Origin: a virus
Virus record (IMG/VR): IMGVR_UViG_3300022939_001307
Location: 1 to 35,627 of that record
Reading direction: 5' to 3' (one strand)
DNA length: 35,627 nt
Program-made: the position numbers and the translations under genes
Part shown: positions 1 through 35,627 of the stretch, one piece after another
Layout: the number at the start of each line of letters is the position of its first letter
Position numbering within the stretch: the stretch's first letter is position 1
Notes under the pieces: model-generated
What the model was told of the DNA's origin: nothing
Seen by the model: the letters and a program-made list of their open reading frames with translations, nothing else
The model's database searches: none

Positions 1-263
1 GTGAGTATTCCCTTGTTGATGGCAGCGATATGTATTTTAAGTTTGTTGTTGCTGATCAAGACGATGTTGATGAAGTTGGTAGAGCAGTCGATACCTATCG
101 TGCAGCAGGTGTGGACGTTCCTGTATATCTCATGCCGCTTGGGGGTAGGTCAGAAGAATACACTCTCAACGTACAAGAGGTGGCGAACCTCTGTATGGAA
201 CGAGGGTGGAGGTTCTCGCCAAGACTCCACATTAGCTTATTCGGAAATGCCTGGGGCACTTAA
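1..263 (+). CDS. queE: 7-carboxy-7-deazaguanine synthase QueE, 3' fragment
   Basis: Partial gene; the 5' end lies outside the window and the reading frame is open from base 3. About 86 C-terminal residues are visible. They match the QueE tail: a PVYLMPLGG segment, then YTLN, ERGWRFSPRLH and a terminal NAWGT. QueE is a radical SAM enzyme that converts 6-carboxytetrahydropterin to 7-carboxy-7-deazaguanine, the precursor of preQ0 for queuosine or for 7-deazaguanine DNA modification in phages. The CxxxCxxC cluster would lie upstream and cannot be checked. The family call rests on recognising the tail. Confidence 0.85.
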   Translation, partial: EYSLVDGSDMYFKFVVADQDDVDEVGRAVDTYRAAGVDVPVYLMPLGGRSEEYTLNVQEVANLCMERGWRFSPRLHISLFGNAWGT

Positions 264-336
264 AGAAAATCTAGATAGTATTCCAAAAGGTATAAAAAGC
301 GAAGAAGAATACGAAAAGATAAGGAAACAACTATGA
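247..336 (+). CDS. possible 29-residue peptide overlapping queE end
   Basis: An ATG inside the last codons of queE opens a 29-codon frame. It ends in TGA overlapping the ATG of the next gene by four bases (ATGA). The peptide is charged, rich in Lys and Glu, with no recognisable motif. The only support is the coupled stop/start, a pattern used by many small genes further on. It may instead be only a spacer frame that happens to stay open. Confidence 0.25.
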   Translation: MPGALKENLDSIPKGIKSEEEYEKIRKQL

Positions 337-674
337 ATAAACACGCTGTTATACAACAATACTTTTCAGCTTGGAATACACGAAATGCTGATAAACTTAC
401 AGAACTATTTGCAGAAAATAGCTCACTAATTGATTGGGAAATTGACGTTACAGGACGTGATAATGTAATTGCTGCCAATGCAAAGATCTGGGAAGATGTT
501 CCAGACATTCATGTACTAGTTGAAAAAATTGCAACTGATGATAGCACAGGCAGTGGTTATGGTATTATTACAGTAACAAGCAAAGAACAAAATTTACTCT
601 TACCAGTATTAGATGTTTTTGTATTTGATGACAATAACAAAATTACACGAGTAAGTGCATACAAGCAACAATAA
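333..674 (+). CDS. NTF2-like/SnoaL-like small protein
   Basis: 113 residues. The N-terminus (AVIQQYFSAWNTRNADKLTELF) is the typical first helix pair of the NTF2-like superfamily (SnoaL, ketosteroid-isomerase-like). It is followed by a region with a WE..VTGRDNV pattern and a C-terminal beta-rich half ending in a VFDDNNKITRV strand pair. Such folds serve as isomerases, hydratases or binding pockets, so no reaction can be named. It lies 8 bp before metK and is probably cotranscribed with it. Family-level call only. Confidence 0.6.
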   Translation: MNKHAVIQQYFSAWNTRNADKLTELFAENSSLIDWEIDVTGRDNVIAANAKIWEDVPDIHVLVEKIATDDSTGSGYGIITVTSKEQNLLLPVLDVFVFDDNNKITRVSAYKQQ

Positions 675-682
675 GGAAAATC

Positions 683-1762
683 ATGAACAATTATATTTTT
701 ACTAGCGAAAGTGTTAGCGAAGGACACCCAGATAAGGTAGCAGACCAAATCTCAGATGCCCTAGTTGATGCTGGGTTAAAGAATGGTGACGAGACTACAC
801 GTGTCGCTATTGAAACACTTGTAACTACCAATCATGTAACATTGGCGGGCGAAGTAAAAAACTTTAATGTAGACGATGCAACAATTGATAAAATTGTTAG
901 AGAAAAAGTTCGTGAAATTGGTTACGAACAGACTGGATTTCATTGGAAAAATTTAAGTGTAGCAAATCATATACACAAACAAAGTGCTGACATTGCACTA
1001 GGGACAGACGATTTTGGTGCAGGTGATCAAGGCATTATGTTTGGTTATGCATGTAATGATAATGAAGCATACATGCCTGCTCCGATATATTATTCACATG
1101 AAATTCTAAAACAACTCAAACAACAACGTCAGCATGTACTAGGGCCAGATGCTAAATCACAAGTAAGTGTAGAGTACGAAGGCGGTCAGGTAAAACGCAT
1201 TGACCAAATTGTGATAAGTACTCAGCACAAGGAAGGTTTGTTTGAACAAGCACAGAATATATCCAAGCTAGCCGCACTTAGTGTACTAGGAGACTTAGTA
1301 GATGATAAAACTATATGGCATCTTAATCCCACTGGTAACTTTGTTATTGGTGGACCAGACGGTGATGCTGGTGTTACCGGAAGAAAGATTATTGTCGATA
1401 CCTATGGCGGTTTTGCTCCTCACGGTGGCGGTGCTTTTAGCGGGAAAGATCCCACAAAAGTGGATAGATCGGCTGCCTACATGGCTAGGTGGCTTGCCAA
1501 AAATGTAGTAGCAGACGACATGGCTGATTGGTGCCAGATTCAACTTAGCTATGCTATTGGTGTTAAAGAGCCTACGAGCATTTACATAGACAGTAATGGT
1601 CACAATCGTAGTATTCAAAAGTTTATTGAAAATAATATTGATTTGACGCCGTTGGGTATTATTAAAAGATTTGACATGTTTAACTTTACACAGTATAGTG
1701 CTAACTGTACATACGGACACTTTGGTAATAAAGATGTTCCGTGGGAAAGGATTGGATGGTAA
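683..1762 (+). CDS. metK: S-adenosylmethionine synthetase
   Basis: 359 residues, slightly shorter than the roughly 380-400 of cellular MetK, and apparently intact. Makes SAM from methionine and ATP in the cytoplasm. Visible signatures are the GHPDK loop at residues 14-18, GAGDQG at 112-117, NPTGNFVIGGPDGDAG from 215, and the P-loop-like GGGAFSGKD at 248-256. An AAGGAAAATC ribosome-binding stretch precedes the ATG. The stop codon shares one base with the next start (TAATG). A viral SAM source makes sense here because the window encodes QueE, seven further radical SAM enzymes and a methyltransferase, all SAM consumers. It could also offset host SAM depletion; that is inference. Confidence 0.97.
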   Translation: MNNYIFTSESVSEGHPDKVADQISDALVDAGLKNGDETTRVAIETLVTTNHVTLAGEVKNFNVDDATIDKIVREKVREIGYEQTGFHWKNLSVANHIHKQSADIALGTDDFGAGDQGIMFGYACNDNEAYMPAPIYYSHEILKQLKQQRQHVLGPDAKSQVSVEYEGGQVKRIDQIVISTQHKEGLFEQAQNISKLAALSVLGDLVDDKTIWHLNPTGNFVIGGPDGDAGVTGRKIIVDTYGGFAPHGGGAFSGKDPTKVDRSAAYMARWLAKNVVADDMADWCQIQLSYAIGVKEPTSIYIDSNGHNRSIQKFIENNIDLTPLGIIKRFDMFNFTQYSANCTYGHFGNKDVPWERIGW

Positions 1763-1932
1763 TGAAAGAACCACGCACAGAAAAATTAGTTGAAGAACTT
1801 AAAGCAACAGTTGATCGCCTAAATAGATTGGATAAACTATTACAACTGTCTAATGTTAGTTATGACTTGGGACGTAGCAGACGTGATGAAGCATACACAT
1901 TAGAAAATGTTGTACAAAAGGTAGAGTACTAA
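1762..1932 (+). CDS. small coiled-coil-like unknown protein
   Basis: 56 residues starting at the ATG that overlaps the metK stop by one base. The frame is open a little further upstream inside metK, but the TAATG start fits the coupling seen with both neighbours. The sequence is highly charged with a heptad-like run (LVEELKATVDRLNRLDKLLQ), suggesting a short coiled coil. No family recognised. Ends in another TAATG junction with the following gene. Confidence 0.7.
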   Translation: MKEPRTEKLVEELKATVDRLNRLDKLLQLSNVSYDLGRSRRDEAYTLENVVQKVEY

Positions 1933-2219
1933 TGAGCGAATGGTTTAGGCGTCTTATCTTTAAGCACACAGGAAAAGATGTGTACGCTAAAGAAGAAGAA
2001 ACAAAAGAAAATGCATTAGGTCCTTGGGTTAAAGTTGTTGAAGTACACTTTGACAAAGACAATCCACAACGTGGATACTTTGAACTAGATTGGAACGATG
2101 ACTTTGTCGGACTACTAGGTGAAGCAGGTTATGCAGGTGAAACACCAGAAGCAATTGTTGATCTATGGTTCAATGACTTGTGTCGCAGTGTAGCACTTGA
2201 AGCAGAAGCAGAAGATTAA
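1932..2219 (+). CDS. conserved-looking phage protein, unknown function
   Basis: 95 residues, acidic, coupled by TAATG overlaps at both ends. The C-terminal half has a regular alternating strand (VEVHFDKDNPQRGYFELDWN) followed by an acidic helix (PEAIVDLWFNDLCRSVALEAEAED). No catalytic motif or membrane segment is visible. It resembles the small unknown proteins common in marine T4-like phages, but no named family is assigned. Confidence 0.75.
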   Translation: MSEWFRRLIFKHTGKDVYAKEEETKENALGPWVKVVEVHFDKDNPQRGYFELDWNDDFVGLLGEAGYAGETPEAIVDLWFNDLCRSVALEAEAED

Positions 2220-2644
2220 TGAGACTATGTAACGAACCTACATTGTTCAACTATGAGCACTTGGATAAAATTTGCAAGCATTATAATGCTCAGTATGTTG
2301 TTGATACTGAGCAAGATGGCATTGCTTGTGCAGTGTTTTACGGCATAACACCACATCCAGACAGTGGTAGTCGTTACTTTGCATTGTATATGACGTCAGA
2401 TACAAATCAACTTATGATTACAAATGGAAGCTGGGTAGAGGATCAAGAATTTGCAGGTATCATTGCAGACAATGGAGATATTATCTTTAGTAGGAGCAGA
2501 CACGACTATCGTGTTAGCGATGATGAAAGTGTTTGGATTGACGGTGGTAGGGAGTATATTCGCAGACCGCTTGTCAGTGTAGATCGAATGGTACGTTTAA
2601 CAGTGTACAAAGGCAGACTGGAGGTATGGTTTGATAACGATTAG
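2219..2644 (+). CDS. unknown phage protein, 141 aa
   Basis: Starts at an ATG sharing one base with the preceding stop. A mixed alpha/beta sequence with many aromatic residues and no transmembrane segment. Three Cys near the N-terminus (residues 4, 20 and about 37) do not form an obvious metal site. The 3' end contains a strong GGAGG that appears to serve as ribosome-binding site for the next small gene, which starts inside this one. Function not recognised. Confidence 0.7.
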   Translation: MRLCNEPTLFNYEHLDKICKHYNAQYVVDTEQDGIACAVFYGITPHPDSGSRYFALYMTSDTNQLMITNGSWVEDQEFAGIIADNGDIIFSRSRHDYRVSDDESVWIDGGREYIRRPLVSVDRMVRLTVYKGRLEVWFDND

Positions 2645-2786
2645 CGGTTGTTGCCATACACCAATTCCAGCACATTATGAAACAGAAATAGAAACACCAG
2701 AAGGACACCGTTACGTAGTCACAGTACACTATTGTAAAACATGCGGTAGTCAAAAAGTAACAACAAACGTAAGACATGTGAAATGA
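2631..2786 (+). CDS. small zinc-ribbon-like protein with TTG start
   Basis: 51 residues beginning at TTG 2631, six bases after a perfect GGAGG at 2620-2624 (seen). The start overlaps the end of the previous gene by 14 bases, and the stop overlaps the next ATG (ATGA). It carries an SGCCHTP segment near the N-terminus and HYCKTCG about 25 residues later, a Cys/His spacing that suggests a small zinc-binding knuckle. The strong Shine-Dalgarno and coupled stop make it likely real despite the rare start. Partner and function are unknown. Confidence 0.65.
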   Translation: MITISGCCHTPIPAHYETEIETPEGHRYVVTVHYCKTCGSQKVTTNVRHVK

Positions 2787-3013
2787 CACCAGTAGAAATA
2801 TTTGAATACAAGCAACGTTGGAAGCCAGGCACTACTGTAAGGCTACACAGTGACGTTGTTGATCGTGGCAAAAGTTGGTGTCGAAAACAGTTAGAAAAAC
2901 ATCAATGGAGTGTTACAACTTGGACTGGACAGTACGAGCACAGTTTTCATTTTGAAGACAGTGGAGAAGCGTTGCGCTTTAAAATAGCTATGGGAGAATT
3001 TGCAGATCAATGA
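2783..3013 (+). CDS. unknown small basic protein
   Basis: 76 residues, ATGA overlap with the upstream stop and a four-base overlap with the next ATG. Contains Trp- and Arg-rich stretches (WKPGTTVRLHSDVVDRGKSW) and a final segment, FEDSGEALRFKIAMGEF, typical of a short alpha/beta fold. No membrane or metal motif. No named family; part of the coupled small-gene operon. Confidence 0.7.
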   Translation: MTPVEIFEYKQRWKPGTTVRLHSDVVDRGKSWCRKQLEKHQWSVTTWTGQYEHSFHFEDSGEALRFKIAMGEFADQ

Positions 3014-3417
3014 AGATAGAAATACCTCATCCGGATGAAATTGATACTGTAGGGACGCATCTTATAATACACCCTTGGGATACCTGGAACATGGATCAAA
3101 CACTTGCTTATATTATTGTTCCTATGCTTGAGCAACTAAAAGCAACTAAGCATGGTGCGCCAGCAATAGAGTTCAAAGATGTACCGGAAGAATTACATCC
3201 ACCAGAAGAACAGATATCAAAATTATATACACACGGTGAAACAGACGATAACTATTTCAAACGATGGGATTGGGTATTAGACGAAATGATTTGGGCATTT
3301 ACTTTTAAGCGTGATCGTTTTGACAGTTTAATGGAAGAAGATCCAAAAGCAACACAAGAACGCTTGTCAAATGCGTTTAAATTATTTGGCAAATATTATG
3401 AATCACTATGGGATTAG
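3010..3417 (+). CDS. conserved phage protein of unknown function
   Basis: 135 residues. The pattern of a Trp-Asn/Asp-x-DxTLA segment (TWNMDQTLAYIIVPMLEQLK), a KHGAP turn, DVPEEL and a later WDWVLDEMIWAF helix is one I recognise from proteins frequent in T4-like and marine phages. I know no assigned function. No catalytic motif or membrane segment. It ends four bases before a short membrane peptide gene. Confidence 0.75.
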   Translation: MKIEIPHPDEIDTVGTHLIIHPWDTWNMDQTLAYIIVPMLEQLKATKHGAPAIEFKDVPEELHPPEEQISKLYTHGETDDNYFKRWDWVLDEMIWAFTFKRDRFDSLMEEDPKATQERLSNAFKLFGKYYESLWD

Positions 3418-3420
3418 AAA

Positions 3421-3498
3421 ATGATAGGTATACTAGCAGCCATAATTTTACCGCAACTATGCCTGATTGCAGGCTTTATCTTAGGAGAGATGAAATGA
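3421..3498 (+). CDS. 25-residue hydrophobic peptide
   Basis: A short frame starting at ATG 3421 encodes an almost wholly hydrophobic peptide (MIGILAAIILPQLCLIAGFI followed by LGEMK), enough for one membrane span. Its TGA overlaps the ATG of the SH3-fold gene (ATGA). The start lies three bases after the preceding stop. Small size leaves room for doubt, but the position and composition fit the single-span micro-proteins common in phage early operons. Confidence 0.5.
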   Translation: MIGILAAIILPQLCLIAGFILGEMK

Positions 3499-3761
3499 AA
3501 GACCGTAATGAAATTTTAAATGCACTTCGCAAAGGCGATGTTATTGTTGAGTTTACAAAAGTAAACGGTGACTATCGCAAAATGATCTGCACACTTAACG
3601 AAAGTGTGTTGCCGCCTGCTACAAAAGACGACAGCGTAACACAGAAAAAGGTACGTGAAGTTAATCCAGAAGTTTGTGTTGTATATGATGTAAACGCAAA
3701 AGGATGGCGATCATTTCGTTGGGATAGTGTAATTGAAGCAAACCCTGATGTACCGTTTTAA
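3495..3761 (+). CDS. SH3-like beta-barrel phage protein (DUF2693 type)
   Basis: 88 residues from ATG 3495. The frame is open to 3408, but the internal ATG coupled to the upstream peptide stop fits the layout better. The pattern (helix ILNALRKGDVIVEFTKVNG, a KMICTL strand, a variable loop, then VVYDVNAKGWRSFRWDSV) is that of the small SH3-fold proteins of T4-like phages classed as DUF2693. No enzymatic function is known for this family. Confidence 0.75.
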   Translation: MKDRNEILNALRKGDVIVEFTKVNGDYRKMICTLNESVLPPATKDDSVTQKKVREVNPEVCVVYDVNAKGWRSFRWDSVIEANPDVPF

Positions 3762-3870
3762 ACAATACATAATGGGTACTAAACTGTTTTGGCGACTATA
3801 CTTCTGGTGGGGTATACGCCAAGCACGTAAACGCCGTATAGAACGTGAAGCAGAAAGAGAGAAGCAATGA
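3748..3870 (+). CDS. 40-residue basic amphipathic protein
   Basis: Starts at ATG 3748, overlapping the end of the previous gene by 14 bases; a second in-frame ATG at 3772 would give 32 residues. An aromatic patch (LFWRLYFWWGI) is followed by a highly charged Arg/Glu helix ending in EREAEREKQ. The stop overlaps the next ATG (ATGA). A membrane-anchored or nucleic-acid-contacting micro-protein is possible. No family recognised. Confidence 0.55.
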   Translation: MYRFKQYIMGTKLFWRLYFWWGIRQARKRRIEREAEREKQ

Positions 3871-4025
3871 GCAAATATACAAAGTCATTAACCGCCGAAC
3901 AGTTGATACAATATATTGCTATTGATCGTCCTGAAATGTCACATGATAAAGTTAAGTGGCAGAGAGATCATTATAATGATGAATATTGGGAGAAAGTACA
4001 CAATGACAGAACTAATAATCTATAA
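3867..4025 (+). CDS. unknown 52-residue protein
   Basis: ATGA-coupled to the gene before; its 3' end overlaps the next start by 23 bases. Hydrophilic sequence with an aromatic/charged C-terminal half (WQRDHYNDEYWEKVHNDR). No motif recognised. Support comes from tight coupling on both sides rather than homology. Confidence 0.5.
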   Translation: MSKYTKSLTAEQLIQYIAIDRPEMSHDKVKWQRDHYNDEYWEKVHNDRTNNL

Positions 4026-4104
4026 CATACTATTTTGGGTACCATACATCTGGGTATGTAGTTTACCGGAAAAACTTATGCAAGCGGCGATTGATGCAGC
4101 ATGA
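4003..4104 (+). CDS. 33-residue single-span membrane peptide
   Basis: Short frame from ATG 4003. Residues 4-20 (LIIYNILFWVPYIWVCS) form a likely membrane helix, followed by an amphipathic tail ending in QAAIDAA. The stop overlaps the next ATG (ATGA). A frame open further upstream shares the same end, but the ATG nearest the overlap is preferred. Function unknown. Confidence 0.5.
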   Translation: MTELIIYNILFWVPYIWVCSLPEKLMQAAIDAA

Positions 4105-4277
4105 AAAAAATTAAAGTAGAAACAGTAGAGCTTACTAAAAAAGTCTACATTGTAGAAGTAGATGAAAATGGTGAAGATGCATGGGCTTGTGACAGTGTTG
4201 TTATGGGTGAAGTTGAACCAACAAGTAGTGAGTTTCTAGACTTCACAATTTTTGGATATAATAGAGTCAATGAATGA
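4101..4277 (+). CDS. unknown 58-residue acidic protein
   Basis: Starts at an ATGA overlap. Predicted strands with alternating Val/Glu (KIKVETVELTKKVYIVEVDE), then WACDSVVMGEVEPTSSEFLDF. This resembles a small beta-rich domain and is typical of uncharacterised phage early genes. It overlaps the next start by eight bases. Confidence 0.6.
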   Translation: MKKIKVETVELTKKVYIVEVDENGEDAWACDSVVMGEVEPTSSEFLDFTIFGYNRVNE

Positions 4278-4503
4278 ACAACCTAAGTTAATATTACTAT
4301 CAGACATTATAGAACAAAAAGTTCGCAAAGAAAAAGAACTAGAGTTCTATCAAGCAGAACTAGAAAAACTCAAAGAAAAAATGTATTGGATACAACGTGA
4401 CATTGATGTCAACAATATAATCATTGACATGATTAAGTCAGATGCTATACTAGATGTAAAAGAGAACATGGAAAATAAATTACTAAAGGACGAATCACAG
4501 TGA
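4270..4503 (+). CDS. coiled-coil protein, 77 aa
   Basis: ATG 4270 is chosen over the upstream TTG because it leaves a compact overlap with the preceding gene. Residues 15-45 form a heptad-like, Lys/Glu-rich coiled coil (QKVRKEKELEFYQAELEKLK). No catalytic motif. It ends in a GTGA overlap with the RNase H-like nuclease gene, so the two are probably translated together. Confidence 0.65.
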   Translation: MNEQPKLILLSDIIEQKVRKEKELEFYQAELEKLKEKMYWIQRDIDVNNIIIDMIKSDAILDVKENMENKLLKDESQ

Positions 4504-5480
4504 CTTATATCTTAGTAGATAGTCTTAATATGTTTTATCGTGCACGTCATGTAGTACGTGGCGATGATATTGAAACTAAAATTGGCATGGCATATCATAT
4601 CATGTTTAGTGCTATTAATAAAGCATGGAGAGACTTTAACGGCAGTCATGTTGTATTTTGTTTTGAAGGTCGTAGTTGGCGCAAAGATCACTACGAGCCT
4701 TACAAACGTAATCGTAAAGAAGCACGTGATGCACTTACGCCTAGAGAACAAGAAGAAGATGCTAAGTACTTTGAAGCGTTTGATGAACTAAAAGAGTTTA
4801 TGGAAAAACGTACTAACTGCACAGTATTACAGAATTCAGTATGTGAAGCAGATGACTTTATTGCAAGATTTATACAAAATCATCCAAAGGATGACCATGT
4901 TATTATTAGTAGCGACAGTGATTTTTATCAACTACTTGCTCCTAATGTTAGCCAATATAATGGCATCACTAACCAACACATTCGTTTGGATGGCATATAT
5001 AACGACAAAGGCAAGCCAGTCATTGATAACAAAACTAAAGAACAAAAAGTAGCAGGCGATCCTGAATGGCTATTATTTGAAAAGTGTATCCGTGGAGATA
5101 CTAGTGACAACATTTTTAGTGCATATCCTGGTGCACGTAAAAAAGGCACAAAGAACAAAGTAGGATTACTAGAAGCATTTGCAGATCGTAATGGCAAAGG
5201 CTTTGACTGGAATAACTTTATGTTGCAAAAATGGGTAGATCATGAAGGTGTAGAACATCGTGTATTAGATGATTTTAACCGAAATCGTGAACTAATAGAC
5301 CTTACAGCACAACCTGATGACATTAAAAAGGTGTTAGACGAATCTATTGTTGCACAAGTACAAAAAGTGCCTATAAGTGGTGTAGGTATTCACTTTATGA
5401 AGTTTTGTGGCAAACATGATTTGAAGCGAATTAGTGATCAAGCTGAAGCTCATGCTGAGTATTTAAACGCAAGTTATTAA
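4500..5480 (+). CDS. rnh: T4 RNase H-like 5'-3' exonuclease / flap nuclease
   Basis: 326 residues, GTG start preceded by AGGA and overlapping the upstream stop. A FEN-1/T4 RNase H superfamily nuclease that removes RNA primers and 5' flaps during phage replication. Metal-binding acidic residues lie in expected motifs: D7 near the N-terminus, EADD at 116-119, SSDSDF at 137-142 and RGDTSDN around 198-204. The arch-like basic segment YKRNRKEARD near residue 70 also fits. T4 RNase H is of similar length (about 305). I infer a role at the viral replication fork. Confidence 0.9.
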   Translation: MTYILVDSLNMFYRARHVVRGDDIETKIGMAYHIMFSAINKAWRDFNGSHVVFCFEGRSWRKDHYEPYKRNRKEARDALTPREQEEDAKYFEAFDELKEFMEKRTNCTVLQNSVCEADDFIARFIQNHPKDDHVIISSDSDFYQLLAPNVSQYNGITNQHIRLDGIYNDKGKPVIDNKTKEQKVAGDPEWLLFEKCIRGDTSDNIFSAYPGARKKGTKNKVGLLEAFADRNGKGFDWNNFMLQKWVDHEGVEHRVLDDFNRNRELIDLTAQPDDIKKVLDESIVAQVQKVPISGVGIHFMKFCGKHDLKRISDQAEAHAEYLNASY

Positions 5481-5481
5481 T

Positions 5482-5955
5482 ATGAGTAAACTAAACGCAA
5501 TACCTGTAATTGAAGATAAGTTCTACATTATTGAATCACGTGGTTCTAAAGTAGGTACTTTAAAACTTGACGAAAAGGGTAAATATATATTATACAGCAA
5601 TGTAGATAATACTGAAACTGTTTACGATGATTTAAGTGAATTTGTTGTAAAAGAGAAAAAGACAAAAACGTTTGTTAATGACACAGTCTATGGTTATCAA
5701 ACTAATACAGAGATAGTACACGAAAAATCACTACAAGATAATGTGCCTATCTTTAAGAAGACAGCCACAAGTCAACAATATTTTGCGGCTGGTTACTATG
5801 GTATAAGGTTTCCACGTCTAGGCTGGAGTGATGCATTTTGTCCCAGGCTAAAAACTTTACAAACGTATGAATGGATAGGTCCATTTAAATCGCAAGATGA
5901 TGTAAGCCTAGCCATTAAGCGAAAGGGGCAAGAAAATGAGGTTTCTATTAATTAG
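5482..5955 (+). CDS. conserved phage protein, 157 aa, unknown
   Basis: Begins one base after the nuclease stop. Alternating strands in the N-terminal half (FYIIESRGSKVGTLKLDEKGKY and onward) suggest a beta-rich domain. The C-terminal half contains an aromatic segment (AAGYYGIRFPRLGWSDAFCP) and a final helix DDVSLAIKRKGQENE. No known motif. Its end overlaps the following secreted protein gene by 20 bases. Confidence 0.75.
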   Translation: MSKLNAIPVIEDKFYIIESRGSKVGTLKLDEKGKYILYSNVDNTETVYDDLSEFVVKEKKTKTFVNDTVYGYQTNTEIVHEKSLQDNVPIFKKTATSQQYFAAGYYGIRFPRLGWSDAFCPRLKTLQTYEWIGPFKSQDDVSLAIKRKGQENEVSIN

Positions 5956-6292
5956 CCTATTAGCAATAATGTTGCCAGCTGGAATATTGGCACAGTCAAA
6001 TGAAAAGATGTTTATTACCACACAGTTCTGCGGGCCGTGGGAAGATGTGATGAACACTCCTAAAAAATACAAAGAAGCTATGCTTTTTACTGGCACTGGT
6101 GTACAATTCGCAACCAATAACATGCAACCATATACTGGCGGCATGTTTTTCTTTGTAAATCAAGATACTGGCACATGGAGTATTGTAAACGTATACGGCG
6201 ACGGTATGGCATGTATGGCACAAACAGGTAAAGAGTTTAAACCGTATGTTGGAAATCAGCCCTGGGATAAACCAAAAGGTGACGGGCTATGA
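5936..6292 (+). CDS. exported unknown protein with signal peptide
   Basis: 118 residues. The N-terminus has Arg2, a hydrophobic core (LLISLLAIMLPAGI) and an ILAQ boundary that looks like a signal peptidase I site after Ala19. The mature part is aromatic with two Cys (FCGPW and MACMAQ) that might form a disulfide in the periplasm. No family recognised. Coupled by ATGA to the next, also membrane-associated, gene. Confidence 0.7.
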   Translation: MRFLLISLLAIMLPAGILAQSNEKMFITTQFCGPWEDVMNTPKKYKEAMLFTGTGVQFATNNMQPYTGGMFFFVNQDTGTWSIVNVYGDGMACMAQTGKEFKPYVGNQPWDKPKGDGL

Positions 6293-6525
6293 ACTGGGTA
6301 ATAGTAGTTTTATTTGCAACAATGGGTGGGGACATATATGTGTTTACAAAGCCTACATTCGACACAAAACAAGAATGTGTGACGTCTATTAAAGATCCAG
6401 AAAAGATTCCAGAATATTCAAAAAAACTGGTAATGGAATATGGGAGATTAATGCCAATTCGCTCAGTAGGTTGTATAGAAGAAACTGATTTAAAACGTAT
6501 TTTGGAAGGTCAAAACAAGCTATAA
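6289..6525 (+). CDS. small membrane or exported protein, 78 aa
   Basis: ATGA-coupled to the exported protein gene. The N-terminal stretch MNWVIVVLFATMGGDIYVF is a short hydrophobic signal or anchor. The remainder contains two Cys (ECVTS and GCIEE), suggestive of an external disulfide. With the previous gene it may act at the cell envelope during infection. That is inference; no homolog recognised. Confidence 0.65.
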   Translation: MNWVIVVLFATMGGDIYVFTKPTFDTKQECVTSIKDPEKIPEYSKKLVMEYGRLMPIRSVGCIEETDLKRILEGQNKL

Positions 6526-6531
6526 TAAGTG

Positions 6532-6557
6532 CTACTTTAATAAATACATTAAAGTAG
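6532..6557 (+). promoter_or_regulatory. perfect palindrome with late-promoter-like ATAAATAC core
   Basis: A 10-bp perfect inverted repeat (CTACTTTAAT and ATTAAAGTAG) flanks a six-base loop. ATAAATAC at 6540-6547 spans the left arm end and loop. The octamer matches the T4-type late promoter core and recurs before other genes here. The hairpin could end the upstream transcript, protect an mRNA end or bind a protein. It lacks a trailing T-run, so simple terminator function is doubtful. Confidence 0.5.
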
Positions 6558-6573
6558 TATAGAAAGAAAATTT

Positions 6574-6882
6574 ATGGCTAGACCTAAACCAAAAATATTA
6601 ATGGAATTTACAGACCCTAAAAGTTTCCGCAGTGAGCAATTACTAGCAGCTGAAGCAATCTATGCAGTATTCCATGAAGGCAAACCAATTAACTTACGAA
6701 GTCTTAATAGTTTAACAAATTATCCTGGACCTAAGTATAAAAAAGTATCCTTTAGCAATAGTGGTCACGCTTTTAACTTAGCGGAACGATTAAATAAGTT
6801 ATTTAAAACTGACAAGTTTGAAGTAGTTAAACTTACTGAAGGAAAAGTAATTAAGGAAAATGACGACACCGGACTTTTATAA
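6574..6882 (+). CDS. unknown phage protein, 102 aa
   Basis: Preceded by the palindrome/promoter-like element and a weak AGAAAGAAAA ribosome-binding stretch. Basic sequence (MARPKPKILMEFTDPKSF) with a central helix QLLAAEAIYAVFHEGK and a C-terminal positively charged region. It might contact nucleic acid, but no fold was recognised. Overlaps the next gene by 23 bases. Confidence 0.7.
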   Translation: MARPKPKILMEFTDPKSFRSEQLLAAEAIYAVFHEGKPINLRSLNSLTNYPGPKYKKVSFSNSGHAFNLAERLNKLFKTDKFEVVKLTEGKVIKENDDTGLL

Positions 6883-7228
6883 CAGTGTATTAGCACATGC
6901 TAAAACAATGAAATATGGTGATAAAATAAACCTACGTAATATTTTTAAAAATTATAGAAACGGACAAGGCCTCAACTTAACAAAGTTTGGGGTCTTAGTT
7001 TTGAATGATATGGGGTTTGAGAGCGAACACTTTATACTGAACAAACAGCCAAAGTTTACAGCCTATTTACGTATATTACTAGACAGATACAATCAGTATC
7101 CGTACTATATCAGCAAGCAAGAACTAGTATTGTATGGAAGCGAAGATCGTATGTTATACAAACTATACGGTCATGATTTAGACGCATGGGTCGAACATAT
7201 GGAAGAAAATACAAAAGAAAAAGGCTGA
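6860..7228 (+). CDS. unknown phage protein, 122 aa
   Basis: Starts inside the end of the preceding gene. Mixed helical sequence with aromatic-rich segments (FTAYLRILLDRYNQYPYYIS) and a charged tail. Probably cotranscribed with the upstream gene from the promoter-like element near 6540. Its stop codon lies within the hairpin that terminates transcription from the opposite strand. No family recognised. Confidence 0.7.
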   Translation: MTTPDFYNSVLAHAKTMKYGDKINLRNIFKNYRNGQGLNLTKFGVLVLNDMGFESEHFILNKQPKFTAYLRILLDRYNQYPYYISKQELVLYGSEDRMLYKLYGHDLDAWVEHMEENTKEKG

Positions 7229-7250
7229 TTTCCATTACGGTTTTCAGCCT
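7222..7250 (-). terminator. rho-independent terminator of the minus-strand membrane gene
   Basis: Read on the minus strand, AGGCTGA, a 15-base loop and TCAGCCT are followed directly by a T-rich run (complement of the A-rich stretch 7211-7222). It sits 11 bases beyond the stop of the 7261-7491 gene, as expected. Read on the plus strand the same stem lacks a T-run. Confidence 0.65.
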
Positions 7251-7260
7251 GTGAGCTCCG

Positions 7261-7491
7261 TTACTTACGGTTCCAGATACCCCAGAGTACCCAGATCGCA
7301 ATCAAGCCCATTAGGCCTTCTGCGCCAAGTGTTGCAAGCATACCAGCAACATTGCTAACTACACTTACTTCTGGAAAGAATGGTATTGCACCTAGACCTA
7401 GTACTTCTACTACGATCATAAGAGCTGCAATTGAAATGCCTACTTCAGCAAGTCCAGCTGCCCATCCTTTTACTTTGTTCAAAATTTCCAT
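7261..7491 (-). CDS. two-helix membrane protein, holin-like candidate
   Basis: 76 residues. One hydrophobic span at about residues 16-40 (VGISIAALMIVVEVLGLGAI) and a second at about 56-73 (GLMGLIAIWVLWGIW), separated by a short loop, with a charged N-terminus and NRK tail. Size and topology fit a class II-like holin or another small viral membrane protein, but no lysis gene lies next to it. A GGGAG ribosome-binding site precedes the ATG. It is the only minus-strand gene in the first 21 kb, with its own promoter-like element, leader hairpin and terminator, so its timing is probably separate. Confidence 0.7.
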   Translation of the reverse strand: MEILNKVKGWAAGLAEVGISIAALMIVVEVLGLGAIPFFPEVSVVSNVAGMLATLGAEGLMGLIAIWVLWGIWNRK

Positions 7492-7517
7492 GAAATTTCT
7501 CCCTTCTCTTTTGTTGG

Positions 7518-7550
7518 CTACGAGTTGTTACAACCCGTAGTAGTACTTAT
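7518..7550 (-). promoter_or_regulatory. ATAAGTAC promoter-like element plus 5' leader hairpin
   Basis: On the minus strand ATAAGTAC (7550-7543) is followed at once by a 10-bp stem (CTACGGGTTG with CAACTCGTAG, one G-T pair) closing a three-base TAA loop at 7540-7518. The ribosome-binding site and start of the 7491 gene follow. If the octamer is a late promoter, the mRNA would begin with this hairpin, an arrangement that can stabilise transcripts. Confidence 0.5.
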
Positions 7551-7622
7551 CTAAATCTGCGCTAAATTAACGCAGGGTAAAGCGTCTTGAAAAAAAAATT
7601 AAAAAAAAAATGAATTTAGGTA

Positions 7623-7651
7623 TTGACAAACCAAGACACATTACTTATATT
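7623..7651 (+). promoter_or_regulatory. sigma70-type promoter
   Basis: TTGACA at 7623-7628, a 17-base spacer and TATATT at 7646-7651: an almost consensus bacterial promoter. It lies 26 bases before the 7678 gene. The upstream stretch (7589-7611) is nearly pure A, a likely UP-like or bent element. A close copy of the -10 region occurs before the 9492 gene. Probably read by the unmodified host polymerase. Confidence 0.75.
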
Positions 7652-7677
7652 AGTATTGTAGACAGAAGGAGAACACG

Positions 7678-7917
7678 ATGTTTAGAATCCCAAACTTTTA
7701 TAAGTTCGAAACTACCATGCAAGATGCTGTACAAGTTATGACATCATACGGACGTGGAGACTTGCTAGAAGGTATGCAAGCAATGGATCGTGTGTGGGAA
7801 GAACATGCTAGTGGCTCTCCTCGCTTCGAAGATGACAGCGACTTCTACGAACACTATGAAGCAGAAGTAAATGCTTACAACAAAGTTTTTTCAGAAATGC
7901 AGCCACTTTTTGCTTGA
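7678..7917 (+). CDS. unknown 79-residue early protein
   Basis: Good AGAAGGAGA ribosome-binding site. Acidic helical sequence (AVQVMTSYGRGDLLEGMQAM, then an acidic EDDSDFYEHYEAEVNAY) with no motif. It follows a strong sigma70-type promoter, so early expression is expected. Its stop overlaps the -35 box of the next promoter. Confidence 0.75.
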   Translation: MFRIPNFYKFETTMQDAVQVMTSYGRGDLLEGMQAMDRVWEEHASGSPRFEDDSDFYEHYEAEVNAYNKVFSEMQPLFA

Positions 7918-7942
7918 CTTAGGTCGCAAATGGCTTTAATGT
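7914..7942 (+). promoter_or_regulatory. probable sigma70-type promoter for the AAA+ gene
   Basis: TTGACT at 7914-7919, 17 bases, then TAATGT at 7937-7942. The -10 is weaker than in the two sister promoters at 7623 and 9435, but spacing and position (34 bases before the ATG, with a CAGGAGA ribosome-binding site between) fit. Confidence 0.5.
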
Positions 7943-7976
7943 AAACGTGTAACAAATCCAACCCAGGAGATAAAAC

Positions 7977-9071
7977 ATGGATATTAACACTCGTACAGTA
8001 AAACTTTCAGAACTAACCAAATATGCAAAGCACCACTTTGCTACCAAACGTCCTATTATGGTTTGGGGACCGCCCGGTATTGGCAAGTCTGAAACTTTTG
8101 AAGGAATCAAAGATTCTTACATTGCAGAAGGCAAAAAAGCAAAGCTGATTGACGCTCGTTTGTCGCTTTGGGAGCCTACTGATCTTAAAGGCTATCCTTA
8201 CTATAACAAAGAAACAAATCGTATGAGCTTTAGTGCTCCGGATGAGTTGCCTAGCGAAGAAGAAGCAGCAGAATACGATATTATTATTTTGTTCCTAGAT
8301 GAACTTAATGGTGCTGCACCTGCTACACAAGCCGCTGCATATCAGCTAATCCTTAACCGTGCTATTGGTAAATATCGTTTGCCAGACAATGTTGTTATTG
8401 CTGCAGCAGGTAACCGTGAAACAGATAAAGGCGTTACATATCGTATGCCTAAGCCACTTGCAAACCGCTTCCTACACTACGAAGTACGTGTTGACTTTGA
8501 AGACTGGTTTAATTGGGCTGTTTTAAACAACCAACACCCAGACGTAATTGGTTATGTTACTACATTCAAAGATGACCTTTACAAGTTTGATGCTGCAAGT
8601 GCAGAGCGGTCGTTTGCTACTCCACGTAGCTGGGCATTTGTGTCCGATACTATCCAAAGCACAGAAGGCTTTACTGAAGAAGAAGTGACTGATATGGTTG
8701 CAGCAGGTATTGGCGAAGGCATTGCACTCAAGTTTAAAGCACACCGCCAAGTTGCTAGCCAGTTGCCTAATCCAACTGACATCTTAAACGGCAAAGTTAC
8801 TGAGCTAAAAACTGAAAACGTTAGTGCAAAATATTCATTGACTACTGCACTATGCTATGAGCTTAAAGAGGTCTTTACAAATAAAAAAGACGACTTTAAC
8901 AAGCAATTTGATAACTTTTTGGAGTTCGTTCAAAACAACTTTGAAGCAGAAATGGTTGTTATGGCTTGCACTATTGCACTTGGTAAATATGCAATCCGTC
9001 CAAAGTTTAGTCAGCTTACTAACTGGAAAGGTTTTGTTTCCAAATATGGTACGCTGATTGAAATGGCGTAA
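7977..9071 (+). CDS. MoxR-type AAA+ ATPase
   Basis: 364 residues. Walker A GPPGIGKS at 31-38, Walker B ILFLDE at 104-109, sensor-1 region AAGNRETD at 143-150, and a nearby LANRF arginine-finger-like site. This is the MoxR-like AAA+ group, which usually works with a VWA-domain protein to remodel or insert cofactors into target complexes. The partner is encoded two genes downstream (9492-10709), each behind its own sigma70-type promoter. In phages the target is unknown. The family is sure; the role is inferred from context. Confidence 0.9.
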   Translation: MDINTRTVKLSELTKYAKHHFATKRPIMVWGPPGIGKSETFEGIKDSYIAEGKKAKLIDARLSLWEPTDLKGYPYYNKETNRMSFSAPDELPSEEEAAEYDIIILFLDELNGAAPATQAAAYQLILNRAIGKYRLPDNVVIAAAGNRETDKGVTYRMPKPLANRFLHYEVRVDFEDWFNWAVLNNQHPDVIGYVTTFKDDLYKFDAASAERSFATPRSWAFVSDTIQSTEGFTEEEVTDMVAAGIGEGIALKFKAHRQVASQLPNPTDILNGKVTELKTENVSAKYSLTTALCYELKEVFTNKKDDFNKQFDNFLEFVQNNFEAEMVVMACTIALGKYAIRPKFSQLTNWKGFVSKYGTLIEMA

Positions 9072-9094
9072 CACTAGTTACGCTACTCCTGGGT

Positions 9095-9120
9095 GATACA
9101 GGGCCTACGGGCCCTGTATC
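9095..9120 (+). terminator. strong hairpin with UACG tetraloop
   Basis: GATACAGGGCC and GGCCCTGTATC form an 11-bp GC-rich stem closed by TACG, i.e. C(UACG)G, a UNCG-type extra-stable tetraloop of the sort frequent in T4-like phage terminators. It lies 24 bases after the AAA+ gene stop. The sequence after it (TGTATAAGTA) is not a clear T-run, so it may act as terminator, 3'-end protector or both. Confidence 0.65.
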
Positions 9121-9123
9121 TGT

Positions 9124-9131
9124 ATAAGTAC
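9124..9131 (+). promoter_or_regulatory. late-promoter-like ATAAGTAC element
   Basis: ATAAGTAC ends four bases before ATG 9136. The same octamer and spacing precede the 31809 minus-strand gene. If transcription started about six bases after the element, as at T4-type late promoters, the mRNA would be nearly leaderless or translation would begin at the second ATG (9142). Confidence 0.4.
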
Positions 9132-9135
9132 ATGT

Positions 9136-9438
9136 ATGGTGATGACAATTACAAGTGTTACCAATCCAAATTGTGGATACCTAAAAAAGTTTAAACATGT
9201 GGTTGACTTACATAATAATGGTGTCCCAAGTACATATATAGAATGGTGTGATGCTAACTGCGAACACCATTGGGGATGGCATTTTTGGCAAAACGAACGT
9301 GCACAACAATTAAACAAACACCCATGGCATGACGATTGGTTACCTCCTCAAGAAGTAATAGACGGAACCAAAGCCTATATGAGTTTTGATTCATATGACG
9401 AAATGATTATTTTTAAAATAATTAATATGAGTACTTGA
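9136..9438 (+). CDS. unknown Trp/His/Cys-rich phage protein
   Basis: Up to 100 residues; start may be ATG 9136 or 9142, and no clear ribosome-binding site is visible before either. The central part has a Cys/His-rich segment (EWCDANCEHHWGWHFW) that could bind metal, and a C-terminal strand-turn-strand (AYMSFDSYDEMIIFKI). I recognise the general pattern (WC..NC..WGW.F then FxSxD..I.FK) from unknown marine phage proteins. No function assigned. Confidence 0.7.
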   Translation: MVMTITSVTNPNCGYLKKFKHVVDLHNNGVPSTYIEWCDANCEHHWGWHFWQNERAQQLNKHPWHDDWLPPQEVIDGTKAYMSFDSYDEMIIFKIINMST

Positions 9439-9463
9439 CATCTGAGTTTAAAACACTTATATT
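9435..9463 (+). promoter_or_regulatory. sigma70-type promoter for the VWA gene
   Basis: TTGACA at 9435-9440, 17-base spacer, TATATT at 9458-9463. The bases just around the -10 (ACACTTATATTAGTAATGTA) closely match the promoter at 7623, suggesting common control by host polymerase. AGGAG at 9481-9485 then precedes ATG 9492. Confidence 0.75.
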
Positions 9464-9491
9464 AGTAATGTAACATCGTCAGGAGACAAAT

Positions 9492-10709
9492 ATGCAAACT
9501 TTTAAAAACGCAGGCGAAAAGCTCGTAGCAGCTCGTGTAAAAATGTTGTTTAAGCAACCATTTTTTGGTAATATTGCTTGCCGCTTAAAGCTAGTTGATG
9601 TAACAGATCAAGGCTGGTGCCCAACTGCAGCAGTAGATGGGCGTAACTTTTACTACAACTCAGAGTTTGTAGACAAGTTAGATATTGATGAAACTGTGTT
9701 TTTAGTAGGACATGAAGTTGGGCACTGTGTATACGAACACTTCCTACGCCGTGGAGATCGTGATCCTAAGATTTGGAACATGGCAGGTGATTTTAAAATT
9801 AATGCTATGCTAGTACGTGAAAAGATCGGACGTCTGATTGACAAGGTAAAACCGTGCTATGATCCCAAATATGAAAACGATGGTTGGTGGACAGAAAACG
9901 TATACGATGATCTGATTGAACAAGGTGTACCGCCAATGCAAACTATTGATGTGCACTTGGAAATTGACGATGGTGCTAACGATGACGGCGGAGCAGAGCG
10001 TGAAGGTGCTGACATGCCTATGCCTAAAATTAGTAAAGACGATGCTAAAGCAATTGCAGATGAAATGAAAAATGCAATTATCCAAGCAGCGGCTAGTGTT
10101 GGCGCTGGCAATATTCCAGGTGAGATTAAACGCATGATTGGCGAACTAACTGAGCCTAAAATGGACTGGCGTCAAATGATACGTGTATCGCTGGAAAGCA
10201 CTCTTGTAAGTGACTTTACTTTTATGCGTCCTAATCGCAAAAGTCAGTTTAGTAATGTTATATTGCCAGGCATGTTGCGTGATCAACAGATTGATATTTG
10301 TATTGCATTAGATGTAAGTGGCAGTATCAGTCAACAGGATGCTACAGACTTCCTTAGTGAAGTGCAAGGAATTATGGATCAGTTTGAACAATATCGTATT
10401 CGTGTTTGGTGCTTTGATACTGAAGTAAGCGGATATGATGAGTTTACAAGTGACGATGGACGCACTATTAACGAGTTTGAAATGACTGGCGGTGGCGGCA
10501 CAGATTTTATGTGCAATTGGAAGTATATGGAATCACAAGACATTACGCCTGATCAATTTATTATGTTTACTGATGGTGAACCTTGGGGCGAATGGGGAAT
10601 CGAAGATTACTGTGATACTTTGTTCCTTATTAAAAACGAATATCGCAAGCCTGTTGCACCATTTGGACAAAGCGTGTACTACGAAAGTTCACTTCAAGAA
10701 GCAGCATAA
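9492..10709 (+). CDS. VWA-domain protein with metallopeptidase-like N-terminus
   Basis: 405 residues in two parts. The N-terminal domain has HEVGHCVYEH (zinc site HExxH at 74-78), as in the putative metallopeptidase part of DUF2201-like proteins. The C-terminal VWA domain has DVSGS at 274-278, GGGGTDF at 333-339 and TDGEP at 360-364, the three pieces of a metal-ion-dependent adhesion site. An acidic Gly-rich linker lies near residues 158-175. With the MoxR ATPase this forms the usual MoxR-VWA pair. I infer remodelling of a host or virion complex; peptidase activity is not proven. Confidence 0.88.
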   Translation: MQTFKNAGEKLVAARVKMLFKQPFFGNIACRLKLVDVTDQGWCPTAAVDGRNFYYNSEFVDKLDIDETVFLVGHEVGHCVYEHFLRRGDRDPKIWNMAGDFKINAMLVREKIGRLIDKVKPCYDPKYENDGWWTENVYDDLIEQGVPPMQTIDVHLEIDDGANDDGGAEREGADMPMPKISKDDAKAIADEMKNAIIQAAASVGAGNIPGEIKRMIGELTEPKMDWRQMIRVSLESTLVSDFTFMRPNRKSQFSNVILPGMLRDQQIDICIALDVSGSISQQDATDFLSEVQGIMDQFEQYRIRVWCFDTEVSGYDEFTSDDGRTINEFEMTGGGGTDFMCNWKYMESQDITPDQFIMFTDGEPWGEWGIEDYCDTLFLIKNEYRKPVAPFGQSVYYESSLQEAA

Positions 10710-10713
10710 ATAA
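10706..10713 (+). promoter_or_regulatory. late-promoter-like ATAAATAA element
   Basis: ATAAATAA overlaps the VWA stop codon and ends two bases before ATG 10716, with no visible Shine-Dalgarno. Its closeness to the start would give a leaderless message if functional. It may simply be AT-rich junction sequence. Confidence 0.3.
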
Positions 10714-10715
10714 TA

Positions 10716-10994
10716 ATGAAGATATTAAAGCAAGGTCTTGCACTAAGCGATGAAGACATCAATATAATTGATCCTAAAATTCTAACAATGATGATGAAAA
10801 ATCGCTTAGTGGTTGAATTTGACGAAGCCCCTGACTTAGATAATTTAGATTTTAAAGGATGTAAGGGGTTTTATTACATAAAAAGTTTAGGAAGTAAACT
10901 GTATCAATTTTGGTTTGAAAATAAACAAGACTTTGATGCATTTTATAATAATCTAATAGCGTATAAAATGACACTTAGTAATAGTGATAAATAA
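10716..10994 (+). CDS. unknown phage protein, 92 aa
   Basis: ATG six bases after the VWA stop, without an evident ribosome-binding site. Alpha/beta pattern: KILKQGLALSDEDINIIDPK, a VVEFDEAPDLDNLDF strand-turn, GFYYIKSLGSKLYQFWFE, and a final helix DFDAFYNNLIAYKM. It looks like a compact single domain of unknown function. Confidence 0.7.
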   Translation: MKILKQGLALSDEDINIIDPKILTMMMKNRLVVEFDEAPDLDNLDFKGCKGFYYIKSLGSKLYQFWFENKQDFDAFYNNLIAYKMTLSNSDK

Positions 10995-10998
10995 ATAC
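10991..10998 (+). promoter_or_regulatory. late-promoter-like ATAAATAC element
   Basis: ATAAATAC followed by GTATATAATTAATC, then AGGAGT and ATG 11033. This is the clearest plus-strand copy with a normal leader and Shine-Dalgarno, and it precedes abundant-looking, possibly structural genes. It matches the T4-type late core TATAAATA apart from flanks. Confidence 0.6.
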
Positions 10999-11032
10999 GT
11001 ATATAATTAATCTTCAAACATAGGAGTATAAC

Positions 11033-11314
11033 ATGACTGAAGAAAACAAAGCGGCAGAAGAGCCGATCACAACAGATGGTGAAGCACCAGCTCTACCTGA
11101 AGTAGAAGGGCAAACACCAGAACAAGCAACATTAGGTGTTGCAGATCTACAAAACGCTGCACAAGTAATTGATGTAGCAGTATCACGTGGTGCGTTCCGT
11201 GCCGCTGAAGCAGCTCAAGTTGGCACAGTCTTCAATAGACTTGTTGCATTTATTCAAAGTGTACAAGCACAACAAAACCCAGAACAAGCTGAAGCACCTG
11301 CTGAAGCACAATAA
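11033..11314 (+). CDS. conserved marine T4-like phage protein, Ala/Gln/Glu-rich
   Basis: 93 residues. A disordered acidic N-terminus and an Ala/Gln/Glu/Pro-rich tail flank one ordered helical core (VADLQNAAQVIDVAVSRGAF, then AAQVGTVFNRLVAFIQ). The same arrangement is familiar from small proteins in marine T4-like phages. It has AGGAG and a late-promoter-like element upstream, which would fit a late or structural role. Function unknown. Confidence 0.75.
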   Translation: MTEENKAAEEPITTDGEAPALPEVEGQTPEQATLGVADLQNAAQVIDVAVSRGAFRAAEAAQVGTVFNRLVAFIQSVQAQQNPEQAEAPAEAQ

Positions 11315-11325
11315 GGAGAAATCCA

Positions 11326-11976
11326 ATGGCAACTATGAAACACATCGGCCGTGTATCTAACACTGGCAAAAAGTGTGTTATTGTCTTTAGAGAAATCTAC
11401 GACGAAAACGGTAATGTGGCTGATCCAAACCACTGCTTGGTTGTAGAAACTGAAAGACTTCCAGATATGGAACATGATGACATTGTACGTGTTGTTGAAA
11501 GTCCAGAAGGACAATCAGCTACACAGTTCTATGAAATCGCACACCGTAGTATGTTTAGTGATGGAATTAATATGCTTACTAAACTACACAACCGTGGTTA
11601 TTTGCGGAAGTATCCGACTGATATTATTGAAGTTACACCTAATGCTAGTACTAGAATTAAACTAAGTGAAATAAATGAAATTATTCGGAAGCAAACATCA
11701 GGAATGTCAGAATCAGATATTAAAAATTCTATGGTAGATGATACTGACCAACCACCACGAACACAATCTACTGCACAACAGACTGCACCAGTGCAGACAC
11801 AAGCAGAAGATGGTATTTTAGACGATAATGCAATTGCACAAGGAATGTTAACACAAGCTGAAACATTCTTAGCAGAAGCAGAACGTTTAAAAGCTGAAGC
11901 CTATGCAATGGCGCCTGACCTCAAACCAAAGCGAGGACGCAAGCCAAAAAAGGCAACAGCGAATGCCGATACATAA
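11326..11976 (+). CDS. conserved phage protein with basic disordered tail
   Basis: 216 residues, AAGGAG ribosome-binding site. The N-terminal ~125 residues look folded (GRVSNTGKKCVIVFREIYDE, then helices around EIAHRSMFSDGINML). The rest is low-complexity: a Gln/Thr/Pro linker, an acidic helix, then a Lys/Arg-rich KPKRGRKPKK end like an AT-hook, which could bind DNA. Lies between the 11033 gene and a small gene that starts in its tail. No named family. Confidence 0.75.
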   Translation: MATMKHIGRVSNTGKKCVIVFREIYDENGNVADPNHCLVVETERLPDMEHDDIVRVVESPEGQSATQFYEIAHRSMFSDGINMLTKLHNRGYLRKYPTDIIEVTPNASTRIKLSEINEIIRKQTSGMSESDIKNSMVDDTDQPPRTQSTAQQTAPVQTQAEDGILDDNAIAQGMLTQAETFLAEAERLKAEAYAMAPDLKPKRGRKPKKATANADT

Positions 11977-12295
11977 AAAAGACCGGAGTTTCCAAAACAT
12001 CGTTAGGGATACTAACATTGATGAAGTCCCTTTGGACTACATTGAAAGGTTAATTTTAGTATTAGAAAGCGGAGACCGTGTTATCTTCGAAGGTGAAGAC
12101 ATGCGTGATATTGAAGAGCCAAACATTGTAATGTTTGTTATGAGCGCAGTGGATGAACTTGGACAAGATTACGGTAGCCCAGTTCGTGATATAGAAATAG
12201 TTATTGACTATACCAGATTAGAAAAAGAAATCAGAGCCCTTACCAAAGGGTTACTAGACAAGGATAGCAATGATCAGAGCAATACTAGCGTGTGA
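11963..12295 (+). CDS. unknown phage protein, 110 aa
   Basis: ATG 11963 is preferred; it starts 14 bases before the previous stop, whereas the longer frame from 11903 would lie deep in that gene. Sequence: FQNIVRDTNIDEVPLDYIER, then a strand ILVLESGDRVIFEGEDM and an acidic helical end. Probably a small conserved T4-like protein; function not known. Overlaps DHFR by 26 bases. Confidence 0.7.
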   Translation: MPIHKKDRSFQNIVRDTNIDEVPLDYIERLILVLESGDRVIFEGEDMRDIEEPNIVMFVMSAVDELGQDYGSPVRDIEIVIDYTRLEKEIRALTKGLLDKDSNDQSNTSV

Positions 12296-12749
12296 TGAAG
12301 ATTGGGGTATCGGCAAAGCCGGTACCCTTCCTTGGACACACAACTCAGCAGACCTGAAATGGTTTAAAGAATGTACAACAGGAGGCGTAGTTGCAATGGG
12401 AAAAGCAACTTGGGACAGCCTACCAAACAAACCATTACCCAACCGAAATAACATTGTCGTTACTAGTAGCACTAATGATTACAATGGCGGCGGATATCAT
12501 TACGTAAAATTTGAAACTGCAAAAACAGAACTTGTTAACATGAATCGTTTACAAGATGTTTGGATTATTGGCGGTGCGCAACTGGTTGATGGTTTACTAC
12601 ATATTATTGACGAGATATGGTTAAGTCGTATTTCAGGTACATATGACTGTGACACATTTCTCCCACGCAATATTATTGAAACAACTTACAGTTTGTATAG
12701 TAGTCAACGTGAAGGTGATGTATACGTTGACAAATGGAGACAGAATTGA
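12270..12749 (+). CDS. folA: dihydrofolate reductase
   Basis: 159 residues, normal length for DHFR. Reduces dihydrofolate with NADPH to supply tetrahydrofolate. Seen: WGIGKAGTLPW at 12-22, catalytic Asp28 in ADLKWF, GKATW at 44-48 and the NADPH-binding IIGGAQL at 99-105. It pairs with thymidylate synthase 0.8 kb downstream, the usual phage dTMP-synthesis set: ThyA produces dihydrofolate that this enzyme recycles. Overlaps its upstream and downstream neighbours. Confidence 0.93.
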   Translation: MIRAILACDEDWGIGKAGTLPWTHNSADLKWFKECTTGGVVAMGKATWDSLPNKPLPNRNNIVVTSSTNDYNGGGYHYVKFETAKTELVNMNRLQDVWIIGGAQLVDGLLHIIDEIWLSRISGTYDCDTFLPRNIIETTYSLYSSQREGDVYVDKWRQN

Positions 12750-13171
12750 AAATATTAATATTCGGACTTCCGGGTAGTGGTAAAAGTACTCTAGCAAAAC
12801 CGTTTGCAGAGTTAATTGGCGGCGTTTGGCTTAATGCAGATGCAGTTAGAGCTCAATATGAAGATTGGGACTTTAGCATACAAGGAAGAAAGAGACAAGC
12901 ACAACGAATGCGTCATTTAGCAGACGGTGTTGTAATGGCAGGTAAAGTTGCTGTAGCTGATTTTATTTGTCCAATGAAAGATGCACGTGAAGATTTTGGA
13001 GCAGATTTTACTGTGTGGATGGACACTATCGAAGAAGGTATATATGATGATACAAATGCACTTTTTCAGCCTCCTGAAAAAGTCGACTATCATGTTAAAG
13101 AATGGTTTACTGACACACATGAACAACTAATGCCTGTTGTACAACGTTGGATGGAGCGCAACAATGTTTAA
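12734..13171 (+). CDS. P-loop kinase, adenylylsulfate-kinase-like
   Basis: 145 residues. Walker A GLPGSGKST at 11-19. The sequence after it (LNADAVRAQYEDWDFSIQGR, later VADFICPMKDAR) closely follows the order of motifs in APS kinases (D-x-VR, then ADF.CP...R). APS kinase makes PAPS from adenylylsulfate and ATP. Phage homologs are sometimes annotated so without proof, and another small-molecule or nucleotide kinase is possible. Starts inside DHFR and overlaps the nucleotidyltransferase gene by eight bases. Confidence 0.75.
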   Translation: METELKILIFGLPGSGKSTLAKPFAELIGGVWLNADAVRAQYEDWDFSIQGRKRQAQRMRHLADGVVMAGKVAVADFICPMKDAREDFGADFTVWMDTIEEGIYDDTNALFQPPEKVDYHVKEWFTDTHEQLMPVVQRWMERNNV

Positions 13172-13568
13172 TAGATTTAAACCTACAACACAAATGTTAG
13201 GACGCTGGCAACCATGGCACCCTGGACATACAGAATTATTTAAACGTGCCCTAGCAGAAACAGGACAAGTTTGCATACAAATCAGAACTGTACCACAAGA
13301 CACTGATGCATCAGGCGGGCGTACCATGGTTCAAGATGACAATCCTTTTATCGTTACAGACGTTGAAGAAAATATTAAAAAAGAATTAGCAAAAGAAGGT
13401 TATACATATAACGAAGAATATATTATAATGATTGTACCTAACATTGTAGATATTAGTTATGGACGTGGAGTAGGATATACTTTTACACAACATGACCTAG
13501 GCGAACAAATACATGATATTAGTGCTACAAAAATTCGTGCTAAAATGAGAGAAGAGGGCAAACTTTGA
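13164..13568 (+). CDS. HxGH nucleotidyltransferase-like protein
   Basis: 134 residues from ATG 13164. HPGH at 19-22 and ISATKIR at 119-125 are the two hallmark motifs of the cytidylyltransferase/NMN-adenylyltransferase superfamily, which joins a nucleotide to a phosphorylated or sulfated acceptor. GRWQPWHPGHTELFKRAL is the canonical first strand-loop-helix. Substrate cannot be read. Coupling to the APS-kinase-like gene raises the idea of a linked activation step, but nucleotide salvage is equally plausible. Confidence 0.8.
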   Translation: MFNRFKPTTQMLGRWQPWHPGHTELFKRALAETGQVCIQIRTVPQDTDASGGRTMVQDDNPFIVTDVEENIKKELAKEGYTYNEEYIIMIVPNIVDISYGRGVGYTFTQHDLGEQIHDISATKIRAKMREEGKL

Positions 13569-14431
13569 AGCAGTATTTAGATGCGTTACAATACATATTT
13601 GATAATGGAGAAGAAGTTACAGATCGTACCGGAGTAGGCACAAAGAGCGTGTTTGGGTACCAAATGCGCTTTAATTTACAAGACGGCTTTCCTGCTGTTA
13701 CTACTAAACGTCTAGCGTGGAAGAGTGTTGTGGGCGAACTGATATGGTTCTTAGAAGGAAGTACAGACGAGCGTAGACTAGCTGAAGTTACATATGGAAA
13801 GTCACGTAACGAACTAGTAGACAAAACAACTATTTGGACTGCTAATGCCGACAAGCAAGGTGTAGACTTAGGATACATTAACACTGAACTAACAAAACAC
13901 CTAGGTCCTGTTTATGGTGCGCAATGGCGTAACTTCAATGGCGAACATCCAAAGTGCGATCAGATCAGTAATATTATTAATGAAATTAAAAATAATCCAG
14001 ACAGTAGACGTATTATACTAAGTGCATGGAATCCATTACAAATTGAACAAATGGCACTGCCTCCTTGTCATACTATGGCACAGTTTAGAGTAATGAATGG
14101 TAAACTAAATTGTCAACTGTATCAACGTAGTGCAGATATGTTCTTAGGTGTACCATTTAACATTGCAAGTTACAGTCTACTAACACATATGCTAGCACAC
14201 ATTTGCGAACTAAAAGCTGGAGAGTTTGTTTGGACAGGCGGCGACTGTCACATTTATATGAATCACTTAGAACAAGTACAAGAGCAACTAACAAGAGACG
14301 AACGCAAATTACCTTACTTGTTTATGCCTCCGTTCTGTGATTTAGAAACACTACTAAATTCAAAAGTATCAGATTATAAACTAATAGGTTATGATCCGAT
14401 GCCTAGTATTAAAGCACCAATGGCAGTATAA
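13565..14431 (+). CDS. thyA: thymidylate synthase
   Basis: 288 residues, TTG start overlapping the upstream stop (TTGA), with GAGAAGAGGG upstream. Methylates dUMP to dTMP with methylenetetrahydrofolate. Catalytic Cys168 lies in LPPCHT. The dUMP-binding and folate regions RRIILSAWNP (149-157) and QRSADMFLGVPFNIASY (187-203) are present, and the C-terminus ends in IKAPMAV, the expected closing tail. About 24 residues longer than E. coli ThyA because of a segment near 78-105. Confidence 0.95.
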   Translation: MKQYLDALQYIFDNGEEVTDRTGVGTKSVFGYQMRFNLQDGFPAVTTKRLAWKSVVGELIWFLEGSTDERRLAEVTYGKSRNELVDKTTIWTANADKQGVDLGYINTELTKHLGPVYGAQWRNFNGEHPKCDQISNIINEIKNNPDSRRIILSAWNPLQIEQMALPPCHTMAQFRVMNGKLNCQLYQRSADMFLGVPFNIASYSLLTHMLAHICELKAGEFVWTGGDCHIYMNHLEQVQEQLTRDERKLPYLFMPPFCDLETLLNSKVSDYKLIGYDPMPSIKAPMAV

Positions 14432-14432
14432 C

Positions 14433-15926
14433 ATGAATCCTTTTTACACACTTATTCCTGACGACAAACCTGCACTTAGTGATATCAATGAAACTATCAC
14501 ATACAGAGAATTAATTAGTCGTGCAATTGAAAAACGTGACTGGCTTGTAAGCATGGGCTACAAGCATGGACACAGAATTGGCATTGCAGGCAAAAACGAT
14601 GTCAGAACGTATGTTTATTATCTTGCAGGACAAATGTTAAGTAGTGTAGTTGGTTTGCGTAGTGATTTTAAAGGCAATGACTGGAATTATAAAATACCTG
14701 CAGCAAATATTAATGTAGTACTTGAGCTAGGTGAAAACGACGACGATCTAAAAGTGCATCATCAAAATTTTGATAAGTCAACAGAGTGTTACAAAGAATA
14801 TGCTGTTTATTTTAGTAGCGGTACAACCAGTAACAAATGGGGATCTCCACAAGCAACACCAATGGTATGGGACGTAGATGACTTTAATTGGGGCATGGGT
14901 GCAGATATTGTAAACTACAACAGAGAAGTTATTAATCCTTACTATAGAGAAAGTGATGAAAACATTCAAATACAGCCTATGCACGCCTGGATGGGTTGGG
15001 GGCAAGAGTGTACAACATTAAATCTCATTAAGCATGGACATACAATTCTTGTAGGCGACATTACTGAATGGGACGAACTTGTAGAACGTTTTAAACCAAC
15101 ATGGACTGTAATGTTTCCAATGATTGCATTTAAACTTATGGATAAGAATAAAGGAGGCGGGCACCCAATCAAATGTGTTGAAATGTCAGGTGCCCGTGTT
15201 ACTGAAAAACAAGTTGAGCAAATGCGTGAGTTTTTTAACTGCGGATACTTTGTAAGCCACTATGGTACAAGCCAAAGTGGAAACTTTATGCACAACTCAG
15301 GAGACGGAAGTAATTTGCAAAACATTGGAAAGCCATGTGAAGGATTTATTCATGCATATGGTAAAGATTTTGTACGTATTGGAAAACACGGAACACTTGA
15401 AGTTAAATGGCATGGCAGTCCGCCTCACTACACAAATGAAGAAGGATATTACGATACCAATGATGTAGTTGAATTAGGTGAAGACGGTAATTATATTTTC
15501 AAAGGTCGTGCAAATGAAATGCTTATGATACGTGGTGGAAGTAAATTACAAGCACCAAGTATTGAAGACAGAATACTAGAAAACTTTGGAATAAAAGAAG
15601 CATATGTATTTCCAATTCCAGAAAGTGATGTCAATATTGAAACTGATCAAGCAGACACTCGTGTAAAAATAACACGTGAAGAAATTGATAGCGGTATATT
15701 ATATCAATTACCAGGTCTGTTATATTATGGTGACATGACAACTGAAGAAATGCATGAATGGTGCGAAGAAAATTTACCATTGTATCATCGTCCAGTACAC
15801 ATTTACAGATTAAAAGATACTCTTAGCTCATTTACAGAGTCTGAAGTTTGGAAAGTTAGAAGATTAGCAATGCACGACACACTAACTGAAAACTATCAGG
15901 AGTGGTGTGATGACTGGCAACTATAA
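14433..15926 (+). CDS. ANL-superfamily acyl-adenylate-forming enzyme
   Basis: 497 residues from ATG 14433, two bases after the thyA stop. Adenylates a carboxylate with ATP. Motifs: phosphate loop SSGTTSNKWGSPQ at 128-140, A5-like HYGTSQSG at 276-283 (the usual TE is TS here), YYDTND at 339-344 with hinge GRANEMLMIRGG at 358-369, and a C-terminal WKVRR holding the likely catalytic Lys near 475. Both N- and C-terminal subdomains are present, so it can probably do adenylation and perhaps transfer to CoA or a carrier. No carrier protein is visible nearby. Substrate unknown; relatively distant from textbook family members. Confidence 0.82.
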   Translation: MNPFYTLIPDDKPALSDINETITYRELISRAIEKRDWLVSMGYKHGHRIGIAGKNDVRTYVYYLAGQMLSSVVGLRSDFKGNDWNYKIPAANINVVLELGENDDDLKVHHQNFDKSTECYKEYAVYFSSGTTSNKWGSPQATPMVWDVDDFNWGMGADIVNYNREVINPYYRESDENIQIQPMHAWMGWGQECTTLNLIKHGHTILVGDITEWDELVERFKPTWTVMFPMIAFKLMDKNKGGGHPIKCVEMSGARVTEKQVEQMREFFNCGYFVSHYGTSQSGNFMHNSGDGSNLQNIGKPCEGFIHAYGKDFVRIGKHGTLEVKWHGSPPHYTNEEGYYDTNDVVELGEDGNYIFKGRANEMLMIRGGSKLQAPSIEDRILENFGIKEAYVFPIPESDVNIETDQADTRVKITREEIDSGILYQLPGLLYYGDMTTEEMHEWCEENLPLYHRPVHIYRLKDTLSSFTESEVWKVRRLAMHDTLTENYQEWCDDWQL

Positions 15927-16701
15927 TTTACTTTTTATAAATTGTATACAGGGTGCTAACGGTTTTAGACTGGGCCGTGTGCTATCTTGCTATGAGCATG
16001 TATATTGGTATGCACATACCGACAACGGTATGACACCCTGGGAATTTACAACTGATCCTGAATCCACAGTATATGAAGCAAATTTTGCTGAATGCCATTT
16101 TGATAGACTACTAGAAAATGATCACATGGGAGATCGTGTCTATATACCTATGGTTGGTAGCAAGATTGAAAAATATTGGGACAATGATGAATGGATTAAC
16201 CGCTGGTACGAAATCATGTCTAATAGAATTATCCCTGAACCAGACAAGTACTTACCATTTATTGTACATGATAGCCCGAGCTATTTAAGAAAAATATTTC
16301 CCAATTGTTATATTTTTAACTTGATTAGTGATCCAGTAGTCGCCACAAAATGGCACTTTCAAACTAGTTCAAACTATAGAATTGATTACACATTTGAAGG
16401 ACAACGTCCTGACTATAAAAGTAAATGGGTACAACAAATAGAAGAAATGTTAGCAATAAATCCAAAAGCAACACAAAAAGATTTGTGGATGCATACTAAT
16501 AACGGAACAGAACAAGAATATGAAAATTATGTTTATCGTATTCAAGAAGAAAATAATCAACGTAATTTAGCAGAAGCGTCAGCTGCTGACATAACTACAA
16601 CATGGGCAGACTTTGACATACTAGCACTCCAAACTGTTTTTGGTAAAATACATGAAAACTACAAACTGTTGATCCCAGACAGTTTAAAAGTTAAAATATA
16701 A
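15910..16701 (+). CDS. unknown protein, possibly sulfotransferase-like
   Basis: 263 residues from ATG 15910, overlapping the ligase gene by 17 bases. The N-terminus has a hydrophobic strand then QGANGFRLGR at 14-23 (LLFINCIQGANGFRLGRVLS), which resembles the phosphosulfate-binding turn of sulfotransferases. A later NLISDPVVATKWH recalls their second motif. The resemblance is weak and there is no proof of fold. If true, a PAPS supply from the APS-kinase-like gene would be relevant. Otherwise unassigned. The aromatic N-terminal half looks like a conserved viral family. Confidence 0.55.
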   Translation: MTGNYNLLFINCIQGANGFRLGRVLSCYEHVYWYAHTDNGMTPWEFTTDPESTVYEANFAECHFDRLLENDHMGDRVYIPMVGSKIEKYWDNDEWINRWYEIMSNRIIPEPDKYLPFIVHDSPSYLRKIFPNCYIFNLISDPVVATKWHFQTSSNYRIDYTFEGQRPDYKSKWVQQIEEMLAINPKATQKDLWMHTNNGTEQEYENYVYRIQEENNQRNLAEASAADITTTWADFDILALQTVFGKIHENYKLLIPDSLKVKI

Positions 16702-16705
16702 ATAC
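16698..16705 (+). promoter_or_regulatory. late-promoter-like TATAAATAC element
   Basis: TATAAATACGTACATA directly precedes ATG 16713; the octamer ATAAATAC is 16698-16705. No Shine-Dalgarno lies between. The expected start of transcription would fall about three bases before the ATG, i.e. an almost leaderless mRNA. Confidence 0.5.
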
Positions 16706-16712
16706 GTACATA

Positions 16713-17216
16713 ATGATAAAATTAGATTTACAATATGATATCGATAAGATAAGAAATGAACTTGAAATTTTAGTCCAAGAATATATCTATTATTATGATC
16801 TAATAGGACAGGTATTAATTCAGTCTCCAAACGGAGACAATTGGACAGATATTAGAGCACCGTATAAAATACATCCTGATCTCAGAGAATGGGATTTTAA
16901 AAAACCAAATACACCAGACGATTGGGAAATGACACGTTTTATGTTAGAAACTGGTGTGTGTAGAACACGTATATTAAAACTTGAACCAAGACAATGTTAT
17001 ACATGGCATCATGATGTTGGACACAGAATACACTTGGCAGTTAATACACACGAGTCTTGTTTTTTTATTGAAGATGGAAAAATGCTACACATTCCATCAG
17101 ATGGTTATCCATATAAAGTAGATGTAAACAACTATCATACTGCACTTAATGGATCTAATGATGTTGTAAGGACACACTTAGTAGGAGTTATTAGAGATGA
17201 AGCAATGGAATGTTGA
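16713..17216 (+). CDS. 2OG-Fe(II) oxygenase-like (Asp/Asn hydroxylase type)
   Basis: 167 residues. The jelly-roll core has WHHDVGHRIHLAVNT with HxD at 99-101, then a strand CFFIEDGKMLHIP, distal His142 in NNYHTALN and Arg153 in VVRTHLVG. This is the iron and 2-oxoglutarate arrangement of the aspartyl/asparaginyl beta-hydroxylase-like group. It likely hydroxylates a peptide or small molecule using O2 and 2-oxoglutarate. It is followed, with overlap, by the split radical SAM pair. Confidence 0.75.
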   Translation: MIKLDLQYDIDKIRNELEILVQEYIYYYDLIGQVLIQSPNGDNWTDIRAPYKIHPDLREWDFKKPNTPDDWEMTRFMLETGVCRTRILKLEPRQCYTWHHDVGHRIHLAVNTHESCFFIEDGKMLHIPSDGYPYKVDVNNYHTALNGSNDVVRTHLVGVIRDEAMEC

Positions 17217-17472
17217 AATAAATCCTAAATGTGAACACGGTAATGAGCTTTTTGTTACAGCAAAAGGAAAGGTACGTCCTTGTTTTTGGATCAGTGAACG
17301 TAGCGAAGAAAAAGAAATATTTGATAGTGATGACAATTTTAACATTAACAAAACACCATTAAATGAAATAGTAGACGTACATTTAAAAAAATTTACAGAT
17401 GATGTACGAAAAGATCCATACAATGCACTAAAGGTTTGTTTTTATGAATGCTCCGTCAAAAATAAAGATTGA
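17197..17472 (+). CDS. stand-alone SPASM-like cysteine module
   Basis: 91 residues. Cys12 (KCEHG), Cys29 in RPCF, then Cys81 and Cys85 in VCFYEC. This pattern, an N-terminal Cys, a xxPCF pair and a C-terminal CxxxC, is the same as the N-terminal Fe-S-binding part of the 32527-33702 radical SAM protein, where it precedes the core. Here it is a separate gene that overlaps the core-encoding gene by 29 bases, so the two products probably form one enzyme. It starts inside the oxygenase gene after a GTAGGAG. Function inferred. Confidence 0.65.
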   Translation: MKQWNVEINPKCEHGNELFVTAKGKVRPCFWISERSEEKEIFDSDDNFNINKTPLNEIVDVHLKKFTDDVRKDPYNALKVCFYECSVKNKD

Positions 17473-18052
17473 ACTAACATCTAAATGCACATGTGCTTGT
17501 TTTAAATGTCCACGTACAATACTAAAAGGATTGTATGATGAACTAGAAATATCAGTCGACAACGTTAAAAAAGTTCTCGACATGAACCCTAAAAGAATAT
17601 ATTTTATGGGTAACTTGGGAGATCCAATATATCATACAAGGTTTCCTGAGATCATAAGTATGACAAACGAATACAATATACCGTTTAATGTACATACTGT
17701 TGGATCTGGTTACGATGAGAATTGGTGGCGTGATGTATATAATGCATATGACAATGATCAAAGTAACTGGGTGTTTACACTAGATGGTCTTAAATCCACA
17801 GCAGGTAAATATAGAGTCGGATTAGTATACGATGAAACATTTAATGCTATGCGTTTAGGTGCTAAATTAGGTAAAAATATAATGTGGCAGTTTATTGTAC
17901 TTAGACATAATCAACACGATATTACAGAGGCTAAAAGATTAGCAGATGAACACGGAATTAACTTACGTATTGACTTCAATGAACGTTGGGACGGGAACGA
18001 CGATCCGTGGAAGCCAACAATATCTAAAAAAGATATTGACATAGTACAATAG
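17444..18052 (+). CDS. radical SAM core protein, short
   Basis: 202 residues. SAM-cluster motif C15-x3-C19-x2-C22 within SKCTCACFKCPR, followed by a GNLGDPIYH segment replacing the usual GGEP, and later TLDGLKS and QFIVLRHNQHDITEAKRLA. Only about five strands of the barrel seem present and there is no auxiliary-cluster tail. That supports partnership with the preceding Cys module. Neighbouring 2OG oxygenase and SAM synthetase suggest a modification pathway. Substrate unknown. Confidence 0.8.
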   Translation: MNAPSKIKIELTSKCTCACFKCPRTILKGLYDELEISVDNVKKVLDMNPKRIYFMGNLGDPIYHTRFPEIISMTNEYNIPFNVHTVGSGYDENWWRDVYNAYDNDQSNWVFTLDGLKSTAGKYRVGLVYDETFNAMRLGAKLGKNIMWQFIVLRHNQHDITEAKRLADEHGINLRIDFNERWDGNDDPWKPTISKKDIDIVQ

Positions 18053-18063
18053 AGTGCTATAAT
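18036..18063 (+). promoter_or_regulatory. near-consensus sigma70 promoter
   Basis: TTGACA at 18036-18041, 16-base spacer, TATAAT at 18058-18063: both hexamers are perfect consensus. It lies 32 bases before ATG 18096 with AAGGAAAAAAC as ribosome-binding region and overlaps the end of the radical SAM gene. Suggests strong early expression of the transporter genes by host polymerase. Confidence 0.8.
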
Positions 18064-18095
18064 GAAATCATGTAAATTTACATAAAGGAAAAAAC

Positions 18096-19091
18096 ATGAA
18101 GAAAACTTTGACTACTTTTGCTGCATTAGCAGCTACATTAGGTTTCGTCAACACAGCTAGCGCAAGCGAGTGTGGCGACATTACAATGGCAGGTCTCGGT
18201 TGGGGATCTGCAAGTATCTTGGGAGAAATTGACAAACTAGTACTTGAAGAAGGTATGGGTTGTTCAGTAACAATGATCCCAGGCGGCACAGTTCCTTCGT
18301 TTACATCAATGGTTGAGCAAAGCCAACCAGATGTAATGGGCGAGCTATGGCCAAATGCAGCAGGTATTGATTTGTATAATGCTGCACTAGCTGATGGTCG
18401 GATGACAGAATCAGCAGAGCAATCACCAATTGGTGGTGTTGCAGAAGGTTGGTATATCCTACCAAACATTTTGGAAGAGCACCCAGAACTAACTACACTA
18501 GAAGCAGTTCTTGCTCGTCCGGATCTTTTTCCACATCCAGATGATCCTAGCAAGGGAGGTTTTGTAACATGTCCTCCAGGCTCAGGTTGTCAGATCTCAA
18601 ATGCTAACTTGTTTGTTGCAAATGACATGGAAGCAAAAGGTTGGAAAATGATCGAACCAGGTTCATATGCAGCAGAAGATGCAACAATCACTCGTGCATA
18701 TGATCGTGGAGAAGCATGGTTTGGTTACTATAGTGCACCAACTGCGTTTATTGGTAAGTACGACCTACGTCAGCTAGACTGGGGAGTAGACTTTGCAGGA
18801 CAAGAAAACTGGAATTGTATTACAAAGCCAGATTGTCCAAATCCACAACCGTCAAGCTGGACATCATCTTTTGTACGTACTGTATTCACAGATGAGTTTG
18901 CAGCAAGTGGTAGTGCAGATGTGCAAGGTTATTTTGCTGCACGTGTTGTGCCGGGTCCAGTAATGAACGCATTGTTGTTGTACATGGACGATAATCAAGC
19001 AGCACCAGATGAAGTAGCAGAATACTTTGTAGAAAACTACGACATTTGGAAAGATTGGGTTTCAGCAGACGTAGCAGCAAAACTACAGTAA
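18096..19091 (+). CDS. glycine-betaine/choline-type ABC substrate-binding protein (ProX/OpuAC)
   Basis: 331 residues. Signal peptide with KK, a hydrophobic core and an ASA site after residue 23, giving a mature periplasmic protein. The body has the OpuAC/ProX order: LGWGSASILGEIDKLVLEEG, VTMIPGGTVPSFTSMVEQ, a DVMGELWPNAAG pocket segment, GGVAEGWYILP, and a C-terminal VVPGPVMNALLLYMDDN and AEYFVENYDIW. Binds a quaternary amine or similar osmolyte for import. Strong sigma70 promoter upstream; the permease gene starts three bases after its stop. Rare for a phage; probably acquired from a marine host. Ligand specificity is inferred. Confidence 0.88.
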   Translation: MKKTLTTFAALAATLGFVNTASASECGDITMAGLGWGSASILGEIDKLVLEEGMGCSVTMIPGGTVPSFTSMVEQSQPDVMGELWPNAAGIDLYNAALADGRMTESAEQSPIGGVAEGWYILPNILEEHPELTTLEAVLARPDLFPHPDDPSKGGFVTCPPGSGCQISNANLFVANDMEAKGWKMIEPGSYAAEDATITRAYDRGEAWFGYYSAPTAFIGKYDLRQLDWGVDFAGQENWNCITKPDCPNPQPSSWTSSFVRTVFTDEFAASGSADVQGYFAARVVPGPVMNALLLYMDDNQAAPDEVAEYFVENYDIWKDWVSADVAAKLQ

Positions 19092-19094
19092 CCC

Positions 19095-19946
19095 ATGATT
19101 GACCTCTTCGAGTTTCCAGAGCTTAGTCGAAGCGTCATACGTACTATTAAAAAGTCGATTGACAATTCGTTTAGAGAATTCTCTCGTAGCTATGGAGACT
19201 CGATTGAGGTTTTCTTTTACCCGCTAAAGGTTCTTATGAACTGGGTAGAGTTTGCACTCGTTAGTGCACCATGGCCCTTAGCAATGTTTATACTTGCTGG
19301 GGCTGTTTTTTATCTTACTAGAAACAAAAAGCTCTGTGCATGGACTGTAGTGTACATGATTTTTATTGGGGCTTTTGGTTTGTGGGAAGATACAATGTAC
19401 ACACTTAGCCTTGTGCTTGTGTCTGCACTTTTAAGTGTAGTAATAGGTATACCGATTGGTATTTGGATGTCTAGAAAAGATCGTGTACAAAACTTTATAA
19501 ATCCAATACTAGATGTTATGCAAACTATTCCTATCTTTGTTTATTTGATTCCAGTCGTTATGCTACTAGGATTAGGTAAAATACCAGGCGTAATTGCAAT
19601 GACTATCTATGCTGTTCCTCCAATTATACGTTTAACTAACTTAGGCTTACGTCAAGTAGGTATAGGTATGATAGAAGCAGCACTAAGTATGGGCATGAAG
19701 AAGTGGCAAATATTATGGACAATTGAGTTACCGTTGTCAATGAAAAGTATACTTACAGGCACTAACCAAACTATTATGATGGCTATATCTATGGTTGTTA
19801 TTGCTAGTATGATTGGTGTACAAGGATTGGGTGTAAGTGTATTACAAGCTGTACAAAACCAATATATAGGCAGTGGCATTATTAGTGGTACTGCAATTGT
19901 AGGACTTGCAATTATATTAGATAGAGTGGTACAAAATGCAAAATAA
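19095..19946 (+). CDS. betaine-type ABC permease (ProW/OpuAB-like)
   Basis: 283 residues with multiple membrane segments from about residue 60 and the coupling loop EAALSMGMKKWQILWTIELP (194-213), which contacts the ATPase. The rest matches ProW-like permeases (ILDVMQTIPIFVYLIP, VPPIIRLTNLG, GVQGLGVSVLQAVQ). No ATPase (ProV-like) gene follows or occurs in the window, so it may use a host ATPase. The 3' end runs into the start of a methyltransferase gene with an 11-base overlap; the C-terminus stops soon after the last helix. Confidence 0.88.
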   Translation: MIDLFEFPELSRSVIRTIKKSIDNSFREFSRSYGDSIEVFFYPLKVLMNWVEFALVSAPWPLAMFILAGAVFYLTRNKKLCAWTVVYMIFIGAFGLWEDTMYTLSLVLVSALLSVVIGIPIGIWMSRKDRVQNFINPILDVMQTIPIFVYLIPVVMLLGLGKIPGVIAMTIYAVPPIIRLTNLGLRQVGIGMIEAALSMGMKKWQILWTIELPLSMKSILTGTNQTIMMAISMVVIASMIGVQGLGVSVLQAVQNQYIGSGIISGTAIVGLAIILDRVVQNAK

Positions 19947-20565
19947 AACATTTGATTTGGTACGTCGATTGATAACGTACAAGAACAAAAGAACATTTGG
20001 TACGTCGATTGATAACATACAAGAACAAAAGAACATTTACGAAAACTTAGATTTTACAAACGAAGTGGTTTATAAGCAAGGATGGATTGGTTATTCAAAA
20101 ACAGCAGCCTATGTAATTTACAATTTTGAAAAACATATATCAGTAGCGGACATTGGATGTGGTACAGGATTCACTGGAGCTCTTTTAAAACTATCTGGAT
20201 TTGAATCAGTTGACGGTTATGATATTGTAGAAAAATATATTGAAACATCAAAAAAATATTATAATAAAACAGCGTATTGTAATATATTAGAGTCTACTTT
20301 GCCACGCAAATACGATGTAATAATGGCAAGTGGTTTATTTAACTTTTATTGTTTAAGTGCAAAGCCTGCAAAAAATATATACAATAGTTTAAACGACAAT
20401 GGAATTTTTATCATGGTGAATCCAGCAGATCCATCTTATTTAAAAGATCACGGATGGCTAGATCAAAGTTATTTCTCAACTTTATCATCAAGTGATCCGT
20501 TTATAGGACGTAAAACAGATAACACAACCTATAGGTATGTGACAAACATAATGAAAAAGATGTAA
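19936..20565 (+). CDS. SAM-dependent methyltransferase
   Basis: 209 residues. Class I motif ADIGCGTGF at 71-79, then GYDIVEKYI and VIMASGLFNF, typical of small-molecule methyltransferases. The N-terminal ~35 residues derive from a 40-base tandem duplication whose second copy is read in a different frame, so the natural N-terminus may be later. Overlaps the permease gene by 11 bases. Substrate unknown; sits beside the aldo/keto reductase and the tailoring cluster. Confidence 0.8.
   Translation: MQNKTFDLVRRLITYKNKRTFGTSIDNIQEQKNIYENLDFTNEVVYKQGWIGYSKTAAYVIYNFEKHISVADIGCGTGFTGALLKLSGFESVDGYDIVEKYIETSKKYYNKTAYCNILESTLPRKYDVIMASGLFNFYCLSAKPAKNIYNSLNDNGIFIMVNPADPSYLKDHGWLDQSYFSTLSSSDPFIGRKTDNTTYRYVTNIMKKM
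19956..20035 (+). repeat. 40-bp tandem duplication
   Basis: Bases 19956-19995 and 19996-20035 are direct copies (TTTGGTACGTCGATTGATAA, then a GTACAAGAACAAAAGAACA tail) with a single difference, G at 19977 versus A in the second copy. A third start (TTTA) follows. Forty is not a multiple of three, so the duplicate shifts the reading frame inside the methyltransferase N-terminus. Confidence 0.9.
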
Positions 20566-20566
20566 A

Positions 20567-21517
20567 ATGCAAAATAAAATCTGTGTTGGAACAATGCTTT
20601 GGGGATCAAGAACTGATGCACATGAAGCACACAATATTATTAATACTGCACTAGACAACGGTATTGACTTTTTTGATACTGCACAGAAGTATCCTACTTT
20701 TCCGTACAGCGAATGGACACATGGTGTAAGTGAACTAATACTAGGAGATTGGATACGTGCTAACGGTAAAAAATTACGTGTTAGTACTAAGTTAAAAAGT
20801 CCAATAATACCAGAAGACATATCAGAATATGTAGACAATAGTTTGCTACGTTTAGGTATAGATTGTATTGATTATTGTCATTTGCATTGGCCTAGCAGAC
20901 CACATTATCATTTTAGAAAAGTTTGGATGTATGATCCTACTGAAACAGACACGCAAGAAACACTTGATCATTTTGATCAATGTAGTGAAGTTTTAAATAA
21001 TTTACAGTGTCAAGGAAAGATAAAACACATATGTATGAGCAATGAAACTGCTTGGGGTATTACACAGTGGGCGCAACGTCTAAATTTAGATTATGTGCAG
21101 CAAGAATATAGTTTGCTACATAGACTATTTGAATTAGATGTAGCAGAAGCATGTCATCACAATAACATAAAACTACTTGCTTGGTCTCCACTTGCTGGTG
21201 GATTACTAACAGGCAAGTATACAGATACAATTACTCCAGAAAACAGTAGAAGATCATACGGTGGACTAGGACCACGTGATAATGTAAATGTCTGGGAACC
21301 TATTAGAAGATACAAAAACATAGCACAAGATGCTAGTATAACACTAACACAAATGAGTATTGCCTGGGTAATGAGTAGTCCATTATTAGAAGCTATAATA
21401 CTAGGCGTAACTAACGCTCAACAATTAGAAGAAAATATTTCAACAATTGTAAAATTAGATGAAGAAACACTGTTTAGAATAAGACATGTTTATCAAGACC
21501 ATCCGTTACCATTTTAA
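20567..21517 (+). CDS. aldo/keto reductase
   Basis: 316 residues, TIM-barrel NAD(P)H oxidoreductase. Catalytic tetrad in place: Asp37 and Tyr42 in DFFDTAQKYP, Lys in VSTKLK (about 75), and His107 in YCHLHWP. NADP-site segment SMAWVM-like is seen as SIAWVMSSP, with ILGVTNAQQLEEN near the end. It reduces an aldehyde or keto group; similar enzymes occur in nucleotide-sugar and O-antigen pathways. The start shares AAATGCAAAATAAAA with the start of the methyltransferase gene. Ends tail-to-tail with the minus-strand cluster. Confidence 0.88.
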   Translation: MQNKICVGTMLWGSRTDAHEAHNIINTALDNGIDFFDTAQKYPTFPYSEWTHGVSELILGDWIRANGKKLRVSTKLKSPIIPEDISEYVDNSLLRLGIDCIDYCHLHWPSRPHYHFRKVWMYDPTETDTQETLDHFDQCSEVLNNLQCQGKIKHICMSNETAWGITQWAQRLNLDYVQQEYSLLHRLFELDVAEACHHNNIKLLAWSPLAGGLLTGKYTDTITPENSRRSYGGLGPRDNVNVWEPIRRYKNIAQDASITLTQMSIAWVMSSPLLEAIILGVTNAQQLEENISTIVKLDEETLFRIRHVYQDHPLPF

Positions 21518-21930
21518 GCAACAGTAATTGCAAACCTTACCCAATTGATATTGTGCACAGTATGCCATTGGTCTACTCGTAATTTGTGCCAGCGACTAAG
21601 TTCTAATACTACATCGTCTATTTTGTCACCAAATTCATCAGTATACCAAGCAGTACTCACATCGTTACCTCCAGTATCAATTAAAAAGTTTATAGCGGTA
21701 TCTCTGCCTCTGTCAACATGACATGGAATGTCTTTTATTAGTGTTTGGTATCTAAACTTTGTTCTGTCAGGAAATATATTTTGTAACCAATCACGTAGTT
21801 CTGGCTGCACTTCATGTATAGTATAATTTTTAGTATGCCCACCAAAAATGTTTTCAAGTTGTAAAACTTTTTCAAGTGGAAGAATTAATTCTTGCGGTGG
21901 GCTAGGCAAATCTAAGTATTCATAGTACAT
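21514..21930 (-). CDS. 2OG-Fe(II) oxygenase-like protein, 138 aa
   Basis: ATG 21930 is chosen: AGAGGA lies upstream, and the longer frame from 22032 would start inside the neighbouring gene. HxD is CHVDRGR (71-73), distal His123 in DQWHTVHN and Arg132 in WVRFAI, on the usual double-stranded beta-helix strands. Likely an Asp-hydroxylase-type dioxygenase. It overlaps the 3' end of the plus-strand aldo/keto reductase gene by four bases and overlaps its upstream oxygenase-like neighbour by 11. Confidence 0.7.
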   Translation of the reverse strand: MYYEYLDLPSPPQELILPLEKVLQLENIFGGHTKNYTIHEVQPELRDWLQNIFPDRTKFRYQTLIKDIPCHVDRGRDTAINFLIDTGGNDVSTAWYTDEFGDKIDDVVLELSRWHKLRVDQWHTVHNINWVRFAITVA

Positions 21931-22609
21931 GTTTAAATAAATCCTCTTGGCTGTCTGTATGTAGTGCAATAAAAAATTGATATCCAATTTCATCATCAAC
22001 TGTGCGAGCAGCATGTATAATACTAGTATCAATTACATATAATCTGCCTGGCTCGACTAATTCAGGAGGATAATCAACAATATCAGGATCCATACTAGGA
22101 ACCATGGCAGGCAATTCACATCTTCTTTGCTCTCTGTCAAATTGTATACGTGCCAAATCTGGATTATTTGTTCCCCATAATCGTAATATTGGACTGGGAA
22201 ACCAAGTATCCACATGTGGAAAGAAAGCAGTTTCTTGATCCCAACGTAATATACAACTGCGAAGCATATATTGTTTTAAATCGTTTAACGGATCAAAACA
22301 AGATTCGTCTAGCACGGGTGTGGGCACAGTAAAGTCTCTGTCGTATACAGGATCTTCAATTAGATCTCCATTGGGCCTATTCCATTCATCCAGTGGGTAA
22401 CATGTTATTTCTGGATTATTGTACAGGCTACCATTTTCGTTTACTAGTGGCAATCCATAACGTGGCATGTGCTGTTTTTTTCTACCCCAACTTCTAAATG
22501 CATAATGATATTTGGTCATAGTTTCTTCAAACTTGTCTACATCAATTATAATGTCTGTGGGTTGCATTACTACTGGATGTAGTGCTGCATATTCATTTAA
22601 TCCAAGCAT
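21920..22609 (-). CDS. 2OG-Fe(II) oxygenase-like protein, 229 aa
   Basis: HVD at 132-134 in FFPHVDTWFPSP, distal His199 in DTSIIHAARTVDDE, followed by a strand GYQFFIALH. These fit a 2-oxoglutarate dioxygenase metal site, though the 2OG-binding Arg is uncertain (Arg202 is a candidate). The N-terminal half is proline-rich and unrecognised. It starts inside the end of the mini-adenylation gene by 17 bases, suggesting joint translation. Confidence 0.65.
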   Translation of the reverse strand: MLGLNEYAALHPVVMQPTDIIIDVDKFEETMTKYHYAFRSWGRKKQHMPRYGLPLVNENGSLYNNPEITCYPLDEWNRPNGDLIEDPVYDRDFTVPTPVLDESCFDPLNDLKQYMLRSCILRWDQETAFFPHVDTWFPSPILRLWGTNNPDLARIQFDREQRRCELPAMVPSMDPDIVDYPPELVEPGRLYVIDTSIIHAARTVDDEIGYQFFIALHTDSQEDLFKHVL

Positions 22610-23291
22610 TGTTCCTTCCCATATAATATAAATCTCGATCTGCTATTTGTACAATATCACCAGTTGGAAACCAATCATTATATACACATATGTCTCCATG
22701 AACATATAATTCGTTTTCAACAAATTTAATATCACAATAACATGTATCTCCCATGATACTTTCTGTATTGTTTATAATGTCACCGGGCTTATAAGTTTTA
22801 TTAATAGCAACAGGACCTACTTCAGTCATACCCCAATTAGCAATAAAGGTAGCACCACGATCAACAAATGCTTGTATTATTGTACTAGTAACTCTATCGC
22901 TACCACACATAATAATTATGCCAGACAAGTTTAAGTCTTGGAACCCTTTTGTTTTCATTACTGCACGTGCCATGTCTGGAGTTAAGTGACTGTGTGTAAA
23001 GTCTGTAATTTGTCTAACCCAAGCAAAAGCATTAAAGCCCTGTACCTCAACATGAGCGTCTACTTCAATTGCAGGCAAGGTTTGTGCTAGTAATCCTCCT
23101 GCATGTTTAAGAGAACATACAGTTAATATTCTACTAGTACGAGTAATGTCTTGCACTTCTCTTGCAACACTATTTGCAGCAAGTAATTTATGTACAGGTT
23201 GTTTAATACGTTTAGGCGTTCCTGTGCTACCACTTGTACTAAGAACAGTACCTGACCTAAGTATCTCTTTTAAATGTTCGTTCAGTTCCAT
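22593..23291 (-). CDS. miniature ANL adenylation protein
   Basis: 232 residues, far shorter than the usual 400-550. Begins almost at the phosphate loop (STSGSTGTPK, 18-27), then NWGMTEVGP, FPTGDIVQ and a final YMGRNNAWIK, where the protein ends. Both the N-terminal region and the C-terminal mobile domain are absent. The core looks MenE/AMP-ligase-like and the start has no frameshift. It might adenylate but not finish the transfer, or need a partner. The full-length ANL protein lies at 14433-15926. Overlaps neighbours on both sides. Confidence 0.75.
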   Translation of the reverse strand: MELNEHLKEILRSGTVLSTSGSTGTPKRIKQPVHKLLAANSVAREVQDITRTSRILTVCSLKHAGGLLAQTLPAIEVDAHVEVQGFNAFAWVRQITDFTHSHLTPDMARAVMKTKGFQDLNLSGIIIMCGSDRVTSTIIQAFVDRGATFIANWGMTEVGPVAINKTYKPGDIINNTESIMGDTCYCDIKFVENELYVHGDICVYNDWFPTGDIVQIADRDLYYMGRNNAWIK

Positions 23292-23469
23292 CGGTTATTT
23301 TCTTTGCAAGTTTATAAGGTGTGAACGCAAAAACAAATGGTATAAAAGCATGTATAGTACCAGTTATAAACACAAGTAATGCAAGAAAATTAAAGTACAT
23401 TGCATAATACAAATGTTTAAAATAACCGCTACCAGTTCGCTGGAGGTGTTTGAGATCCATATCTAGCAA
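23257..23469 (-). CDS. DUF6356-like small membrane protein
   Basis: 70 residues (61-67 if a later Met is used). The pattern HL..TG.GYF.HLYYAM, one membrane span, an IHAFIPFVF motif and a charged end is that of the DUF6356 family of small membrane proteins. Function unknown; found beside sugar or lipid genes in bacteria. Overlaps its upstream neighbour by 41 bases and its downstream one by 35, so the start is uncertain. Confidence 0.65.
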   Translation of the reverse strand: MLDMDLKHLQRTGSGYFKHLYYAMYFNFLALLVFITGTIHAFIPFVFAFTPYKLAKKITDGTERTFKRDT

Positions 23470-23959
23470 GATTATAATTCCTTATGTTTAGTCTCCATAT
23501 GTTTTGTAGTGTATAGTAGACTTCTTTTTCTTCAACAAAATTTACAAGTTTGTGTACAGCAAGTTTATGAAACATTTTATCTACACGATTCATTCGACCA
23601 CTTGCGTCATGTTCAACATTAGTTGTAATGTAAACAGGATAAACACCTGCAAATTCTATTTGTAATGGTAGTTGTTCTGCAAAACAATAACTTTGCATAT
23701 GATACTTGTTAAGACCACAGGGTCTAGATTCTAATTGTGCACCACGAAACAGTGCACGATATCCATTTTCAAATTTGTGTATTCCACTTAAACTTATAAT
23801 TTTGTCTTCTTTATAGGTAGCAAACCATGCACCGTTTTCTAGACACCAGTCCCATTTCATTGCTTTTAAGCTATTATTATTTTTATAACCTAAGTTATCA
23901 CAATGTGCTATAAAGTCTTGTACAGACTGATCAGCATCATAAATTCTTTTTGTTTGCAT
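23429..23959 (-). CDS. GNAT-like acetyltransferase, tentative
   Basis: 176 residues. Strand pair WFATYKEDKIISLSGIHKF and GYRALFRGAQL, then a basic region and a C-terminal YYTLQNIWRLNIRNYNLARYG, resembling the late strands of GNAT acetyltransferases. The Q/RxxGxG/A acyl-CoA loop is not clear. It may acetylate a sugar or other substrate in the same pathway; the call is by fold impression only. Confidence 0.45.
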   Translation of the reverse strand: MQTKRIYDADQSVQDFIAHCDNLGYKNNNSLKAMKWDWCLENGAWFATYKEDKIISLSGIHKFENGYRALFRGAQLESRPCGLNKYHMQSYCFAEQLPLQIEFAGVYPVYITTNVEHDASGRMNRVDKMFHKLAVHKLVNFVEEKEVYYTLQNIWRLNIRNYNLARYGSQTPPANW

Positions 23960-23966
23960 ATTGCTA

Positions 23967-24242
23967 TCAAATAGTTTCTGTTGTTGTATCCAAAATAGTA
24001 TGTCCGTTTAATCCAGAACCGCCTGGTAGTGCTTCTAATTCAGCGAAGTATGTATTAGCCGCAGTTTCATCTTCAAATATAACTTCATTTTTAAAAATAA
24101 GTGGATCATCAGTTAAACGCACATTTCCTTCTATTACTTTACCTGCTGCCAAATACTCATTCCAAAGAGCTTCGGCTGCTGAAGTTTGTGTTGACACATC
24201 TGTAGATGTTTTTTGAATAGTAAATGTTACTTTATAAGCCAT
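23967..24242 (-). CDS. unknown 91-residue protein with own late-promoter-like element
   Basis: Excellent GAGGAG ribosome-binding site six bases before the ATG and ATAAATAC just upstream, both inside the end of the radical SAM gene. Acidic alpha/beta sequence: MAYKVTFTIQKTSTDVSTQT, then AAEALWNEYLAAGKVI, a strand KNEVIFEDE and helix TYFAELEALPGG, ending in a short polar tail. The LPGG followed by a polar tail could be a double-glycine leader, but a small ferredoxin-like fold is at least as likely. Confidence 0.7.
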   Translation of the reverse strand: MAYKVTFTIQKTSTDVSTQTSAAEALWNEYLAAGKVIEGNVRLTDDPLIFKNEVIFEDETAANTYFAELEALPGGSGLNGHTILDTTTETI

Positions 24243-25374
24243 CTTTTTCTCCTCGTACAGTATTTATTTTACGCTTGGGTATCTTACTGTCAGCACTGCT
24301 TACACATGCCGGTGTCATACAAACACGTGGTCCATCAAATAGTTTAAATCCTGTTTCTATATTTCCAATTGGAGCATCATAACAAGAATAGGAACGTTTG
24401 ACGCTTCCATCAGGCTCTCTAATAATAATTCCTTGAAACCCACTGTTACAACTCCATCCTTTAAAGTTATTAAAGTTAAATGCATTAAAACGTTCTGCCT
24501 GATCCATGTACCATTTTTTGCCATCACTGTCAGTGAACTCTACTTGCATGTGCCAGGGCACACTTTTATCGTTTTCACCTATTGTGTAAGGCGGCAGTTC
24601 GAAACTAGGCCTTGGACGATCTGCCCACTTTCGCTTTTGCTCAGTATATGCCATTTGCGGCATACCGTTCCACAATCGCTGTAGCATTTCTTCTGTATAA
24701 CCGTCCACGACTCTTGACGCCGTTGGGTCGGATTGGGGTTTGAGGGTAACGTTGATTCCTTGTTCGTGGAAGAAAAGAGCATTTTCCCAATCTTTTTCAA
24801 ACCATTCGGGAACCATGACCATGTTGATTGTAATTTGTACATCGTGCTCCTGACATAATATAAGTTTGTCTGCAAAGTCTTGCATTTTGTCACGTGTATT
24901 TAAGTGTTCTGTGTGTAAACTTGCTGTAATACTAGCTCTATGGAAAGGTTTTGCACGTTCTACGTATTCCTTAAACCAACTCATTGGTCTGGAACAGTTT
25001 GATGTCATGTGTATACTAGTATAATTAGTGTTATCAACATCACTGGCAAGATGCTGTAAAATATCCAAGTAACCAGGGTGGAAAGTAGGTTCCCCACCGC
25101 TGAGACTAAAGTGGAAACTATTAAATCCATTTTCACGTGCTTGCCTCTTTATTTCATCAATGGTGATAAGACATAGTTCTGTAGGTCTATGATCTTTTTT
25201 GTCGCTACGAGCGTATGGCCAACAATAACTGCAACGATAATTGCAAAACCTGCCAAGAAGCCAACTAACAGTAAAAAGGTCTCTATAGAGGAGAGTACGT
25301 TGTCCAACTTGGACAATATCTTCATAGGGAATTTTAGTGAAATCATACTCACTCCATTTTAAATCTTCAGTCAT
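24232..25374 (-). CDS. radical SAM enzyme with C-terminal Cys-rich region
   Basis: 380 residues. C44-x3-C48-x2-C51 in RFCNYRCSYC and GGEP at 93-96. The C-terminal part holds a SPASM-like set: WSCNSGF, SYSCYD, then VCMTPAC, enough for at least one further Fe-S cluster. Such enzymes make thioether or carbon-carbon links, epimerise or modify sugars or peptides. Target unknown. It ends inside the start of the 24242 gene. Confidence 0.87.
   Translation of the reverse strand: MTEDLKWSEYDFTKIPYEDIVQVGQRTLLYRDLFTVSWLLGRFCNYRCSYCWPYARSDKKDHRPTELCLITIDEIKRQARENGFNSFHFSLSGGEPTFHPGYLDILQHLASDVDNTNYTSIHMTSNCSRPMSWFKEYVERAKPFHRASITASLHTEHLNTRDKMQDFADKLILCQEHDVQITINMVMVPEWFEKDWENALFFHEQGINVTLKPQSDPTASRVVDGYTEEMLQRLWNGMPQMAYTEQKRKWADRPRPSFELPPYTIGENDKSVPWHMQVEFTDSDGKKWYMDQAERFNAFNFNNFKGWSCNSGFQGIIIREPDGSVKRSYSCYDAPIGNIETGFKLFDGPRVCMTPACVSSADSKIPKRKINTVRGEKDGL
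24260..24267 (-). promoter_or_regulatory. late-promoter-like ATAAATAC element
   Basis: Minus-strand ATAAATAC, then TGTACGAGGAGAAAAAG and the ATG of the 24242 gene. It lies within the coding sequence of the preceding radical SAM gene. Gives the small protein its own transcription start, suggesting that it is made in excess over the enzymes around it. Confidence 0.6.
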
Positions 25375-25378
25375 GATA

Positions 25379-26131
25379 TTACTCTAACACAATTTTCCAT
25401 AAATTGTCAATCTTTTTTGCAATTGGCATGTCATTAATAGTAATGCAATTGTCTTTAAGACAAAATTTTCTCGTTGTCGTTATATCACGTGGATGATGAA
25501 AACTAAAGTCATTAGTAGTAGGTATCATGTAAGTACTTATTTGTTTAATTTGCACATCAACATCTGTTGCATCGGCATATGTAGGGCAATGCCCAGTCCA
25601 TGTCCAATCTTCATGTAGTTCATGCATACCGTCACTAAAGTCAAAATAATAATCCTCTACTTCCCAAAACTTAATATTAGGAAATCTTTTACGAACATTG
25701 TTGTTGTAATCGGTAATACAAATGTCTACTGGTTTATTGTATACATCAGCTAATATCAATCTAGTAGCACCAGGATGTATAGGAATTTTACCGTTTTTAA
25801 AAAGACTTAATGTTATTGGACTGTAAAAATTTTTACCGTTTTTTATATCATTTAACATAAGATATATACTATTCATTTTTCCAATTGGACTTTGATGTAT
25901 ATCCAAGTCATCTTGAGTAAACTCAGTTTTAATACTAAAAGCACGGTCTACCCATTTTTGAATTTGATAATCAATGTCCCACCAACTATCTTCTCCTAGT
26001 ATTTTTTCAAATATGTCAAACATTGTAAGTTTAGTCCATACAGTTTTTGTACCAACACGCCGGTCAAAATCATTACTTAACTCAACAAATTGTTCATAAC
26101 TTGTTAATTTAGATTGTTTTGGAAAGTTCAT
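25379..26131 (-). CDS. unknown 250-residue protein
   Basis: No recognised motif. Notable are KIPIHPGATRLILADVYN, which recalls the HPG.TR...A part of ParB/Srx-like nucleotide-binding folds, and a late Trp/His-rich segment (DGMHELHEDWTWTGHCP). Possible enzyme of the cluster, but the function cannot be stated. Overlaps the SGNH gene by 23 bases and is followed after four bases by the radical SAM gene. Confidence 0.65.
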   Translation of the reverse strand: MNFPKQSKLTSYEQFVELSNDFDRRVGTKTVWTKLTMFDIFEKILGEDSWWDIDYQIQKWVDRAFSIKTEFTQDDLDIHQSPIGKMNSIYLMLNDIKNGKNFYSPITLSLFKNGKIPIHPGATRLILADVYNKPVDICITDYNNNVRKRFPNIKFWEVEDYYFDFSDGMHELHEDWTWTGHCPTYADATDVDVQIKQISTYMIPTTNDFSFHHPRDITTTRKFCLKDNCITINDMPIAKKIDNLWKIVLE

Positions 26132-26867
26132 TTGTTAAATATTCTCCATATACTACATGCAAATCTTCATGCAAGTGACCACCAGGATATCTGTAAGGAT
26201 CTATACCATTTTCTGGATCGTTAACATGTTGTTCAGTTAGTTGATAAAAACTTAGTGGTATGTCTAATTCTATATCTTTTTCTAAAACACTTATATCATC
26301 ATTTACAGTTTTAAGTGTATAGCAACGTGGATGTAAACTTTTGGCTAGTTGAATATAACCATGCGTTTGTAGTCGAAAACAAACTTCATGCGGACCTACA
26401 TCCCATAAAACTTCAGCTTGGTGCTCTGGTAGCCAATGTATTTGATGATTGGTTGCTGTTATGTCATTTGCAGGAATGAATCTTAAAGGAGTTACAATAC
26501 TAAACAAAACAATATCTTCAGGTTGATATTGATCACAATCTTGATACATTTTATAGATACTTAAACTATTACTACTTCCTGGTTCAGCACGACTTATTAA
26601 ATCTGCACCTAGCCTATCCGCTAATATACCAGCATAGCTTAATCCTGGCATACACTGACTTTTTATATGCTTATACCATTTTTGTTTTATTGTTTTATTA
26701 TATTTGTCTATACCCAAGCGATTTCTACATACATTTCGTACAGTTGTATTAGGATCATCACTGTACCATCCCTCGCTTGCAAACCAACTTGCACCCAAGT
26801 CGTGTGTATAACTAGTACCTAGCTCATGTCCTGCTGCATGGCTATCTCCATAACTCCAAATTTTCAT
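26109..26867 (-). CDS. SGNH/GDSL hydrolase-like protein
   Basis: 252 residues. The first strand ends in YGDSHAAG (G7 D8 S9), the block I of SGNH hydrolases with the nucleophilic Ser. A LADRLGADLISRAEPGSSN segment may be block II/III, and GGHLHEDLHVVYGEYL near the C-terminus can supply the catalytic His. These enzymes cleave or transfer acyl groups, often on sugars. It may remove or add acyl groups in the pathway. Overlaps the KdsB-like gene (ATGA). Confidence 0.7.
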   Translation of the reverse strand: MKIWSYGDSHAAGHELGTSYTHDLGASWFASEGWYSDDPNTTVRNVCRNRLGIDKYNKTIKQKWYKHIKSQCMPGLSYAGILADRLGADLISRAEPGSSNSLSIYKMYQDCDQYQPEDIVLFSIVTPLRFIPANDITATNHQIHWLPEHQAEVLWDVGPHEVCFRLQTHGYIQLAKSLHPRCYTLKTVNDDISVLEKDIELDIPLSFYQLTEQHVNDPENGIDPYRYPGGHLHEDLHVVYGEYLTNELSKTI

Positions 26868-27538
26868 TTATTAACAGACCTCCACAATTCTAAATCACGT
26901 GGCACATTTATTTCTATACCATCAAACTCACATTGAACGCCACGTAGTTCATCACCATTTTGTATCCAACGTAATCCTTCTATAGTTTCTGCAATTTCAG
27001 CTGGATAGCGAGTAAATGTTCTCCAACGTTCTGCAGCTTCTTGAGTGTATCCATGGAAGCCTAGTGCAAACTCGCCATATGCTAATTCACTTCTGCAAAA
27101 CCAATGCACACGGTTATTGGTCATAACCATTTTGCATACAGTTGGGTCACTACGTCCTTCCGGTGTCATTGTCTTATACGCTTGATATACATAATGATCG
27201 TCAAGTGCACGTTCAATAGCTTGCACAGGTTCTATAGTTGCATCAGGATTGTCACCTTGTACGTTAATATATTTGTCGTAATCAAGTTCTCGTCCTATTA
27301 CACTAATACAACGGTCAGTGCCGTCGGTACAGTCTGGTGAAGTTATAACAATATTGCTTGTTGGTATTACTGAATTTAATTGATCAGTATCTGTTAGTAC
27401 AACTGTATCATAACCCATGGCTTCGCATCGGTCAAAAACTCGTCGTATCATGGGCTTGCCATTTAGGTCAGCTAGGCCCTTGTTTGGAAATCTTGTACTT
27501 TTTAATCTAACTGGAATTAGAATAACTGTTGACATCAT
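26864..27538 (-). CDS. kdsB: CMP-Kdo synthetase-like cytidylyltransferase
   Basis: 224 residues, a little under the ~245 of KdsB. The first motif ILIPVRLKSTRFPNKGLADL is nearly canonical for activation of 3-deoxy-sugar acids with CTP, with GRSD and GFHGYTQEAAE regions also KdsB-like. The NVQGDEP motif appears as NVQGDNP (92-98), so the conserved Glu is Asn97. Asp96 for Mg is kept. It probably makes a CMP-activated acidic sugar for surface polysaccharide or a related sugar. Overlaps both neighbours by four bases. Confidence 0.88.
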   Translation of the reverse strand: MMSTVILIPVRLKSTRFPNKGLADLNGKPMIRRVFDRCEAMGYDTVVLTDTDQLNSVIPTSNIVITSPDCTDGTDRCISVIGRELDYDKYINVQGDNPDATIEPVQAIERALDDHYVYQAYKTMTPEGRSDPTVCKMVMTNNRVHWFCRSELAYGEFALGFHGYTQEAAERWRTFTRYPAEIAETIEGLRWIQNGDELRGVQCEFDGIEINVPRDLELWRSVNK

Positions 27539-28095
27539 TTATACCATTTTTTATTTGCTAACAACAAATTGATTGTTGTTCTTGGTTCTGTAAATGTTGC
27601 AGGATGATCAAAGTCGTGCCAATTAATTTCATTTGGAATAGCACAATACCCAGTGTTAATTTTCCATGGGACAACTTTAACTGGCTTTTCACCTGCTTCG
27701 CCCGATCTATAAAGTTTTGTTCCGTTCCCTTGACCATCTATGTATAGCACAGTAACAAATTGTTTCCATGGACTATCAGTATGCGGATGACTATGATTAA
27801 ACCCCGGTTCAAGTTTTTTTACTTCAATCCTAAAAAAGCTGTCTGATTCAGAACATGTCAGTATATTGTTTCTTTCTTGTGTTGTAATTTTATCTAGACT
27901 GGGATATACTTTGTCAAAAATCTCCCATGCTTTGTCTTGCAATAACTCCCAGACTGGACAATCTGCAAATAACCATAAACTTTCATTGTTGTTTAAACTA
28001 CGTGTATACTCTGCAATAGAGCTTATCTCACTATCTGTAAAAATATTGCTTATAGTTGCATGTGGGTTAGGATTGTTACTATATATAATATTCAT
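27535..28095 (-). CDS. 2OG-Fe(II) oxygenase (prolyl-hydroxylase-like)
   Basis: 186 residues. HxD at 105-107 in HPHTDSPWKQ, a strand GTKLYRSG, distal His160 or 164 (NWHDFDHP) and Arg172 in EPRTTINL for 2OG. Follows the layout of small 2OG dioxygenases that hydroxylate peptides or sugars. Coupled by ATGA to the radical SAM gene upstream and to the KdsB-like gene downstream. Confidence 0.78.
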   Translation of the reverse strand: MNIIYSNNPNPHATISNIFTDSEISSIAEYTRSLNNNESLWLFADCPVWELLQDKAWEIFDKVYPSLDKITTQERNNILTCSESDSFFRIEVKKLEPGFNHSHPHTDSPWKQFVTVLYIDGQGNGTKLYRSGEAGEKPVKVVPWKINTGYCAIPNEINWHDFDHPATFTEPRTTINLLLANKKWYK

Positions 28096-29033
28096 TGTGC
28101 TATACCAACGTTATCTACGCCTAACATTCTCCCTCGAGCGGCTTCACTATCGTTACTCCAAACTAGTACTTCAGGATCGTCTATTAGGAAATCACAGTTC
28201 TCACAATAGCTAGGCCAATCTCCCATTTCATGATCTTTGCGAAGTTTATTGTATGCATCGCCATAATATATGTCTTCTAAACTCGTTGTTTCTGCATGTC
28301 CAAGTACACTTAAACTTTCATTTGGTGCACCCATAGTTTGACAACACGGTGTAACAGCACCTTGTAAGCCACCATTACCGCCTGCACGTATTGTAATTTC
28401 TTGTGCAAAGGGTCTACCACAACTACGTTTACGGTTACCATGACGTGTATATTCTGGGTTCCAGTTTCCACTCCAATTATGCATTTTCCATATATAACCA
28501 GTTACTCCGCAATAGTCAATAAAGTTTTTTCTATATTGCTCTATTTCGTGTTCTGTATTATCTGGATCTATAATTAAATGATAGCTTGATATTTCAACGT
28601 TGTCAGGAACATACTCTCGCATTTGTTTTGCATACTCACGTATTTCTTCAAACCTATCCTGGCTCATCCACTTTTTATATAACTCTGGTGTGTACCCTAT
28701 ACAACTAAAACGATACAGTGCAAGTCCAGCATCAACACAGTCTCGCATATAATCGCCATGCATACCACTGCCGTTACTATATATAAAAGGACGAAACCCT
28801 CGTCGTGCAACTGCTTCTATATAACGTGGAAGTTCAGGATCTAGCGTTGGTTCACCGCTGCCTTCTAAGTTGACAACTGGTGTGCCAGTTAATTGATCTA
28901 ATATATTTTCAAATAAGTCAAACGGCATACGTCTTAAAAAACCAGTCTCTCTACCTGGACTAGTTTGAGGACACATTTTACATGTGTAATTACATCCACC
29001 AAATACTTCTATTACTGCTCTTTTAAATTCCAT
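28092..29033 (-). CDS. radical SAM/SPASM enzyme
   Basis: 313 residues from ATG 29033, chosen as the first Met before FKRAVIEVFGGCNYTCKMC; an upstream in-frame start is weaker. SAM-cluster Cys 14, 18 and 21. EGSGEPTLDP replaces GGEP. The C-terminal part has SCGRPF, VTPCCQTM and YCENCDF, a full SPASM-like Cys set, so this is a classical arrangement in contrast to the N-terminal type nearby. Similar proteins act in peptide or sugar modification. Overlaps the SDR gene by 11 bases. Confidence 0.85.
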   Translation of the reverse strand: MEFKRAVIEVFGGCNYTCKMCPQTSPGRETGFLRRMPFDLFENILDQLTGTPVVNLEGSGEPTLDPELPRYIEAVARRGFRPFIYSNGSGMHGDYMRDCVDAGLALYRFSCIGYTPELYKKWMSQDRFEEIREYAKQMREYVPDNVEISSYHLIIDPDNTEHEIEQYRKNFIDYCGVTGYIWKMHNWSGNWNPEYTRHGNRKRSCGRPFAQEITIRAGGNGGLQGAVTPCCQTMGAPNESLSVLGHAETTSLEDIYYGDAYNKLRKDHEMGDWPSYCENCDFLIDDPEVLVWSNDSEAARGRMLGVDNVGIAQ

Positions 29034-29580
29034 ACCAATACTTGTCCTGCATGGGATCAATACTTATTTCATTTATATTAATGTGTGCTGGTTGATCAAC
29101 AACCCATTTAATATAATGTGCTGCGGCATCAATATCCATACAACGCCTGTCAGGGTGCTTGTACTGATTATTACTTAGTGTACCAAAACTTATATAACTA
29201 ATTTTTGGCATATCACTCCACACTCCACCAATGGCAAGTGTATTACTATAATCACGTAACGCTTTCTTTTCTGCGTTATATAACCAGGCTTTGCCGTTCT
29301 TGACTCTATCGGTGGTACTACCAATTACCACTATATGTGCTAAGTGCCGAGCATCTTTACAAGCCTTGTATACTGCATCTAGTAGCACAGTTTGTTGAAA
29401 CTGCCACAGTGCACAATTAACTATAATTGTGTCATGATTAATACTTTCTTCAGCAAATGCAGTGCGTCCAGACTTTTCTACCAAGTCATGTCCAGTACTT
29501 CTACTCATAAAAACGGCATCTGGATATATTTTTTGTAATGCTTGTGCTAGCCCATAGTCTGGGTTACCCGATATTAGCAT
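29023..29580 (-). CDS. short-chain dehydrogenase/reductase-like protein
   Basis: 185 residues. N-terminal ISGNPDYGLAQALQ is a modified nucleotide-binding turn (TGxxxGxG-like). A central strand HIVVIGSTTD holds the Ser, and YNAEK at 101-105 gives the Tyr-x3-Lys pair. The IGGVWSDMP region follows as in SDRs. Shorter than typical (~250), so the cofactor end may be trimmed. Probably oxidises or reduces a sugar or keto intermediate. Starts inside the radical SAM gene upstream by 17 bases. Confidence 0.7.
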   Translation of the reverse strand: MLISGNPDYGLAQALQKIYPDAVFMSRSTGHDLVEKSGRTAFAEESINHDTIIVNCALWQFQQTVLLDAVYKACKDARHLAHIVVIGSTTDRVKNGKAWLYNAEKKALRDYSNTLAIGGVWSDMPKISYISFGTLSNNQYKHPDRRCMDIDAAAHYIKWVVDQPAHININEISIDPMQDKYWYGI

Positions 29581-30688
29581 TGATTAACTCCCATATTTCT
29601 GGATTAACATCACCGAATTTAATTTTTTGATAATCATCAAGTATTATAATACTTTTATACAATTTGTCAAACTCTGATTCAATATTAATGTCAGCATTTA
29701 TTATACGGTCAAGTGACGTTTTTCCTGTCAAATATTGTTGCCTAGTTTCTATTGGCAACTGATACATGCTAAGATATCGGGGGTCAGTTAATTCACTGAA
29801 ACTAATACGTATATTGTTAGTGTCACAAAACTCCATTAAACTGTGTAGTCGATTAAAGTTTAATATACTTACAGTGCAACTAGCAAGACAATGAAAGCCG
29901 TCCTGTTTAAACCTGCGTACATTATCTGCTATTTGTTTCCAAGGCACTCCCCAACGTATGCAGTCTGCTAAATCATCAGCAGCATCTAAACTAAAAGCAA
30001 TAGTTGTCCATTTGTTAAATTTTTTTAATTTTTCAATAATTTTTTTATCCGGATAAACACTACCATTTGTTGTTATATTTAAAAACAACTTTTCTTTATC
30101 GATTACCTCACGGTCCAGTTTATCTAAAAACCATTCAAAGTTTTTAGCATAAAATGGCTCGCCGCCTTCTAATTTAACATGACTTGCACGACTTAAATCT
30201 GTATTTTCAAATACTTGACGAAATCTATCCTGATATGTACGGTAATCTGTATTATTATCTATTTTAATATCGTTATCTTGAAATTGTTCTATAACTGTTT
30301 TTGCACTTCCCCATTTGCTACTAGCACTAGGATTACATATACGACACATCATATTACAAGTATAGTCTAGTGATATTTCCAAATCTTGTATATATGTTGG
30401 TTTAAACAAGTCGTGTTTGCCAAACATTTTGTTAGTAAACTGTCTACGACTTTGTAGTCCTGCTTGTTCACTGCGTTCACAACTTTTACATCCGTGTGGA
30501 AATTTACCATGATTTAAATCATTTTTAATTGAGCTGTATGGCTCTTTATAGTGCATACCATTTAGGCTGTCAACATCAAATATTGTTGGCAATAACTGAC
30601 TATTAGCAAACTTACAACAAGGACGTATTCCTCCTCGGGCATCAACTATACTTACACCTGTTTGACTGTGTACACAAAATTTAGTCAT
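29564..30688 (-). CDS. radical SAM protein with N-terminal SPASM/twitch-like domain
   Basis: 374 residues. The N-terminal ~75 residues carry C5, C24-C25 and C67-x2-C70, an auxiliary-cluster pattern that usually lies after the core. The SAM-cluster motif C111-x3-C115-x2-C118 (YTCNMMCRIC) and GGEP at 175-178 follow. This is the twitch-type radical SAM layout. The spacing C5 to C24-C25 is identical in the gene just upstream, implying duplication. Substrate unknown; peptides are typical for SPASM/twitch enzymes. Confidence 0.85.
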   Translation of the reverse strand: MTKFCVHSQTGVSIVDARGGIRPCCKFANSQLLPTIFDVDSLNGMHYKEPYSSIKNDLNHGKFPHGCKSCERSEQAGLQSRRQFTNKMFGKHDLFKPTYIQDLEISLDYTCNMMCRICNPSASSKWGSAKTVIEQFQDNDIKIDNNTDYRTYQDRFRQVFENTDLSRASHVKLEGGEPFYAKNFEWFLDKLDREVIDKEKLFLNITTNGSVYPDKKIIEKLKKFNKWTTIAFSLDAADDLADCIRWGVPWKQIADNVRRFKQDGFHCLASCTVSILNFNRLHSLMEFCDTNNIRISFSELTDPRYLSMYQLPIETRQQYLTGKTSLDRIINADINIESEFDKLYKSIIILDDYQKIKFGDVNPEIWELINANIG

Positions 30689-31809
30689 AATAAATTACTT
30701 AAATCCTTTTTCTTTACACGTTGTTTTTGTAGAATAAAGTCTGCTAAACTGTCAACTGGTTCACCAGTTCCAATTCTATCGTGCATTGTTTGTAAAAAAT
30801 GTTTAAATTTTTCTCTATTTTTAACAGACGTTTGCCAGTCGAAACTTTTAAAAACTTTTTGTGCAGCAACAATATAATGACGGTCATGATCAGGCAAGTA
30901 TTGTATATCCATTGCACGTGGACGTTTTATATAATTACCAACCCAACCAAATGTTTTATTGGGTGCATGTTCGTTCATAGTTTGATGCACCCAATTAATA
31001 TATCTTGCAAAGCCACGCACACTAAGTGCATTTACTGTAGCTGCCAATGTAATATCATTTATACGTGGGTGTTCTGCATATCTAATAAAATTATTTTGAA
31101 ACCTAGTCCAATCTAAACCATAGCGAACCAATTCAGCATCTGTACCCACAGTTTCATTACTAAACGCAACACCCCAGGTCATATCGCTATTTTCTATTAT
31201 TTTAAATAATCTGTCCATAAGAGCTGTTGTTGTGTTACCATTGGTGCACAACTCTATACGTACATCTAAATCAAGTGTACTAATATATTCTACCATTGGA
31301 GCAAACCGCTTACTTGCTGTTGGCTCGCCTCCTAAAAAATTAAAAACAACACTACCTTTAAGGGTTGCTAACCATTGCTTGAATGTATCAAAGTCATGCT
31401 CTGTACCAGCGTCACGTATGGGCTTGCCTTCTTCTTGTGCTATTTGGCTACTAGCATCTGCTGCACAGTATAGACAGCTCTGGTCGCAAATAGTATCTAG
31501 AGTCACATCTATATAACGAACATCACTAACTGTGGGATGCAGATTGTCAAAACTATCATATTTGTTCATCCAACTACGATAACTGTTACGCCCTGCACGT
31601 TCATCTGCCCAGCAATATTCACAGTCAGAATGTTGTTCTCCTGCCAGTGATGCTTTTCTTCTTTGTTGGATTTGTGGACTGTTATCAAAGTAATCTGTTG
31701 TTAATGTGTCCGGCATTTTATAGTCGGCACTCATACAGCAATTTCTGATTAATCTATTTGCAAAATCTACGTTTACATCAGTCCAGCTTTTTGAACATGC
31801 TGTTTTCAT
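30685..31809 (-). CDS. radical SAM protein with N-terminal SPASM/twitch-like domain
   Basis: 374 residues, the same length as its downstream neighbour. C5, C24-C25 and C63-x2-C66 precede the SAM motif C108-x3-C112-x2-C115 (ICDQSCLYC) and GGEP at 160-163. A Lys-rich C-terminus ends the protein. The start follows ATAAGTAC by four bases with no Shine-Dalgarno. ATGA overlap couples it to the next gene. Likely a paralogue of the 29564 and 32527 genes acting on related sites; the substrate is unknown. Confidence 0.85.
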   Translation of the reverse strand: MKTACSKSWTDVNVDFANRLIRNCCMSADYKMPDTLTTDYFDNSPQIQQRRKASLAGEQHSDCEYCWADERAGRNSYRSWMNKYDSFDNLHPTVSDVRYIDVTLDTICDQSCLYCAADASSQIAQEEGKPIRDAGTEHDFDTFKQWLATLKGSVVFNFLGGEPTASKRFAPMVEYISTLDLDVRIELCTNGNTTTALMDRLFKIIENSDMTWGVAFSNETVGTDAELVRYGLDWTRFQNNFIRYAEHPRINDITLAATVNALSVRGFARYINWVHQTMNEHAPNKTFGWVGNYIKRPRAMDIQYLPDHDRHYIVAAQKVFKSFDWQTSVKNREKFKHFLQTMHDRIGTGEPVDSLADFILQKQRVKKKDLSNLL

Positions 31810-31813
31810 ATAT

Positions 31814-31821
31814 GTACTTAT
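31814..31821 (-). promoter_or_regulatory. late-promoter-like ATAAGTAC element
   Basis: Minus-strand ATAAGTAC then ATAT and ATG 31809. The same octamer-to-ATG distance is seen at 9124. With the hairpin at 31830 just upstream it would start a new transcript for the 31809 and following genes, nearly without a leader. Confidence 0.45.
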
Positions 31822-31829
31822 GTCAAAAT

Positions 31830-31855
31830 AAAACAGGCACAGAAGCGCCTGTTTT
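31830..31855 (-). terminator. rho-independent terminator after the nitroreductase-like gene
   Basis: A 9-bp stem (AAAACAGGC and GCCTGTTTT) with an 8-base loop lies five bases past the nitroreductase stop. On the minus strand it is followed by ATTTTGA-type T-rich sequence. It separates that gene from the paralogous radical SAM genes. On the plus strand it is also followed by a short T-run. Confidence 0.75.
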
Positions 31856-31860
31856 TAAAT

Positions 31861-32493
31861 TTATGTACGTGTTACTACAATATCTTCTTTTTTACGGGTT
31901 GGGAACATATAACCAGTTTTTTCATGTAACCGACGATTACGTGATGGGTCTTTGAATCCAATACCTTGAATCATTGCTGGTTTATTTTCTAAACCTAGTA
32001 GCTCTTGAATCTTTTTAGTTTTAAAACACTGGCAGCAACCTGTGCTATAACCTAACATTGCTGCAGTTAAGTTTACATAACCACTCGCAATACCAATTGC
32101 TGTTGCACGGTCTCTTTCAAACACAATCATATCTGCTTCATCTTTGTGTTCCCAACTTTTGCGACTTTTTTCGCTTAAAGTTTCTACTTCAAGTTGTTCA
32201 AATACAAAAATTGCATTTGCTAGTGTTTGACTGTTAGTGCTTTCTACCATATTACCATCGGCATCATATGTATGTGTGCCAGTGGCTAGTTCGTGTACAG
32301 CTTCAATTGTGTCTCTGTCTGTAATTACATGCAATTTATAGAACGCAATGTTTTGTTTGCTTGGGCAATTTGTTGCAGCATGTACTAGAATATCTAGATC
32401 ACCTTCAGGAATTTGTCTACTAAGGTCAAAATTTCTCTGACAGTGTTGGCTGCGAATAACTGCTTTTTTAATATCAACTGTTGATAGTGTCAT
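31861..32493 (-). CDS. nitroreductase-family flavoprotein
   Basis: 210 residues. N-terminal VIRSQHCQRNFDLSRQIPEG (a diverged R-x-S-x-R.F FMN site), AATNCPSKQNIAFYKLHVI, and a later GIASGYVNLTAAMLGYSTGC and GIGFKDPSRNRR all follow the nitroreductase fold, which uses FMN and NAD(P)H. It may serve a reductive or dehydrogenating step of the cluster or a detoxifying role. It has its own late-promoter-like element, a GGAG ribosome-binding site and a terminator, so it is likely expressed as a single gene. Confidence 0.85.
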   Translation of the reverse strand: MTLSTVDIKKAVIRSQHCQRNFDLSRQIPEGDLDILVHAATNCPSKQNIAFYKLHVITDRDTIEAVHELATGTHTYDADGNMVESTNSQTLANAIFVFEQLEVETLSEKSRKSWEHKDEADMIVFERDRATAIGIASGYVNLTAAMLGYSTGCCQCFKTKKIQELLGLENKPAMIQGIGFKDPSRNRRLHEKTGYMFPTRKKEDIVVTRT

Positions 32494-32514
32494 ATCAGTC
32501 TCCTTGTGATATAA

Positions 32515-32522
32515 CTATTTAT
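32515..32522 (-). promoter_or_regulatory. late-promoter-like ATAAATAG element
   Basis: Minus-strand ATAAATAG, then TTATATCACAAGGAGACTGAT and ATG 32493. Normal leader and Shine-Dalgarno. It overlaps the intergenic gap after the 32527 radical SAM gene stop. Confidence 0.55.
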
Positions 32523-32526
32523 GCTA

Positions 32527-33702
32527 TCATATAATTATTTTATCGTTGTAAACAAATTCTGCAATTCTTTCAGGTGCTACACGATAATATAGTAAATCTT
32601 GCCAGCGAACAATATGTTTAAATGTTTTAGTATCTGCATATGCCGGCGTTTGCATATACTTTATTATAGGATTGTCAGCTGACATTGTTTGATTTAATCG
32701 ATCCTTGACACGCTGATCTAAATTTGCTATATCTAATCCTGCAGGATAGTGAACAAATGTTGCATCAGTGTGTGCAGGAACACCCGTTGCTTTTATTTTA
32801 TCTACTAGTTCATGTAAATCATTAAATATTTCATCTGCATAAAATGCATGATAACTTGTACTTGTGCAAACTAGATATACACTGCGTATATTTTTGCATT
32901 GCTTTAAAACTGTAAATAAATTTTCTACAGTTTGATCATAGTCTCCGTTTTGTCTAAAATAATTAAATATCTCTCCGGTTCCATCCATACTAACAGTTAG
33001 TTCCACACCAGCAAAATGTTTCCATAATTCTGCTAAATCAAATGATTTAAAACGTATCATACTCATATTAGTATTATAACCAATAGTTAAGTTTTTTGAT
33101 AATCCTTCATTAATTAATCGTTCTAAAAAACGATAATGCTTTAAATGATATAATGGCTCGCCGCCGCTAAATGTTATGTGACGTACAGTGGGCAATATAT
33201 TGTTTATAATATCTTCAACTTGTTCGTCATTAACAGTTTGTATAGGACTATCTGCTTTTCCTATATGATCAAATCCATGTTTAAGAAGCATTTCGTGTAA
33301 TTCTTGATTTTTAGATCCCAATAATTCAAACTGACTATTACTATCAGACATGCAATGTCTACACAAATAATTACACGTGCGACTAAATTTTAATTCTAAA
33401 TCAACAATACCTGGCACTGTAGTTTTGGTAAAATCACATCCCCAATCATGTCTAAGACTTTTTTCTCTGTAACTAGTTACACCATTGGCTTCTTTGTATG
33501 CACAATCTTCACAGCCAGCTGGAAACTCGCCACGCTGTAGTGTAGCTCTAACTTCTTGCATCGACGAGCAGTTGACTGCCTCACTGGGCAATGTATCACT
33601 CATACTGGCTATAGGCTGTTTTTTAATTTTATATCTAAAGCAAGGCGCATATTCACCTTGAAGGAAGTCTAAATGCCCCCATGCATAATTACATTTTAGC
33701 AT
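32527..33702 (-). CDS. radical SAM protein with N-terminal SPASM/twitch-like domain
   Basis: 391 residues. N-terminal C4, APCF (C21) and C64-x2-C67 before the SAM motif C110-x3-C114-x2-C117 (RTCNYLCRHC) and GGEP at 180-183. The PCF pair matches the split Cys module at 17197-17472 more closely than the CC pair of the other two paralogues. Overlaps the end of the B12-type radical SAM gene by 14 bases. A peptide or protein target is typical for this class but not shown. Confidence 0.86.
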   Translation of the reverse strand: MLKCNYAWGHLDFLQGEYAPCFRYKIKKQPIASMSDTLPSEAVNCSSMQEVRATLQRGEFPAGCEDCAYKEANGVTSYREKSLRHDWGCDFTKTTVPGIVDLELKFSRTCNYLCRHCMSDSNSQFELLGSKNQELHEMLLKHGFDHIGKADSPIQTVNDEQVEDIINNILPTVRHITFSGGEPLYHLKHYRFLERLINEGLSKNLTIGYNTNMSMIRFKSFDLAELWKHFAGVELTVSMDGTGEIFNYFRQNGDYDQTVENLFTVLKQCKNIRSVYLVCTSTSYHAFYADEIFNDLHELVDKIKATGVPAHTDATFVHYPAGLDIANLDQRVKDRLNQTMSADNPIIKYMQTPAYADTKTFKHIVRWQDLLYYRVAPERIAEFVYNDKIII

Positions 33703-35098
33703 TTTCGTATGTCCTTAATTCTTTTCTCTGACTCCAGAACCATTGTTCTTTGTTTTCCATTTCTTTAATTACGTCATTAAATTCTTGATATCGTCTCATA
33801 CGTTCTTCAGTTGTGTTATCACCATATGCCCAGTCTCTAGCATTATTATAATATGTTAGATCCTTTTCAATCATGTCGTGTATTTGACCATCTAGTAACA
33901 TGGGCGTACCACTAAATGACATTATTTTTTCACCAAGGTCATTGTAAACAATTCCTTGTTCGTATAATTGACGTAGTACTTTTATTTGGTGGTTATGATC
34001 TTCAAGTGTTTCGGTAGGATAACCTATAATCATTAATATACTACTAGGTATGCTATATTTTTTTAATAAGTTAAAAGTATTCCACATAGCACTGTCAGTG
34101 TGCTTTTTGCCCATGTGATATCTAACACTTTCTTTAAAGTGTTCTATACCGATTTCCAAATCTATGCAACCACTTTTTTTAGCCAGTTCAAAGTCAACGT
34201 CAAGCGTACTTATTTCACTCCTGACTATCCACTGACTTGTCCATTTAACATCTACATTATCATTGACGAGTGTATTAACTAAACCTCTATATGCTCGCAT
34301 ATTTCCGTTAATAAGACTGTCAGTAAATTTAACATTTGTAATTTTATAGCGTTCTTGAATATATTTTATTTCTTTTGCAACATGTCTGCCGCTTCTATTT
34401 GTATAGTTGGGCCATATATCTCTAACATTACAAAAAGTACATCGTTTAACACAACCTCTACTAGCAGTCACATATGCAATACGTTTTTCTGGATCAGCTA
34501 TTTCATATCTATCCCAGTCAATGTCATCATAATTTGGAAACGGCAAGTCATCCATGTTCATAACTTGATGTTGCATATTCTGACGTTGACCGCTGAGTAT
34601 TTGTATTAGTGCATACTCTCCATCACCTATAACATAATGGTCACAAAGTCCTGTGTCAAGTAATTTTTGTATATTATACCTGTCAATTGTAGCACCGCCC
34701 CAGATTATTTTAACAGTATTAATGTATTCTCGTATTTTTTTTGCTAGTGTAATAGCACAACTTCGACTATATTGACTTAACAAACTTAAACCTACATACT
34801 TGGGCTCAAGCTCAATGATTTGTTGTATCCAACGATCAAAAATTTCAGTATTATCATTGACCCAGGCTTCCCATTCTGGGTTTTCCGTATCCCATTCTCT
34901 TAAAAAAATATCATCATTATCATGATATAAATCCCAGTGTTGATTTTTTTCTTTAAGATATTCAAATAAGTCAATATTTAAGTCTAATACGTGTGCTGTA
35001 TATTTGTTGTCTTCGCAAACCTGCTTGAGAACGGCAGGACCCACTGTTGGAGCATCTGGTTCTATTTTTGGTATAATGCAAAAGACAACATCTGTCAT
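33689..35098 (-). CDS. B12-binding-domain-type radical SAM enzyme
   Basis: 469 residues. The N-terminal ~170 residues look like a cobalamin-binding Rossmann domain (VGLSLLSQYSRSCAITLAKK, IIWGGATIDR, IGDGEYALIQILSG) although the usual DxHxxG is absent. The SAM motif C216-x3-C220-x2-C223 (RGCVKRCTFC) follows, with a downstream barrel (IEIGIEHFKESVR, MIIGYPTET). Class B enzymes methylate unactivated carbons or perform related chemistry; without DxHxxG, B12 may bind base-off or not at all. Shares four bases with the next gene upstream. Confidence 0.85.
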   Translation of the reverse strand: MTDVVFCIIPKIEPDAPTVGPAVLKQVCEDNKYTAHVLDLNIDLFEYLKEKNQHWDLYHDNDDIFLREWDTENPEWEAWVNDNTEIFDRWIQQIIELEPKYVGLSLLSQYSRSCAITLAKKIREYINTVKIIWGGATIDRYNIQKLLDTGLCDHYVIGDGEYALIQILSGQRQNMQHQVMNMDDLPFPNYDDIDWDRYEIADPEKRIAYVTASRGCVKRCTFCNVRDIWPNYTNRSGRHVAKEIKYIQERYKITNVKFTDSLINGNMRAYRGLVNTLVNDNVDVKWTSQWIVRSEISTLDVDFELAKKSGCIDLEIGIEHFKESVRYHMGKKHTDSAMWNTFNLLKKYSIPSSILMIIGYPTETLEDHNHQIKVLRQLYEQGIVYNDLGEKIMSFSGTPMLLDGQIHDMIEKDLTYYNNARDWAYGDNTTEERMRRYQEFNDVIKEMENKEQWFWSQRKELRTYENAKM

Positions 35099-35627
35099 AC
35101 AAGCAGTTCCTCGAGTGTGCCCTCGAAGTTAATTAACAGACCCATTTTCCAAGGTCCAATTAGTTTTCCTGTACAGTGTAAGTTATTACTATTGAACACT
35201 ACCATATTACCAGGACGCCATTCATACGCTGTGCCAGTTAAACCGTGAAATAATTCCGGAGTGTGATTGTCAAACTCCAAGTAATCATGATAAAATTGTT
35301 CGTCGATGGGTTCTTCTGTACAGTCATATACACGTGGATCATTATAAGGACTTAGTGGTACTTTCTTATTACGGTCAAAATTATAATTATTTAAATCTTT
35401 TCTGTCACCATACCATGTTTGACCAAAGCCATTATCTGTCCACTGGTCAAATACAATAAAATGCTGTTGTGGCTCCTCAACTTCCAAGTGTATAGGAATG
35501 TTTACATTAATCATTTGTGTTGGTTCATCGCTATCAACATGTAAACTATATAAGTTAGTATGCTTGTATATGTTTCCGCCGCTGCCACGATTTGTACGAA
35601 AGTATTGACTTAGTATTGGATCTAAAA
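35095..35627 (-). CDS. 2OG-Fe(II) oxygenase-like protein, partial
   Basis: The frame stays open past ATG 35514 to the window edge, so the gene is partial and probably begins outside. Upstream codons read SLHVDSDEPTQ, supplying the HxD metal motif; starting at 35514 would remove it. A later PGNMVVFNSNNLHCTGKLIG gives the distal His, and KMGLLINF the 2OG-side strand with Lys in place of Arg. At least 176 residues are visible. Likely a prolyl-hydroxylase-like dioxygenase, ATGA-coupled to the B12-type radical SAM gene. Confidence 0.72.
   Translation of the reverse strand, partial: LDPILSQYFRTNRGSGGNIYKHTNLYSLHVDSDEPTQMINVNIPIHLEVEEPQQHFIVFDQWTDNGFGQTWYGDRKDLNNYNFDRNKKVPLSPYNDPRVYDCTEEPIDEQFYHDYLEFDNHTPELFHGLTGTAYEWRPGNMVVFNSNNLHCTGKLIGPWKMGLLINFEGTLEELLV

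Follow-up and report, generated by a model that had tools for sequence, protein, structure and literature searches.

The window, a linear IMG/VR record of 35,627 bases, carries phage nucleotide and takeover genes in its left part, and its right part belongs to a long accessory island, of which it forms the end nearest the replication genes. The left part encodes a MetK-like S-adenosylmethionine synthetase (683..1762, + strand; phrog_1569, 1.1e-117, with the identity read from sequence), a MoxR-type ATPase, a VWA protein, a DHFR-like protein, a kinase and a thymidylate synthase. The MetK-like enzyme lies outside the island and would supply SAM. Within 12734..13568 (+), an APS-kinase-like P-loop kinase ORF (12734-13171; adenylyl-sulfate kinase 2yvu, 3.6e-4) overlaps an HxGH nucleotidyltransferase-like ORF (13137-13568); a single 230-aa phage family, phrog_10255, covers both, and the same split into two ORFs recurs in L015/L094. 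The thymidylate synthase (13565..14431, +; PF00303, 1.7e-103) is the final core gene ahead of the island and matches ordinary thymidylate synthases from thousands of phages.

No close relative of the window was found among 50,697 deposited phage records. Related contigs are up to 382 kb long, nine of 20 encode a gp23 capsid protein of T4 type that scores above the PF07068 cut-off (the gene is absent from the window fragment), and the nearest deposited counterparts of the VWA protein, at 38-43% identity, belong to jumbo phages. The window is therefore a fragment of a T4-superfamily marine phage, probably a jumbo phage.

The island opens on the plus strand with a full-length ANL adenylate-forming enzyme (g14433, 14433..15926; PF00501, 5.3e-15), whose start is consistent with a 73% identical homologue at the same place in L123. 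The following gene (g15907, 15907..16701, +) is tentatively sulfotransferase-like: the best PDB matches to its AlphaFold model (pLDDT 68.6) are the sulfotransferases 6bdq (E 1.9e-3) and 3rnl, and a profile search against the PDB gave no sequence-profile match. Next lies a 2OG oxygenase of aspartyl/asparaginyl hydroxylase type (g16713, 16713..17216, +), assigned from homologues that match PF05118 (best 5.6e-13, in L044) and with relatives in 36 of 87 loci. A class I methyltransferase (19936..20565, +; PF13847, 8e-9) and an aldo/keto reductase (AKR; 20567..21517, +; PF00248, 7.7e-56) end the plus-strand run.

Between these genes sits a module that couples radical SAM (rSAM) genes to a transport-type binding protein. 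A separate SPASM domain gene (g17197, 17197..17472, +; PF13186, 9.6e-4) overlaps its partner, an rSAM core (g17444, 17444..18052, +) with a CxxxCxxC motif that matches phrog_21308 (3.9e-13) and falls below the Pfam PF04055 threshold (16.9 bits). They are followed by a periplasmic binding protein of DmpX/ProX type (OpuAC; g18096, 18096..19091, +; PF04069, 1.2e-35) and a ProW-like ABC permease of choline/glycine betaine type (g19095, 19095..19946, +; PF00528, 1e-25; TIGR03416, 6.7e-73, under the equivalog cut-off). Eight viral loci have a ProX relative, and in every one of them the SPASM gene (64-69% identical) and the rSAM gene lie directly upstream of ProX; ProW and the AKR follow downstream in three of the eight. 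A motif scan of the related viral loci found no ABC ATPase gene; thus, a host ATPase would be needed.

No relative of this ProX was found in deposited phages. Its relatives at 45-49% identity come from marine Rhodobacteraceae and one gammaproteobacterial MAG and do not fix the phage host. The nearest solved structure is RnDmpX (7yle, 4e-47), the DMSP-binding protein of the DMSP transporter DmpXWV (PMC10030565). The phage proteins share its fold family and retain W35, T64, W84, E113 and Y200, but of the two domain-II tryptophans W152 is replaced by Ser or Ala and W202 by Ser in all nine of them, whereas the five bacterial relatives examined all keep Trp at both positions. The DmpX cage of four tryptophans (W35, W84, W152 and W202) with Y200 is thus incomplete in the phage copies, and g18096 was rejected as a DMSP binder. 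Because both residues are replaced in all nine phage proteins, we infer from their sequences that the phage ProX-type protein binds an altered ligand.

The strand then switches. Two overlapping minus-strand genes (g21514, 21514..21930, start inferred from homologues; g21920, 21920..22609) are 2OG oxygenase-like by an HxD...H motif read by eye; the former is 48-58% identical in L012, L018 and L123, and the latter 42-58% across several loci. A short ANL protein (g22593, 22593..23291, -; PF00501, 4.6e-15) covers profile positions 170-374, the C-terminal part, and is 67-72% identical in L012, L015, L016 and L018; its partner (23429..23959, -), a conserved protein with no fold assigned, is 57-72% identical in five phages. 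A small 91-aa protein (g23967, 23967..24242, -) found no relative in the viral loci compared. It overlaps the most conserved island gene, which we call the anchor rSAM (g24232, 24232..25374, -; PF04055, 9e-16). The AlphaFold model of the anchor (pLDDT 82) adopts a generic rSAM/SPASM fold, and its matches in the PDB are generic rSAM proteins that give no substrate hint.

Beyond the anchor lie a protein with no family match (25379..26131, -; 87% identical in L001) and an SGNH-hydrolase-like protein recognised by eye from a GDS motif (g26109, 26109..26867, -; 83% identical in L001). The next gene encodes a KdsB-like CMP-sugar synthetase (g26864, 26864..27538, -; PF02348, 3.8e-19; 1gq9, 4.6e-18). 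It resembles KdsB, the CMP-Kdo synthetase, over its whole length and in its nucleotide and QGD motifs, but in the alignment the second Asp of 'DTPEDL', which we take to bind metal, is Asn throughout the phage family, and it scores 79.8 bits against TIGR00466, for which the equivalog cut-off is 155. The setting differs as well: the window holds no KdsA, and no full sugar pathway was found in it. There follow a 2OG oxygenase-like gene (g27535, 27535..28095, -), of which a 29%-identical relative matches PF13640 (4.1e-6), an rSAM/SPASM protein (g28092, 28092..29060, -; PF04055, 9.9e-14; PF13186, 1e-6) and a small SDR-like protein (g29023, 29023..29580, -) that is present in 43 of 87 loci at up to 82% identity.

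Three N-twitch rSAM genes (g29564, 29564..30688; g30685, 30685..31809; g32527, 32527..33702; all -) exceed the NF033640 cut-off of 170 bits, with 197, 175 and 225 bits, and the four N-terminal cysteines, C7, C25, C88 and C91, are invariant in the N-twitch alignment that includes them. A nitroreductase (31861..32493, -; PF00881, 4.6e-12) lies between the last two. The block continues with a B12-binding rSAM of methyltransferase type (g33689, 33689..35098, -; PF02310 and PF04055), for which the best NCBIfam model is the PhpK-type TIGR04479 (3.5e-27) at 94.9 bits against a cut-off of 600, and with a gene that is 2OG oxygenase-like by its HxD...H motif, again read by eye (g35095, 35095..35627, -). 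The window end cuts the latter; its counterpart in L002 is complete and 88% identical.

The initial annotation had named most of these enzymes from the letters. Its seven rSAM cores hold, since all seven ORFs contain CxxxCxxC, six exceed the PF04055 cut-off and the seventh, g17444, was assigned by PHROG. Pfam profiles likewise uphold its AKR, methyltransferase, nitroreductase, KdsB-like cytidylyltransferase and both ANL proteins, g22593 over the C-terminal part of the model. The five 2OG oxygenases fared unevenly: none reaches E 0.01 in Pfam, homologue profiles favour g16713 and, weakly, g27535, and the homologues of g21514, g21920 and g35095 match no Pfam 2OG profile, leaving these three as motif-level candidates. 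The SDR and SGNH assignments also stand at motif level, with no Pfam match. Absent from that list were g18096, g19095, g17197 and the weak candidate g15907.

Conserved gene order across many phages had been proposed as a check on whether these genes form a pathway, and it was found in several contigs. In L001/L011, L002 and L018 the order of genes is preserved over most of the minus-strand block. L123, which comes from a 103-kb contig and was found by a separate ProX scan, is collinear with the window from MoxR to the anchor rSAM, sharing MoxR to ThyA, ANL, 2OG, SPASM, rSAM, ProX, ProW, AKR, the strand switch, the C-terminal-type ANL and the anchor. As it spans both the junction with the core genes and the strand switch, the window is not an assembly chimera. 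A near relative of 65.9 kb, G021, overlaps the right end of the window and extends about 43 kb further, to a far end where a 3,651-aa protein of structural type (tail/baseplate-like) lies with tail-fibre-like ORFs; if the window is joined to G021, the island is about 60-65 kb long. The C-terminal motif of this giant gene type lies ahead of the island in G021 and in G002, the two contigs with tail-like genes beside the island; the window itself has none. Island genes run co-directionally over long stretches with 4-bp overlaps. Gene content differs strongly between phages, and many genes are common to few loci only. Related islands also encode a QueC-like ATP-PPase and tail-fibre families. Multi-pass membrane proteins are very few in six related islands, and the window has one clear case, ProW.

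Relatives of the anchor were confirmed in 126 viral contigs, the best 80 at 71-92% identity. Mapped across these loci, the anchor is far better conserved (70-92% identity) than the core genes, of which the VWA protein, at about 43-59%, is an example. In twenty contigs that carry the anchor, the number of PF04055 domains ranges from 1 to 25 and is at least 10 in 19 of them; N-twitch matches number 19 in G021, 21 in G002 and 25 in G015, and some ORFs carry two rSAM matches. A second sample of 80 loci, drawn by the conserved N-twitch rSAM rather than by g24232, averages 7.8 rSAM-motif ORFs per locus (4.2 per 10 kb). Four genes make up its recurrent core: a 360-aa rSAM in 75 of the 80 loci, a methyltransferase-like protein in 58, and a 354-aa rSAM and a second N-twitch rSAM in 49 each. 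Relatives of the conserved N-twitch rSAM occur in at least 545 viral contigs, and the 50,697 deposited phage records gave two weak partial matches to it; relatives of g24232 and g30685 were not found in deposited phages. Scans of viral contigs by exact peptides of g33689 and g14391 also found none, and these scans are insensitive, because relatives occur in related loci. No close characterised relative of the island rSAM enzymes was found.

Cellular N-twitch rSAM genes point toward surface sugars. They were found in one of 385 Alphaproteobacteria and two of 399 Pseudomonadota genomes (E up to 1e-40), in samples of about 780 in total that share some genomes and by a search that scores up to four candidates per genome and may underestimate bacterial copy numbers. 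Judged from gene functions read by eye, each of the three sits in a locus for O-antigen or another surface polysaccharide: one has four copies in tandem alongside rfbC, rfbD and an exporter of Wzm/Wzt type, another contains a sugar SDR and a GT2, and a further locus combines SDRs and a GT2 with a B12-type rSAM and a sugar C-methyltransferase. In another phage, L006, a KdsA-like gene directly precedes a relative of the KdsB-like gene, and related islands encode UDP-glucose dehydrogenase, DegT aminotransferase, GDP-mannose dehydratase, RmlD, SIS and carbamoyltransferase proteins. These relatives and sugar-nucleotide enzymes, together with the lack of room for precursor peptides beside the window's rSAM genes, make a sugar-based interpretation preferable to one based on peptides. 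Of the phage-made product that had been suggested, a CMP-activated sugar or a peptide, the former is thus favoured and the latter disfavoured. The glycan reading is weakest in its lack of a firm glycosyltransferase. Neither the window nor G021 yielded a confident one, and Pfam GT8 is absent; the best Pfam match of the DxD-type proteins is PF00535 at E 0.09, and searching the PDB with a profile of these DxD proteins returned nothing. A GT8 identity read by eye for the G021 DxD proteins was discarded, as Pfam did not support it.

We consider it about an even chance that this is a host-recognition-type island that tailors a glycan-like moiety on the phage or host surface; its glycan product, the action of each enzyme and the acceptor are all three what we infer. 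In such a scheme, g26864 would activate an ulosonic-acid-like sugar with CMP, and the SPASM/twitch rSAM, 2OG, nitroreductase, AKR and SDR-like enzymes would carry out redox remodelling of the sugar or a sugar-like ligand. The B12-rSAM or the class I enzyme could provide a methylation step, the ANL enzymes would activate a group for acylation, and the sulfotransferase-like protein might add sulfate, before attachment. The product would decorate a receptor-related surface. Membrane proteins are so scarce that a flippase or polymerase made by the phage seems unlikely; the acceptor is then more probably cytosolic, and phage tail proteins made in the cytosol would be likelier than host LPS reached through phage-made export. 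A more specific version, speculative and on the doubtful side, is that jumbo marine phages use a largely virus-specific rSAM glycan chemistry, in which as many as a couple of dozen twitch/SPASM enzymes in a genome would make and vary a sugar coat on the tail fibres, with one building block imported via the phage's own binding protein, its pocket remodelled to take a new ligand. Chemistry of small molecules or phosphonates would likewise be compatible with the ANL and PhpK-like genes.

Possible, though not probable, is a remodelling of the host surface, in which LPS or O-antigen precursors are altered in the cytoplasm and displayed by a host exporter, so that superinfecting phages are excluded. 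Gtr-type O-antigen conversion systems of other phages rely on membrane proteins, which are scarce here, and the window has no recognised glycosyltransferase. The KdsB-like gene and the cellular N-twitch loci, one of them with an ABC exporter, nevertheless agree with host-surface remodelling, as does the interpretation given to the pelagimyophage host recognition cluster (PMC7029224). We keep this explanation because host exporters could display the product.

The strong variation in gene content, with many genes in few loci, could mean that no single pathway exists and that independent auxiliary genes with different host or phage targets have accumulated. We regard this as unlikely, given the recurrent core over 80 loci, the 4-bp overlaps and long co-directional runs, and the fixed SPASM-rSAM-ProX order.

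SPASM and twitch rSAM enzymes often act on peptides, and the folds nearest to g24232 include peptide maturases; a RiPP pathway, in which these enzymes modify ribosomal peptides, would also account for a conserved 53-75-aa ORF that several relatives carry ahead of one 360-aa rSAM. That ORF is conserved over its full length, unlike a variable core peptide, and it accompanies one rSAM type only, with none seen in the window. Coding sequence fills 98.6% of the island, the widest gap is 137 bp and g23967 is the sole small gene, which leaves no room for precursor peptide genes and makes the RiPP pathway improbable. Very improbable is DNA or nucleotide hypermodification, with ThyA, the kinase, ANL and rSAM proteins building a modified base against restriction: ThyA and the kinase adjoin the island and related islands encode QueC-like ATP-PPases, but ThyA resembles ordinary phage thymidylate synthases, the cellular relatives lie in glycan loci and the island is tail-linked in G021.

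The conserved N-twitch rSAM, present in at least 545 viral contigs, all but missing from deposited phage records and rare in bacteria, points to a large store of radical enzymes among marine viruses. If the island tailors virion or host surfaces, as in the glycan reading that we prefer, it bears on host recognition and rival exclusion among marine phages. The ProX-type binding protein, with its apparently re-specified pocket, offers a concrete and readily testable entry point. A literature search, with subscription journals and preprints mostly outside its scope, found no published proposal for the product of such islands.

Comparison with known systems sets the island apart in several respects. 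The phage transport module differs from DmpXWV in its gene order, which is fixed behind the SPASM/rSAM pair. The combination of genes had been thought unfamiliar in phages; this is answered in part by two precedents. The T4-like marine phage TARA_ERS488813_N000010, of 183 kb, likewise carries many rSAM genes, 12 compared with as many as 25 PF04055 domains in one of our contigs; the passage on them treats them as part of an Fe-S theme and proposes no island, synteny or product (PMC5332604). The host recognition cluster of pelagimyophages, which are T4-like marine phages, is a large hypervariable island beside tail genes that holds sugar genes as well as rSAM cassettes (PMC7029224); in our contigs, tail-like genes border the island in G021 and G002. 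In contrast, the island described here is dominated by rSAM genes, its window has no recognised glycosyltransferase, and its near end adjoins ThyA/DHFR replication genes. rSAM-rich marine phages were thus already known, and what our analysis adds is the extent of the island, the number of its rSAM genes, its fixed core, the scarcity of the N-twitch family beyond viruses and a binding protein that seems to have been re-specified.

At window positions 17197-18052, one radical SAM enzyme is encoded by two genes, with the SPASM gene preceding that of the radical SAM core. A simple frameshift is excluded as the origin of this split, because a similar pair in the near-relative contig G021 (62563-63499) has the reverse order. 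Long open frames with two tandem radical SAM matches each occur in G021 (19420-24334) and in another related contig, G002 (102144-106740); measuring up to 1,037 aa from stop to stop, these are N-twitch genes that are either fused or directly abutting.

The start of a 360-aa radical SAM gene is overlapped in several phages by a conserved ORF of 53-75 aa (L090:6166-6354, equivalent to G021:44166-44354, with similar ORFs at loci L092, L099, L100, L065, and L051). Conservation spans its full length (consensus MQATNNNI..FNK.AHH.SQ.WYRAVIEWY), and this ORF is possibly a small subunit. The phage-encoded MetK-like SAM synthetase (window 683-1762) would fit a high SAM demand. A methyltransferase-like protein (L129:6810-7895 and relatives, G021:43055) carries a variable number of N-terminal repeats of ~30 aa each ('LRKAV..NL.SIFRLL') and is fused to a DxD-type protein at about eight loci.

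Genes resembling the window's APS-kinase-like P-loop kinase and HxGH nucleotidyltransferase-like ORF lie in different gene neighbourhoods at L007 and L041/L045. In the window (12734-13568) they form two overlapping ORFs, a split shared by L015/L094, whereas the PHROG kinase/nucleotidyltransferase is a single 230-aa protein.

What the first reader, a model, noticed from the sequence alone, without database searches (positions are those of the whole stretch)
18036..19946. Betaine-type ABC transporter without ATPase, behind a perfect sigma70 promoter
ProX/OpuAC-like binding protein with signal peptide and ProW-like permease with EAA loop are adjacent; no ProV gene is in the window. The promoter has perfect -35 and -10 boxes. 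Inference: the phage makes periplasmic and membrane parts that dock onto the host ATPase, boosting uptake of osmolytes or methylated amines during infection. A methyl-rich import could also feed methionine and SAM.
Basis: partly seen in the sequence, partly recalled or inferred. Interest (0 to 1): 0.75.

Follow-up and report, generated by a model that had tools for sequence, protein, structure and literature searches.

The report
Phage nutrient-uptake genes with rewired pocket
T4-like bacterial viruses, probably marine, carry the catching protein and sometimes the membrane channel of a betaine-type nutrient pump without its motor, and in every viral copy found the catching protein lacks two pocket residues that the bacterial relatives examined keep, so it may import something else.

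Summary
Window 18096-19091 is an OpuAC-family solute-binding protein (SBP) with a signal-peptide-like start; 19095-19946 is a ProW/ChoW-type permease with the EAA core. A perfect TTGACA-16-TATAAT lies just upstream. The window has no ABC ATPase over the Pfam cut-off. In five Rhodobacterales relatives examined, an ATPase gene follows the permease; here other genes do.

Nine IMG/VR records (all fragments) carry the SBP; none has an ABC ATPase over the cut-off, including 103-kb and 91-kb T4-like ones. Four have the permease; four others have only the SBP. Host parts would have to complete any pump.

The betaine reading is weakened. The closest solved relative is the DMSP-binding DmpX. Among 96 distinct bacterial relatives, 24 columns are at least 98% conserved; the six distinct phage proteins change exactly two of them, both cage tryptophans (W152 to S/A, W202 to S), in every copy. 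The phage SBPs form one clade under purifying selection. The permease also differs around its ATPase-contacting loop.

Most likely these are phage parts that run on host ATPase and import a different or broader ligand. The ligand is untested; a Synechococcus ProX predicted to have two tryptophans still binds glycine betaine.

The parts
18036..18063 (+). sigma70-like promoter TTGACA-16-TATAAT
   Evidence: exact match; near-consensus site at the same place in 5 of 8 related loci, 3 of 5 distinct lineages
18096..19091 (+). OpuAC-family (DmpX-like) solute-binding protein with serine at two cage-tryptophan positions (S163, S213)
   Evidence: PF04069 1.2e-35; PDB 7yle 4e-47; model pLDDT 82.6, VIA Z 30.4 to 7yle; pocket tables
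19095..19946 (+). ProW/ChoW/OpuA-type ABC permease; EAA core kept, surrounding EAA region diverged
   Evidence: PF00528 1e-25; OpuA 7ahc 1.2e-61
17197..17472 (+). SPASM-like 91-aa ORF, upstream neighbour
   Evidence: PF13186 E 0.00096, under the cut-off; sub-cut-off matches at the same place in G002 and G008, none in G006; similar ORFs by eye in L003, L004, L007, L009
17444..18052 (+). radical-SAM-like 202-aa ORF directly upstream of the SBP
   Evidence: phrog_21308 3.9e-13; PF04055 16.9 bits, under the cut-off of 29.5; homologs in G003 (62%) and G006 (44%) also just upstream of the SBP
14391..15926 (+). AMP-binding (acyl/aryl-adenylate) ligase, part of the recurring neighbourhood
   Evidence: PF00501 5.3e-15; 73% in G003, 60% in G006
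16713..17216 (+). beta-hydroxylase-like protein, part of the recurring neighbourhood
   Evidence: PDB 7v4f 2.4e-17 over residues 79-157; 63% in G003, 54% in G006
20567..21517 (+). aldo/keto reductase; directly follows the permease in L002, L003 and L004
   Evidence: PF00248 7.7e-56

Best explanation
A T4-like, probably marine, phage expresses a periplasmic SBP of the betaine/DMSP (DmpX) family and, in one of two SBP lineages, the matching permease; in this window from its own sigma70-type promoter. It carries no motor in the DNA seen: host ATPase, and in SBP-only phages the host permease too, completes the importer. The SBP pocket was rebuilt in the ancestor of the known phage copies, two cage tryptophans giving way to small residues, and held since. 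The phage thereby imports a different or broader set of small cationic or zwitterionic solutes than the host system. Shown: gene families, no ATPase over the cut-off in the records held, one phage clade, the pocket substitutions, purifying selection. Inferred: export to the periplasm, a single rebuilding, assembly with host subunits, transport, change of ligand.
For: SBP and permease families; fold match to DmpX 7yle, Z 30.4 over 292 residues, rmsd 4.2, against 23.6 for the next entry. ABC_tran over the cut-off in 0 of 9 records; permease in 4 of 9. In L013-L017, 5 of 5, an ORF with Walker A and ABC signature follows SBP and permease. Phage SBPs form one clade with support 100. Pocket: W152 in 96 of 96 and W202 in 94 of 94 readable distinct bacterial relatives, against S/A and S in 6 of 6 distinct phage proteins. 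Of 24 columns at least 98% conserved, these two are the only ones changed in any phage protein. Mapped residues W35, T64, W84, E113 and Y200 are kept in 6 of 6. W202 is also W in the five solved SBPs aligned. SBP dN/dS 0.06-0.21 where dS could be computed; Ser213 is kept although written AGT, TCT or TCA. The ten best permease matches in 385 genomes all lie within about 400 bases of an SBP match.
Against: Loss of two tryptophans need not change the ligand: Synechococcus ProX is predicted to have two and binds glycine betaine, and B. subtilis and L. lactis OpuAC have S or A at the W152 column while keeping W at the W202 column. Tested as a group, mapped pocket residues are not significantly over-represented among changed columns (Fisher p 0.09 at 95% and 0.054 at 98% conservation). 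All nine records may be fragments, so an ATPase elsewhere in the virus is possible. One bacterial relative, L018, has SBP and permease but no ATPase next to them, so a separate ATPase gene is not unique to phages. The permease's EAA region diverged, which could weaken pairing with DmpV-type ATPases.
Confidence: 0.5

Rival explanations
1. Ordinary supplement: the SBP still binds betaine, DMSP or choline with a reduced cage and keeps host osmolyte or DMSP uptake running while host expression shuts down, as proposed for cyanophage PstS.
For: Nearest solved relative is the DMSP-binding DmpX; five mapped pocket residues kept; a ProX predicted to have two tryptophans binds glycine betaine; phage PstS precedent.
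Against: The two cage residues are the only ones changed among the 24 most conserved columns, in every phage copy; L183 to E is a third change shared by all six at 95% conservation. Mere supplementation gives no reason to change them.
Confidence: 0.27
2. Interference: a periplasmic decoy SBP, with or without a permease, that competes with host SBP or permease for the importer, shutting down osmolyte uptake or masking a target from other phages.
For: Two cage residues replaced, SBP-only lineage, EAA-region divergence in the permease.
Against: The remaining pocket residues are kept and the gene is under purifying selection, not what a ligand-free decoy needs; some of these phages also carry other uptake genes (TctA, a Na/Pi-cotransporter domain, an SSS-like symporter).
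Confidence: 0.13
3. The virus has its own ATPase in the part not sequenced, so this is a complete phage ABC importer.
For: The records may all be fragments; a full pstSCAB cluster has been reported in one soil viral unit (PMC10987575, passages).
Against: No match over the cut-off in 103 kb and 91 kb; in L013-L017 the ATPase directly follows the permease, while in the window, L002, L003 and L004 other genes do; the 13 viral contigs with a ProV relative are none of the nine.
Confidence: 0.06
4. Recently captured host DNA or a decaying passenger without function.
For: A bacterial origin is likely from the tree.
Against: One clade on a long stem, SBP dN/dS 0.06-0.21, open frames, recurring neighbourhood in distinct phages.
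Confidence: 0.02

Closest known systems
DmpXWV DMSP importer (Ruegeria pomeroyi, Roseovarius nubinhibens; PDB 7yle; PMC10030565, abstract and passages seen)
   Same: SBP fold, 32% identity in the structural alignment; five of the mapped pocket residues; permease beside the SBP.
   Different: Phage SBPs lack W152 and W202; no ATPase gene seen; phage-borne; ligand unknown.
Cyanophage PstS (PMC10976474, passages seen)
   Same: A marine Kyanoviridae phage supplies the periplasmic SBP of an ABC importer.
   Different: Phosphate; that paper argues for repeated uptake and clustering with host genes. Here one phage clade, a phage-specific pocket change, and in one lineage a permease as well.
Phage Pst and Ugp subunits in soil viral units (PMC10987575, passages seen)
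   Same: Transporter subunit genes, permeases included, in phage sequences; one unit has pstSCAB.
   Different: Phosphorus systems; one unit has the ATPase too.
Viral tctA and Bug/TctC-type SBPs (tctA named in a table of PMC6359870, passage seen; BFVD entries)
   Same: Uptake genes of uncultured Caudovirales; L009 itself carries tctA next to this locus.
   Different: Tripartite carboxylate system, ATP-independent (recalled); another SBP family.
OpuA of L. lactis (7ahc, 3l6g/h; PMC2861598, passages seen) and E. coli ProX (1r9l)
   Same: Permease family and SBP family.
   Different: OpuAC uses a three-tryptophan prism; these systems have their own ATPase (recalled).

Membership tests
OpuAC / betaine-type SBP family (PF04069) | Profile match over the curated cut-off | tested here: met
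   123.8 bits against 21.2; 9 of 9 records over the cut-off
OpuAC / betaine-type SBP family (PF04069) | SBP fold of this cluster | tested here: met
   VIA Z 30.4 (rmsd 4.2, 292 aligned) to 7yle; TmoX, ProX, ChoX and OpuAC entries follow
DmpX (DMSP-specific SBP) | All published DMSP-pocket residues (W35, T64, W84, E113, W152, A153, Y200, W202) | tested here: not met
   W152 and W202 replaced in 6 of 6 distinct phage proteins; A153 is G, as in 45 of 96 bacterial relatives
DmpX (DMSP-specific SBP) | Binds DMSP | not testable with these tools
   needs protein
ProW/ChoW-type ABC permease | PF00528 match and EAA loop | tested here: met
   91 bits against 26.4; E194, A195, G200, P213 kept
ProW/ChoW-type ABC permease | NCBIfam equivalog cut-off of ChoW or ProW | tested here: not met
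   245 against 363 and 234 against 439 bits
Complete ABC importer | Own ATPase subunit | tested here: inconclusive
   0 of 9 records over the cut-off, but records may be fragments
T4-like phage | T4-type structural genes | tested here: inconclusive
   No Gp23 in the window. Relative G003 has a baseplate wedge protein (phrog_10646, E 2.8e-253) and G006 has Gp23; 30 of 58 window ORFs match G003 and 8 match G006
Phage-borne SBP uptake gene (PstS-like auxiliary gene) | SBP gene in a phage, acting with host transporter parts | tested here: inconclusive
   gene in phage records shown; action with host parts not testable here

The most novel reading that the evidence does not exclude
The phages have evolved a new import specificity: a betaine-family SBP whose onium cage was dismantled in the phage ancestor now captures another ligand (for instance a bulkier or non-quaternary solute), re-targeting the host pump, and the adjoining recurring genes (AMP-binding ligase, beta-hydroxylase-like, radical-SAM-like and SPASM-like, aldo/keto reductase) process that imported compound.
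Probability: 0.25. Interest if true: 0.82.

Novelty: new variant of a known kind. Interest (0 to 1): 0.6.

Why it matters
Phage uptake genes are often read as host copies that keep host metabolism running. Here a phage clade has changed the very residues that cage the ligand in a family that handles widespread organic solutes of the sea (DMSP, betaines). If the ligand is different, phages re-aim a host pump rather than supplement it. The claim can be tested with one purified protein.

Tried and rejected
Betaine uptake feeding SAM was not adopted: no evidence beyond the family name, and the cage is altered. The 18-bit ABC_tran match at 12734-12961 is under the cut-off and was not counted. Annotated phage genomes: no tblastn match of the SBP at E 1e-5 in 50,697 records. 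The permease matched 29 records there, all under 60% identity, labelled Listeria, Staphylococcus, Enterococcus, Acinetobacter, Salmonella or Bacteriophage sp. and mostly without annotation; none was used as a phage homolog or looked into. A scan of viral contigs with canonical-cage bacterial SBPs gave 42 pattern matches and 0 relatives; its two short peptide patterns make this a weak negative. ProV relatives in viral contigs: 13 loci; the two best (L176, L177) lie at contig ends, GC 0.55, and look by eye like host flanks of prophages; the other 11 were not examined. A first AlphaFold model from phage rows alone failed (mean pLDDT 50.2). No model coordinates were at hand, so whether E194 faces the pocket is unknown. 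The scan of the BFVD viral structures gave only weak matches, the named ones among the best six mostly Bug/TctC-type; that does not exclude relatives. The sampling sites of the IMG/VR records were not looked up; 'marine' rests on kinship to Kyanoviridae phages and marine bacterial relatives.

Full report
What is there. The window is a complete IMG/VR record of 35,627 bases, a virus record that may be a fragment. At 18096-19091 lies a 331-aa protein that matches the OpuAC substrate-binding domain (E 1.2e-35), and at 19095-19946 a 283-aa ABC permease (E 1e-25), related to but below the cut-offs of the ChoW and ProW models. The single-sequence PDB search with the SBP found one entry at E 0.1 or better, 7yle (4e-47), RnDmpX bound to DMSP. 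A structure model from 11 sequences (pLDDT 82.6) matches 7yle at Z 30.4, rmsd 4.2 over 292 residues, with TmoX next at 23.6. Upstream, 18036-18063 is a perfect sigma70-type promoter. Such a pair is expected about 0.12 times in the window, but 5 of 8 related loci (3 of 5 distinct lineages) have a near-consensus site at the same place. L006, L007 and L008, where the SBP starts 12 bases or less after the upstream gene, have none.

Where else it is. Scanning viral contigs gave 8 further loci; a profile scan gave the same 8 contigs. A tblastn of 50,697 annotated phage records found no relative of the SBP at E 1e-5. Of the 9 records, 9 have the SBP, 4 have the permease (window, G001, G002, G003) and 0 have an ABC ATPase over the cut-off, including records of 103 kb (G003) and 91 kb (G006). 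G004 ends inside the SBP. G005-G008 have DNA downstream of the SBP and no permease match in the record. G003 has a T4-type baseplate wedge protein but no Gp23 match; G006 has Gp23. A neighbour protein of L007 matches Phage C48C1, filed under Kyanoviridae, at 63%. Of 58 non-overlapping window ORFs, 30 match G003 proteins at E 1e-8 or better, some only through radical-SAM paralogs, and 8 match G006. These are thus T4-like phages, though I found no structural gene in the window.

Bacterial relatives. In loci L013-L017 (Rhodobacteraceae or Rhodobacterales bins) SBP, permease and an ORF with Walker A and ABC signature follow in a row, 5 of 5 (in L016 the permease ORF is listed short, with masked letters); L018, from a Gammaproteobacteria bin, has SBP and permease but no such ORF beside them. 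In a sample of 385 genomes of the class of G010 (the genome of L014), 59 had an SBP relative at E 1e-20. The ten best permease matches in the same sample all lie within about 400 bases of an SBP match. So both phage genes resemble one operon type, and the ATPase is the missing part.

The pocket. The DmpX paper (outline, abstract and passages seen) lists W35, T64, W84, E113, W152, A153, Y200 and W202; the four tryptophans cage the sulfonium. I mapped these onto 6 distinct phage SBPs and 96 distinct bacterial relatives (108 rows) from five searches (loci came only for the best matches of each, so weaker relatives are not covered). W152 is W in 96 of 96, and W202 in 94 of 94 that reach that column; in the phages they are S/A (4 and 2) and S (6 of 6). 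W35, T64, W84, E113 and Y200 are kept in 6 of 6. Of 24 columns at least 98% conserved in the bacterial set, these two are the only ones changed in any phage protein, and both are changed in all six; of 37 columns at 95%, 3 are changed in all six (the third L183 to E) and 7 in at least one. A Fisher test of all mapped pocket residues against the rest gives p 0.09 at 95% and 0.054 at 98%, so the claim rests on which residues changed, not on a count. By the three records left out of the alignments show the same residues, so 9 of 9 records carry both changes.

Evolution. Phage SBPs are one clade (support 100/100 in 57 rows; 100 in 113 rows) on a stem of 0.68-0.82 changes per column, beside SBPs of the L014 class and one gammaproteobacterial bin. 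The clade splits into a group with the permease (window, L003, L004) and one without (L007, L008, L009). Pairwise dN/dS is 0.06-0.21 for the SBP and 0.06-0.12 for the permease; dS is high or saturated and could not be computed for 4 of 18 pairs. Ser213 is coded AGT in the window and TCT or TCA in others, so the serine seems to have been held.

The permease. It keeps E194, A195, G200 and P213 of the EAA loop, the part that contacts the ATPase in ABC importers (established knowledge). Yet 7 of 17 conserved columns between 185 and 220 differ from the bacterial consensus in all 3 phage proteins, against 4 of 96 outside (p 0.0001; 93 distinct bacterial permeases taken from 101 near-full matches among 107 loci; region chosen afterwards; only three phage sequences, two of them close). 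Pairing with a DmpV-type ATPase is therefore not assured.

Reading. The most likely account is a motor-less phage add-on to host ABC import with an altered ligand pocket. Against a change of ligand: marine Synechococcus ProX, predicted to have two tryptophans, binds glycine betaine (PMC10087775, passages), and two OpuAC proteins have S or A at the W152 column, with W kept at the W202 column. For it: both losses are in every phage copy and in none of the bacterial relatives examined, and W202 is W in the five solved SBPs aligned. The neighbourhood (AMP-binding ligase 14391-15926, a 264-aa protein, beta-hydroxylase-like 16713-17216, radical-SAM-like 17444-18052) recurs in the same order in G003 and, with other genes between, in G006. 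This suggests linked function without saying which.

Known work. Cyanophage PstS is the closest precedent for a phage SBP without its pump (PMC10976474, passages). Viral tctA is known (PMC6359870, table passage). Phage pstS, pstA, pstB and pstC, and one pstSCAB cluster, are reported in soil phages (PMC10987575, passages), so transporter subunits in phages are not new as such. ABC-transporter auxiliary genes as a class are reported in deep-ocean viruses; betaine is not mentioned in that main text (PMC10224230, term search and passages). My searches of the open library found no paper on a betaine-type SBP in phages: 4 of 4 papers listed; 6 of 6; 20 of 84; 15 of 661; 0 found; of these I saw listings, and passages of PMC10224230, PMC7416419, PMC10030565 and PMC10987575 only. 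Subscription papers and preprints are not covered.

Noticed in passing
L009:1747-4228; L007:7-1537; L008:3333-3815; L137:3452-4930: Other uptake genes in the same phages: TctA in L009 (and its C-terminal part in L007, cut by the locus end) followed by a TctC-like ORF (named by eye; no Pfam match), a Na/Pi-cotransporter domain protein after the SBP in L008, and an SSS-like sodium/solute symporter in G003 (TIGR00813 110 bits, under its cut-off of 184).
   Followed up: partly
window 24232-35098, minus strand; L136 and L138 of G003: Dense cluster of radical SAM genes (six with PF04055 over the cut-off in the window, one of them with a B12-binding domain), with a nitroreductase and a KdsB-like cytidylyltransferase; G003 has nine SPASM matches, eight over the cut-off.
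   Followed up: partly
L139:1303-12381 (G003 81303-92381): A single ORF of 3,692 aa on the minus strand next to baseplate genes.
   Followed up: no
window 19936-20565: A methyltransferase-domain ORF sits between permease and aldo/keto reductase here; L002, L003 and L004 lack it at this place. Its start holds two 40-base copies with one difference (19959-20038).
   Followed up: no
window 29670, minus strand: A second perfect TTGACA/TATAAT pair with a spacing in the 15-19 range; 2 in the window against 0.12 expected, 1 of 300 simulations had as many.
   Followed up: no
window 22593-23291 and 14391-15926: Two AMP-binding proteins; the first is only 232 aa and matches positions 170-374 of the 384-position family, with homologs in G003 and G006.
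   Followed up: no
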